Part shown: piece after piece, positions 1-64,000 of the stretch
How the letters are laid out: every line of letters starts with the position of its first letter
Numbering within the stretch: the first letter of the stretch is position 1
Origin: Muricea muricata
Lineage: Eukaryota > Cnidaria > Anthozoa > Malacalcyonacea > Plexauridae
Direction: 5' to 3'
Length of the DNA stretch: 64,000 bases
Assembly: GCA_963855995.1 (NCBI GenBank)
Contig: OY979718.1
Span: 26,526,282 to 26,590,281 of the forward strand
Program-made: the position numbers and the translations under genes
Notes under the pieces: generated by a model
What the model was told of the DNA's origin: nothing
Seen by the model: the letters and a program-made list of their open reading frames with translations, nothing else
The model's database searches: none

Positions 1-22
1 AAACATAATGCACTTCATTTAC

Positions 23-281
23 CTTCAAATGTTCGAAGTTTGTAAGAGCGTAGACGATCGTGTACTTTCTTGAATTTGTGGAATACTATGTAGTACTCCG
101 CAGAATTTAACGATTCATTCAAGGAAACCTTGAATTTACAATTTCCATATTTTTCTATACGTGCAGCTTGCCGATCTTCGCATCCATCGTCAGCTGATCG
201 CTTTGAACATACGGTTATCATGTCGGCGTCACAGTAATAAGTTTCGTATAGGATTACGATCCACTCTTTAATGGTGCTGTT
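23..281 (-). CDS. Internal exon of an unidentified minus-strand gene, possibly receptor ectodomain
   Basis: An 86-codon open stretch lies between an acceptor (atttatcag, exon starting at 281) and a donor (GAAG then gtaaat, exon ending at 23), phase 0 in and phase 1 out. It is cysteine-bearing and reads like beta-strand extracellular sequence (YYCDADMITVC near its start, SAEYYIVFHKF near its end), similar in feel to the fibronectin-like exons of the receptor gene at 47.7-57.6 kb. No domain is diagnostic. The rest of the gene would continue beyond the left edge, and upstream exons were not located. An exon of a second cytokine-receptor-like gene is one possibility; a chance open frame is another. 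Confidence 0.4.
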
Positions 282-1614
282 CTGATAAATATTTTCTTTG
301 TAAGTGGAGTTGATGCCTCCACGATCTAAAAATTAAAAATCATACTTGGCTGCCTACACTGTCGTATAGAATGCTCTCGACTGTTTGCAAGGTATAAGGT
401 ATATGGAGGAGTATTTTCAGGCAGTATCGTAGCGAGCCCAGGATTTAGCCCAGCGAGGCAAATAATTCTGCTTCCACTTACTGTAAAATATCTCAACCAG
501 TTATATTAAGAAATGAATAAGCATAGGTTGTAATGCGATGCGAGTACAACTTGGGGTTAATTGTACGAGTGATGTTTGGTAATGTTGCCAAAATTGGAGG
601 TGTTGCCGTGACAATATTACACAGCTCGAGTGTTTAAAGCTTTTGAGAAATTTAATCAAGGTCTTTTGGAAGACAATTTTACATGTAAACATCATAGTTT
701 CTCTTTAAACTAAAATTTTAGAGCCTTTTTTCATCCAGTTATTAACTGTGTTTTGCCTCAAGTCAGATGGCGCAGTTCCGTTTAAATTGTTGAAATACCT
801 TTTCACCATTTTCTCCGTTTTGATATTATTAACTGTACTGCTATACAATTAATGAAGCAATGCGCCTCTTAACCAATCAGCATCCAGTAATGTTGTCATG
901 ATAATAATAATTATGATAATAATTTATAGTCGCAACAGGCATATCAAAACTAAATTGTGAGGCTAGTTACGCCCCTGCTTCAAGCATTTTTAACAAAATA
1001 ATTTTTGGCCGCATTTAGCGCAAGTATTCCTTAAGCACGCGACGGTCGCTATAGCTTATGAAACCCGGACTGGACTTGCACTCCATGGCTGGACTGAACT
1101 TGTAAAGCAAAGACGTGAAATAAATTCCAGTAACTAATTACAATAGCCGACATTGCGCACCCGATTAGTGCATTTGACGCCGGCTATATAGCAGCATAGA
1201 TGTTTATTCCGCAAAAAGAGAGGGGGGAGGGGTGCAGGGTGGTGCTATCCGCAAGTATTAGTTATGACACTCCGAAACGAATTGTTTACTCTTCTAAAAC
1301 AATTTTCCCTCCCTATATTTTCGTTATAAAAAATAGAGTTGATTATCGTATAAGTATTCTATCCATATCGCTTTAACCATATTATGTGGCTCCCGTGTAC
1401 ACGCAAAGAACTTTCGGAATTCTTAGAAAACGACTGGCCTAGATTAAGCTATATTCTCAAAGTGAAGAAGTTAGAGAGGCAGAAAACAAAGAACCTCCCC
1501 CCCAAAAAAAAATATGGCGCCACCATTTAACTCGAAAAACGTTGGAATGCTAACTTGAGGGGGGGGGGATTTCAAGGCTTTTTGTAATTATTTTTGAAAA
1601 ATACACATTTTATT
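282..1614. other. No gene recognised; simple G/C runs
   Basis: No convincing coding frame, RNA gene or terminal repeat was seen. Near the right side, a C7 run at about 1497 and a G10 run at about 1559 flank roughly 60 bases and could pair. A purine-rich G tract lies near 1220. Confidence 0.5.
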
Positions 1615-2993
1615 TCATTGGCAATTTTTTAAATTTTTACCTCTTATATCGTAAAACATAGTGTCATTATCTGTTTTGAGCTGATGTAGTGATTGTATTT
1701 CTTGTTTTGTAATGTTGGAACATGAGGGGTTGGTAGTTATCTGATAATTAGTCTTGATGTCATAATAAACATTAGAGATGTATTCCTGAAGGTTGCTATT
1801 GTCTGGTATTGGTGCTGTGAAGTTTGTGGGGAGTTTGAACGGGTGTTTCGTATTTCTTGTGGTGTGTCCAAAAAGATATTTATTGTACATATTTCTTCTG
1901 TATTTTAGGAAGGATTCATAAATGTTGTTGTATGGAGCTGGTTTAGGGGTGGGGATATAGTTGAGTCCTTTGGATAGTGCCGTTACTGTATGGGGGGAGA
2001 GTCTTTTATTAGACAGATTAATGATTGTTTTATTTTGCATGTTGTGGTGTATTTTTTTGTGTATTTTGTTTTTGCTGAGAAATCTGTTGTTGTTATTATT
2101 ACGTCGGGATCTAGTAAAAGTTAGCATTGTTCTTTTGTTGTAGTTATTGGGGTAGGTGTAGTTAGTGTTAGTATTAGTGATCTGGGTCACTTCTTGTGCT
2201 TGGGTGCTTTGTGATTGAGAAAATTTTGTATTTGTGACTGTATGTTATGTGTGACTTGTGGTGATATATTATTTATAGATCTGTTAGTGGGTGTATTATG
2301 TTTGTGTGCTAGAGTTAAGTGTGCCTGTGTTCCAGAGTTGTTTTGCTGTGAGGTTAAGCTGTGGGGCAGGGGGTTCCTGGGTTGATGTGGGAGGGGAGGT
2401 ATGCGTAATTTCGGCATATGTGTAGGTGTGTTCAGACCTGTGTTTAATCGTGTCATCTGGTGAGTTGTGTTAATTTGCATTAGTGGCGTGAGTGCAACCT
2501 GTTGTGTTGTAGGTGTAGATGTGCTCGCTATATGTTGTTGTTTGTTGTGGGAAAGTAGTTGACGGGAATCTATAGTGGGAGCATGTGTGTGCCTATTCGT
2601 GGGTGGTGGTGGAAGTTGTGCGCCTCTTGATAATGGTGTGCCCAAATCTACTGTAGATTTTGTGGTGCTGTAGGGGAAGGTTGGTGTCTTTAGGTTATAA
2701 GTAGTTATTGCGGGTGTGATGTGTCCTTGTTGGTCTTGGCTTCTCGTGGTGTGTTTTGGTTGTCTATTGTTAATTCTTTTTATGCGTTTTGTAGTTTTTT
2801 TCTGTGCATTGATCAGTGCTCGTTCTGTGTATTTGAGAAACAGTGAATCTGTTTTCCCAATAATTTGTTGTGCTAAGTCTTCATTGCATTTTAATTTTAG
2901 TTGTTGTGTCCTGTGTTGGAGTTTGTGCTTTGTGTCATTAATGCAGTGTTTGTGGTGGTCAATAGTGATGTTCAGTAGTTCGAAGGAGGCACA
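1615..2993 (-). pseudogene. Penelope-like retroelement, N-terminal part of the polyprotein
   Basis: The minus strand is open from 2993 to a TGA at 2187, encoding a helical, lysine-rich then proline/threonine-rich region. A second frame, offset by one base, continues from about 2190 to 1615. The second frame contains INLSNKRLSPHTVTALSKGL followed by YIPTPKP, then SNITKQEIQSLHQLKTDND. This order matches the conserved stretch just upstream of the reverse transcriptase in Penelope-like elements. The frame stops where the family's KPADKG motif would be expected, so the reverse transcriptase and endonuclease are absent. The frame break, the lack of an ATG in the upstream frame and the truncation mark it as dead. 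Family assignment rests on remembered motif order. Confidence 0.6.
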
Positions 2994-3255
2994 TTAATCT
3001 CAGATGAATCCAAATGGCGCTTACCTAAGTTACCTCGAGTCACTATATACATATAATAATCTACAAACCAACACACATTATAACCAAACATTTAGAACAA
3101 CTTACCTATAATATCAAATATTTTAACGCAATGATAGGACTGCACGGTGGCCCACAAATGCAACAGAGATATTAAGTGAAACATAAAAATATTGAAACAA
3201 ACCGCTTTACAAAACTCCTCAGACGTTATTTATTATCAAGTACGAAAATATTAGT

Positions 3256-3285
3256 GTTCAACAGGGATTTATCAAGCGAACAGAT
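3256..3285. repeat. Minisatellite-like flank of the MULE insertion, left side
   Basis: This stretch (caacagggatttatcaagcg) resembles the roughly 19-bp repeat found on the other side of the MULE at 10141-10239 (gccaacagagattta-type units). The MULE therefore appears to have inserted into a short tandem repeat. The last nine bases, 3277-3285, form the left target-site duplication. Confidence 0.55.
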
Positions 3286-3327
3286 GGTTAGCACTATTTT
3301 CCATCCAGCAAACCGCCCTATCAATTT
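3286..3327 (+). repeat. Left terminal inverted repeat of the MULE
   Basis: All 42 bases match the reverse complement of 10081-10122. Identity ends abruptly after CAATTT. The flanking nonamer is duplicated at the other end. Confidence 0.92.
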
Positions 3328-3654
3328 ACGCGCAGAGCCTAAGTCCTAAGTACTTCTTAAATATTCTAAATGGAAGTCACTCCAATTTCCGCGGCAAAAT
3401 TAACACTTTCAAGCAATTTGTAAATTTGGCGCGTTCGTCGTCTGCTGTAGTGCGTTGAATATACAAATTACAACAAGAAAAAGGTTTTAGTCTGCATTAC
3501 TTTGCTAATTTCGCTTTGAATAGCAACTTTAATTGCTAAACACACTGGTAACTATCTAAAACTGGCGAACTCAACGGGTTTTGACGTTGAAATTTCAAAT
3601 ACATTTGGATATGTATTGCGAGAAGCCTCCGTCGATAATGTTATTCGTGCTTGG

Positions 3655-6600
3655 GAGCTACAAACTATGGCTTCGTTCACTTGTTGGAAAAAGCAAAAAA
3701 ATTTGGGGCACGCAGGTAAATATATTCTTGTAATACCAGTTTAGTTTTGCGGAAACACCACGTAATTTGCATTATTAGCACTGATGAAGATCCGAGCTTA
3801 TGGATCGAACGCTTTGCAATGATAAATTTAAGTGGTGTTTCCACAAAACTAAACTAGTAACACATGCTAGTCGACGTCAAAAAACATACTAGAATGTAAC
3901 TGTTACGCTCTCGATGAGGGCGGGGGGGGGGGTCATAGCGTTACAATCTACAATTTTTCAGAAATTTATTTCAACATGCTTTAGACCCACTTTCAACTGC
4001 ACATAAGATATGGTGGTGTGATAAAACACTGGCATATGATGGTATCCCATACATAATTTTGGGAACAAAAGTATTTGACTGCGCGCAGGGAAAGGATAGG
4101 AAAGAGGAGATAAAGAGAAAAAAGAAACTCATGAGACGGGTATGTATTATTTTCTTCGAATTTACCAAATCAGTTTACGTGTTTTCTATGTGAGTTTATT
4201 ACACGTTGCTGTGATATTGTATTCTAGTTAGAACAAGGAACACGGATACGCAGTTAAATCCCGAAACCTGGTCCAGAATACGAAAAAGATAGGATGTTCC
4301 GCCCAGATCGTTGTTCGGGAGATAATGAAATATCCAGAGTATAAAGTAAGAAACAATTTATCTATAAATACTAACAAAACGCGCATATAAGTACCTAAGC
4401 GACGACTTTGTAGGACAGTACCGAACCCTTTACTATCTCCAACAAATTAAATATTTTTGTTAATTAGATCAACTCAGATACCCCAAAACGAAGACGAAAT
4501 GCGTCAGAAAAGTTAAGAAATGCCTTAAGTGAAGAAAAAGTTGGTGGAGAACGACGATTCTATATCAGCCTCCCAACTGAACATGACAAACACGCCGTCG
4601 GAGAGGTTGGTATTGCTTATTAAACATCTATTTTAAAAAATTCAGTATTTTTGCAGCACTTTTATATTCTTAAGGGAATCGCAATACAGCAAAGAGTTGA
4701 TTCGCAAATTATTGAAAAAATCGGCGAACTTGTTAATGCGGGTGTTACGTCGGTGAACGAAATGAGAAGACACTTAAATGAGTACGTGCGGCGTGAGTTG
4801 TTTGGTGAAGGAAACTTGCCAGCACGGACAAATAGACGATTTTTCCCAACTAAGAAAGATATTCTTAATCATATGTATCGTGCTACGGTAAAAAACCGCT
4901 TCTCAAATTGCGACCAAGTTAATGTATCGAAATTGGTGGACAAATGGCTTCGTGAACAACCGCGCGACAAAATCTACTTTCGACCGTACGCAGACGTGGC
5001 AGAACCTGATCTCGACTCTGAAGATGATGAAACTATTGATGCAGATACAGACGATGAAGACGAAGATGTTAAAATAACAACGAAATGCTCGCGACAAACT
5101 ATGATGTTCGTTCACCAAACGCATTGGCAAAGTCGACTACTGAGAACATATGGCAATGACATTTGCTTGCTGGATGCTACCTACAAAACAACGAGGTATG
5201 CACTGCCGCTGTTCTTTTTAGCTGTGAGGACAAATGTGGACTACCAAGTTGTTGGTTCATTCGCTGTACAGGATGAGTCAACAGATACAATTAAGGAAGC
5301 TATTGGAATTTTGAAGAAATGGAATCCAACATGGAAACCGAAGTTTTTTATGACGGACTGTTGTCAAGAAGAGATTAATGCAATAGAAGAGCAATTTGAA
5401 GGTAAAAGTAATTCGAAATTTCGAAATTTTTTATGTAACAAAAACAGATAGATGTTATGGTATTCAAATGAAATATATAACAGTGTATTTAAACTTTTGG
5501 GCAGTCACTGTATAGACAGAGAGAAACGTATAATCGTGCAAAATACCTCTACACTTACCACTACAGCCTGTTTCATCCAAGAGAAATCTTCAGGTGATAG
5601 GTCCACCACCTACAACCTTTCACCTACCACCTGGTATAGGTCTACCACCTGAAGATTCCCCTTTGATGAAACAGGTTGTAGTGGTAATATGACTTAGTTG
5701 GCATAGTAGAACTATTTGTTGTAGATTGCCATGTTTATGTGTGTGATTTTCATCGAGAGCAAGCCTGGGAGAGATGGGTTAGTAAAAAGGACAACGGAGT
5801 GTGGATGGAGAAGGAAATCTTGCTTTGCCACTTACGCAGAATAGCTAGGGCTGAAACTTTCCTGAAATATAACCAGGCAGTGGATGCTCTGAAAGCACTT
5901 ACAATGTGGAAAGAAAACAAGAAACCAAGAAACTGGTTAACCAATACATGGTTAAATATGAGTAAGGTACTGTACATGCATATACTTTAATTAATCTCTC
6001 AAATTTAGTCAATGTATCATGCAAGCTTTTCAACAAGTGCACTTGCCATAGAAAAATTGCCAAAGTCGCGTGTACAGACGAGCAAATAAAACTTGCCACA
6101 CAATAATTTGTCACAGAAAACTTGTTAGTCTGTAAGGGGCTTTATGTATTGTTTCTTAGAGATGGGCTGTTGCATTTCGGCATGAAGGTTTCAACGTAAA
6201 GGTAACTACGAACAACGGTTTGGAGAGGCAAAATCAAGTGTTCAAGAGTACTTATCTCCTGGGACACAAATCGAAAAGTTTGAGTGCTATGTTAACAGTT
6301 TTAATTCATCAGTACCTTCCAGATAACTACAACAGGTATAAATTGAGTAACAAATTTATATGCAAAGAGTTTTTGCAGTGTTGAAACTAATGTGTCTGTC
6401 ACTAGTTCCACACGATTTTCCACTGAAAATCCACCCTTAAAATATATATAATCGTTCAAAACCAAATGCTGCATACATTCATATAATCCGGCATTTATTG
6501 TGATTTAAAATGACTCTTTTGATTGTAGTTCTAAATTTTAGGTATGTGGAGTTAAATACGAGATACAACAGTTCATATCGAGCTTACAGCCAAGAGATTC

Positions 6601-8369
6601 CAAACTTTTTGGTTAACAGGCCACGAGAACTTGTAACCCATTGTATGAAAAGGCTAGAAGCGGGGAGAAGCATTTCAAGAGGTGATATTTTGATGTCTGA
6701 TAATGAAAATGGATGTTTTCAAATTAAAAGTCAAAGCAAGAACCAAACATACAACGTAAACTTTGGTAGCGATGCTAAAATGCCACATTGCGATTGCTTA
6801 GACTGGAGAAACAACTACCTTCCTTGCAAGCATTTTTTATCCATTTTCTTCCACTTTCCAAAATGGAATTGGGAACGTTTGCCATCACAGTATAAAGATT
6901 CACCTTTATTGACCTTGGATAGTCATCTCGTTCAACCATTTAAATCCAGCGATGAAAACAGAATGGGTTCACTCGCCGAAGATAAAACTTTAGCTGAGCA
7001 TCGCCATCATTTGCCTGAAAACCAACAAGAAAGTAAAATTTTACCTTTACAAACAAAGAAGCTGTCCGCTAAAAGCGAAGGTGCGAAAGTAAGGGAATTG
7101 ATCAACCGAATACGATCTTTAACATTCTTAGTTGATGACACAAAAGCCATGAATACTTTGTACTTAACATTGAAAGATGCAATGGAGGAATTTAAAAAGC
7201 ACACAATCTCAGAAGACGGTATTGACCTTGAAGTGAAACCAACAGCCAAAGTAAAACCAGAGAAGTGTACTGATTCATACCACAAATGTGACATAAACCA
7301 AAGACGTGATCATGATAAAAACGGTGCTGTACACACACTGCCTAGCTCCAAAACTAAGCACAAATATAGTGGTAGAGTTGGCGAGGTAGCTGCCACAATG
7401 AAGAAAATGTACAAAGTCTCGAACAGTGTGAATGACTTATTCATTGACGAAAATGATCAGGACAGAATAGCAAGTAAGTCCAGAAAAGAACGAGAAGTCG
7501 AGCAAATGGATGTCGACCTTACAACAAAAGTTTCACCAGGCAGCAGCAATATTGATGACAGCGTTTCCCAACCATCAGATGTCGAATTTGTGAAAGAAAG
7601 TGTTGGTTGCACATCTAAAAGAAAGAAAAGAACATTAGAAAAAGATGACGTAAGCTCAATCAAAAATGGAGAAATGCTCACAGACAATGCAATCAACATC
7701 GCCCAAAACATACTGCATCATCAATATCCCTTAACAGGCGGCCTTGAAGATACCGTATTAGGTCCTTGTTTAAACTTCTCAGTTGCGAGAGGCGAGTTTG
7801 TCCAAATCCTGCATGATGGATCACTACACTGGGTATGTGTCTCCAATGTTGGCTGTACAGAACCCGGTTCAGTGAATGTGTACGACAGCCTGAATAATGG
7901 GAATATCGCGTTGCATATTAAAAAACAAGTGGCTAGTATGCTCTTCCATCCTCATGCAATGATAAAATTCCATGTCAAAGAAGTTCAACAACAGGAGAAT
8001 TCAGTTGACTGTGGTGTATTCGCTGTTGCTTATGCAACATCAATTCTTCATGGCCAAAATCCCGAGGAAATGGTGTATGATGCCGAAAAGCTTCGTCAAT
8101 ACTTATTAACATGCATCGGGAGAGGGAAGATCACGCCATTTCCGTTAACAAGTGGAAAGCCTAAGAAGAGTAAGAAAAAAACCATTAAAGTAAAGTTGTT
8201 TTGTAGTTGCAGGATGCCTTGGGATGCAACTGACAAAGCATTGCCAGACAAACAAATGGCACAGTGTGATTCATGTAAGCAATGGTTTCACCGTTCATGT
8301 GAAATTATTCCTGAACTTGTTTTCAGCACCAATTGCCATTGGGAATGCAAAACCTGTTCAAACACATAA
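3655..8369 (+). CDS. MULE transposase with SWIM, Ulp1-type protease and PHD domains
   Basis: Proposed exons: about 3655-3715, 3962-4139, 4232-4345, 4468-4605, 4657-5401, 5725-5966, 6160-6335, 6542-8369. All introns are GT-AG (the shortest is 51 bp) and every junction keeps frame, giving about 1160 residues; the first exon and start codon are uncertain. Exons 2-4 encode an N-terminal region with KIWWCDKTLAYDGIPYIILG and KKIGCSAQIVVREIM, resembling CaRF/FAR1-type DNA-binding segments. Exons 5-6 hold the DDE core: Asp in LLDATYKT (about residue 336), Asp in FMTDCCQEE (about 397) and the C-x2-H motif CDFH followed by a Glu. A SWIM finger (CDC...CKH) sits near 634-648. A C48 protease domain near 930-1090 shows His in LHW, Asp in VYDS, Gln in EVQQQE and Cys in DCGVF. 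A C-terminal PHD finger (CSC...CDSC...H...C...WECKTC) ends the protein. No stop or frameshift is seen. Confidence 0.88.
3737..3856. mobile_element. Small hairpin element (MITE) in the first transposase intron
   Basis: The 25-26 bp ends are inverted copies: AGTTTAGTTTTGCGGAAACA and following bases on the left, the complement of AGTTTAGTTTTGTGGAAACA on the right. The centre contains CTGATGA, a short GATCC/GGATC stem and GAA, loosely like a hammerhead ribozyme core. No coding capacity. It lies wholly inside intron 3716-3961. Confidence 0.65.
5558..5684. mobile_element. MITE with TA target duplication in a transposase intron
   Basis: This 127-bp near-palindrome has ends CCACTACAGCCTGTTTCAT and ATGAAACAGGTTGTAGTGG, with TA directly outside on both sides (5556-5557 and 5685-5686). 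A TA duplication is typical of Tc1/mariner-mobilised MITEs. It sits in intron 5402-5724 and so does not interrupt coding sequence. Confidence 0.75.
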
Positions 8370-10080
8370 AAGACTGCTACTTTATGTGTGTGTGATTGCA
8401 TTAATGTGCAGAATCTTGGCTACCCAGCCATCCAGCTGTCATTTGACAGCCAAATTAAAATTTAGATGGTCGATGAAGGGTTTTGTATAGTACCCCTTCT
8501 GTGTAGATGGCTAACAAGAACTGTAAGGCACCTTTGATTATTTTAGCGCTCCAACAGAATATTTTGACCAAAATAATGGTATTGCTAAAATTCAAGAACA
8601 ATCAAAACTAACATGCACTCACAATCACCAACAATTTTATTATGTGCTAATCACATTGGTAGGGTCACCATAGCACTTTTGCATTCTAAGTGGGTCATTA
8701 CTGTTTTGATTCCCTAGATGACAAGTATCTACTTTCACAATGTACAAGTAAAGTCGTGGACTTCGACCCTGAGTTAATGAATCTACGGTATAATTAGGAA
8801 TTGAGAGTTGGGTTTTCCAGTTTTCTTACATAAATATTTTATGACAATAATTAAATTAGTCATTATGTGTAAATAACTAACCATGAATCCTGACTGGTGG
8901 TTTATTTTTGTCATTCAAAGTTCAACATATTATAACAAAAAAGTATTCATATATAAAATATTTTTCTTGAAAAATTGGAATTGTGTATAGTTGTATTAAT
9001 AGTGTCATTTAAACTGAAGTAATGTAAACAACAAAACTGATGGAACTTGCAATTCATCCTTAATATCTGCGTATCTGTGAATGTTCTTTATTAATATCTA
9101 TTGAAACCAAATTTTGTTGGAAGTTGCTGCAATTTTGTTACTTGTATTACTACATATTGTTAATATGCAAATGGATATACTTTTAAAATATAAAAACAAG
9201 GGTCTGTTACGATAAAACAGCATAAAGTGGCTAGAAAATAGATGGGACTACTCAAGCTGGAACTTTTGAAGTTTGTGTCCCTGTACATGTCACATTAGAC
9301 AAGTCTTTTTTGGTCAAATTCTTATAGAGCCCCGTTCAAACTGGCTGGTCACGGCCAGTAAACTTAACAAAAATAGGGCACCCTACTGCCCATTCCATAC
9401 ACTATGATGATGTACCCATTTTTACATTCAAATACATAAAGTGATTTTTGCACATGTTAAATTATTACACAAAGTGCATGTTCAGTGGCCAGCCAACAAT
9501 CTAGATATATTAAAACATATACCTTGACTAGTCTAAAGTATTTTAATCACAAGGTTCCAACTATCTGAAATGTTTCCCTTGATTAATTGGCAAGTACATG
9601 CATATAGCTATAGCAGCTCATAATTATATGCTGTACAACTCCACTCCCTGTTCAGTGGTTACCTACTTACCTTGATCAATAATAATTAAACTGGTAGCTG
9701 GTTTACTAAAATAAGGTCTAAATATCTATTTGCTTTGTTTTTAGTGTAATTGCTTTTATTCCTTTTAATATACTTTAGGCATATGTCTTTAAAAATTCAT
9801 AAATACTATGTGCATACAGCATACTGACGCTAATTCTGGCAAAAATTATTATCTAAAGAGATAATGGTTAATTTAACACTTATTGTCTGCAATCAACATT
9901 CAATAATAAAAAAATACAATTAATACATACCTCAGTGATACACACTCTCTGGCTTTGTCATTTACATATACATATAGCTCATAGATGTAGCTACGAATTT
10001 CCTCCGCCATATTTAATATATGTCGTCAAAATGGTGTAATTTATGCATAATTAAAATTACTATATTTAATTTACATTACA
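8370..10080. other. 3' non-coding part of the MULE
   Basis: Between the transposase stop codon and the right terminal repeat there is 1.7 kb of AT-rich sequence with no convincing exon, RNA gene or internal inverted repeat. It probably holds the 3' untranslated region and subterminal sequence. Confidence 0.5.
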
Positions 10081-10122
10081 AAATTGATAGGGCGGTTTGC
10101 TGGATGGAAAATAGTGCTAACC
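10081..10122 (-). repeat. Right terminal inverted repeat of the MULE
   Basis: Exact reverse complement of the 42-bp left end. It is followed by CGAACGGAT (10123-10131), the right copy of the target-site duplication. Confidence 0.92.
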
Positions 10123-10140
10123 CGAACGGATATCCATTCA

Positions 10141-10239
10141 GCCAGCAGCGATTTATTATGCCAACACTACAGAGATTTATTATGCCAACAGAGATCATTA
10201 AGCCAACCGAGATTTATTAAGCCAACAGGGATTGGATCA
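10141..10239. repeat. About 19-bp minisatellite at the left edge of the array
   Basis: About five imperfect copies of a gccaacagagatttatta-type motif lie here, with one copy lengthened by a few bases. The last two copies are also the first bases of the 5.4-kb unit, so the array begins inside this minisatellite. A degenerate copy lies left of the MULE at 3256-3285. Confidence 0.7.
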
Positions 10240-10574
10240 ATTTAAGTTAAAGCCCCCCCTATGCATTGGGTGGCGTATATTTAAATAACAAAATTTCGCG
10301 TTTAAATATACGCCCCCCCCCCCCCCCCCTTTAAACAAGCGTTAATTTCCGTATTATCGTTCGTATTTGTTTTGAAATTGCATATACTCATATTTAACGA
10401 AACTGGAAGGAGATACTTTATATATAAAATAACAAATTTCAGTATTGCACATTGTTTTAACAGGCTTGTTTTCACACCTTTCGTATATTGTTTTAAAGGC
10501 CGGATTAACAGTGGTAACTCAGCCATTATAAGATAATGTGTCAGATTCTCAAATCAAACATACGATACATATAT

Positions 10575-10715
10575 GTTATTTACCGGATGGGAGGTCCGTA
10601 CAGGAAAAATATTTTGTCGAGGTCTCAAAAACGGGCCGAGGCCGAAGGCCAAGAGACGTTTTTGAGACCGAGACAAAATATTTTTCAGTACGGACCGACC
10701 TAAACGGTAAATAAC
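10575..10715. mobile_element. Hairpin MITE A of the array unit
   Basis: A palindrome with arms of about 57 bp: GTTATTTACCGG at the left end, CGGTAAATAAC at the right, and GAGGTCTCAAAAAC facing GTTTTTGAGACC around a GGCCGAAGGCC-containing loop. Other copies: 16009-16149, 21444-21584, 26885-27025, 34095-34235 and 39536-39676. No coding capacity and no clear target duplication. Confidence 0.75.
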
Positions 10716-11829
10716 GTTTTTATTTTTTTCTGCGTAATGCATGATTAAACCCTTACGAAAATCCAGTGTTGCGAACATGCTTTGAGATCAGCTAGTTTGT
10801 TACTTTACTTCAATATTTATTCAAGCATGGCTGACAAACAGCTAAAACGAAGACTATACTTTCTGTGCTACTGATGTTTTTATACTCAATACGGCAATGA
10901 AAAAGGTGAGTTAATACGATTTTTTATTTTATCGTTCGTTTTACGAAACAAACAGGGTTGAAATATGCGTTTTGACACAGAAAGTTTGATTTTCGATTAG
11001 CGAAAATCAGATTTAGTTTTTGACAACATTTAATAATAAAATTTTAAGTCCAGGAATCAACTTTAAACTGCAGGTTAGTTGTCAAAGTGTTACTAAACAG
11101 TATTATTTTTGGGTTTTTGTATGTTTCACTGTTTATTTCAATGTGTGCTTTTTACTTTTGGATGAGTACCGTGTATAATATGTACGCCGGCTTTTACATG
11201 TACGGCTTTGCTCGGCTTTGTTTGTAAAATTTTGTTATAAATTCTGCCGTTTTTTTCGTTGTTTCAAGATATCGTAAAAAGCCGCCCGCTCGTGCAGCCA
11301 ATCAAATTGCAGGAAATCACAAAATAACTCTAGTCGTGCACAAATAAAAAAATAATTTGTGTTATTCGGTATTCCAGTCCAGTTTACATTGAGCCTGAAC
11401 CACAAAATAAAAATTAACCACAAGGTCTTCGCCTACCCTGTGTTCAGGTTGGTTTGCATTCACTAATTTACCGACATTCAAATGACAGTGCATTTGGCCT
11501 TTGAAGGAAGTCGACCTTGAGGTATCTCCGTATAAAGGTCATTTTCCTTACCCATCCCTGTCGACTTTTCCCCCTAAGGCCTAAGAACTGTTCCACCAAT
11601 AAGGCAGGAAGTATACTTGATTACTTGATCACTTTATGCTATAGTTTTAGTTAGTTTAACCATGTAATTGTATAAGCACAGGCATCCCAGCACATAGCTA
11701 CTGTCAATCACGCCTGTGGTATAAGTTAGCAAATTGATTGCTATGTATGATAATATTTTGCATTCGTTTGTTGCAACTTGTGATGTACCAAAATAAAATT
11801 TTAGTCATTTTGGTGAAATGGAAGGAAAT

Positions 11830-12116
11830 TTAGAAACTTTTGGAAAGAAAGCACTGAGATACAATGTTTTCCACGATGTGAAAAGTTTTCAATTTTGACT
11901 TTTTGAGCAATACAGGCTGTGCGTCACAAAGTTTTACATGATTAGTCAGGGAACCTTTATTGAAATACTCAGTAATTACTGACCTTTCATTGTAATAAGC
12001 GTCCTCAATGTCTTTTAAAACCTCAGTACCACATTGTGGACAATAATATTATATGTAAGTTTTAACAAAAAAGCACAATTGGAACAGTTCTCAGAAAACC
12101 TTGGAATTTCAGCCAT
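11830..12116 (-). pseudogene. Zinc-ribbon fragment, likely start of a transposon integrase-type protein (unit 1)
   Basis: On the minus strand an ATG at 12116 opens MAEIPRFSENCSNCAF, giving one Cys pair. In a different frame from 12042 to 11830 the sequence reads CPQCGTEVLKDIEDAYYNER, then VITEYFNKG, then a stop. Two CxxC knuckles split across frames form a zinc ribbon broken by a frameshift. I connect it loosely with integrase-core proteins of cnidarian transposons that begin with a CPxCG ribbon; that link is inference. The same sequence recurs in every unit. Confidence 0.45.
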
Positions 12117-12560
12117 GTTTGGATTGGAATACCGAATAACCGAATAAAAAAATCTGACACATTATCTTGACAAATCCGTAGGATTGGATGCGCCATTTTT
12201 TTAATTAAGAAAATCGACTTTTAGTCTTTCGAACTATGCTTCGAACGGGATTTCCACACCCACTGATCTGATAAGTAAACTGGATCAACTTCAGTGAGCC
12301 AATTCTAACTAGCCTGCGTACCAGGCGGTTAGGGCGCGAGCGAAGGGTGGAAAAAATCGCCTGCGGAAAAACTAGTAGTTTTTAATTCCCGCCCCCAATT
12401 AGTAGGTCTACTAATAGAATTATGACTAACCAATCATGTAATACTTTTCACATGTCAAATTCACGTTGCCTCAAAACAATAATACAACAGCTCGAACTGT
12501 CAAATTATTACGCGTGAAATATATTCATGCAAACGATCAACGACACACATTGATGTAATG

Positions 12561-12770
12561 AAAAATCAGATTTGCAATGCATTTGCAACCCAGTGCCAAG
12601 ATGCAAATGCCGCGAAGGCAACAAATTTGTATGCAAATTTAATCATTTTTGTTTTCAGTGTTTTCAAATTTGCACACAAGTTTGCACTATGGCAAATTTG
12701 TTGCCTTCGCGGCATTTGCATCTTGGCACTGACTGGGTTAAGGTTGCAAATGTATTGCAAATCTGATTTT
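12561..12770. mobile_element. Hairpin MITE B of the array unit
   Basis: The ends AAAAATCAGATTTGCAAT and ATTGCAAATCTGATTTTT are inverted copies, and the arms run about 70-80 bp, including TGCCAAGATGCAAATGCCGC and its complement. Open frames on both strands here are side products of the palindrome. Other copies: 17995-18204, 23430-23639, 30646-30855, 36081-36290 and 43297-43506. Confidence 0.75.
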
Positions 12771-13495
12771 TTATCCTATACAAATTATTGCTCTTTCCAT
12801 GATGCAATCTATGATCACATAGTTCCTGTTCTGACTTTGTGCTGTATAAATATTTAAAAAATGAAGAATAAGATATCCCCTAGAATGAATTTGTTGAGTT
12901 CCATCTACGCTAGGTGTAATTTATATGGACATATCTTTTTCTACTCCCCAAATTCACAAAATCGAACGCTATTTTTACTTCTTTTGCAATTCTATCATCA
13001 AAACTATATTAGAAAATACTGACAGTATCATAAGCATTTGTATTTTTTTAATGCTGTTTTTTTAATTTATCATTGTATTGTATTACCACTTATCCCAGCC
13101 TGACTGAACTAGTAGCATTTATATAACAGTATGTTTTAGGTTAATACCAATATCTCATATCCTGTTTAACATTTAGATACTAGTATTAAGACCATGAGAA
13201 TTTTATGCATTAATACCTTGTTTAAGCTATTAAGCACCTGTGCTCTCCCCTTGGCAAGTAAAATCGTATAGATTTAATTACTGTAAAATAAGAGTAGGCA
13301 TTATCAAAGTAAGGTGCGTTACAATTCAAAGGATTAGCTGGACATGTAGGCAAATAGGCCAGTTAAAGTTCAAGAGTTGTGTGTGAATCTGTATTATTCT
13401 CCTCAAACTGCTGTGTAACTGTATTTTCCACATTAGTTTATAACTACCAACACGCATATGGTGATGTCATGGTGTGGTCCCTTTTTGTCTCTTTA

Positions 13496-13644
13496 GCGAG
13501 GTTTAGCAAACACGACGCGACGTCAAAGACGACGTGAGAATGGCGTCAAAATGGCGTTGCAACATCCTTAAATGGTCATATCACGCCATTTTGACGCCAT
13601 TCTCACGTCGTCTTTGACGTCGCGTCGTGTTTGCTAAACCTCGC
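13496..13644. mobile_element. Hairpin MITE C of the array unit
   Basis: A near-perfect palindrome with arms of about 65 bp starting GCGAGGTTTAGCAAACACG, flanked by TA on the left and TT on the right. Other copies: 18930-19078, 24365-24513, 31581-31729, 37016-37164 and 44232-44380. A diverged relative with the same ends (GAGGTTTAGCAAA) lies outside the array at 60301-60445, so the family is dispersed in this genome. Confidence 0.8.
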
Positions 13645-13794
13645 TTTTAATTTGTTGTGGGGTATGGCCTATGCTACCACACCCACACTTGGTTCACGTC
13701 TCTCAGCCGTGCATATCACGCATGAAGCGAAAAAAAAGGCGCGAACATGAGAAAGGCGTCTATTGCTTTTGTTTACTAGTTTTGATCTTAAAGT

Positions 13795-15254
13795 ATGAAC
13801 GAAAGTGTCAGTGAAAACACTCCTGCAAAAACTGCTATTAGGTTATCAGCGCCATAAAGAGAATGTATTTGACAATGTGTATATGACAATTTTCTCTGTC
13901 TTTTACAAGTGCAAAGATATTGAGTTCCTCACACTGGTCAATCCCCTTGACAATTACATTCCATTGGTGTTGAGTATTTATTCCATAGTCTTCAAGTGCA
14001 ACAAGTATGAACTGTTTTATGAATCATTAATCCACTGTTGGGTTATGTTTGTTGTGTTCCGCCGACGCCACTACGACAAAGCACTACTGGTGCCACTTTC
14101 TGCACTCCTCCACTGGCAAGAAAATATCCCATCCATGTTCAACACCCTACATCAACACTTGTTGGCTTTTGACGAATATCCAGTGGAGAATTTTCATTCG
14201 CTGTTACGACGAAGAACAAAAGAAGCAGACACTGCAGATCACATTGCACTCAAGGCCAAAGAAATTGATGTCTGCAAACATGATCTAAATGCCTTCCAAT
14301 CTGTATTTGTACCACCTAGAAAGTTTAATTTCAGTACAAAAAGAATAGATAAGTTGAAAACCAAAGCAGCCAAATTTCTAACCAACAAGTTTGAGACCCT
14401 CTATACAAACCCCAACAAAGCTTTTCAACAACCTCGGGCACCCCGTCAACCTAAACACACAAGCAAGTGGAAACTTCCTAACCTGTTTGGTCAAAAAATT
14501 GTTACCAATCAAGTCCTACCTCTAGGATTCTTGTCTGTGGAAAACCAACCAAACCCAGCCAGGTAAATGGAATAATATTCTTACATACCTCAATTAAAAA
14601 AACCCCAAGCCTTTAATACTTCACTATTCAAAGAGATCTTGGTTTACTTAGGACATGCACATGCTTTGAAAAACACAACACACTCTGTTATTAAAAAAGG
14701 CACATGTGATGAATAGAGGGTAGAGTTGGGACAACCTTTAATTAGCACATGTTAATGAAGTTCTCACATATTTAATAGAGCTCATTTAATATTTTAAGTC
14801 GTGACAAATTATAATAATATGAATTATAAAATATAAAACTTACTTTAAAACTTTTAGGAAATGCGATTTGCTCAACTGCAACAAACAGAGCTCCATGTGA
14901 ACGGTTTTTCATGGATGTGGGCCATATAGTATAGCTCAGTGATGTGGGCATTCGTTCCACATCGCATGCATCCTCCCAAATATCGGAGATTGCCCGATCT
15001 GTAACACAGCGTTATTGTCAAAAGTTAAAGAGCTTGGTCAAACAGCAAACAAGTCTGTTTCAAATGTGTCCGTGCCTTCTGCTGCTGAGGAAAGCGACGA
15101 GAACGAGGAATTAAGTGACGATGATGACGACGACGAGTACGACCAACTGGTCGACGATCAAAGCGAAACAATAAACATTGACACTTTGTTACAAAGAATT
15201 CGCCATTGGCGAACGCTGGAGTCGAGCCGTGATCACGATGATGGCCAGTCATAA
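13795..15254 (+). pseudogene. Broken two-exon gene ending in a RING-H2-like domain (unit 1)
   Basis: An ATG at 13795 opens a frame (MNESVSENTPAKTAIRLSA) that stops after about 20 codons. An overlapping frame shifted by one base carries on for about 240 codons to a donor at 14564 (GCCAG then gtaaat). It contains EYPVENFHSLLRRRTKEAD and KHTSKWKLPNLFG, features of a widespread uncharacterised cnidarian repeat-associated family (recollection, not checked). The acceptor before 14858 restores frame: KCDLLNC...CGHSFHIACI...CPICN, a RING-H2-like ligand pattern, then an acidic tail with a D6 run. This exon carries TGA stops at 14898 and 14940. One frameshift and two stops make it a pseudogene. Confidence 0.72.
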
Positions 15255-15616
15255 CCTGCAAAACCTGGTGACACATCTCCAGCATAAAGTGTGCATAAAG
15301 GAAGTAAGGTAACACAAAGCTACGTCTACATATAGTATCGATAGAGCTGATTGGTATCTTTCTTGCGCGCATAAAAACACGGTTATTGAAACGTTGATCT
15401 TTCGCGTTCTAGATCAAATTTAAAAAATTCCCCCGAGGAAATTGTAAAAAAAATCACGCTTTCTCACAATTTGTTGTTTTTGAAGTGAGAAGTGCAATAA
15501 CGAATGGCACGGAGGCCATAGAACAAGGTGCTATTTTCCCACTCCTTTTGTTTACACATTGTGAATTTCATGCATTCTGATTGGTCAATTACGCAAAATG
15601 TCAACAAACGCGCTGA

Positions 15617-15647
15617 TTGGCTAACATTATTCGCCCTTGTTAGCCAA
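15617..15647. repeat. Inverted repeat spanning the unit 1/2 junction
   Basis: TTGGCTAAC and GTTAGCCAA, nine perfectly complementary bases, enclose a 13-base loop exactly across the unit boundary. The same structure lies at 21051-21081, 26486-26516, 33702-33732 and 39137-39167. It exists only where two units are joined, because the right half belongs to the next unit. Confidence 0.8.
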
Positions 15648-17263
15648 CCGAGATTTATTAAGCCAACAGGGATTGGATCAATTTAAGTTAAAGCCCCCCC
15701 TATGCATTGGGTGGCGTATATTTAAATAACAAAATTTCGCGTTTAAATATACGCCCCCCCCCCTTTAAACAAGCGTTAATTTCCGTATTATCGTTCGTAT
15801 TTGTTTTGAAATTGCATATACTCATATTTAACGAAACTGGAAGGAGATACTTTATATATAAAATAACAAATTTCAGTATTGCACATTGTTTTAACAGGCT
15901 TGTTTTCACACCTTTCGTATATTGTTTTAAAGGCCGGATTAACAGTGGTAACTCAGCCATTATAAGATAATGTGTCAGATTCTCAAATCAAACATACGAT
16001 ACATATATGTTATTTACCGGATGGGAGGTCCGTACAGGAAAAATATTTTGTCGAGGTCTCAAAAACGGGCCGAGGCCGAAGGCCAAGAGACGTTTTTGAG
16101 ACCGAGACAAAATATTTTTCAGTACGGACCGACCTAAACGGTAAATAACGTTTTTATTTTTTTCTGCGTAATGCATGATTAAACCCTTACGAAAATCCAG
16201 TGTTGCGAACATGCTTTGAGATCAGCTAGTTTGTTACTTTACTTCAATATTTATTCAAGCATGGCTGACAAACAGCTAAAACGAAGACTATACTTTCTGT
16301 GCTACTGATGTTTTTATACTCAATACGGCAATGAAAAAGGTGAGTTAATACGATTTTTTATTTTATCGTTCGTTTTACGAAACAAACAGGGTTGAAATAT
16401 GCGTTTTGACACAGAAAGTTTGATTTTCGATTAGCGAAAATCAGATTTAGTTTTTGACAACATTTAATAATAAAATTTTAAGTCCAGGAATCAACTTTAA
16501 ACTGCAGGTTAGTTGTCAAAGTGTTACTAAACAGTATTATTTTTGGGTTTTTGTATGTTTCACTGTTTATTTCAATGTGTGCTTTTTACTTTTGGATGAG
16601 TACCGTGTATAATATGTACGCCGGCTTTTACATGTACGGCTTTGCTCGGCTTTGTTTGTAAAATTTTGTTATAAATTCTGCCGTTTTTTTCGTTGTTTCA
16701 AGATATCGTAAAAAGCCGCCCGCTCGTGCAGCCAATCAAATTGCAGGAAATCACAAAATAACTCTAGTCGTGCACAAATAAAAAAATAATTTGTGTTATT
16801 CGGTATTCCAGTCCAGTTTACATTGAGCCTGAACCACAAAATAAAAATTAACCACAAGGTCTTCGCCTACCCTGTGTTCAGGTTGGTTTGCATTCACTAA
16901 TTTACCGACATTCAAATGACAGTGCATTTGGCCTTTGAAGGAAGTCGACCTTGAGGTATCTCCGTATAAAGGTCATTTTCCTTACCCATCCCTGTCGACT
17001 TTTCCCCCTAAGGCCTAAGAACTGTTCCACCAATAAGGCAGGAAGTATACTTGATTACTTGATCACTTTATGCTATAGTTTTAGTTAGTTTAACCATGTA
17101 ATTGTATAAGCACAGGCATCCCAGCACATAGCTACTGTCAATCACGCCTGTGGTATAAGTTAGCAAATTGATTGCTATGTATGATAATATTTTGCATTCG
17201 TTTGTTGCAACTTGTGATGTACCAAAATAAAATTTTAGTCATTTTGGTGAAATGGAAGGAAAT

Positions 17264-17550
17264 TTAGAAACTTTTGGAAAGAAAGCACTGAGATACAATG
17301 TTTTCCACGATGTGAAAAGTTTTCAATTTTGACTTTTTGAGCAATACAGGCTGTGCGTCACAAAGTTTTACATGATTAGTCAGGGAACCTTTATTGAAAT
17401 ACTCAGTAATTACTGACCTTTCATTGTAATAAGCGTCCTCAATGTCTTTTAAAACCTCAGTACCACATTGTGGACAATAATATTATATGTAAGTTTTAAC
17501 AAAAAAGCACAATTGGAACAGTTCTCAGAAAACCTTGGAATTTCAGCCAT
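17264..17550 (-). pseudogene. Zinc-ribbon fragment (unit 2)
   Basis: Same frame-broken CSNC/CPQCG sequence as at 11830-12116 in unit 1. Confidence 0.42.
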
Positions 17551-19228
17551 GTTTGGATTGGAATACCGAATAACCGAATAAAAAAATCTGACACATTATC
17601 TTGACAAATCCGTAGGATTGGATGCGCCATTTTTTTAATTAAGAAAATCGACTTTTAGTCTTTCGAACTATGCTTCGAACGGGATTTCCACACCCACTGA
17701 TCTGATAAGTAAACTGGATCAACTTCAGTGAGCCAATTCTAACTAGCCTGCGTACCAGGCGGTTAGGGCGCGAGCGAAGGGTGGAAAAAATCGCCTGCGG
17801 AAAAACTAGTAGTTTTTAATTCCCGCCCCCAATTAGTAGGTCTACTAATAGAATTATGACTAACCAATCATGTAATACTTTTCACATGTCAAATTCACGT
17901 TGCCTCAAAACAATAATACAACAGCTCGAACTGTCAAATTATTACGCGTGAAATATATTCATGCAAACGATCAACGACACACATTGATGTAATGAAAAAT
18001 CAGATTTGCAATGCATTTGCAACCCAGTGCCAAGATGCAAATGCCGCGAAGGCAACAAATTTGTATGCAAATTTAATCATTTTTGTTTTCAGTGTTTTCA
18101 AATTTGCACACAAGTTTGCACTATGGCAAATTTGTTGCCTTCGCGGCATTTGCATCTTGGCACTGACTGGGTTAAGGTTGCAAATGTATTGCAAATCTGA
18201 TTTTTTATCCTATACAAATTATTGCTCTTTCCATGATGCAATCTATGATCACATAGTTCCTGTTCTGACTTTGTGCTGTATAAATATTTAAAAAATGAAG
18301 AATAAGATATCCCCTAGAATGAATTTGTTGAGTTCCATCTACGCTAGGTGTAATTTATATGGACATATCTTTTTCTACTCCCCAAATTCACAAAATCGAA
18401 CGCTATTTTTACTTCTTTTGCAATTCTATCATCAAAACTATATTAGAAAATACTGACAGTATCATAAGCATTTGTATTTTTTTAATGCTGTTTTTTTAAT
18501 TTATCATTGTATTGTATTACCACTTATCCCAGCCTGACTGAACTAGTAGCATTTATATAACAGTATGTTTTAGGTTAATACCAATATCTCATATCCTGTT
18601 TAACATTTAGATACTAGTATTAAGACCATGAGAATTTTATGCATTAATACCTTGTTTAAGCTATTAAGCACCTGTGCTCTCCCCTTGGCAAGTAAAATCG
18701 TATAGATTTAATTACTGTAAAATAAGAGTAGGCATTATCAAAGTAAGGTGCGTTACAATTCAAAGGATTAGCTGGACATGTAGGCAAATAGGCCAGTTAA
18801 AGTTCAAGAGTTGTGTGTGAATCTGTATTATTCTCCTCAAACTGCTGTGTAACTGTATTTTCCACATTAGTTTATAACTACCAACACGCATATGGTGATG
18901 TCATGGTGTGGTCCCTTTTTGTCTCTTTAGCGAGGTTTAGCAAACACGACGCGACGTCAAAGACGACGTGAGAATGGCGTCAAAATGGCGTTGCAACATC
19001 CTTAAATGGTCATATCACGCCATTTTGACGCCATTCTCACGTCGTCTTTGACGTCGCGTCGTGTTTGCTAAACCTCGCTTTTAATTTGTTGTGGGGTATG
19101 GCCTATGCTACCACACCCACACTTGGTTCACGTCTCTCAGCCGTGCATATCACGCATGAAGCGAAAAAAAAGGCGCGAACATGAGAAAGGCGTCTATTGC
19201 TTTTGTTTACTAGTTTTGATCTTAAAGT

Positions 19229-20688
19229 ATGAACGAAAGTGTCAGTGAAAACACTCCTGCAAAAACTGCTATTAGGTTATCAGCGCCATAAAGAGAATGT
19301 ATTTGACAATGTGTATATGACAATTTTCTCTGTCTTTTACAAGTGCAAAGATATTGAGTTCCTCACACTGGTCAATCCCCTTGACAATTACATTCCATTG
19401 GTGTTGAGTATTTATTCCATAGTCTTCAAGTGCAACAAGTATGAACTGTTTTATGAATCATTAATCCACTGTTGGGTTATGTTTGTTGTGTTCCGCCGAC
19501 GCCACTACGACAAAGCACTACTGGTGCCACTTTCTGCACTCCTCCACTGGCAAGAAAATATCCCATCCATGTTCAACACCCTACATCAACACTTGTTGGC
19601 TTTTGACGAATATCCAGTGGAGAATTTTCATTCGCTGTTACGACGAAGAACAAAAGAAGCAGACACTGCAGATCACATTGCACTCAAGGCCAAAGAAATT
19701 GATGTCTGCAAACATGATCTAAATGCCTTCCAATCTGTATTTGTACCACCTAGAAAGTTTAATTTCAGTACAAAAAGAATAGATAAGTTGAAAACCAAAG
19801 CAGCCAAATTTCTAACCAACAAGTTTGAGACCCTCTATACAAACCCCAACAAAGCTTTTCAACAACCTCGGGCACCCCGTCAACCTAAACACACAAGCAA
19901 GTGGAAACTTCCTAACCTGTTTGGTCAAAAAATTGTTACCAATCAAGTCCTACCTCTAGGATTCTTGTCTGTGGAAAACCAACCAAACCCAGCCAGGTAA
20001 ATGGAATAATATTCTTACATACCTCAATTAAAAAAACCCCAAGCCTTTAATACTTCACTATTCAAAGAGATCTTGGTTTACTTAGGACATGCACATGCTT
20101 TGAAAAACACAACACACTCTGTTATTAAAAAAGGCACATGTGATGAATAGAGGGTAGAGTTGGGACAACCTTTAATTAGCACATGTTAATGAAGTTCTCA
20201 CATATTTAATAGAGCTCATTTAATATTTTAAGTCGTGACAAATTATAATAATATGAATTATAAAATATAAAACTTACTTTAAAACTTTTAGGAAATGCGA
20301 TTTGCTCAACTGCAACAAACAGAGCTCCATGTGAACGGTTTTTCATGGATGTGGGCCATATAGTATAGCTCAGTGATGTGGGCATTCGTTCCACATCGCA
20401 TGCATCCTCCCAAATATCGGAGATTGCCCGATCTGTAACACAGCGTTATTGTCAAAAGTTAAAGAGCTTGGTCAAACAGCAAACAAGTCTGTTTCAAATG
20501 TGTCCGTGCCTTCTGCTGCTGAGGAAAGCGACGAGAACGAGGAATTAAGTGACGATGATGACGACGACGAGTACGACCAACTGGTCGACGATCAAAGCGA
20601 AACAATAAACATTGACACTTTGTTACAAAGAATTCGCCATTGGCGAACGCTGGAGTCGAGCCGTGATCACGATGATGGCCAGTCATAA
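19229..20688 (+). pseudogene. Broken RING-bearing gene (unit 2)
   Basis: Copy of 13795-15254: the same frameshift near the start, the same donor and acceptor and the same two in-frame TGAs in exon 2. Confidence 0.7.
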
Positions 20689-22698
20689 CCTGCAAAACCT
20701 GGTGACACATCTCCAGCATAAAGTGTGCATAAAGGAAGTAAGGTAACACAAAGCTACGTCTACATATAGTATCGATAGAGCTGATTGGTATCTTTCTTGC
20801 GCGCATAAAAACACGGTTATTGAAACGTTGATCTTTCGCGTTCTAGATCAAATTTAAAAAATTCCCCCGAGGAAATTGTAAAAAAAATCACGCTTTCTCA
20901 CAATTTGTTGTTTTTGAAGTGAGAAGTGCAATAACGAATGGCACGGAGGCCATAGAACAAGGTGCTATTTTCCCACTCCTTTTGTTTACACATTGTGAAT
21001 TTCATGCATTCTGATTGGTCAATTACGCAAAATGTCAACAAACGCGCTGATTGGCTAACATTATTCGCCCTTGTTAGCCAACCGAGATTTATTAAGCCAA
21101 CAGGGATTGGATCAATTTAAGTTAAAGCCCCCCCTATGCATTGGGTGGCGTATATTTAAATAACAAAATTTCGCGTTTAAATATACGCCCCCCCCCCCTT
21201 TAAACAAGCGTTAATTTCCGTATTATCGTTCGTATTTGTTTTGAAATTGCATATACTCATATTTAACGAAACTGGAAGGAGATACTTTATATATAAAATA
21301 ACAAATTTCAGTATTGCACATTGTTTTAACAGGCTTGTTTTCACACCTTTCGTATATTGTTTTAAAGGCCGGATTAACAGTGGTAACTCAGCCATTATAA
21401 GATAATGTGTCAGATTCTCAAATCAAACATACGATACATATATGTTATTTACCGGATGGGAGGTCCGTACAGGAAAAATATTTTGTCGAGGTCTCAAAAA
21501 CGGGCCGAGGCCGAAGGCCAAGAGACGTTTTTGAGACCGAGACAAAATATTTTTCAGTACGGACCGACCTAAACGGTAAATAACGTTTTTATTTTTTTCT
21601 GCGTAATGCATGATTAAACCCTTACGAAAATCCAGTGTTGCGAACATGCTTTGAGATCAGCTAGTTTGTTACTTTACTTCAATATTTATTCAAGCATGGC
21701 TGACAAACAGCTAAAACGAAGACTATACTTTCTGTGCTACTGATGTTTTTATACTCAATACGGCAATGAAAAAGGTGAGTTAATACGATTTTTTATTTTA
21801 TCGTTCGTTTTACGAAACAAACAGGGTTGAAATATGCGTTTTGACACAGAAAGTTTGATTTTCGATTAGCGAAAATCAGATTTAGTTTTTGACAACATTT
21901 AATAATAAAATTTTAAGTCCAGGAATCAACTTTAAACTGCAGGTTAGTTGTCAAAGTGTTACTAAACAGTATTATTTTTGGGTTTTTGTATGTTTCACTG
22001 TTTATTTCAATGTGTGCTTTTTACTTTTGGATGAGTACCGTGTATAATATGTACGCCGGCTTTTACATGTACGGCTTTGCTCGGCTTTGTTTGTAAAATT
22101 TTGTTATAAATTCTGCCGTTTTTTTCGTTGTTTCAAGATATCGTAAAAAGCCGCCCGCTCGTGCAGCCAATCAAATTGCAGGAAATCACAAAATAACTCT
22201 AGTCGTGCACAAATAAAAAAATAATTTGTGTTATTCGGTATTCCAGTCCAGTTTACATTGAGCCTGAACCACAAAATAAAAATTAACCACAAGGTCTTCG
22301 CCTACCCTGTGTTCAGGTTGGTTTGCATTCACTAATTTACCGACATTCAAATGACAGTGCATTTGGCCTTTGAAGGAAGTCGACCTTGAGGTATCTCCGT
22401 ATAAAGGTCATTTTCCTTACCCATCCCTGTCGACTTTTCCCCCTAAGGCCTAAGAACTGTTCCACCAATAAGGCAGGAAGTATACTTGATTACTTGATCA
22501 CTTTATGCTATAGTTTTAGTTAGTTTAACCATGTAATTGTATAAGCACAGGCATCCCAGCACATAGCTACTGTCAATCACGCCTGTGGTATAAGTTAGCA
22601 AATTGATTGCTATGTATGATAATATTTTGCATTCGTTTGTTGCAACTTGTGATGTACCAAAATAAAATTTTAGTCATTTTGGTGAAATGGAAGGAAAT

Positions 22699-22985
22699 TT
22701 AGAAACTTTTGGAAAGAAAGCACTGAGATACAATGTTTTCCACGATGTGAAAAGTTTTCAATTTTGACTTTTTGAGCAATACAGGCTGTGCGTCACAAAG
22801 TTTTACATGATTAGTCAGGGAACCTTTATTGAAATACTCAGTAATTACTGACCTTTCATTGTAATAAGCGTCCTCAATGTCTTTTAAAACCTCAGTACCA
22901 CATTGTGGACAATAATATTATATGTAAGTTTTAACAAAAAAGCACAATTGGAACAGTTCTCAGAAAACCTTGGAATTTCAGCCAT
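22699..22985 (-). pseudogene. Zinc-ribbon fragment (unit 3)
   Basis: Same frame-broken CSNC/CPQCG sequence as in unit 1. Confidence 0.42.
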
Positions 22986-24663
22986 GTTTGGATTGGAATA
23001 CCGAATAACCGAATAAAAAAATCTGACACATTATCTTGACAAATCCGTAGGATTGGATGCGCCATTTTTTTAATTAAGAAAATCGACTTTTAGTCTTTCG
23101 AACTATGCTTCGAACGGGATTTCCACACCCACTGATCTGATAAGTAAACTGGATCAACTTCAGTGAGCCAATTCTAACTAGCCTGCGTACCAGGCGGTTA
23201 GGGCGCGAGCGAAGGGTGGAAAAAATCGCCTGCGGAAAAACTAGTAGTTTTTAATTCCCGCCCCCAATTAGTAGGTCTACTAATAGAATTATGACTAACC
23301 AATCATGTAATACTTTTCACATGTCAAATTCACGTTGCCTCAAAACAATAATACAACAGCTCGAACTGTCAAATTATTACGCGTGAAATATATTCATGCA
23401 AACGATCAACGACACACATTGATGTAATGAAAAATCAGATTTGCAATGCATTTGCAACCCAGTGCCAAGATGCAAATGCCGCGAAGGCAACAAATTTGTA
23501 TGCAAATTTAATCATTTTTGTTTTCAGTGTTTTCAAATTTGCACACAAGTTTGCACTATGGCAAATTTGTTGCCTTCGCGGCATTTGCATCTTGGCACTG
23601 ACTGGGTTAAGGTTGCAAATGTATTGCAAATCTGATTTTTTATCCTATACAAATTATTGCTCTTTCCATGATGCAATCTATGATCACATAGTTCCTGTTC
23701 TGACTTTGTGCTGTATAAATATTTAAAAAATGAAGAATAAGATATCCCCTAGAATGAATTTGTTGAGTTCCATCTACGCTAGGTGTAATTTATATGGACA
23801 TATCTTTTTCTACTCCCCAAATTCACAAAATCGAACGCTATTTTTACTTCTTTTGCAATTCTATCATCAAAACTATATTAGAAAATACTGACAGTATCAT
23901 AAGCATTTGTATTTTTTTAATGCTGTTTTTTTAATTTATCATTGTATTGTATTACCACTTATCCCAGCCTGACTGAACTAGTAGCATTTATATAACAGTA
24001 TGTTTTAGGTTAATACCAATATCTCATATCCTGTTTAACATTTAGATACTAGTATTAAGACCATGAGAATTTTATGCATTAATACCTTGTTTAAGCTATT
24101 AAGCACCTGTGCTCTCCCCTTGGCAAGTAAAATCGTATAGATTTAATTACTGTAAAATAAGAGTAGGCATTATCAAAGTAAGGTGCGTTACAATTCAAAG
24201 GATTAGCTGGACATGTAGGCAAATAGGCCAGTTAAAGTTCAAGAGTTGTGTGTGAATCTGTATTATTCTCCTCAAACTGCTGTGTAACTGTATTTTCCAC
24301 ATTAGTTTATAACTACCAACACGCATATGGTGATGTCATGGTGTGGTCCCTTTTTGTCTCTTTAGCGAGGTTTAGCAAACACGACGCGACGTCAAAGACG
24401 ACGTGAGAATGGCGTCAAAATGGCGTTGCAACATCCTTAAATGGTCATATCACGCCATTTTGACGCCATTCTCACGTCGTCTTTGACGTCGCGTCGTGTT
24501 TGCTAAACCTCGCTTTTAATTTGTTGTGGGGTATGGCCTATGCTACCACACCCACACTTGGTTCACGTCTCTCAGCCGTGCATATCACGCATGAAGCGAA
24601 AAAAAAGGCGCGAACATGAGAAAGGCGTCTATTGCTTTTGTTTACTAGTTTTGATCTTAAAGT

Positions 24664-26123
24664 ATGAACGAAAGTGTCAGTGAAAACACTCCTGCAAAAA
24701 CTGCTATTAGGTTATCAGCGCCATAAAGAGAATGTATTTGACAATGTGTATATGACAATTTTCTCTGTCTTTTACAAGTGCAAAGATATTGAGTTCCTCA
24801 CACTGGTCAATCCCCTTGACAATTACATTCCATTGGTGTTGAGTATTTATTCCATAGTCTTCAAGTGCAACAAGTATGAACTGTTTTATGAATCATTAAT
24901 CCACTGTTGGGTTATGTTTGTTGTGTTCCGCCGACGCCACTACGACAAAGCACTACTGGTGCCACTTTCTGCACTCCTCCACTGGCAAGAAAATATCCCA
25001 TCCATGTTCAACACCCTACATCAACACTTGTTGGCTTTTGACGAATATCCAGTGGAGAATTTTCATTCGCTGTTACGACGAAGAACAAAAGAAGCAGACA
25101 CTGCAGATCACATTGCACTCAAGGCCAAAGAAATTGATGTCTGCAAACATGATCTAAATGCCTTCCAATCTGTATTTGTACCACCTAGAAAGTTTAATTT
25201 CAGTACAAAAAGAATAGATAAGTTGAAAACCAAAGCAGCCAAATTTCTAACCAACAAGTTTGAGACCCTCTATACAAACCCCAACAAAGCTTTTCAACAA
25301 CCTCGGGCACCCCGTCAACCTAAACACACAAGCAAGTGGAAACTTCCTAACCTGTTTGGTCAAAAAATTGTTACCAATCAAGTCCTACCTCTAGGATTCT
25401 TGTCTGTGGAAAACCAACCAAACCCAGCCAGGTAAATGGAATAATATTCTTACATACCTCAATTAAAAAAACCCCAAGCCTTTAATACTTCACTATTCAA
25501 AGAGATCTTGGTTTACTTAGGACATGCACATGCTTTGAAAAACACAACACACTCTGTTATTAAAAAAGGCACATGTGATGAATAGAGGGTAGAGTTGGGA
25601 CAACCTTTAATTAGCACATGTTAATGAAGTTCTCACATATTTAATAGAGCTCATTTAATATTTTAAGTCGTGACAAATTATAATAATATGAATTATAAAA
25701 TATAAAACTTACTTTAAAACTTTTAGGAAATGCGATTTGCTCAACTGCAACAAACAGAGCTCCATGTGAACGGTTTTTCATGGATGTGGGCCATATAGTA
25801 TAGCTCAGTGATGTGGGCATTCGTTCCACATCGCATGCATCCTCCCAAATATCGGAGATTGCCCGATCTGTAACACAGCGTTATTGTCAAAAGTTAAAGA
25901 GCTTGGTCAAACAGCAAACAAGTCTGTTTCAAATGTGTCCGTGCCTTCTGCTGCTGAGGAAAGCGACGAGAACGAGGAATTAAGTGACGATGATGACGAC
26001 GACGAGTACGACCAACTGGTCGACGATCAAAGCGAAACAATAAACATTGACACTTTGTTACAAAGAATTCGCCATTGGCGAACGCTGGAGTCGAGCCGTG
26101 ATCACGATGATGGCCAGTCATAA
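24664..26123 (+). pseudogene. Broken RING-bearing gene (unit 3)
   Basis: Copy of 13795-15254 with the identical frameshift and stops. Confidence 0.7.
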
Positions 26124-27130
26124 CCTGCAAAACCTGGTGACACATCTCCAGCATAAAGTGTGCATAAAGGAAGTAAGGTAACACAAAGCTACGTCTACAT
26201 ATAGTATCGATAGAGCTGATTGGTATCTTTCTTGCGCGCATAAAAACACGGTTATTGAAACGTTGATCTTTCGCGTTCTAGATCAAATTTAAAAAATTCC
26301 CCCGAGGAAATTGTAAAAAAAATCACGCTTTCTCACAATTTGTTGTTTTTGAAGTGAGAAGTGCAATAACGAATGGCACGGAGGCCATAGAACAAGGTGC
26401 TATTTTCCCACTCCTTTTGTTTACACATTGTGAATTTCATGCATTCTGATTGGTCAATTACGCAAAATGTCAACAAACGCGCTGATTGGCTAACATTATT
26501 CGCCCTTGTTAGCCAACCGAGATTTATTAAGCCAACAGGGATTGGATCAATTTAAGTTAAAGCCCCCCCTATGCATTGGGTGGCGTATATTTAAATAACA
26601 AAATTTCGCGTTTAAATATACGCCCCCCCCCCCCCCCCCTTTAAACAAGCGTTAATTTCCGTATTATCGTTCGTATTTGTTTTGAAATTGCATATACTCA
26701 TATTTAACGAAACTGGAAGGAGATACTTTATATATAAAATAACAAATTTCAGTATTGCACATTGTTTTAACAGGCTTGTTTTCACACCTTTCGTATATTG
26801 TTTTAAAGGCCGGATTAACAGTGGTAACTCAGCCATTATAAGATAATGTGTCAGATTCTCAAATCAAACATACGATACATATATGTTATTTACCGGATGG
26901 GAGGTCCGTACAGGAAAAATATTTTGTCGAGGTCTCAAAAACGGGCCGAGGCCGAAGGCCAAGAGACGTTTTTGAGACCGAGACAAAATATTTTTCAGTA
27001 CGGACCGACCTAAACGGTAAATAACGTTTTTATTTTTTTCTGCGTAATGCATGATTAAACCCTTACGAAAATCCAGTGTTGCGAACATGCTTTGAGATCA
27101 GCTAGTTTGTTACTTTACTTCAATATTTAT

Positions 27131-28897
27131 CATAGATATAGTAGGTCTAGATTGCTGACTCATAGTATAATTACTATTGCGTAGGCGTGACCTGTATGAT
27201 AAATCCAAGATGGCGCGGGAACCGGGCAAAAAACTATAAGACTCTACAGGGAAATCCATGTTTTTCGCGATTTAAAACGTCTCGTTGCTTGGAATCGCCT
27301 CGAATCAACATTTTTTCCAAACAACTAGTTATTGCGGAAGTTTTGAGCACAATTTGTATAATTTCTGTTGAATTCCTCGTGAAAATCTCGCTCGTGAAAT
27401 GTGTTGTGAATTGGTCACTTGGTCAGTTCGAGACATTTGTTGTCCAAAATATGTATTTTTGACCGGCTTTGGCCTCTTGGGTGTTATTGCGACCTACAGC
27501 TATCCTAAATCAAACATTTACAAAACGATGGAGCAAGATGTTCGCGTACAAATCGATTATTCGCTTGATTTGTGTGGTGTGTGATTTTCATTTACAATCA
27601 TGTATACTGTAATGCAGTGTCACAGTGTGTCGATGAATCTATGGAGTAAGATGATACATTTTTTGACGTTGCCAATTTGAAAATTATTCTAACGGTATTT
27701 GTGTTCACTTCATACAATGTCTTTCACGCTTAATTAGGCTTAAATTTGTGTTGAGTGTGTGCAAACTACCCACACTGAAAAGTTTTATTTTGCGCACAAA
27801 AGATCCTTTTCACCAGAGAATTTTGCGCAGAAATGTAGAAAACTTCTAGAGTCTAATCAGGTGGTCTGGGTTCAGTTCAGTTGATGACCCTCAGACTCAG
27901 TAAATAAATTTATCATCATCAATTTACCATTATCAATATTAAGCACAGTTGACAGGTTAGCCTAGATTTTCTGATGATTTGTGCAGATTTCTTCATGAAT
28001 TATTAATGATTTTATAATCACGACTAATTGTTCATTGGAATATAGCAAATGGGCATTAGAATATTGCTTTACCATACTCACATGTTTGCAGACTTTGCTC
28101 CAATGTTGCACAAGCTAGCAAGCAGGTGCATGTTGCATTCTATGTACAGTGTATGCAAAAGTATGCCAAAGTTTACCATTATGTTAATTTTAAAGTAAAC
28201 ATATAGTTTAAATTCAAATAAAAAAATTTCGGTCATTAAACTGTGGACTGTTCAGTTAATTCTACCCACATTTCACACACTATTCACACGAACGAAACTT
28301 GCAGCTGTAGCACCAGTTTTCGATTATATTTTAGTAATGCATATTACATAATTCAGACAATATTTACTTGATAACCTATCCGTCTTTGAAGTTCGAAAAC
28401 GGTACGTTGGCTTGAAGTCGTATCTATGTAGTAAATATTACTAACGTTCAGGTATCACACACCACACAAATCAAGCGAAAATCGATTTGTACGCGAATAT
28501 CTTGCTCCATCGTTTTGTAAATGTTTAATTTAGGATAGCTGTAGGTCACAATAACACCCAAGAGGCCAAAGCCGGTCAAAAATACATATTTTGGACCACA
28601 AATGTCTCGAACCGTGACCAAGTGACCAATTCACAACACATTTCACGAGCGAGATTTTCACGAGGAATTCAGCAGAAATTACACAAATAGTGCTCAAAAC
28701 TTCCGTAATAATTAGTTGTTTCCAAAAAATGTTGATTCGAAGCGATTCCAAGCAACGAGACGTTTGAAATCGCGAAAAACATTGATTTCCCTGTAGAGTC
28801 TTATAGTTTTTTGCCCGGTTCCCGCGCCATCTTGGATTTATCATACAGGTCACGCCTCCGATTAGTGAGTCAGCAATCTAGACCTACTATGTCTATG
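27131..28897. mobile_element. hAT-like non-autonomous element with about 450-bp inverted repeats
   Basis: The empty site is visible in units 1, 2, 3 and 5. The element is flanked by perfect 8-bp duplications ATATTTAT (27123-27130 and 28898-28905). Its ends, CATAGATATAGTAGGTCTAG and the complement of CATAGACATAGTAGGTCTAG, begin inverted arms reaching to about 27583 and about 28455, diverged by several per cent. An 8-bp duplication and a CA start fit hAT best; P and Merlin elements are alternatives. The arms hold short open frames (around NPRWRGNRAKNYK) that are not convincing proteins, and the 870-bp centre shows no transposase. Confidence 0.8.
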
Positions 28898-29914
28898 ATA
28901 TTTATTCAAGCATGGCTGACAAACAGCTAAAACGAAGACTATACTTTCTGTGCTACTGATGTTTTTATACTCAATACGGCAATGAAAAAGGTGAGTTAAT
29001 ACGATTTTTTATTTTATCGTTCGTTTTACGAAACAAACAGGGTTGAAATATGCGTTTTGACACAGAAAGTTTGATTTTCGATTAGCGAAAATCAGATTTA
29101 GTTTTTGACAACATTTAATAATAAAATTTTAAGTCCAGGAATCAACTTTAAACTGCAGGTTAGTTGTCAAAGTGTTACTAAACAGTATTATTTTTGGGTT
29201 TTTGTATGTTTCACTGTTTATTTCAATGTGTGCTTTTTACTTTTGGATGAGTACCGTGTATAATATGTACGCCGGCTTTTACATGTACGGCTTTGCTCGG
29301 CTTTGTTTGTAAAATTTTGTTATAAATTCTGCCGTTTTTTTCGTTGTTTCAAGATATCGTAAAAAGCCGCCCGCTCGTGCAGCCAATCAAATTGCAGGAA
29401 ATCACAAAATAACTCTAGTCGTGCACAAATAAAAAAATAATTTGTGTTATTCGGTATTCCAGTCCAGTTTACATTGAGCCTGAACCACAAAATAAAAATT
29501 AACCACAAGGTCTTCGCCTACCCTGTGTTCAGGTTGGTTTGCATTCACTAATTTACCGACATTCAAATGACAGTGCATTTGGCCTTTGAAGGAAGTCGAC
29601 CTTGAGGTATCTCCGTATAAAGGTCATTTTCCTTACCCATCCCTGTCGACTTTTCCCCCTAAGGCCTAAGAACTGTTCCACCAATAAGGCAGGAAGTATA
29701 CTTGATTACTTGATCACTTTATGCTATAGTTTTAGTTAGTTTAACCATGTAATTGTATAAGCACAGGCATCCCAGCACATAGCTACTGTCAATCACGCCT
29801 GTGGTATAAGTTAGCAAATTGATTGCTATGTATGATAATATTTTGCATTCGTTTGTTGCAACTTGTGATGTACCAAAATAAAATTTTAGTCATTTTGGTG
29901 AAATGGAAGGAAAT

Positions 29915-30201
29915 TTAGAAACTTTTGGAAAGAAAGCACTGAGATACAATGTTTTCCACGATGTGAAAAGTTTTCAATTTTGACTTTTTGAGCAATACAG
30001 GCTGTGCGTCACAAAGTTTTACATGATTAGTCAGGGAACCTTTATTGAAATACTCAGTAATTACTGACCTTTCATTGTAATAAGCGTCCTCAATGTCTTT
30101 TAAAACCTCAGTACCACATTGTGGACAATAATATTATATGTAAGTTTTAACAAAAAAGCACAATTGGAACAGTTCTCAGAAAACCTTGGAATTTCAGCCA
30201 T
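29915..30201 (-). pseudogene. Zinc-ribbon fragment (unit 4)
   Basis: Same frame-broken CSNC/CPQCG sequence as in unit 1. Confidence 0.42.
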
Positions 30202-31879
30202 GTTTGGATTGGAATACCGAATAACCGAATAAAAAAATCTGACACATTATCTTGACAAATCCGTAGGATTGGATGCGCCATTTTTTTAATTAAGAAAATC
30301 GACTTTTAGTCTTTCGAACTATGCTTCGAACGGGATTTCCACACCCACTGATCTGATAAGTAAACTGGATCAACTTCAGTGAGCCAATTCTAACTAGCCT
30401 GCGTACCAGGCGGTTAGGGCGCGAGCGAAGGGTGGAAAAAATCGCCTGCGGAAAAACTAGTAGTTTTTAATTCCCGCCCCCAATTAGTAGGTCTACTAAT
30501 AGAATTATGACTAACCAATCATGTAATACTTTTCACATGTCAAATTCACGTTGCCTCAAAACAATAATACAACAGCTCGAACTGTCAAATTATTACGCGT
30601 GAAATATATTCATGCAAACGATCAACGACACACATTGATGTAATGAAAAATCAGATTTGCAATGCATTTGCAACCCAGTGCCAAGATGCAAATGCCGCGA
30701 AGGCAACAAATTTGTATGCAAATTTAATCATTTTTGTTTTCAGTGTTTTCAAATTTGCACACAAGTTTGCACTATGGCAAATTTGTTGCCTTCGCGGCAT
30801 TTGCATCTTGGCACTGACTGGGTTAAGGTTGCAAATGTATTGCAAATCTGATTTTTTATCCTATACAAATTATTGCTCTTTCCATGATGCAATCTATGAT
30901 CACATAGTTCCTGTTCTGACTTTGTGCTGTATAAATATTTAAAAAATGAAGAATAAGATATCCCCTAGAATGAATTTGTTGAGTTCCATCTACGCTAGGT
31001 GTAATTTATATGGACATATCTTTTTCTACTCCCCAAATTCACAAAATCGAACGCTATTTTTACTTCTTTTGCAATTCTATCATCAAAACTATATTAGAAA
31101 ATACTGACAGTATCATAAGCATTTGTATTTTTTTAATGCTGTTTTTTTAATTTATCATTGTATTGTATTACCACTTATCCCAGCCTGACTGAACTAGTAG
31201 CATTTATATAACAGTATGTTTTAGGTTAATACCAATATCTCATATCCTGTTTAACATTTAGATACTAGTATTAAGACCATGAGAATTTTATGCATTAATA
31301 CCTTGTTTAAGCTATTAAGCACCTGTGCTCTCCCCTTGGCAAGTAAAATCGTATAGATTTAATTACTGTAAAATAAGAGTAGGCATTATCAAAGTAAGGT
31401 GCGTTACAATTCAAAGGATTAGCTGGACATGTAGGCAAATAGGCCAGTTAAAGTTCAAGAGTTGTGTGTGAATCTGTATTATTCTCCTCAAACTGCTGTG
31501 TAACTGTATTTTCCACATTAGTTTATAACTACCAACACGCATATGGTGATGTCATGGTGTGGTCCCTTTTTGTCTCTTTAGCGAGGTTTAGCAAACACGA
31601 CGCGACGTCAAAGACGACGTGAGAATGGCGTCAAAATGGCGTTGCAACATCCTTAAATGGTCATATCACGCCATTTTGACGCCATTCTCACGTCGTCTTT
31701 GACGTCGCGTCGTGTTTGCTAAACCTCGCTTTTAATTTGTTGTGGGGTATGGCCTATGCTACCACACCCACACTTGGTTCACGTCTCTCAGCCGTGCATA
31801 TCACGCATGAAGCGAAAAAAAAGGCGCGAACATGAGAAAGGCGTCTATTGCTTTTGTTTACTAGTTTTGATCTTAAAGT

Positions 31880-33339
31880 ATGAACGAAAGTGTCAGTGAA
31901 AACACTCCTGCAAAAACTGCTATTAGGTTATCAGCGCCATAAAGAGAATGTATTTGACAATGTGTATATGACAATTTTCTCTGTCTTTTACAAGTGCAAA
32001 GATATTGAGTTCCTCACACTGGTCAATCCCCTTGACAATTACATTCCATTGGTGTTGAGTATTTATTCCATAGTCTTCAAGTGCAACAAGTATGAACTGT
32101 TTTATGAATCATTAATCCACTGTTGGGTTATGTTTGTTGTGTTCCGCCGACGCCACTACGACAAAGCACTACTGGTGCCACTTTCTGCACTCCTCCACTG
32201 GCAAGAAAATATCCCATCCATGTTCAACACCCTACATCAACACTTGTTGGCTTTTGACGAATATCCAGTGGAGAATTTTCATTCGCTGTTACGACGAAGA
32301 ACAAAAGAAGCAGACACTGCAGATCACATTGCACTCAAGGCCAAAGAAATTGATGTCTGCAAACATGATCTAAATGCCTTCCAATCTGTATTTGTACCAC
32401 CTAGAAAGTTTAATTTCAGTACAAAAAGAATAGATAAGTTGAAAACCAAAGCAGCCAAATTTCTAACCAACAAGTTTGAGACCCTCTATACAAACCCCAA
32501 CAAAGCTTTTCAACAACCTCGGGCACCCCGTCAACCTAAACACACAAGCAAGTGGAAACTTCCTAACCTGTTTGGTCAAAAAATTGTTACCAATCAAGTC
32601 CTACCTCTAGGATTCTTGTCTGTGGAAAACCAACCAAACCCAGCCAGGTAAATGGAATAATATTCTTACATACCTCAATTAAAAAAACCCCAAGCCTTTA
32701 ATACTTCACTATTCAAAGAGATCTTGGTTTACTTAGGACATGCACATGCTTTGAAAAACACAACACACTCTGTTATTAAAAAAGGCACATGTGATGAATA
32801 GAGGGTAGAGTTGGGACAACCTTTAATTAGCACATGTTAATGAAGTTCTCACATATTTAATAGAGCTCATTTAATATTTTAAGTCGTGACAAATTATAAT
32901 AATATGAATTATAAAATATAAAACTTACTTTAAAACTTTTAGGAAATGCGATTTGCTCAACTGCAACAAACAGAGCTCCATGTGAACGGTTTTTCATGGA
33001 TGTGGGCCATATAGTATAGCTCAGTGATGTGGGCATTCGTTCCACATCGCATGCATCCTCCCAAATATCGGAGATTGCCCGATCTGTAACACAGCGTTAT
33101 TGTCAAAAGTTAAAGAGCTTGGTCAAACAGCAAACAAGTCTGTTTCAAATGTGTCCGTGCCTTCTGCTGCTGAGGAAAGCGACGAGAACGAGGAATTAAG
33201 TGACGATGATGACGACGACGAGTACGACCAACTGGTCGACGATCAAAGCGAAACAATAAACATTGACACTTTGTTACAAAGAATTCGCCATTGGCGAACG
33301 CTGGAGTCGAGCCGTGATCACGATGATGGCCAGTCATAA
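31880..33339 (+). pseudogene. Broken RING-bearing gene (unit 4)
   Basis: Copy of 13795-15254 with the identical frameshift and stops. Confidence 0.7.
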
Positions 33340-35349
33340 CCTGCAAAACCTGGTGACACATCTCCAGCATAAAGTGTGCATAAAGGAAGTAAGGTAACAC
33401 AAAGCTACGTCTACATATAGTATCGATAGAGCTGATTGGTATCTTTCTTGCGCGCATAAAAACACGGTTATTGAAACGTTGATCTTTCGCGTTCTAGATC
33501 AAATTTAAAAAATTCCCCCGAGGAAATTGTAAAAAAAATCACGCTTTCTCACAATTTGTTGTTTTTGAAGTGAGAAGTGCAATAACGAATGGCACGGAGG
33601 CCATAGAACAAGGTGCTATTTTCCCACTCCTTTTGTTTACACATTGTGAATTTCATGCATTCTGATTGGTCAATTACGCAAAATGTCAACAAACGCGCTG
33701 ATTGGCTAACATTATTCGCCCTTGTTAGCCAACCGAGATTTATTAAGCCAACAGGGATTGGATCAATTTAAGTTAAAGCCCCCCCTATGCATTGGGTGGC
33801 GTATATTTAAATAACAAAATTTCGCGTTTAAATATACGCCCCCCCCCCCTTTAAACAAGCGTTAATTTCCGTATTATCGTTCGTATTTGTTTTGAAATTG
33901 CATATACTCATATTTAACGAAACTGGAAGGAGATACTTTATATATAAAATAACAAATTTCAGTATTGCACATTGTTTTAACAGGCTTGTTTTCACACCTT
34001 TCGTATATTGTTTTAAAGGCCGGATTAACAGTGGTAACTCAGCCATTATAAGATAATGTGTCAGATTCTCAAATCAAACATACGATACATATATGTTATT
34101 TACCGGATGGGAGGTCCGTACAGGAAAAATATTTTGTCGAGGTCTCAAAAACGGGCCGAGGCCGAAGGCCAAGAGACGTTTTTGAGACCGAGACAAAATA
34201 TTTTTCAGTACGGACCGACCTAAACGGTAAATAACGTTTTTATTTTTTTCTGCGTAATGCATGATTAAACCCTTACGAAAATCCAGTGTTGCGAACATGC
34301 TTTGAGATCAGCTAGTTTGTTACTTTACTTCAATATTTATTCAAGCATGGCTGACAAACAGCTAAAACGAAGACTATACTTTCTGTGCTACTGATGTTTT
34401 TATACTCAATACGGCAATGAAAAAGGTGAGTTAATACGATTTTTTATTTTATCGTTCGTTTTACGAAACAAACAGGGTTGAAATATGCGTTTTGACACAG
34501 AAAGTTTGATTTTCGATTAGCGAAAATCAGATTTAGTTTTTGACAACATTTAATAATAAAATTTTAAGTCCAGGAATCAACTTTAAACTGCAGGTTAGTT
34601 GTCAAAGTGTTACTAAACAGTATTATTTTTGGGTTTTTGTATGTTTCACTGTTTATTTCAATGTGTGCTTTTTACTTTTGGATGAGTACCGTGTATAATA
34701 TGTACGCCGGCTTTTACATGTACGGCTTTGCTCGGCTTTGTTTGTAAAATTTTGTTATAAATTCTGCCGTTTTTTTCGTTGTTTCAAGATATCGTAAAAA
34801 GCCGCCCGCTCGTGCAGCCAATCAAATTGCAGGAAATCACAAAATAACTCTAGTCGTGCACAAATAAAAAAATAATTTGTGTTATTCGGTATTCCAGTCC
34901 AGTTTACATTGAGCCTGAACCACAAAATAAAAATTAACCACAAGGTCTTCGCCTACCCTGTGTTCAGGTTGGTTTGCATTCACTAATTTACCGACATTCA
35001 AATGACAGTGCATTTGGCCTTTGAAGGAAGTCGACCTTGAGGTATCTCCGTATAAAGGTCATTTTCCTTACCCATCCCTGTCGACTTTTCCCCCTAAGGC
35101 CTAAGAACTGTTCCACCAATAAGGCAGGAAGTATACTTGATTACTTGATCACTTTATGCTATAGTTTTAGTTAGTTTAACCATGTAATTGTATAAGCACA
35201 GGCATCCCAGCACATAGCTACTGTCAATCACGCCTGTGGTATAAGTTAGCAAATTGATTGCTATGTATGATAATATTTTGCATTCGTTTGTTGCAACTTG
35301 TGATGTACCAAAATAAAATTTTAGTCATTTTGGTGAAATGGAAGGAAAT

Positions 35350-35636
35350 TTAGAAACTTTTGGAAAGAAAGCACTGAGATACAATGTTTTCCACGATGTG
35401 AAAAGTTTTCAATTTTGACTTTTTGAGCAATACAGGCTGTGCGTCACAAAGTTTTACATGATTAGTCAGGGAACCTTTATTGAAATACTCAGTAATTACT
35501 GACCTTTCATTGTAATAAGCGTCCTCAATGTCTTTTAAAACCTCAGTACCACATTGTGGACAATAATATTATATGTAAGTTTTAACAAAAAAGCACAATT
35601 GGAACAGTTCTCAGAAAACCTTGGAATTTCAGCCAT
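35350..35636 (-). pseudogene. Zinc-ribbon fragment (unit 5)
   Basis: Same frame-broken CSNC/CPQCG sequence as in unit 1. Confidence 0.42.
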
Positions 35637-37314
35637 GTTTGGATTGGAATACCGAATAACCGAATAAAAAAATCTGACACATTATCTTGACAAATCCGTA
35701 GGATTGGATGCGCCATTTTTTTAATTAAGAAAATCGACTTTTAGTCTTTCGAACTATGCTTCGAACGGGATTTCCACACCCACTGATCTGATAAGTAAAC
35801 TGGATCAACTTCAGTGAGCCAATTCTAACTAGCCTGCGTACCAGGCGGTTAGGGCGCGAGCGAAGGGTGGAAAAAATCGCCTGCGGAAAAACTAGTAGTT
35901 TTTAATTCCCGCCCCCAATTAGTAGGTCTACTAATAGAATTATGACTAACCAATCATGTAATACTTTTCACATGTCAAATTCACGTTGCCTCAAAACAAT
36001 AATACAACAGCTCGAACTGTCAAATTATTACGCGTGAAATATATTCATGCAAACGATCAACGACACACATTGATGTAATGAAAAATCAGATTTGCAATGC
36101 ATTTGCAACCCAGTGCCAAGATGCAAATGCCGCGAAGGCAACAAATTTGTATGCAAATTTAATCATTTTTGTTTTCAGTGTTTTCAAATTTGCACACAAG
36201 TTTGCACTATGGCAAATTTGTTGCCTTCGCGGCATTTGCATCTTGGCACTGACTGGGTTAAGGTTGCAAATGTATTGCAAATCTGATTTTTTATCCTATA
36301 CAAATTATTGCTCTTTCCATGATGCAATCTATGATCACATAGTTCCTGTTCTGACTTTGTGCTGTATAAATATTTAAAAAATGAAGAATAAGATATCCCC
36401 TAGAATGAATTTGTTGAGTTCCATCTACGCTAGGTGTAATTTATATGGACATATCTTTTTCTACTCCCCAAATTCACAAAATCGAACGCTATTTTTACTT
36501 CTTTTGCAATTCTATCATCAAAACTATATTAGAAAATACTGACAGTATCATAAGCATTTGTATTTTTTTAATGCTGTTTTTTTAATTTATCATTGTATTG
36601 TATTACCACTTATCCCAGCCTGACTGAACTAGTAGCATTTATATAACAGTATGTTTTAGGTTAATACCAATATCTCATATCCTGTTTAACATTTAGATAC
36701 TAGTATTAAGACCATGAGAATTTTATGCATTAATACCTTGTTTAAGCTATTAAGCACCTGTGCTCTCCCCTTGGCAAGTAAAATCGTATAGATTTAATTA
36801 CTGTAAAATAAGAGTAGGCATTATCAAAGTAAGGTGCGTTACAATTCAAAGGATTAGCTGGACATGTAGGCAAATAGGCCAGTTAAAGTTCAAGAGTTGT
36901 GTGTGAATCTGTATTATTCTCCTCAAACTGCTGTGTAACTGTATTTTCCACATTAGTTTATAACTACCAACACGCATATGGTGATGTCATGGTGTGGTCC
37001 CTTTTTGTCTCTTTAGCGAGGTTTAGCAAACACGACGCGACGTCAAAGACGACGTGAGAATGGCGTCAAAATGGCGTTGCAACATCCTTAAATGGTCATA
37101 TCACGCCATTTTGACGCCATTCTCACGTCGTCTTTGACGTCGCGTCGTGTTTGCTAAACCTCGCTTTTAATTTGTTGTGGGGTATGGCCTATGCTACCAC
37201 ACCCACACTTGGTTCACGTCTCTCAGCCGTGCATATCACGCATGAAGCGAAAAAAAAGGCGCGAACATGAGAAAGGCGTCTATTGCTTTTGTTTACTAGT
37301 TTTGATCTTAAAGT

Positions 37315-38774
37315 ATGAACGAAAGTGTCAGTGAAAACACTCCTGCAAAAACTGCTATTAGGTTATCAGCGCCATAAAGAGAATGTATTTGACAATGTGT
37401 ATATGACAATTTTCTCTGTCTTTTACAAGTGCAAAGATATTGAGTTCCTCACACTGGTCAATCCCCTTGACAATTACATTCCATTGGTGTTGAGTATTTA
37501 TTCCATAGTCTTCAAGTGCAACAAGTATGAACTGTTTTATGAATCATTAATCCACTGTTGGGTTATGTTTGTTGTGTTCCGCCGACGCCACTACGACAAA
37601 GCACTACTGGTGCCACTTTCTGCACTCCTCCACTGGCAAGAAAATATCCCATCCATGTTCAACACCCTACATCAACACTTGTTGGCTTTTGACGAATATC
37701 CAGTGGAGAATTTTCATTCGCTGTTACGACGAAGAACAAAAGAAGCAGACACTGCAGATCACATTGCACTCAAGGCCAAAGAAATTGATGTCTGCAAACA
37801 TGATCTAAATGCCTTCCAATCTGTATTTGTACCACCTAGAAAGTTTAATTTCAGTACAAAAAGAATAGATAAGTTGAAAACCAAAGCAGCCAAATTTCTA
37901 ACCAACAAGTTTGAGACCCTCTATACAAACCCCAACAAAGCTTTTCAACAACCTCGGGCACCCCGTCAACCTAAACACACAAGCAAGTGGAAACTTCCTA
38001 ACCTGTTTGGTCAAAAAATTGTTACCAATCAAGTCCTACCTCTAGGATTCTTGTCTGTGGAAAACCAACCAAACCCAGCCAGGTAAATGGAATAATATTC
38101 TTACATACCTCAATTAAAAAAACCCCAAGCCTTTAATACTTCACTATTCAAAGAGATCTTGGTTTACTTAGGACATGCACATGCTTTGAAAAACACAACA
38201 CACTCTGTTATTAAAAAAGGCACATGTGATGAATAGAGGGTAGAGTTGGGACAACCTTTAATTAGCACATGTTAATGAAGTTCTCACATATTTAATAGAG
38301 CTCATTTAATATTTTAAGTCGTGACAAATTATAATAATATGAATTATAAAATATAAAACTTACTTTAAAACTTTTAGGAAATGCGATTTGCTCAACTGCA
38401 ACAAACAGAGCTCCATGTGAACGGTTTTTCATGGATGTGGGCCATATAGTATAGCTCAGTGATGTGGGCATTCGTTCCACATCGCATGCATCCTCCCAAA
38501 TATCGGAGATTGCCCGATCTGTAACACAGCGTTATTGTCAAAAGTTAAAGAGCTTGGTCAAACAGCAAACAAGTCTGTTTCAAATGTGTCCGTGCCTTCT
38601 GCTGCTGAGGAAAGCGACGAGAACGAGGAATTAAGTGACGATGATGACGACGACGAGTACGACCAACTGGTCGACGATCAAAGCGAAACAATAAACATTG
38701 ACACTTTGTTACAAAGAATTCGCCATTGGCGAACGCTGGAGTCGAGCCGTGATCACGATGATGGCCAGTCATAA
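37315..38774 (+). pseudogene. Broken RING-bearing gene (unit 5)
   Basis: Copy of 13795-15254 with the identical frameshift and stops. Confidence 0.7.
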
Positions 38775-39781
38775 CCTGCAAAACCTGGTGACACATCTCC
38801 AGCATAAAGTGTGCATAAAGGAAGTAAGGTAACACAAAGCTACGTCTACATATAGTATCGATAGAGCTGATTGGTATCTTTCTTGCGCGCATAAAAACAC
38901 GGTTATTGAAACGTTGATCTTTCGCGTTCTAGATCAAATTTAAAAAATTCCCCCGAGGAAATTGTAAAAAAAATCACGCTTTCTCACAATTTGTTGTTTT
39001 TGAAGTGAGAAGTGCAATAACGAATGGCACGGAGGCCATAGAACAAGGTGCTATTTTCCCACTCCTTTTGTTTACACATTGTGAATTTCATGCATTCTGA
39101 TTGGTCAATTACGCAAAATGTCAACAAACGCGCTGATTGGCTAACATTATTCGCCCTTGTTAGCCAACCGAGATTTATTAAGCCAACAGGGATTGGATCA
39201 ATTTAAGTTAAAGCCCCCCCTATGCATTGGGTGGCGTATATTTAAATAACAAAATTTCGCGTTTAAATATACGCCCCCCCCCCCCCCCCCTTTAAACAAG
39301 CGTTAATTTCCGTATTATCGTTCGTATTTGTTTTGAAATTGCATATACTCATATTTAACGAAACTGGAAGGAGATACTTTATATATAAAATAACAAATTT
39401 CAGTATTGCACATTGTTTTAACAGGCTTGTTTTCACACCTTTCGTATATTGTTTTAAAGGCCGGATTAACAGTGGTAACTCAGCCATTATAAGATAATGT
39501 GTCAGATTCTCAAATCAAACATACGATACATATATGTTATTTACCGGATGGGAGGTCCGTACAGGAAAAATATTTTGTCGAGGTCTCAAAAACGGGCCGA
39601 GGCCGAAGGCCAAGAGACGTTTTTGAGACCGAGACAAAATATTTTTCAGTACGGACCGACCTAAACGGTAAATAACGTTTTTATTTTTTTCTGCGTAATG
39701 CATGATTAAACCCTTACGAAAATCCAGTGTTGCGAACATGCTTTGAGATCAGCTAGTTTGTTACTTTACTTCAATATTTAT

Positions 39782-41548
39782 CATAGATATAGTAGGTCTA
39801 GATTGCTGACTCATAGTATAATTACTATTGCGTAGGCGTGACCTGTATGATAAATCCAAGATGGCGCGGGAACCGGGCAAAAAACTATAAGACTCTACAG
39901 GGAAATCCATGTTTTTCGCGATTTAAAACGTCTCGTTGCTTGGAATCGCCTCGAATCAACATTTTTTCCAAACAACTAGTTATTGCGGAAGTTTTGAGCA
40001 CAATTTGTATAATTTCTGTTGAATTCCTCGTGAAAATCTCGCTCGTGAAATGTGTTGTGAATTGGTCACTTGGTCAGTTCGAGACATTTGTTGTCCAAAA
40101 TATGTATTTTTGACCGGCTTTGGCCTCTTGGGTGTTATTGCGACCTACAGCTATCCTAAATCAAACATTTACAAAACGATGGAGCAAGATGTTCGCGTAC
40201 AAATCGATTATTCGCTTGATTTGTGTGGTGTGTGATTTTCATTTACAATCATGTATACTGTAATGCAGTGTCACAGTGTGTCGATGAATCTATGGAGTAA
40301 GATGATACATTTTTTGACGTTGCCAATTTGAAAATTATTCTAACGGTATTTGTGTTCACTTCATACAATGTCTTTCACGCTTAATTAGGCTTAAATTTGT
40401 GTTGAGTGTGTGCAAACTACCCACACTGAAAAGTTTTATTTTGCGCACAAAAGATCCTTTTCACCAGAGAATTTTGCGCAGAAATGTAGAAAACTTCTAG
40501 AGTCTAATCAGGTGGTCTGGGTTCAGTTCAGTTGATGACCCTCAGACTCAGTAAATAAATTTATCATCATCAATTTACCATTATCAATATTAAGCACAGT
40601 TGACAGGTTAGCCTAGATTTTCTGATGATTTGTGCAGATTTCTTCATGAATTATTAATGATTTTATAATCACGACTAATTGTTCATTGGAATATAGCAAA
40701 TGGGCATTAGAATATTGCTTTACCATACTCACATGTTTGCAGACTTTGCTCCAATGTTGCACAAGCTAGCAAGCAGGTGCATGTTGCATTCTATGTACAG
40801 TGTATGCAAAAGTATGCCAAAGTTTACCATTATGTTAATTTTAAAGTAAACATATAGTTTAAATTCAAATAAAAAAATTTCGGTCATTAAACTGTGGACT
40901 GTTCAGTTAATTCTACCCACATTTCACACACTATTCACACGAACGAAACTTGCAGCTGTAGCACCAGTTTTCGATTATATTTTAGTAATGCATATTACAT
41001 AATTCAGACAATATTTACTTGATAACCTATCCGTCTTTGAAGTTCGAAAACGGTACGTTGGCTTGAAGTCGTATCTATGTAGTAAATATTACTAACGTTC
41101 AGGTATCACACACCACACAAATCAAGCGAAAATCGATTTGTACGCGAATATCTTGCTCCATCGTTTTGTAAATGTTTAATTTAGGATAGCTGTAGGTCAC
41201 AATAACACCCAAGAGGCCAAAGCCGGTCAAAAATACATATTTTGGACCACAAATGTCTCGAACCGTGACCAAGTGACCAATTCACAACACATTTCACGAG
41301 CGAGATTTTCACGAGGAATTCAGCAGAAATTACACAAATAGTGCTCAAAACTTCCGTAATAATTAGTTGTTTCCAAAAAATGTTGATTCGAAGCGATTCC
41401 AAGCAACGAGACGTTTGAAATCGCGAAAAACATTGATTTCCCTGTAGAGTCTTATAGTTTTTTGCCCGGTTCCCGCGCCATCTTGGATTTATCATACAGG
41501 TCACGCCTCCGATTAGTGAGTCAGCAATCTAGACCTACTATGTCTATG
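39782..41548. mobile_element. Second copy of the hAT-like long-inverted-repeat element
   Basis: Same length, ends and ATATTTAT target duplication (39774-39781 and 41549-41556) as the copy at 27131-28897, at the same unit position. The distance between the copies is 12651 bp, the exact length of units 4 plus 5. It therefore arose by duplication of DNA already carrying the insertion, not by a second transposition. Confidence 0.82.
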
Positions 41549-42565
41549 ATATTTATTCAAGCATGGCTGACAAACAGCTAAAACGAAGACTATACTTTCT
41601 GTGCTACTGATGTTTTTATACTCAATACGGCAATGAAAAAGGTGAGTTAATACGATTTTTTATTTTATCGTTCGTTTTACGAAACAAACAGGGTTGAAAT
41701 ATGCGTTTTGACACAGAAAGTTTGATTTTCGATTAGCGAAAATCAGATTTAGTTTTTGACAACATTTAATAATAAAATTTTAAGTCCAGGAATCAACTTT
41801 AAACTGCAGGTTAGTTGTCAAAGTGTTACTAAACAGTATTATTTTTGGGTTTTTGTATGTTTCACTGTTTATTTCAATGTGTGCTTTTTACTTTTGGATG
41901 AGTACCGTGTATAATATGTACGCCGGCTTTTACATGTACGGCTTTGCTCGGCTTTGTTTGTAAAATTTTGTTATAAATTCTGCCGTTTTTTTCGTTGTTT
42001 CAAGATATCGTAAAAAGCCGCCCGCTCGTGCAGCCAATCAAATTGCAGGAAATCACAAAATAACTCTAGTCGTGCACAAATAAAAAAATAATTTGTGTTA
42101 TTCGGTATTCCAGTCCAGTTTACATTGAGCCTGAACCACAAAATAAAAATTAACCACAAGGTCTTCGCCTACCCTGTGTTCAGGTTGGTTTGCATTCACT
42201 AATTTACCGACATTCAAATGACAGTGCATTTGGCCTTTGAAGGAAGTCGACCTTGAGGTATCTCCGTATAAAGGTCATTTTCCTTACCCATCCCTGTCGA
42301 CTTTTCCCCCTAAGGCCTAAGAACTGTTCCACCAATAAGGCAGGAAGTATACTTGATTACTTGATCACTTTATGCTATAGTTTTAGTTAGTTTAACCATG
42401 TAATTGTATAAGCACAGGCATCCCAGCACATAGCTACTGTCAATCACGCCTGTGGTATAAGTTAGCAAATTGATTGCTATGTATGATAATATTTTGCATT
42501 CGTTTGTTGCAACTTGTGATGTACCAAAATAAAATTTTAGTCATTTTGGTGAAATGGAAGGAAAT

Positions 42566-42852
42566 TTAGAAACTTTTGGAAAGAAAGCACTGAGATACAA
42601 TGTTTTCCACGATGTGAAAAGTTTTCAATTTTGACTTTTTGAGCAATACAGGCTGTGCGTCACAAAGTTTTACATGATTAGTCAGGGAACCTTTATTGAA
42701 ATACTCAGTAATTACTGACCTTTCATTGTAATAAGCGTCCTCAATGTCTTTTAAAACCTCAGTACCACATTGTGGACAATAATATTATATGTAAGTTTTA
42801 ACAAAAAAGCACAATTGGAACAGTTCTCAGAAAACCTTGGAATTTCAGCCAT
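42566..42852 (-). pseudogene. Zinc-ribbon fragment (unit 6)
   Basis: Same frame-broken CSNC/CPQCG sequence as in unit 1. Confidence 0.42.
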
Positions 42853-44530
42853 GTTTGGATTGGAATACCGAATAACCGAATAAAAAAATCTGACACATTA
42901 TCTTGACAAATCCGTAGGATTGGATGCGCCATTTTTTTAATTAAGAAAATCGACTTTTAGTCTTTCGAACTATGCTTCGAACGGGATTTCCACACCCACT
43001 GATCTGATAAGTAAACTGGATCAACTTCAGTGAGCCAATTCTAACTAGCCTGCGTACCAGGCGGTTAGGGCGCGAGCGAAGGGTGGAAAAAATCGCCTGC
43101 GGAAAAACTAGTAGTTTTTAATTCCCGCCCCCAATTAGTAGGTCTACTAATAGAATTATGACTAACCAATCATGTAATACTTTTCACATGTCAAATTCAC
43201 GTTGCCTCAAAACAATAATACAACAGCTCGAACTGTCAAATTATTACGCGTGAAATATATTCATGCAAACGATCAACGACACACATTGATGTAATGAAAA
43301 ATCAGATTTGCAATGCATTTGCAACCCAGTGCCAAGATGCAAATGCCGCGAAGGCAACAAATTTGTATGCAAATTTAATCATTTTTGTTTTCAGTGTTTT
43401 CAAATTTGCACACAAGTTTGCACTATGGCAAATTTGTTGCCTTCGCGGCATTTGCATCTTGGCACTGACTGGGTTAAGGTTGCAAATGTATTGCAAATCT
43501 GATTTTTTATCCTATACAAATTATTGCTCTTTCCATGATGCAATCTATGATCACATAGTTCCTGTTCTGACTTTGTGCTGTATAAATATTTAAAAAATGA
43601 AGAATAAGATATCCCCTAGAATGAATTTGTTGAGTTCCATCTACGCTAGGTGTAATTTATATGGACATATCTTTTTCTACTCCCCAAATTCACAAAATCG
43701 AACGCTATTTTTACTTCTTTTGCAATTCTATCATCAAAACTATATTAGAAAATACTGACAGTATCATAAGCATTTGTATTTTTTTAATGCTGTTTTTTTA
43801 ATTTATCATTGTATTGTATTACCACTTATCCCAGCCTGACTGAACTAGTAGCATTTATATAACAGTATGTTTTAGGTTAATACCAATATCTCATATCCTG
43901 TTTAACATTTAGATACTAGTATTAAGACCATGAGAATTTTATGCATTAATACCTTGTTTAAGCTATTAAGCACCTGTGCTCTCCCCTTGGCAAGTAAAAT
44001 CGTATAGATTTAATTACTGTAAAATAAGAGTAGGCATTATCAAAGTAAGGTGCGTTACAATTCAAAGGATTAGCTGGACATGTAGGCAAATAGGCCAGTT
44101 AAAGTTCAAGAGTTGTGTGTGAATCTGTATTATTCTCCTCAAACTGCTGTGTAACTGTATTTTCCACATTAGTTTATAACTACCAACACGCATATGGTGA
44201 TGTCATGGTGTGGTCCCTTTTTGTCTCTTTAGCGAGGTTTAGCAAACACGACGCGACGTCAAAGACGACGTGAGAATGGCGTCAAAATGGCGTTGCAACA
44301 TCCTTAAATGGTCATATCACGCCATTTTGACGCCATTCTCACGTCGTCTTTGACGTCGCGTCGTGTTTGCTAAACCTCGCTTTTAATTTGTTGTGGGGTA
44401 TGGCCTATGCTACCACACCCACACTTGGTTCACGTCTCTCAGCCGTGCATATCACGCATGAAGCGAAAAAAAAGGCGCGAACATGAGAAAGGCGTCTATT
44501 GCTTTTGTTTACTAGTTTTGATCTTAAAGT

Positions 44531-44617
44531 ATGAACGAAAGTGTCAGTGAAAACACTCCTGCAAAAACTGCTATTAGGTTATCAGCGCCATAAAGAGAAT
44601 GTATTTGACAATGTGTA
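44531..44617 (+). pseudogene. Broken RING-bearing gene, 5' stub (unit 6)
   Basis: Only the first 87 bases of the copy remain, including the frameshift region; the rest is lost at the array's right edge. Confidence 0.65.
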
Positions 44618-45321
44618 GTATGTAGTTTGGATGTACCAATCTCTGAGAACAGAAGAAAACAAGGGAGAAAACATAACTCTAGCAAAGAAAATAAATGAAG
44701 TCCGGTCAAAATACATCGTAGCCGAGACGGAGCATCAGTGAAATTTCAGTGTCTGATAAACCAGAGTAAATAGATGTGAGATGGTTAGGCTAGTCGGCAA
44801 GCGTCAAAGGGGGAGGTAGTCTATGTTGGGAATCAAAGGAAAAAAATTCACGTGACACGGTGGCCTACAAATATCAAAATTTTTCTTTTGAGTTTGACAA
44901 AATATTTTTCATGCAAGAAATTATATTTTTTGGAACACTAATCATTATGGTTACAAAACTATTGTCATGATATTTCTTTAACAGTGCGATCGCAAGTATA
45001 AATTTGCTTCAAAATTGAAGTTAGCCTAGTCTAAGATGTAATTGAATATTTAGCGTTGATAACTAAAATAAACAAGGTTGATTATATTATGAACTTCTAC
45101 AGCATACAATGAAACAAATTTGATGATTGTTGATCTCTATTCATGTTGTTTTGGTATTTTCTTTCTAATATAGATGAGAATAAAAGCAGACAAAAAATAC
45201 ACACATTCATCTGATAGAAAAAAACGTCCAACTCAGATCCGATAAGGAAAGTTCCTAGTTATCATCTCAATTTGGAAGGTTCTAACACCCTGCATATGTA
45301 ATTTGATTTTGCATGGTGAAT
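44618..45321. other. Unique sequence right of the array, no gene recognised
   Basis: AT-rich sequence without a supported exon, RNA gene or terminal repeat. Short open frames run across the array edge and look incidental. Confidence 0.5.
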
Positions 45322-46222
45322 TTTTCACGCGAAAAAACTTTTTTTAACATTTGTCATGACACATTTATCGCGACAAAATTCTTTCTCGTGACAATATTTC
45401 TTTAATTTCACGACTGATTTCACTAACCTATCTCACTTGCTGTGAATATGGCGGATAACAATAATAACGAAATGAATGAAGAGGTTGAAGAAGATCTCGC
45501 AGAGCTACTTTATTGAAGGTTTTGGATACAAAGATATTTCATGGTTTTTGTCTCAGTATCATGGCATGCTATAAACAAAAGCACATCACAACGTCGTCTG
45601 AAATCCCACGATGTTAGTTGAATATATGCAGAATACAATTTCGACATAATTCTTTCTCGTGAGATATTTGTCTACACACTATTTCTTCCATGTCCAGTTT
45701 GAGAATTTTTATCATAACCGTTTGCATGCTGTGCAGCATTATGCCCTGCATTTCGGTATACAGTACTCATCTCTACCCGATGGCGTTTTCGCATATAGCG
45801 GCCTAACCCTTCTGGGGCAAGCTGGATCAAAAGAGGTTGTACAATATTGCGAGGGACTTGATGACCTTTCCTATGTAACATTTACCAGACAAAGCTGTAT
45901 CCTCACATGACTTCAGGTCACATCTAACAATGCTTTTATCTCATTCACAGCAGCATCAATACTGTATTCTCGGTTTCGTAGGAAATCGATAGGACGCTAA
46001 AACCGTGAAATATATTTGACTTTGTGTAGAAATTGAAAACCTTAAATAAAGTAGCTCTATGAGATCTTCTCTTCCTTCATTTCGTTATTATAATTATTTT
46101 TATCCGCCACATTCACATAATGTTTGGTTAGTGAAATCGTCGCAAAATGGAAGGAATATTGTTAGGTAACACGAGAAATTTAAAATAATGTCATGACAAA
46201 AAGTTTTTTCACGAGAAAAAAA
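45322..46222. mobile_element. Decayed fold-back element with integrase remnant
   Basis: Diverged inverted arms of about 190-200 bp (about 45322-45520 and about 46040-46222) contain CGAAAAAACTTTTT, TGTCATGACA and ATGGCGGATAACAATAATAA on the left and their altered complements on the right. Both arms therefore carry the beginning of the same reading frame (MADNNNNEMNEE on the plus strand; a damaged version on the minus strand). The interior contains the integrase-like fragment at 45672-45881. Confidence 0.55.
45672..45881 (-). pseudogene. Integrase-core (rve-like) fragment
   Basis: The minus-strand frame reads KGHQVPRNIVQPLLIQLAPE, then VYRNAGHNAAQHANGYDKN. The order VPRNxVQxLL...DPEG...VYxNxGxNxxWHIDGYDK is familiar from integrase-core proteins encoded by cnidarian DNA transposons. 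The WHIDG catalytic motif reads QHANG here, so the first Asp is lost. Stops and frameshifts surround it. Assignment rests on motif memory. Confidence 0.45.
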
Positions 46223-46269
46223 AAATTGGCATGCTATTAAAAGAGCCTTTGTCCTGATCGTTCGGAGTT

Positions 46270-46990
46270 CTTTTACTGCGACGGGGGAAATTGTAGAAGA
46301 AGGTGAGTTGTGTGAAGAATTTGAGACCGATGTGGCATGTGTTAGCGACACTGAACGTGTTTTCCTGCCTGAAAATGAAGCAAACCCGAGAGCGATTTTG
46401 CACATTACTCCAAGTCGCCTCACGGTTACAATGCTTTGTTTAGCTTTGAGATATCTGTGGCTATTACAGAGATTGAAGCGGATGAAATAAATTCAGAATT
46501 TTCTTATGCGCTAAGTGAAATTGATGGGAAAATGTCCTTTCCATATACTTTGTGCGACAAAGTCTCCAAATCAAAAGACGGTCTTACAAGACACACAAAT
46601 TCAAAACACTCTAAGGCTTCCTCGGCAAGTGACGTGCCTGTCCTTTGTAAAGAAAATGTTGATTTTTTTATTGAAGTCATAAAAATAAAACTACGATTCT
46701 GGATTATGTAGCCTCTTCAACTGAAGCTTCATCCAATGCCTTTTTGCCAATTTACAAAGCCGGCACCATATACAGAAAGAAGAATCAAGACAACTATTTG
46801 GAAACATTCTATGGTCTGATGCTGCGTTCAGGTGAACTACTGTCTACCGCCAGAACTACAAAAGACAACTGACTTGATGATAATCCATCTTCCAGAACAC
46901 TTGATCGAGTTTTACTACACCTGTAAAAGCACAGATACTATAGCATATCGAAGGAACGTGCACACCCCTTGACCCAGCAGACTCAATAAA
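46270..46990 (+). pseudogene. Decayed zinc-finger gene of a repeat-associated family
   Basis: Around 46530-46620 a frame reads FPYTLCDKVSKSKDGLTRHT followed by NSKH, a C2H2-finger pattern. The H-x4-H pair is intact, but the expected first and second cysteines are not both present in C-x2-C spacing. Upstream, an acidic frame (GEIVEEGELCEEFETD) and, downstream, YKAGTIYRKKNQDNYLETFY lie in different frames separated by stops. It looks like an old copy of a KSKGGLTRHxxSKH-type gene often found in cnidarian repeats. Function unknown and not expressible as one protein. Confidence 0.45.
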
Positions 46991-47705
46991 ATTTTGCACA
47001 CAGACACTACAATGCAAAACACATCGAAAAACATTTCTAACGTTTTTTCCAAGGTAACACTGTCGTCGTCAGGCCCCGCGCATGGTTTTTTTAAAACAGT
47101 GGTAAACTGGAACTGGTTGTATTAACAAAATATCAGATGTGTGTCCGCTATACCTGTGCATACCTAAAGTTCAAATGGAAGATCATTGTTCGAAAAAATG
47201 CCTACGGGGATAAATATTGGATAAATATAACAAGTTATAGAAATTCCGTACCAGGGGCCTGGGAACGACATGGTTACCTTGGCAGAAATGTCTTTTGATG
47301 CGTCTTGTCATTTGGTGTCTTTGTGGAAAAAGTTTTAGAGTGAATAATCGGCGAGCTACGCTTGGTTATGTATTTAATAAACATACTTGCCAAACTAGTG
47401 ACGTCACACATTTTGCTGAATCAGCAATTTATATTTTGTACATTTTTGCGAATAACTTCGCAACTAAAAGAGATCACTGTTACACTAAACACAATCACAC
47501 TGTTACATTAAACTTATTGCCAATACCTTTTAAACTTCAGAATCGCAAACACCTGCGTTCTGATCGTGCGTTGTAAATTATGTAGCCATAGAAAACGTTC
47601 AATCACGTGAATTTTTGCAGCTTGTGGCTTGGCTAGACGTTTGAATAAAATAACGTTGATAAATTAGTGTGTTGAAACTTTTGTTTCCGATGCTAAAACA
47701 AATTT
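46991..47705. other. 3' flank of the receptor gene, no gene recognised
   Basis: No supported coding exon or RNA gene. On the minus strand this should include the receptor's 3' untranslated region, but I saw no clear AATAAA signal close to its stop codon. Confidence 0.45.
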
Positions 47706-50700
47706 CTACGTAGCCATCGACACCACAACCATATATTTTTTGTGCTTGCACCTGGGATACCCTTCATGATTGCGCCTCATGATTTCAATAGTACCTTTCA
47801 ACATGCTAATGTCCTGCGTCATTTCTGTAGAGCTCTTGCACACGGCTGCTCCACTGGAAGCATTTTCGTCTCGACAGAGAGCTGAACACAGGTCCTGCAG
47901 TTGCGAAGGTAAAGAATAACATTTGTATTCGCTGAGAAAGAACGGGACATCCTCGTAAGAAGAAATATCAAAATAAATGGGAATAATTTGAAGACTTCTG
48001 TTCTGATGGTGTATCATTTGCCCCAACAACATGTTCAAGATGAAGATATACGGACCGTCTAGGTAAAAATATCACAATATGCATTAATTATTACAAATAA
48101 ACACACGGATATGTTTTGCTGAGATGTCCCTCAGTGTACATAAATTCCATTAATTTATCAGCCATTCCCAGCAAGCCTTATCAAAAAAAGCTGTATACTG
48201 ATAAGGATCGTCCTTATTTGCATAAACTTCAATCGCAATTTTCCAAATATTTCAGGATTTTTTTGCATGTAATTTCAAATTGAATAACTTTTTGAGTGCA
48301 TCTTTATACACTGATAAAGCACTGCCACTTATTTTGTAAATAGTACGTGAAGACGTTTTAATGAAACAAGCCGAAATTCACTCCTAGTTTTCTGTGAGCG
48401 CCAGGGAAGTGAAAAAATAAGAAATGACAGGACAACACAAACCCTTACCTTGCCGTTTTTCTTTGTACATTTTCTTTCCATCTTTTGTACAAACCACTAT
48501 AATTATGTCACAATCTTTTATGCTGTGTTCATACCAGCCTAGCCCTCTGCTCGTAATTTCTTCCATACGGCAAAAGTCAAGAGCACATTCAATATATCCA
48601 GTTCTGTTCAGCACGTTAGCGAATGCATGAGTTACGTTTCTGCACAGATGGCAGTGATCGTCGTGAACAATGAACACCTTTGTTTTATCTGATCAAGAAG
48701 AAATCATCTATACATGTCTATCTGATAATGTTTCTAACTATATACTTTAATTATGAGCCTAGTCCTGATTTTTTTTGTGCATCGCATTTTATTTATTTAG
48801 AATCCCCACTATAACCATCCTGCATATATTCACATAATGGTATATGAGCTGAATATTATTATATCTGAGAACAAAAATTGTGAATTATCTGGTGCTAACT
48901 ATATAGTAGCCTTCTTCGGAGCAAGCATGCAAAAAGTATATAACCTGAGTGTATGTATTTTCTAATCTCGACAATTACGAAGATAAGTTTTTTACATCCC
49001 ACATCATGGCTAGAAATCTAATATAGTATGCATTTTGACCTGAAGGCTCAAAATCACTTATAAATCACCGATTTGAACATGAATAAATTGTACATTTTGT
49101 AAACATTTTAGTTAATTACTTTAATTGCTCAATCGATTGACAACATGACTTCTCGACTGCATTCGTAGTTTTGGAAACATATTTAAAGACGTATGTCGTT
49201 ACGTTCTAAAGATCTTTCCAAAATGATAGTAATGAACGTTCCAGACGTGCACATGAATAAAGACTTCTTATGATCAAATAATTATAAAAATTTAATAGAC
49301 ACTTGTATGGGACCGGCATAAAGCCTGCATGATTTCCACTAGGCGGAATTTTATCTTTTATAAATTTGGCCATTTTAAATTTTAATTCATTTTGTAAAAG
49401 TAAAGTATTTATTATAACAATAAGTTGCAGGTAAGTGGCAATAAGTTGATGATCAGTAGTGACTTACTTGCGACAATTGAAACGATTTCCTGTTCATCTC
49501 GCACCAAGGAAGCTAAATAAAATCAAGAAAATGAAATAAATCATGGCATATGCCATGAAATTAAATAAAGGAAAAGTTTGTATTGGCCCTCGCACAAGAC
49601 GGAGAGTATTTTTGAACGAAAGTAAATTACACGATCGCTGAGGCAAGTATTTACAGCTTTTTGTCAAATATCATATAATACTACCATAGTATAGTGTTAA
49701 TCATTAACTGCACAAACATTCGGTGTGATTATTTATCATATACATGACAACACCAACGTGGTAACTATAAGATCATGCATGCATTTCTTGTGGTTTTCAT
49801 TCGTTGCTAACGTTTCCTTTCGTTAATAAACTGTGGAGACATATTTGTTATGAATTTTGAGATAATTACTAACAATGATATTATGACAGTAACATGGAAG
49901 AAAATTTTTTTTAACGTCAGGGCATGCCCGCAGGCTTCGACTTCAATATTTGGGTCTGCTCATGATGGTGCCAACGCTCGCCAATTTGAAATGTGCAAAT
50001 TATAGTTCAAAAAATGGCGATGTAACTTCGCCCCACCTCCTAATGTGCATCCTGAACATAAAGAATAGACACAAATTTTGAAAAACAGCAACGCATCAAG
50101 AGCTATATTGAAGAAGACTTTGTAAAAATCCTAAAAATAATAGCTATATGAATCCTATGATAACTAGCAAAAAAGCTTGGGTAGAGGTTCGTGACCGCGT
50201 GTAGCTTTTGGGACTAAGCCAGCCTTCTGACCTGCGCCAGCATCGCTGGTGACATTCATATATTGGTAGCCATTTCTAAGCGGTAAATATAAAACTTACT
50301 TAGCGTCTTTCGATCTATAGGTTGTAATTGATTTACAAAGGCTTGCAAGTATATATTATAGGACTGTACAATAGTTATCCTCCCTCCCCATTACAAAATG
50401 TACAGTACCCGATGTGTTTTCTTTTTTCCTTTTCAGAAGAATTACTGCAATAAGTCCAGCGATGAGCAAACCACTGGCTATGCTACACGCCACAGTGATG
50501 ACCACATTGCTTTTTGGTGGTGGACATGGTGTAACTGGGTACGAAAATATAAATAAAACTTTTAAAAAGTATTTTTATTACCCACTATTGCTTTTCCGAA
50601 TTTTAATTGGCAAAATAATTATATTATATTATATTATTTAGTTATATAACACAATATATACTCATACCTGTTTGAGGAGGAGTAAAAAGAATTGATTTAC

Positions 50701-53700
50701 TAAATGTTCCTTCTTTAGAGTTGGAAAAAACTGGTCGCACCTATATAAAATATTCAAATATTCAGATCGAACGCGGTTTATTAAAAATTGTGGTAGGGGG
50801 CAGGTCTAAGTCCTCTTTTCCAATCTTCTGTCTATTTTTTGGTTGCTTAGTATGATTTTCTGCATTTTGAAAGGAAACTTTAAATGTCTAAATTATCTTT
50901 TTTATGTAATCCTTTTAATCCCTGTGACAGCCTCGTCTCCAGGGTCATCTTTGTCTGCGCGGTGAGGAATTAGATGACCCTGGTAAAGGCTGTAAAAATC
51001 TCCAAGATTCTTGGAGATTTTCGAGCATGCGCCGTCAGTGAATAATGTGGCGCTGACTCAAGTTACCACTGGCACAGAGCATTAGCGTGCAAATTTTCCC
51101 AATGTATACAGAAATTTACGCTCACATAAAAACAATATTTAAAAGAATGTTTTTTAAGGTGTGATACTCAGCATTAAAACAACTCAAACCAGCCACAAGT
51201 TGTATATAAAAACACCAACCTAATAAATGTGCAGAAAACAGGAAGTAATATTATGCTGTCATTTCGTTGAACCAATCACATTTATTGTCACAAACCCTGA
51301 CTGGTCGAATGTGTTAACCAATGAACAAGGAGATTAGGACAGCCTTTACCAGGGTCATCTATTTCCTCACCGCTCCCACAAAGATGACCCTGGGGACGAG
51401 GTTGTCACGGTGATTGAAGGTTGGTATGGCGTATATATTATTTCATATTCATATTACATGCCGTTTTACTATATTAGTGCTTTAGTGACCGACAATTAAA
51501 TTGATAACCAGCGCCGAAAACGAGGCGAAACAAATCAAGCAATGAAAATAATAAATTATCCTAAGCACGTCGATTTCCCTTTGTTAATCTCTTTGATAGT
51601 AGTACACTGTGAACAGTTGTAAACATACTGTACATAAACCTTACTTCAACATAATAACTCTGACATTTTGTGATGTTCAGATCAATGTGAGTTGCGTTCT
51701 AAAATAGAAAAGCATTTGGTTAAAAAAACGTTACGTTGGTGCATTCGGACTGATCAATTTAATAGGGTCGCGGAAACACGTGCGATATATATTTTACGGC
51801 GACCATGGTAACGAAACGGCTAAAACGCCATGCACCAACTTGTTGCAAGTTCTCATTTTTACCTTGTTGACAAGTTGCAACAAGCGGCACTCAATAATAT
51901 TATCATCAATTTGAAACAGGTTTGCTCAAATCAGGCCTGTTTCAATTTCTATTTGTAGACTTGTTACAACTTGAATCGCTGAAAAATCTTGTAGCTATGG
52001 CTGTGGATAACACGTTTTGGCGTTCTGACAACTTGCAACAGACTTGTCATCACGAAAGCCATACAATCATTCTGATATCTGTTTCTTGATAAGTCTGTTG
52101 CAACATGTTAACAGATGCGTTTTCTCGTGTATATTTGGCAAATATATACACATTCTTTTACAATTACAATGTCTGTTCAAAATGTTTAAATTCAAAGCGT
52201 TTAACATGTACGTTTAATGTATAAGCAACCAAAACGATGCAATTTCCATGGCGTTATTAATTTACTTCAACATAAAGTGTCGAAAATTTAAAAAAGCGTG
52301 AAAATGTCTCGAGTTGTGAAACAAATAAATTAAAGATGACAAGTTTCACTCGTTACATGTCCATTCATTATGTTATTATAATACATTTTGGAGCAATTTT
52401 TCCACTCTATAGCTATACATAGTTCAATGAAATGTACCTCTACTATTATTCTGCCACTGTCTTTGCAATTATTCACATCACTGCGATAGTATACTTCAAA
52501 GGTGTGTTGTGTTTTACATAAGTTTGAAACACGCCACCTTACGATTGAACTCCTTTCTTTTTGATATAAGTCCTCAACAGCAACTAAATAATTATGCAAG
52601 AAGCCATGCATGAGCACCTGCATGGGGAAAATTGTTGATAATCACTAATTTTAATCTTATACATGCGCATGATAAGCATAGGTAATGGCATGGTTTCAAG
52701 TGCAATTCACAACTCGCCAGCATGTTTACGTTGGAATTTTGCTACACCACGGTAGCATTTAAATGCCCTGTTGGTAATACAACTGTACTTATATTGCGAT
52801 CGCTCCCCTTCACGTTTAATTTTCCTTTTAAAGCTTTAAATTTACACTCATGACATCGTCATAAATACGAGTAAAGTAGTCGAAACTTCCCAAAAGGAAC
52901 GGTTTTTCAAATAAATACCTTTCCTTGCAAACTCCTTGCATACTATTAAAAAGGAATGATCTTCAGCGTGTTCAATTTTTTATGATTCGCATTTGGTCGA
53001 TTTTTCCTCAAACTGTTTCACAAAACAGTGACATTCAAAAGCTAAACACCTACAATTTTTGGCAAAAACTAATGACACACGAGAAATTATTTATTAATGC
53101 CCGTCTTTATGCCCCCTCCCCCAATGAAATGTTGATTCCCGAAATGAGAAAACACGCTATGTTACTTGCTTATTCATCTGGAAATAGCTTGACACCAATG
53201 ATATGAACTTATGGGTATACCGAACATTAAGCTGTCCATTACTAGAAATGGTCTTCAATATAATGGAGCAGTTATTTATAACATGTTACCACCAGATATT
53301 AAGTCATCTGGGTCGTTATCTATATTTAAGCGTAAAGTTTATAATTTCATTCATAATTTACTCATATGTTCTTCATAATGTTCTTCATAATGGTAAATTG
53401 ATGCATGAATTATTTTTAGTCATATTGTTATACAGAAGGCCGGTGGAAGATTAGCATTATTAGCTAAACTAGTGTATTTATTTGTAAATACTTTAAAACT
53501 GGTTTAGTTCTTTGATTCACCCTCTACAAAAAAATATTGCATGCTATATTTTACAACTACAAAATAGAATGTCTATAATATGATAGTATATTGAAATATC
53601 AAAAAACCTAAAGAGAAGTGCATCAATTCTTGGGGTATGCAAGCAGGTTCTGCCTTTAAAAGTTCAAAGACATTTGGACAGTAACTTACCCTGACAAATT

Positions 53701-56700
53701 TCCCAGTGACGTTTTCGACCAATATTCTTGCAAAGAGCTGAAAGAATGACATTGCATTAGCAAAACCGCAATTTTTGCCTAACACAAATAGCTTTACAAT
53801 AACAGCGGGGCTTTTTTACATTTGAGTGCGATGCAATTTTCATAAAACCGAGGTTCAAATTTGACTCCCATGCGCCACCACTACTAATAGGTTTTACTAA
53901 TAGCGAAATATTTCGGTAATTCTTAAACAAGTATAAACGTAGACTGCATTTAATACCTTTCTTTCTAGGAAGTACAATGTATTTTGCAACATAGTTTTTG
54001 TTATCTGACGGTAGCACCTGAACTTTGATTTCGTATTTACCCCCAAATGGTAAACCATCAAATGTCCAATTCAACAATTTATTCTGATAAATAGATAAAA
54101 TCATAAATCGATCGGATCATTTATTAAGCATTACATAATTTATTATTTGTGTGTCATATAGTCGAACATGTGCACTGTTAAATAGATGGGAATTCGAATC
54201 TCAAGCGCACGCGTTTTGGAAAATATACTCTATACATATTCGCATAATCTATACAGGGTGTCCCCCAAAAGCAGAACTATCAAAAAATTAAATTAGTTAT
54301 TTATATCGCTAAAATTTTTTGCCATTTTGAATAGTATAATCATTAATAGGTTAATGGATCCGCTTTAGTTTAACATTTGAATTTAAGAATAAAATTTTCT
54401 TTACTATCTTTATGCTCAGAGCATCCCAAGTGAAAAAATGTACAAACGGTTAATTAATTTGTTTGTCATTGGCGTGGATCAATCAATATAACCCTTATTC
54501 TTTCTACCCCTTCATTAACTTGAAAATAAGTGACAAAATGATGTTAATCCCTGGCCAACCCTCCCACAGTCTCCATAGGTGGAAGAGCAGGTAGGATTTA
54601 CACTCTAGCGGAAAAAAGATTTCCACAACGTTCATACGTGTCGTAACCATGCTACTCCTTAATTCGCATTCCGCAGTTGGTTTTCTTTTACGACCGATGG
54701 ATGAAACACCAATTGGACATACCAACAGGAACTGCGCATGTCGAAACCCCGAATTTGTCCTGAATTTTTCGCTGTGAGACTTTGCATTTTTGTCCTCGTT
54801 GGCTATTTGCTCATTGATTTAACAGTTCATATTTGTTATTTAGAAGATCTTACAAGTGAAATAATATGGGTTAAATAGGAAAGTCCTCGTTGGCTCAATA
54901 GTTCAATACGTAGAGCAGTGATCAATCTATAGAAATTGAAAATGCGAGACAATGCAAATCCCGTTCGCGAAAAGAGCGTTTCCGTTGTTCTGCGCAGAAT
55001 TAATATAAGTCTAGCTGTCCATGCATGTAAACACAAATGGAAAGAGAGTAACCTTACCCTGCTGTTGATTTGAACGCAGCTTCGGACATTAAGGAAATTA
55101 TCAAGTCCATAGAGGCTCACTTGCCAACCCAACATCCACGCGCCTGTTTCAAAATTGAACATAAAAATATTAGTTTAAAATTTATAGTAAGATACATCAT
55201 TGCATATACCCAAGTCAATCTCGGGACGATAAGCAAATTCAGCGGGGCTACATGCATTGCAGGGAATATGTATGTCTTGGATGTTGGCCGGTCACATTCG
55301 TTGAACGCACGCATCGGCGGGTATGACAGCTGCAAGCTATTGAACACATAATTAGGTAATACCAATGATCACCCCAAAAGTGCACGTAAAGCCAACGTAA
55401 AATCATGATAACAGCCCGCGCATCATTATTTGGTTTGGTTCGTGGTAATAACGGCAAGTTATTTTAATTGATTCAAGGTTTTCCTAACGACTTTGGAGAA
55501 GACAGACTTTTACGTTTGTGCAAAAACACCTTCTGAATCCACCACTTTCCTCCCAAATCTTCCTTTATGTTCCGAAAGAGTCATTTCCGATGCAATACAA
55601 CACATAACTAAACATCGCCAGCTAAACTCTTAAGATGCTAATTTTTGTCTAATAAGATGAACAAGGGGAGGGGCAATTTGTTACAAGCTCAGATACAATT
55701 ACCATTTTGTGTTAAGTTCCATTTAACGTGAATTTGCCAAGGTTTGAGATTATTCATAGTACCCAGGGCGCATCTGTCCGTAATCTTATTTGAAATTTGA
55801 TGACTTAAATGCACCACTCCTGGAGAAGGAACCTGGTTGTTGCAACATGGGTAATCGTTAATACTAGGGACACTGCATACTTCAGCTTTCTGTATTAAAT
55901 CTGTTGAAGAAAACACAATTATCTTCCAGTGAGTATTTTTGTTTCCAAAAATTAGTAAGGAAGAACATCACATCATGAAATTTTGGCTAATGTATGCAGC
56001 GATGTCGAACCAAAAATGATTTATTTACTGTTTTCAGCAATCAATCGAATGACTAATAATATTTATTATCGGCAACCATGTAAGGTTGCAATGTTACTCC
56101 AAATTTATGTCCACACCTGCATGGTAAACTGAAAAAAATTATTCTATCACGGCAGGAAGCCATTTGGCTAGCTTTCCAAAAATCGCAGGTTTGCTTTCCG
56201 CTGTGGCCAGGCATATTTTTTAGCTTGACAGGTGTGGATACAGCAACACCAGTCACCAGATATCGAATTATTATTGTTGAATTCATCCAATCATTTAGAG
56301 TTAACTGGGTAACCATTGATAAGAGACAGGGACATAAGGAATGAGCAATATCTGCAATTAATGCAGCATGGATGCATATACATGTAAAAATTGCCTTAGT
56401 TCACTACGAATTTTCAAACATATTCTTGGTGTAGTAGCTAAATGCATATCTCGAGAACAAGACAAGATATCAAGAAACTGGACGCGTTTTGATGGTTAAT
56501 TCCCAAAATAGTGACTTTTGGTTTTCATGATGCTGCCCCTTAATAATAGAAACTAGCAGGTTCTCGTAGCTCATCCACATACTATAACGCGCTGCAAAAC
56601 TTACTCATATACCGAGTGTGGCCATATTGGAAATAACAATGCCGATGATAAAATTGCAGATGATAGTATATACCTTCTCCGTATTCTCCAGGGTTAGGAC

Positions 56701-57627
56701 ATCCTGAATTATCTGTAATTTTGTTATCAAAACATTATAAGTATTAAGAAGAGCAAGTGTATCTGTACATTAGCACCCCAAACAGCTCTCCTCAAGCACG
56801 TCGTTTGTAATCGGCGTTCTAATTGACAATCGATGTTTGCAGCTAAATGGCACCAGTAGGTCTTGTACGTTTCTTGCTAGTAACACGTCAAGCTGTGTGC
56901 AGCCAAAAATATTGCATATCATCTTAACTAGTACAAGTTTTTGCAACTGAGCAACGTGGCTCTGTTGCAAGTTTAATTTCATCATTACAAATCGCACTAT
57001 TAAAATTTTTGGAGATCGAAAGTTGACTTTTCACTAGTTCATACGAGATGTGCCATGCTCATTGTTGCGCTTTTCAAAGTTGGATGTTGATTTTAGCGAG
57101 AGTAAAAGTTGAACTCAAAATGTTGAAAGTTGCTACGCATTGTTGAATGTTGTCACACAATGTTGAATGTTGTGAGGTAGTGTTAAAAGTTGAGTGGCAA
57201 CATTTTTGGAACGCCATATTTTCGGCCTATTTATTTTAACCTTGTAGGTAAAACGTTATCATCCTCTGCATATTTGTTTTTAATCCAAACGAATTGCTTG
57301 AAGTTAGCCGCTTGCAGTAAACATAAATCTTATACGGTCTCTGATACCCTCGTAGTTTACAGTAGCTAAAAATAATGTACCTGACACTTTCACCACAAAT
57401 TTTTTTAAAACTGCGATTGCCAAACTCGAGTCGCGTGTAAAACATGAATAATTTCCATCGTATTTACAACTCGCATGATATATAGGAAATTCATCCGAAT
57501 CATTAAAATTTGTTAGTTCTTCTCCGTCTTTTTCCCAGTAAATAAACACCTTTGCAATGTTTCTTATTGTAGTACAATTGAGGGTTGCGTCATCTCCTTC
57601 TTGCAATACAATGACCTCTGTGATAAC
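47706..57627 (-). CDS. IL-17-receptor-like transmembrane protein: Ig, fibronectin-like repeats, SEFIR
   Basis: Minus-strand exons: 57627-57381, 56712-56674, 56351-~56098, ~55922-55703, 55143-55058, 54083-53957, 53737-53690, 52583-52438, 51698-51645, 50740-50668, 50534-50409, 49512-49468, 48688-48449, 48058-47706. Phases agree at all joins except between exons 3 and 4, where the exact sites are unsettled. About 685 residues are covered; the signal-peptide exon was not found. Exon 1 is an Ig domain (ATLNC...FIYWEKDGEE...DGNYSC). Exons 5-10 read as fibronectin-like beta strands (LNWTFDGLPFGGKYEIKVQV; TFEVYYRSDV; SYYVEVRPVF). Exon 11 encodes one membrane helix (NVVITVACSIASGLLIAGLI) then LKRKK. 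Exons 13-14 form a SEFIR domain (TKVFIVHDDHCHLC; DCDIIIVVCTKDG; IIPIYFDISSYEDVPFFL). Known SEFIR receptors signal by homotypic SEFIR contacts with adaptors such as Act1; a role in cytokine-type signalling is inferred. Confidence 0.85.
50918..51414. mobile_element. MITE-like element in a receptor intron
   Basis: Inverted ends of about 75 bp: CCTCGTCTCCAGGGTCATCT with GATGACCCTGGTAAAGGCTG on the left, and the complements on the right (GATGACCCTGGGGACGAGG). No transposase. Ends of the type CCTCGTCCCCAGGGTC are, from memory, common in anthozoan genomes. It lies in intron 50741-51644. No clean target duplication was found. Confidence 0.7.
51830..52110. repeat. Degenerate TTGTTGCAAGTTG-type repeats in a receptor intron
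   Basis: Several scattered copies in both orientations: acttgttgcaagtt, gacaagttgcaac, gacttgttacaacttg, acaacttgcaacagacttgt and gtctgttgcaacatgtt. Spacing is irregular, so this looks like a diverged dispersed repeat and not a clean satellite. It sits in intron 51699-52437. Confidence 0.5.
52925..53400 (+). pseudogene. 3' tail of a decayed LINE in a receptor intron
   Basis: Frames on the strand opposite to the receptor read LQRVQFFMIRIWSIF, YNFWQKLMTHEKLFINARLY and, in a shifted frame, SITRNGLQYNGAVIYNMLPP followed by DIKSSGSLSIFKRK. The YNGAxxWNxLPxxIKxSxSLxxFKxK pattern is typical of the C-terminal end of non-LTR reverse transcriptase proteins. No reverse transcriptase core remains here. 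It is in intron 52584-53689. Confidence 0.5.
57121..57200. repeat. 20-bp minisatellite, four copies, in a receptor intron
   Basis: Four consecutive 20-base units share a tgttgaa-gttg core (tgttgaaagttgctacgcat, tgttgaatgttgtcacacaa, tgttgaatgttgtgaggtag, tgttaaaagttgagtggcaa). Degenerate versions continue upstream to about 57070. Intron between the Ig exon and the next exon. Confidence 0.75.
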
Positions 57628-58235
57628 CTATTCAGTGGATGGAAAACATATTAATATATAGCGACGTGCAAAAAAATAAAATGACTTAATTAATTATTTT
57701 TCTGTACGGCCTTTAATTCAAGACTATGCCAGAGGAGATAAGCTTATTTTTTACTTTTTAAATTTTACTTTTAATTCTAAAACATGCACTTTACTTGATG
57801 CCACCAAGCCAATTACTGGAAGGAAATTACATAACTACTAATACACTCTATGCTTGGGTCGACATGATAACATTTCAAAATGCTTTTTATCTTGTTAGAT
57901 AGGAGCTGATTTTAGCAGCTGCGTTCTAGTACAATCATTGAATCGCTCATGGCGGACAAATCAATTGTAGAGAAACACCTACAAGCGTATACAGCGTACA
58001 AGTAATTAAATACATAACTAATTTTATAAAAGAATAAGTTACAAAAACTAAAGACACTCGCTATGTGACAACACTTGTTATGCAAATGACTTCCACGTTC
58101 TTGAATCCTCGGTACCATAAAGAAGATGAACAGCTTTACAATTATAACTTGAAATAATCTTTAACTGAGTAGCGTCCTGAACGAAGCTAAAGAATTGATA
58201 TCACTACAAATCTTTTGGGAACTATACATACTTCA
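57628..58235. other. Upstream of the Ig exon, 5' end of the receptor gene not identified
   Basis: The signal-peptide exon should lie here or beyond. Candidate donors exist near 57794 (gtaaag) and 58231 (gtatgt) on the minus strand, but neither is preceded by a convincing hydrophobic leader. Confidence 0.35.
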
Positions 58236-58990
58236 GGCAAAGCGTTCCACGCTTGTAAGATGTGTTGTTCTGCATGTCTACTCTTCTAATGTTGCGCGAT
58301 TTCAGCTGCTTTTCACTAATAGATCTAGTTACTCTCACCAAATTGAATTGTGCTGCGACGTCTGTGTCTAGCTATGTAAGTCAACTAATAGTGACATGGC
58401 CAAGTATTCGAGCAAGTACGTCAACGGAATTAGGTTTGTGTTAAGTCTTCTTTGTTAGTTTGAGCGTAGTTTGAGTCCAAGAATGTACAATCAGTAATGT
58501 TGTCTACTGTTTGAGGAAGCCAGATTTGCAATGCATATCCTAAAAGTGCTCGTTTTAACAGAAAATTATTCGATTTGTGCCCTCAACTGAGATTGATGCA
58601 CATACAGCTTTGCTTTAGCACGATGCGTTTGCACTTGCTTTTTCTACATCAGGTCAAATGTAATCCTTACCCCCAAGATCTCACTCACGGCTACAATGTT
58701 TGGTTCCAGGTTCGTCATGGTTTAATTGAACTTAGCAGGTTTGCGTGATATTGTTGTAGCCATGCCTTCTTTGAAGAGTTAAATGCGAGATGAGTGGATA
58801 CAAACTATCGCATTGGTTCGTATGATTTGTTGCAGTCAAGTTCGCTTGAGATTCTTTTGAAATTCTTCAAGTAGATCATTAACGTAGAGAATGAGAATGG
58901 GTCAAAGGATTGACCCTTGCGGTGCACACGATGTCACTAGTAAGAAAGATGAAATAGAACCAAAGGAAATGGCCCGCCGGTGCCATTGTG
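58236..58990 (-). pseudogene. Decayed LINE reverse transcriptase
   Basis: The minus strand reads SCAPQGSIL, a TGA stop, then PILILYVNDLLEEFQ: the motif-B region (GVPQGSILGPLLFLxYxNDL) of a non-LTR reverse transcriptase. Further down come LGVRITFDLM-type and LYILGLKLRSN-type segments and, near the end, ILQAWNALPE, typical of LINE C-termini. Numerous stops and frame changes show it is long dead. Confidence 0.6.
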
Positions 58991-60235
58991 GAGATAACAT
59001 TGCATCCAGTTTATCCGGAGTGTCGTAAATTGGTACAATCGAAATTTGATTTTAAATTAATTTTGCTGAACATCAAGACCTCGACCAGAAAAGAGCACCT
59101 GGACAAGATCACCTGGACCACATCGCGCAAATCGCACCATTGCTTAGAAATCCAGTTAACTTAAGGCTAAGTTAAAGACCTGTATAATTCTTAAACTCAT
59201 GAGAATAGCATTCATGCAGAAATACCGCTGCATATTTTTCATCATGCACAATTACCACTGGATGAAAATGCGTAACTCATGATCTAAAGACCTGAATTTG
59301 CTAAATGATGTTGGCAATTGGTGTTGTTGGTGCAAGCAGTGTCGTAGAAGATAATGAAGTGTGGGTGGTTCTTTTAAGGCCCGGAGTTTACCGAATAGTA
59401 ATTACATAAATAAGTCTAATTAAGAAGTGTGGAATGTAGTAGTAGTTATAATGTAATATTAACAGTCGCGACAATAGAAGCGTTCCGAAAATATTTGACC
59501 TATTGATTTGCTCAAGTTTAGCATTCCTCTGATCAATTCCTCCCGTGATCCCTCAAATTCTGAAAATTAAAGTTCGTTAAAATGTTCACAAATTTTGTTT
59601 AATGACCATATTGACCAATTAGAATGCTCACAATAAGATTTAGCGTTTTGAGGAACTCCTACACATGAGCAAATGAATGTATATTCCAGCTAAGATTTCC
59701 AGGATTGCGGTGACTGGGGAAGGGTGGAAATTCTTAACGCCGCTACAGGAAACTGCTACTAAAATGGCGCCCAAATTAGAGTAAATTGCGTTTCCGAGAT
59801 TCCAGTTATTTCCTGGATACCACCCTCTCCCTCGAAGCACCCCCTCCCCTCCTCCGAAGCTTCACCCACCCACCCCCCAAATTACGCTCCACGGTACCTG
59901 GGTTTAAAAGAGATCGGTAACAATTTTTGTACATTTAGAATAAGCTGTAAATTGTTTGGTATGTGAACAGTCTGCTTGTTTTGTTGTGTATAACACTATA
60001 GCATGCATGTATGAACAGAATGAATGACTTTCAGCTTACAGAGACAACGCAACGGATTTTTTTTGTAATTTACGCTTTAATCCGCTTAAGCACGGATGTG
60101 TTCTACAGTTCTCAATTGATTGTTGAAAATGCCGAAAGGAGTAATGAAAATGGTAAATCCCAACAGAAAAAAAATCGTGCTGTGTAAATTTGTAAACGGG
60201 TATTAAGATGATTAATTTACACTCAGATCAATATA
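58991..60235. other. Intergenic, no gene recognised
   Basis: No supported exon. A CT/CCC-rich stretch at about 59820-59880 is simple sequence. Confidence 0.45.
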
Positions 60236-60243
60236 CTTAATTA

Positions 60244-60542
60244 CATGGACGTAGCCAGGGGGGGAGCCGAGGGAGCCGCGGCTCCCCCCTTTCTTTAATA
60301 GAGAGGTTTAGCAAAGACGACACAACATCATGACAACGCCAAAAACGATGGTAAAACAATGTGGAAATACCGTGAGCAAATCTGGAGATGGGCAATCACG
60401 GCATTTTACGTCGCATTGACGTTACGTCTCTTTGCTAAACCTCCCTAGTATTTAACGCGATAGGCGCGTCAAACCTATCATAATTATTAGTATCTGCAGG
60501 GCTCCCCCCCCCCCCCCTTTGAAAGTTCTGGCTACGTCCCTG
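60244..60542. mobile_element. hAT-type MITE with perfect 8-bp target duplication
   Basis: Flanked by CTTAATTA at 60236-60243 and 60543-60550. Ends are CATGGACGTAGCCAG and CTGGCTACGTCCCTG, one mismatch in 15 as inverted repeats, followed by G/C-run subterminal arms. 299 bp in total, about half of which is a second element nested inside (60301-60445). No coding capacity. Confidence 0.85.
60301..60445. mobile_element. MITE of family C nested in the hAT MITE
   Basis: Ends GAGAGGTTTAGCAAAG and CTTTGCTAAACCTCCC with TA on both sides (60299-60300, 60446-60447). It shares the GAGGTTTAGCAAA end with MITE C of the array unit (13496-13644) but has a different, less palindromic interior. Confidence 0.75.
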
Positions 60543-61124
60543 CTTAATTACAAACATGTTGTGCGTGTAGTATGTCGCTAGCTGTTTACATTTCCGACAG
60601 AGGAAAGTCTAAAATGAAAATAAATAATCAAATTCTAGTTTAAAAGAATCCATGTCTTTCTGGCGTTTTCGATTTAAAAAGTTTTTGTTTGAGACATATT
60701 CGGAGCATTTATTCAAGATAAACAAGCACTGGTCGAGGTTAAAGCCTGTTCAACAATTTCCTCATAAACGATTAGATATGGACACTACGTATGCATGTGT
60801 AGTACATTTTCTTACATAAATTACACTACCTACAAGTTACAAGGTATTGATTTTAGAAAGAGAGTTACTAATATATATTAGCTTGCAGAAGCATAACAAA
60901 GAACAAAATTAACTGCGCATTTAGAAGTATGGGCATCAGTGAATAACTGGTATTATTATACATTGCACTTGCTTTACGCGCTGTGATTGGTCAATTGCAT
61001 GCAGATGAATGCGACTATCACGCAATCTGCAGATAACTGCATGTTGAGCCTACGGTATTCGTTGGCATCAATGGTTGGCATGGCAACAACATTATTTTTC
61101 TCGATATTTTGTGTTTCATGTTAT

Positions 61125-61298
61125 GGCATCTCGCCGAAGACGAAATTCGTCAATTGCTTGAGGAAAAAAACTCCAAAAACACATGCAAAAAGAACATATA
61201 AAGTCGCTCAACAAGTGTTTCATGAATATTTGTTGGAAAAGAGGATTGCAGAACCAACAGAGAAAAGCGAAATTGCTCAAGTTTTAAAAAGGTTTTAG
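61125..61298 (+). pseudogene. N-terminal fragment of a Crypton/KIAA1958-like recombinase gene
   Basis: One frame reads EDEIRQLLEEKNSKNT near 61144-61191; the next frame continues AKRTYKVAQQVFHEYLLEKR, then a helical stretch ending VLKRF and a stop. This pattern (a short acidic leader, an NTKxAT-type segment, then VFxEYLxEK) is how the SAM-like N-terminal domain of KIAA1958/Crypton-type tyrosine recombinases begins. The join needs a frameshift, and nothing of the catalytic domain follows. Confidence 0.5.
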
Positions 61299-61350
61299 AA
61301 AGAGAAATCTATTCTTTCGTTACCATGTTTATTTTCTCCGCTTACAATGT

Positions 61351-61506
61351 ATAATAAAACAATTATCGGATTCGGTTTTTGTGATATGCGGAATTATCAA
61401 TGTCTCGGTAAGAGTTATCTGTCTCGCCTTCGGCTTGGCTAAAAACTCTTACCTCGACGTTGATAATTCCGCACATCACAAAAACCTAATCCAATAATTG
61501 TTTATT
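61351..61506. repeat. Hairpin MITE-like element
   Basis: A palindrome with arms of about 65 bp: AATAAAACAATTATCGGATT at the left end, AATCCAATAATTGTTTATT at the right, GCGGAATTATCAATG facing TTGATAATTCCGC. The loop contains GCCTTCGGC. Similar in organisation, but not in arm sequence, to hairpin A of the array. No target duplication resolved. Confidence 0.65.
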
Positions 61507-61985
61507 CATCATTCGTATGCCTGGTACGTAGCTTTTGCCCTTATCGACTCTTCCGCAAACCAAAACAATGGTATCCAACCCTGTAAATAATCCAAAGTTG
61601 GAAATTGAATGACAACGCAAAAAATATTGTTAGCCAATTTGTCCACTACGCGTTAAGGATGAAAGACTATTATAATAATTAATTTGAACAGGCCTAAATT
61701 GACTAATAATTTTAGAGTTAATGTGAACATCAGGCATCATGCTCTATTAAAATTGGAAGCGGCAGTAGAGCTAGTTGGGAAATGAATATTTCCACATTGC
61801 AGAAAAATGACGTCATTTCTTGGAGCATGCAAGGAGCAGCAATATACATCAGATCACTCCTTATGCAGATGCTAGATTAGAGTCACTCTCGTACCCAGCG
61901 TCTGCGTTCCTTTTGGCAAGGACGAGACAGCATATTCTCTTCCCTACAATCAATAATAATTGTAAATTGTACATCGTCCTTCAAT
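61507..61985. other. Between hairpin and LINE, no gene recognised
   Basis: Short open frames only. No terminal repeat or RNA gene seen. Confidence 0.45.
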
Positions 61986-64000
61986 TAATTGGGGCAATTT
62001 ACATGTCATACCTACAACGGTGCTAGTGTTGTCGATTATGTTATTGGGTCTCGTGACCTTCAGTCTAGTATTAATAATTTTTCAATTGGTAATATTAATG
62101 GATTCTTCCATCATTGCTGTTTATCATTTGTGATGAGAGTAAATATATCTGGCCGTTCGGAGGATGATATTGAATTGACACATCACCCTAAATCTTTTGT
62201 ATGGGATCCAAGTATGAGTAATTGTCTAAGAGACGTTATTAATTCAGATGAAGTACAAAACAAATTAAATTTTCTTTTCACTGATGAAACATCCTATAAT
62301 GTTGACCATTTAGTTGATGAATTTACTGAAATTCTAAGTGACTCTTGCCACAGGATTTTACCATTTAAAAAGCAAAAGAAAGCTAAAAAGAACATGTCAA
62401 ACCCTAAGGAATATTAGAAATTGGTTAATTCCATCAAGGCAAACCAAACAAAAAAAAGTGTCCGAAGAAATATCGTCCTCAGAATGGTTCGAATATTTCA
62501 AAAATTTAAATAAGGGTGCAAGTCTTTATACTGAAGAATCTAGTATATACTGAAGCCCGAATCGTTAAAGATTTCAATCTAAGGGCCAGTGGTAAAAATG
62601 ACACCCTTGATGAGCCAATTTCGATTAATGAAATACGTAGAATTTCTAAAAAATTGAAAAATGGAAAAGCGTGTGGCAGGGACCCATTGTCTAATAAGAT
62701 TATCAAACTATCGGTGACTGTTTTGCCATCCTATTTTGTGAAATTGTTTAATGTAATTTTATCCAAAGGGGTATTCCCTGCTTCTTGGTCTAAAGGGTTT
62801 ATAGTACCCATATATAAAACAGGTAGTACGGATGACCCAAATAATCATAGAGGTATTTGTATCAGCAGCTGTTTAGGGAAATTCTTTACGTTAATAATGA
62901 ATGAGAGACTTAACCACTATTTGGAACAGCATAAAATTTTAAGCCGATGTCAGATAGGATTTAGAAAGGACTGCAGGACTCCAGACCACCTTTTGGTTTT
63001 AAAAACGTTAATAGAAACTTACAAAGTTAAACGAAAGCCAATTTTTGCTTGTTTTGTTGATTTTAGAAAAGCGTTCGATAGCGTATGGAGAGAGGGCTTA
63101 TTTTTCAAGCTTATAAGAAATGGTTGTAGCAAAAATTTCATGCGAATTTTGTTAAGTATGTACTCTTCCGTTGTTACTTCTGTAAAATTACACAACGGAA
63201 TTACTCCTTTCTTTAAATCTCATATAGGAGTTAAACAGGGATGCAACCTAAGTCCTACCCTTTTTAATATTTTTGTTAATGATATACCCAGTTTATTTAC
63301 TAATTCATGCGCCCCTGTCAAACTTGCATGGTGAAACAAACCTGAACTGTTTACTTTACGCGGATGATCTGGTCCTTCTATCTGAATCTGAATCTGGCTT
63401 ACAAAAATGCCTGCCTAAACTAAAATTGTACACTAATTAAGAGATGGAAACTCAAGATTAATTACAAGAAATCAAAAATCATGGTCCTAGGAACGGCAAC
63501 CCAAAGGCGAACATTTTTAACATCGAAATGGTTCTTCGATAACAATGTCTTAGAACAAGTAGAAGATTATACATATTTAGGTATCAATATCCACTGTTCT
63601 GGTAGTTATAAACAAATTCTAAGAGTTTTACATAGTGAAGCACTGAGAGCTTATCATGGTTTATTTAAAAGTTAACACTTACAAAATTATTTTCATCTAT
63701 GGTGTTGCCTATCTTGCTATACAATTGTGAAATTTGGGGACCGTATTTAATCGGTAAAACAGACTCGATTGACGCTTTCAAAAACAAAATCTTTAAAATA
63801 TATGATGCCGAAAAGTTACACTTAAAGTTTTGCAAACGTATTTTGGGAGTCCACTTAAAATCCACAAATTTGGCCGTGTACACCGAATTGGGAAGAATGC
63901 CTCTGAGTACCCAAATGTGTACTAGGATAGCGAAATTCTGGTTAAGGATTAAAAGCCCAATGTTTGACAATACTTTAGTTGGTAAGGCGAGGGATGTCTG
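61986..64000 (+). pseudogene. Non-LTR retrotransposon (LINE), 5'-truncated, frameshifted, running off the window
   Basis: The endonuclease C-terminal part comes first: GASVVDYVIGSRDL at about 62010 and GFFHHCCLSF at about 62100, where an SDH motif is expected and the Asp is missing. After frame changes near 62400-62520 the reverse transcriptase follows: KNGKACGRDPLSNKIIK, motif A FACFVDFRKAFDSVWREG, motif B GVKQGCNLSPTLFNIFVNDI. Motif C LLYADDLVLLSESESG is in another frame from about 63328. The thumb region (KIMVLGT, YTYLGINIHCSGS) and C-terminal LHLKFCKRILGV continue in further frames to the edge. At least three frameshifts and several stops make it non-functional. CR1/L2-like grouping is a guess from motif style. 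Confidence 0.85.

Follow-up and report, generated by a model that had tools for sequence, protein, structure and literature searches.

How does a single-copy locus expand into a tandem array? The joint that initiates such arrays is usually lost or ambiguous, which hides the event. The question is raised here by a 64,000-nucleotide stretch of the Muricea muricata genome (the window, to which all positions refer), in which a tandem array of six copies, as assembled, occupies 10201-44617 (Table 1); the window contains no N.

Layout and identity of the array

From left to right, the sequence reads: left flank - A - (B - A)x5 - right flank. A is 3.68 kb of local DNA and B is 1.76 kb of transposon arm; the array holds six copies of A and five of B. 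A sequence-only reading of the window had already placed an array of 5.4-kb units at 10201-44617, which is exact, and its length of 5,424 bp for a complete unit, after subtraction of the poly-C tract and a 1,775-bp insertion, was recovered for all five complete units. That reading had also seen no substitutions by eye; computed pairwise identity agrees, with zero substitutions in 15 of 15 comparisons (3,674 to 5,456 aligned bases each). Units differ solely in poly-C length and in a 1,775-bp insertion (found in units 4 and 6), which supports very recent amplification or homogenization, two of the four causes that the earlier reading had left open beside circle reintegration and assembly error. 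With a rate of 3 × 10−9 per site per generation and a star tree, both assumed, zero substitutions would correspond to at most about 29,000 generations at 95%, a figure on which no conclusion rests. The 1,767-bp inserted element has inverted repeats of about 455 bp and an 8-bp target duplication. The array is self-identical at a lag of 12,651 bp across 15,720 bp (16247-31966 versus 28898-44617), which fits either a block of two units copied after the insertion or an assembly loop.

Table 1. Coordinates of the array, its parts and its left flank in the window
Feature	Position	Strand	Remarks
Left-flank transposon	3286..10122	+	42-bp perfect terminal inverted repeats
Degenerate 19-bp repeat	10126..10224	+	crosses left array edge
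Candidate empty target site AGCCAACCG	10201..10209	+	left array edge
A copy 1	10201..13881	+	starts unit 1 (5441 bp); poly-C 17; without half-element before it
B copy 1	13882..15641	+	7-base joint plus right arm of palindromic transposon
7-base joint, B copy 1	13882-13888	+	
Transposon right arm, B copy 1	13889-15641	+	outer end 15641
Putative transposase C-terminal fragment	13889..14563	+	one of five array copies
A copy 2	15642..19315	+	starts unit 2 (5434 bp); poly-C 10
B copy 2	19316..21075	+	
A copy 3	21076..24750	+	starts unit 3 (5435 bp); poly-C 11
B copy 3	24751..26510	+	
A copy 4, with insertion	26511..31966	+	starts unit 4 (7216 bp); poly-C 17
1,767-bp inserted element, unit 4	27131..28897	+	8-bp target duplication ATATTTAT
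B copy 4	31967..33726	+	
A copy 5	33727..37401	+	starts unit 5 (5435 bp); poly-C 11
B copy 5	37402..39161	+	
A copy 6 (last), with insertion	39162..44617	+	unit 6 (partial, 5456 bp); poly-C 17; continues into right flank
1,767-bp inserted element, unit 6	39782..41548	+	sequence and site identical to unit 4
Dispersed repeat family inside A	10564..11268	+	further piece to 11366
Palindromic MITE-like element inside A	13493..13652	+	63-bp perfect arms

The description of the unit as transposon debris is right in part: one transposon arm makes up about a third of it, and the remainder is locus-specific DNA that carries copies of other transposons. Full-length A occurs at one locus, in six copies; otherwise only its embedded repeats and diverged segments were found among the first-look candidates scored (40 of 655 and 40 of 645). 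Among those scored, copies of the dispersed repeat family are 94-98% identical and copies of the MITE-like element 96-100% identical. One further locus of the same genome (L039, in C1) matches parts of A and the left flank, and does not bridge the array edges.

The left-flank transposon has a 9-bp target duplication (CGAACAGAT/CGAACGGAT, one mismatch, compared by eye) and codes for ALS2CR8, ZSWIM RNaseH-like and MULE domains, with an Ulp1-type protease domain in a second frame. In the right flank (44618-63999, translated in six frames and searched in pieces), SEFIR and reverse transcriptase were the only Pfam matches at E ≤ 0.01. No relatives were found in viral contigs, prokaryote genomes or plasmids, Rfam gave no match at gathering scores, and no tRNA was detected. 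Most likely, the array has no function.

Segment B and the joints

Judged by its sequence, B is one arm of a palindromic DNA transposon, its right half, with the outer end next to A. Both arm orientations occurred together in all 16 loci fetched; in two of these (L009 and L010) arms of 1,734 and 1,736 bp are 99% complementary and spaced 320 and 318 bp apart, and inverted repeats make up most of B's source element, as in foldback-type transposons. In L017-L024 the arms are interrupted near 14761. The element, with termini AACAAGGG...CCCTTGTT, is mobile: 9-bp target duplications flank 13 of 14 two-ended copies at dispersed sites, L016 being the one without. All 29 outer arm ends aligned, from 15 of the 16 loci, map to window base 15641; L024 showed no outer end among its listed matches over 100 bases. 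Among 100 listed of 115 element ends, 42 −/+ pairs lie within 20.5 kb, and the only same-strand ends within 37 kb of each other are the array's five. The array itself holds only right halves.

The half-gene in B would be part of a putative transposase without a Pfam match; the 717-aa frame of a related element (L047, 1385-3535) gave none at E ≤ 1, and relatives of this frame are 707-745 aa long. Mutator-like elements (MULE), to which FHY3/FAR1-like elements are related, are defined by 9-11 bp target duplications together with terminal inverted repeats. B's source element has both features, and its filing as Mutator-like was dropped on the Pfam search of that 717-aa frame, which revealed no MULE transposase domain.

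The unit boundary (15641|15642) is the outer end of the transposon, and the left edge of the array is exactly the first base after the element end. The 9 bases at 10201-10209 also come right after each of the five half-elements, so that at the left edge they stand as an empty target site would, as post-element bases without an element before them; the length of 9 bp is borrowed from other copies, the element's left end being absent from the array. No excision footprint was seen there. The 19-bp repeat running across this edge suggests that the junction of flank and A is native. The joint of A with the right flank was found only at 44617 (40 of 165 candidates scored), and we infer from this uniqueness only that it too is native.

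Only one foreign joint is left, that of the far end of A to the element centre (13881/13889), and it alone goes beyond the ancestral locus and one ordinary transposon insertion. Full-length matches to this hybrid joint were confined to the five array copies (40 of 220 candidates scored). By eye, it comprises TATG common to the element plus a 3-nt filler. The palindrome is broken 10-19 nt away from its stem/loop boundary; about 2% of element positions lie within 18 nt of that boundary, a post hoc figure, as the closeness was noticed afterwards. An open frame crossing 13881 was considered as a host exon, which would make the A-B joint native, and was rejected: homology to other element copies begins only at 13889, and the sequence upstream of the equivalent position in those copies differs from the array's. 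Snap-back repair, suggested by a 10-bp inverted repeat that spans the B-A joint, was also discarded, the repeat being the element terminus next to the target site; inverted-repeat arms of 9 bp occur at 118 of 34,200 positions.

Proposed origin and its alternatives

Three features narrow the first step: half a transposon, a left edge with an empty target site, and a single hybrid joint. We propose, with a probability of about 0.72, that the array started as A-B-A from a half-element in its target site and then grew by recombination. The palindromic element would have inserted at 10201-10209 on one chromatid and broken close to the border of its central loop. End-joining would then have linked the half-element - A - right flank piece to the end of another A, which had come by copying or breakage from an empty-site chromatid; the product would be A-B-A. 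Unequal recombination between its two A copies, identical over 3.68 kb, could have expanded it to A(BA)5, after which one unit would have gained the 1,767-bp element, copied later by duplication of a two-unit block. Six A and five B are the copy numbers predicted by such a start. Granted this core, a direct joint is the probable route. Since no substitution separates the first A from the last across 3,681 bp, we favour sister chromatids as the partners, one having recently gained or lost the element, over two unrelated homologues. That transposition itself seeded the array, the element being gained or lost on one sister and its broken centre joined to the empty one, is a tentative extension of low probability. 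If true, A-half element-A would have arisen in one cell cycle, primed for amplification; a single transposon jump would thereby lead directly to a macrosatellite, by the agency of an element with a putative transposase matching no Pfam family. The yeast Mre11 complex is described as attacking hairpins only where the loop is shorter than 9 nt (PMC8053094); the loop here is about 300 nt, so hairpin fragility alone would be a weak cause.

Two other routes would lead to the same final structure, reintegration of a circle and loss of a first, intact element; they share the core and, within it, each have a lesser chance. For the former, the segment from element centre to A end would have been excised from the element-bearing chromosome and circularized by end-joining, which would have made the A-B joint, and one circle, several or multimers of them would have joined the empty-site chromosome by homologous recombination within A. 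The same A(BA)n would follow, with its first site empty and its A and B copies numbering six and five, and several identical units could be produced at once; against the one event of a direct joint, however, this takes two, which fit but are not needed, and the poly-C differences and the insertion in two units indicate that copies were also changed or multiplied after formation. We consider it rather unlikely. Of similarly low standing is a tandem duplication within one element-bearing chromatid, with breakpoints at the element centre and the end of A, in which the first position alone kept both element ends and the intact element there was then precisely lost. The same final structure results and the perfect identity of the A copies is accounted for, but the route requires that the element was precisely excised, or replaced with an empty site by gene conversion, and no footprint marks the place.

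A more radical doubt is that fewer units are real and that the assembler looped through the repeat. The units are told apart only by poly-C lengths and one insertion, and the perfect 15,720-bp identity noted above matches the length of many long reads, so assembly error could have altered the copy number. As an explanation it is improbable, however: units meet at a real transposon end in its target site, which assembly error alone would not produce, the hybrid joint appeared at this locus only among the candidates scored, three poly-C lengths occur among the units and the insertion in two, the window is free of N, and misassembly would hardly make the A-B-A core. Helitrons have TC/CTRR end motifs and make no target duplication. 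Tandem arrays do form from Helitrons (PMC12628747), but a rolling-circle origin here can be given almost no weight: the 9-bp target duplications of the element contradict it, and TC/CTRR ends are absent, by eye, from the array edges.

Comparison with known systems

Pack-TIR elements form when the gap left by a break inside a DNA transposon is filled (PMC8277862). The array resembles them in its internal transposon break, in duplication biased to nearby sequence and in short microhomology at the joint, without new transposition; as described there, however, the captured sequence lies between two transposon ends, whereas the array lacks the element's left half, and what was duplicated, in direct orientation, and then amplified is the element's own flank. 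Membership was rejected, as an array of right halves only holds captured sequence without both transposon ends. Yeast CUP1 arrays arose by unequal non-homologous recombination and share with the origin proposed here a single low-homology joint that begins the duplication and unequal crossing-over that alters copy number; the unit there includes a gene for copper-binding metallothionein, a single-copy strain was also sequenced as a reference and, unlike here, no transposon is described at the joint in the parts of that account considered (PMC4232551). Reversed-ends transposition in maize likewise ties a DNA transposon to tandem direct duplication, with breakpoint joints that have transposon ends in new targets and 8-bp target duplications (PMC3744419, PMC4270019). 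Here, by contrast, the foreign joint is at the transposon centre, not at a transposon end in a new target with a target duplication, and this origin was set aside.

The Kochia EPSPS tandem array (PMC6808082) is similar in having a mobile element at its borders, a coding element nearby (FHY3/FAR1-like there) and a model of unequal crossing-over, and differs in units of tens of kb under herbicide selection and in an element at both borders. As in transposon-derived satellite DNA (PMC12628747), a tandem repeat is partly made from a transposon; in contrast to it, we find one locus, six copies and a 5.4-kb unit, two thirds of which is not from B's source transposon. Satellite DNA, with long arrays usually at many loci, was rejected as a class: full-length A stands at one locus among the candidates scored, and no second same-strand cluster of element ends within 37 kb occurred among the 100 listed of 115. 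No published case was recognized as such an arrangement from titles and the starts of abstracts, and one may be in print.

With an empty site in the first copy, a half-element inside and one hybrid joint, the initiating event is legible here down to the base. Provided that the partners were indeed sister chromatids, one jump of a hairpin-forming transposon could start an expansion of copy number without any pre-existing repeat.

Structure of the array and its surroundings

The sequence-only reading had placed a tandem array of near-identical units at 10201..44617, and this was borne out by a 40-mer copy-number scan combined with alignment, which resolved six copies. The same reading had seen no substitutions by eye; pairwise comparison of the copies likewise gave 0 substitutions in 15 of 15 comparisons. 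Variation among copies consisted of a poly-C tract (17, 10, 11, 17, 11 and 17 in units 1 to 6) and one 1,767-bp inserted element. A (3.68 kb of local DNA) is present six times and B (the 1.76-kb right arm of a palindromic DNA transposon plus a 7-base joint) five times, so that the copy number of the array is not a whole number. The figure of six copies is that of the assembled sequence, and the true number may differ.

The inserted element has ends CATAGA...TCTATG and belongs to a many-copy family, with its best copy elsewhere 97.7% identical. Of eight dispersed copies, a script assigned an 8-bp target duplication to three and a 7-bp one to a fourth; two on the minus strand, misread by the script, had 8-bp duplications by eye, and the remaining two had incomplete ends. 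Within the array the inserted element co-occurs with the poly-C tract of 17 in units 4 and 6, each preceded by a unit with a tract of 11, a pairing that fits duplication of a two-unit block; positions 16247-31966 are identical to 28898-44617 (15,720 bp, lag 12,651).

Domains detected in the flanks were SEFIR, ALS2CR8/ZSWIM/MULE, Ulp1-type protease and reverse transcriptase, a set that suggests animal DNA. Frames of the left-flank transposon encode MULE-type and Ulp1 protease domains, with SWIM and PHD below cut-off, and a locus elsewhere in the genome (L039) matches the sequences on its two sides as direct neighbours overlapping by 9 bases, the pattern expected of its empty site. Given the identity of its scored copies, the MITE-like palindrome was probably active recently.

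Features of the array, its flanks and the related coding element (window positions unless stated)
Feature	Position	Details
Unit starts	10201, 15642, 21076, 26511, 33727, 39162	sixth copy ends 44617
A	10201-13881	
B	13882-15641	joint at 13882-13888
MITE-like near-perfect palindrome	13493-13652	copies elsewhere 96-100% identical among those scored
1,767-bp inserted element	27131-28897 (unit 4), 39782-41548 (unit 6)	8-bp target duplication, identical in both units
Left-flank transposon	3286-10122	42-bp terminal repeats; near-perfect 9-bp target duplication; 78 bp from array
SEFIR domain	48450-48680, minus strand	E 3.3e-13, best of two stretches
Reverse transcriptase fragment (RVT_1)	62510-63334	E 2e-18
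L047 element	L047:66-4713 = C2:26204965-26209612	4,648 bp; 282-bp inverted repeats (98.9%); 9-bp target duplication TCCACCACG

A palindromic transposon as the source of B

A search of the genome (453 Mb, 74 contigs) with B returned 60 match rows, five of them in the array and many others close inverted pairs (40 of 163 first-look candidates scored). Sixteen loci were picked from these rows for close study, and all 16 carried B in both orientations. Copies with both outer ends (n = 14) measured 3,275-4,290 bp, four of them 3,788 bp; two loci (L009 and L010) had arms of ∼1.73 kb around a centre of ∼320 bp, while the arms of L017-L024 carried an interruption near window position 14761. B is the right arm of this element (99.77% identity with L010 over 1,753 bp), and all 29 aligned outer arm ends, from 15 of 16 loci, fell on window base 15641 (matches of >100 bases). 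Perfect 9-bp target duplications flanked 13 of the 14 two-ended copies, the exception being L016; this count leaves aside L012 (one outer end) and L024 (no outer end among the matches listed). At L010:7210-8952, beside an element copy, overlapping inverted repeats of up to 348 nt were abundant.

The element terminus occurred at ≤1 mismatch in 115 places (63 forward, 52 reverse). The 100 ends listed of these 115 included 42 -/+ pairs within 20.5 kb, which need not represent palindromic copies because related coding elements share those ends, and 16 unpaired ends, five of them in the array, whose partners may carry more mismatches or be among the 15 not listed. No same-strand ends ≤37 kb apart were found among these 100 besides the five of the array.

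The open frame of B encodes the C-terminal end of a protein that recurs in 150 scored matches (358 candidates). Of these matches, 30 contained no stop and fell within open frames of 707-745 aa, nine of the 30 sharing one identical score. The coding element L047, one of the matching loci, has termini within three substitutions of those of the palindromic element, and its open frames of 150, 717 and 120 aa are, we infer, exons of one gene. B and L010 are 71-78% identical to L047, B matching its right 1.85 kb plus, via the inverted repeat, its left end, and L010 matching on both arms; this pattern suggests that the palindromic element derives from an L047 relative whose right end was copied in inverse orientation. 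At E ≤ 1 the 717-aa frame matched nothing in Pfam or PDB, and its sole NCBIfam match (E 0.00024; score 20.2 bits, cut-off 200) was disregarded. RING matches of the 120-aa frame fell under Pfam cut-offs, and the B fragment alone had PDB matches only at E 0.4 or worse. The 717-aa product is a candidate transposase of an unclassified family.

The foreign joint and the origin of the array

Position 15642, the first base past the element end, opens AGCCAACCG, and the left edge of the array at 10201 opens identically with no element before it. A degenerate 19-bp repeat spans 10201, so the joint between left flank and A looks native and would be the empty target site. Among the scored candidates (40 of 165), A was joined to the right-flank sequence at the right edge of the array alone, and the search for a second full-length A turned up only embedded repeats and diverged segments (40 of 655 and 40 of 645 candidates scored). 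Together these observations leave a single foreign joint, from the end of A to the element centre. It reads GTGTA-TATG-ACA-ATTTTC where the elements instead have GAGATATG-ATTTTC, with TATG common to the element and a 3-nt filler, both identified by eye. The break point is 10-19 nt away from where the stem of the palindrome meets its loop; by a post hoc figure, ∼2% of positions fall ≤18 nt from such a boundary. Inverted repeats that lie far apart in single-stranded DNA are reportedly the subject of one paper (PMC10164571).

The array most likely arose by a single joining of an A end to an element centre, followed by recombination between A copies. The A end of a chromatid with an empty site would have been joined to the broken element centre on an element-bearing chromatid, giving A-B-A, and the two identical 3.68-kb A copies would then offer ample substrate for unequal recombination. 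Sister chromatids are favored as the partners, since homologues of an outbred animal would be expected to differ and the first and last A show 0 substitutions across 3,681 aligned bases, although later homogenization could also have erased differences between homologues. Reintegration of a circle into A of an empty-site chromosome also fits, as does plain duplication followed by loss of an intact first element; both lead to the same end product as the single joining. A product of reversed-ends transposition (PMC3744419) is ruled out because the new joint lies at the element centre rather than at its end. Hairpin breakage as the trigger is disfavored, as the loop is ∼300 nt whereas Mre11 attack in yeast is limited to loops of <9 nt (PMC8053094). 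The single joining resembles the gap-filling/end-joining duplication at an internally broken transposon described in PMC8277862, and the later expansion resembles that of CUP1 arrays (PMC4232551). The array is a recent tandem amplification whose origin is unusually legible, and no function is indicated for it.
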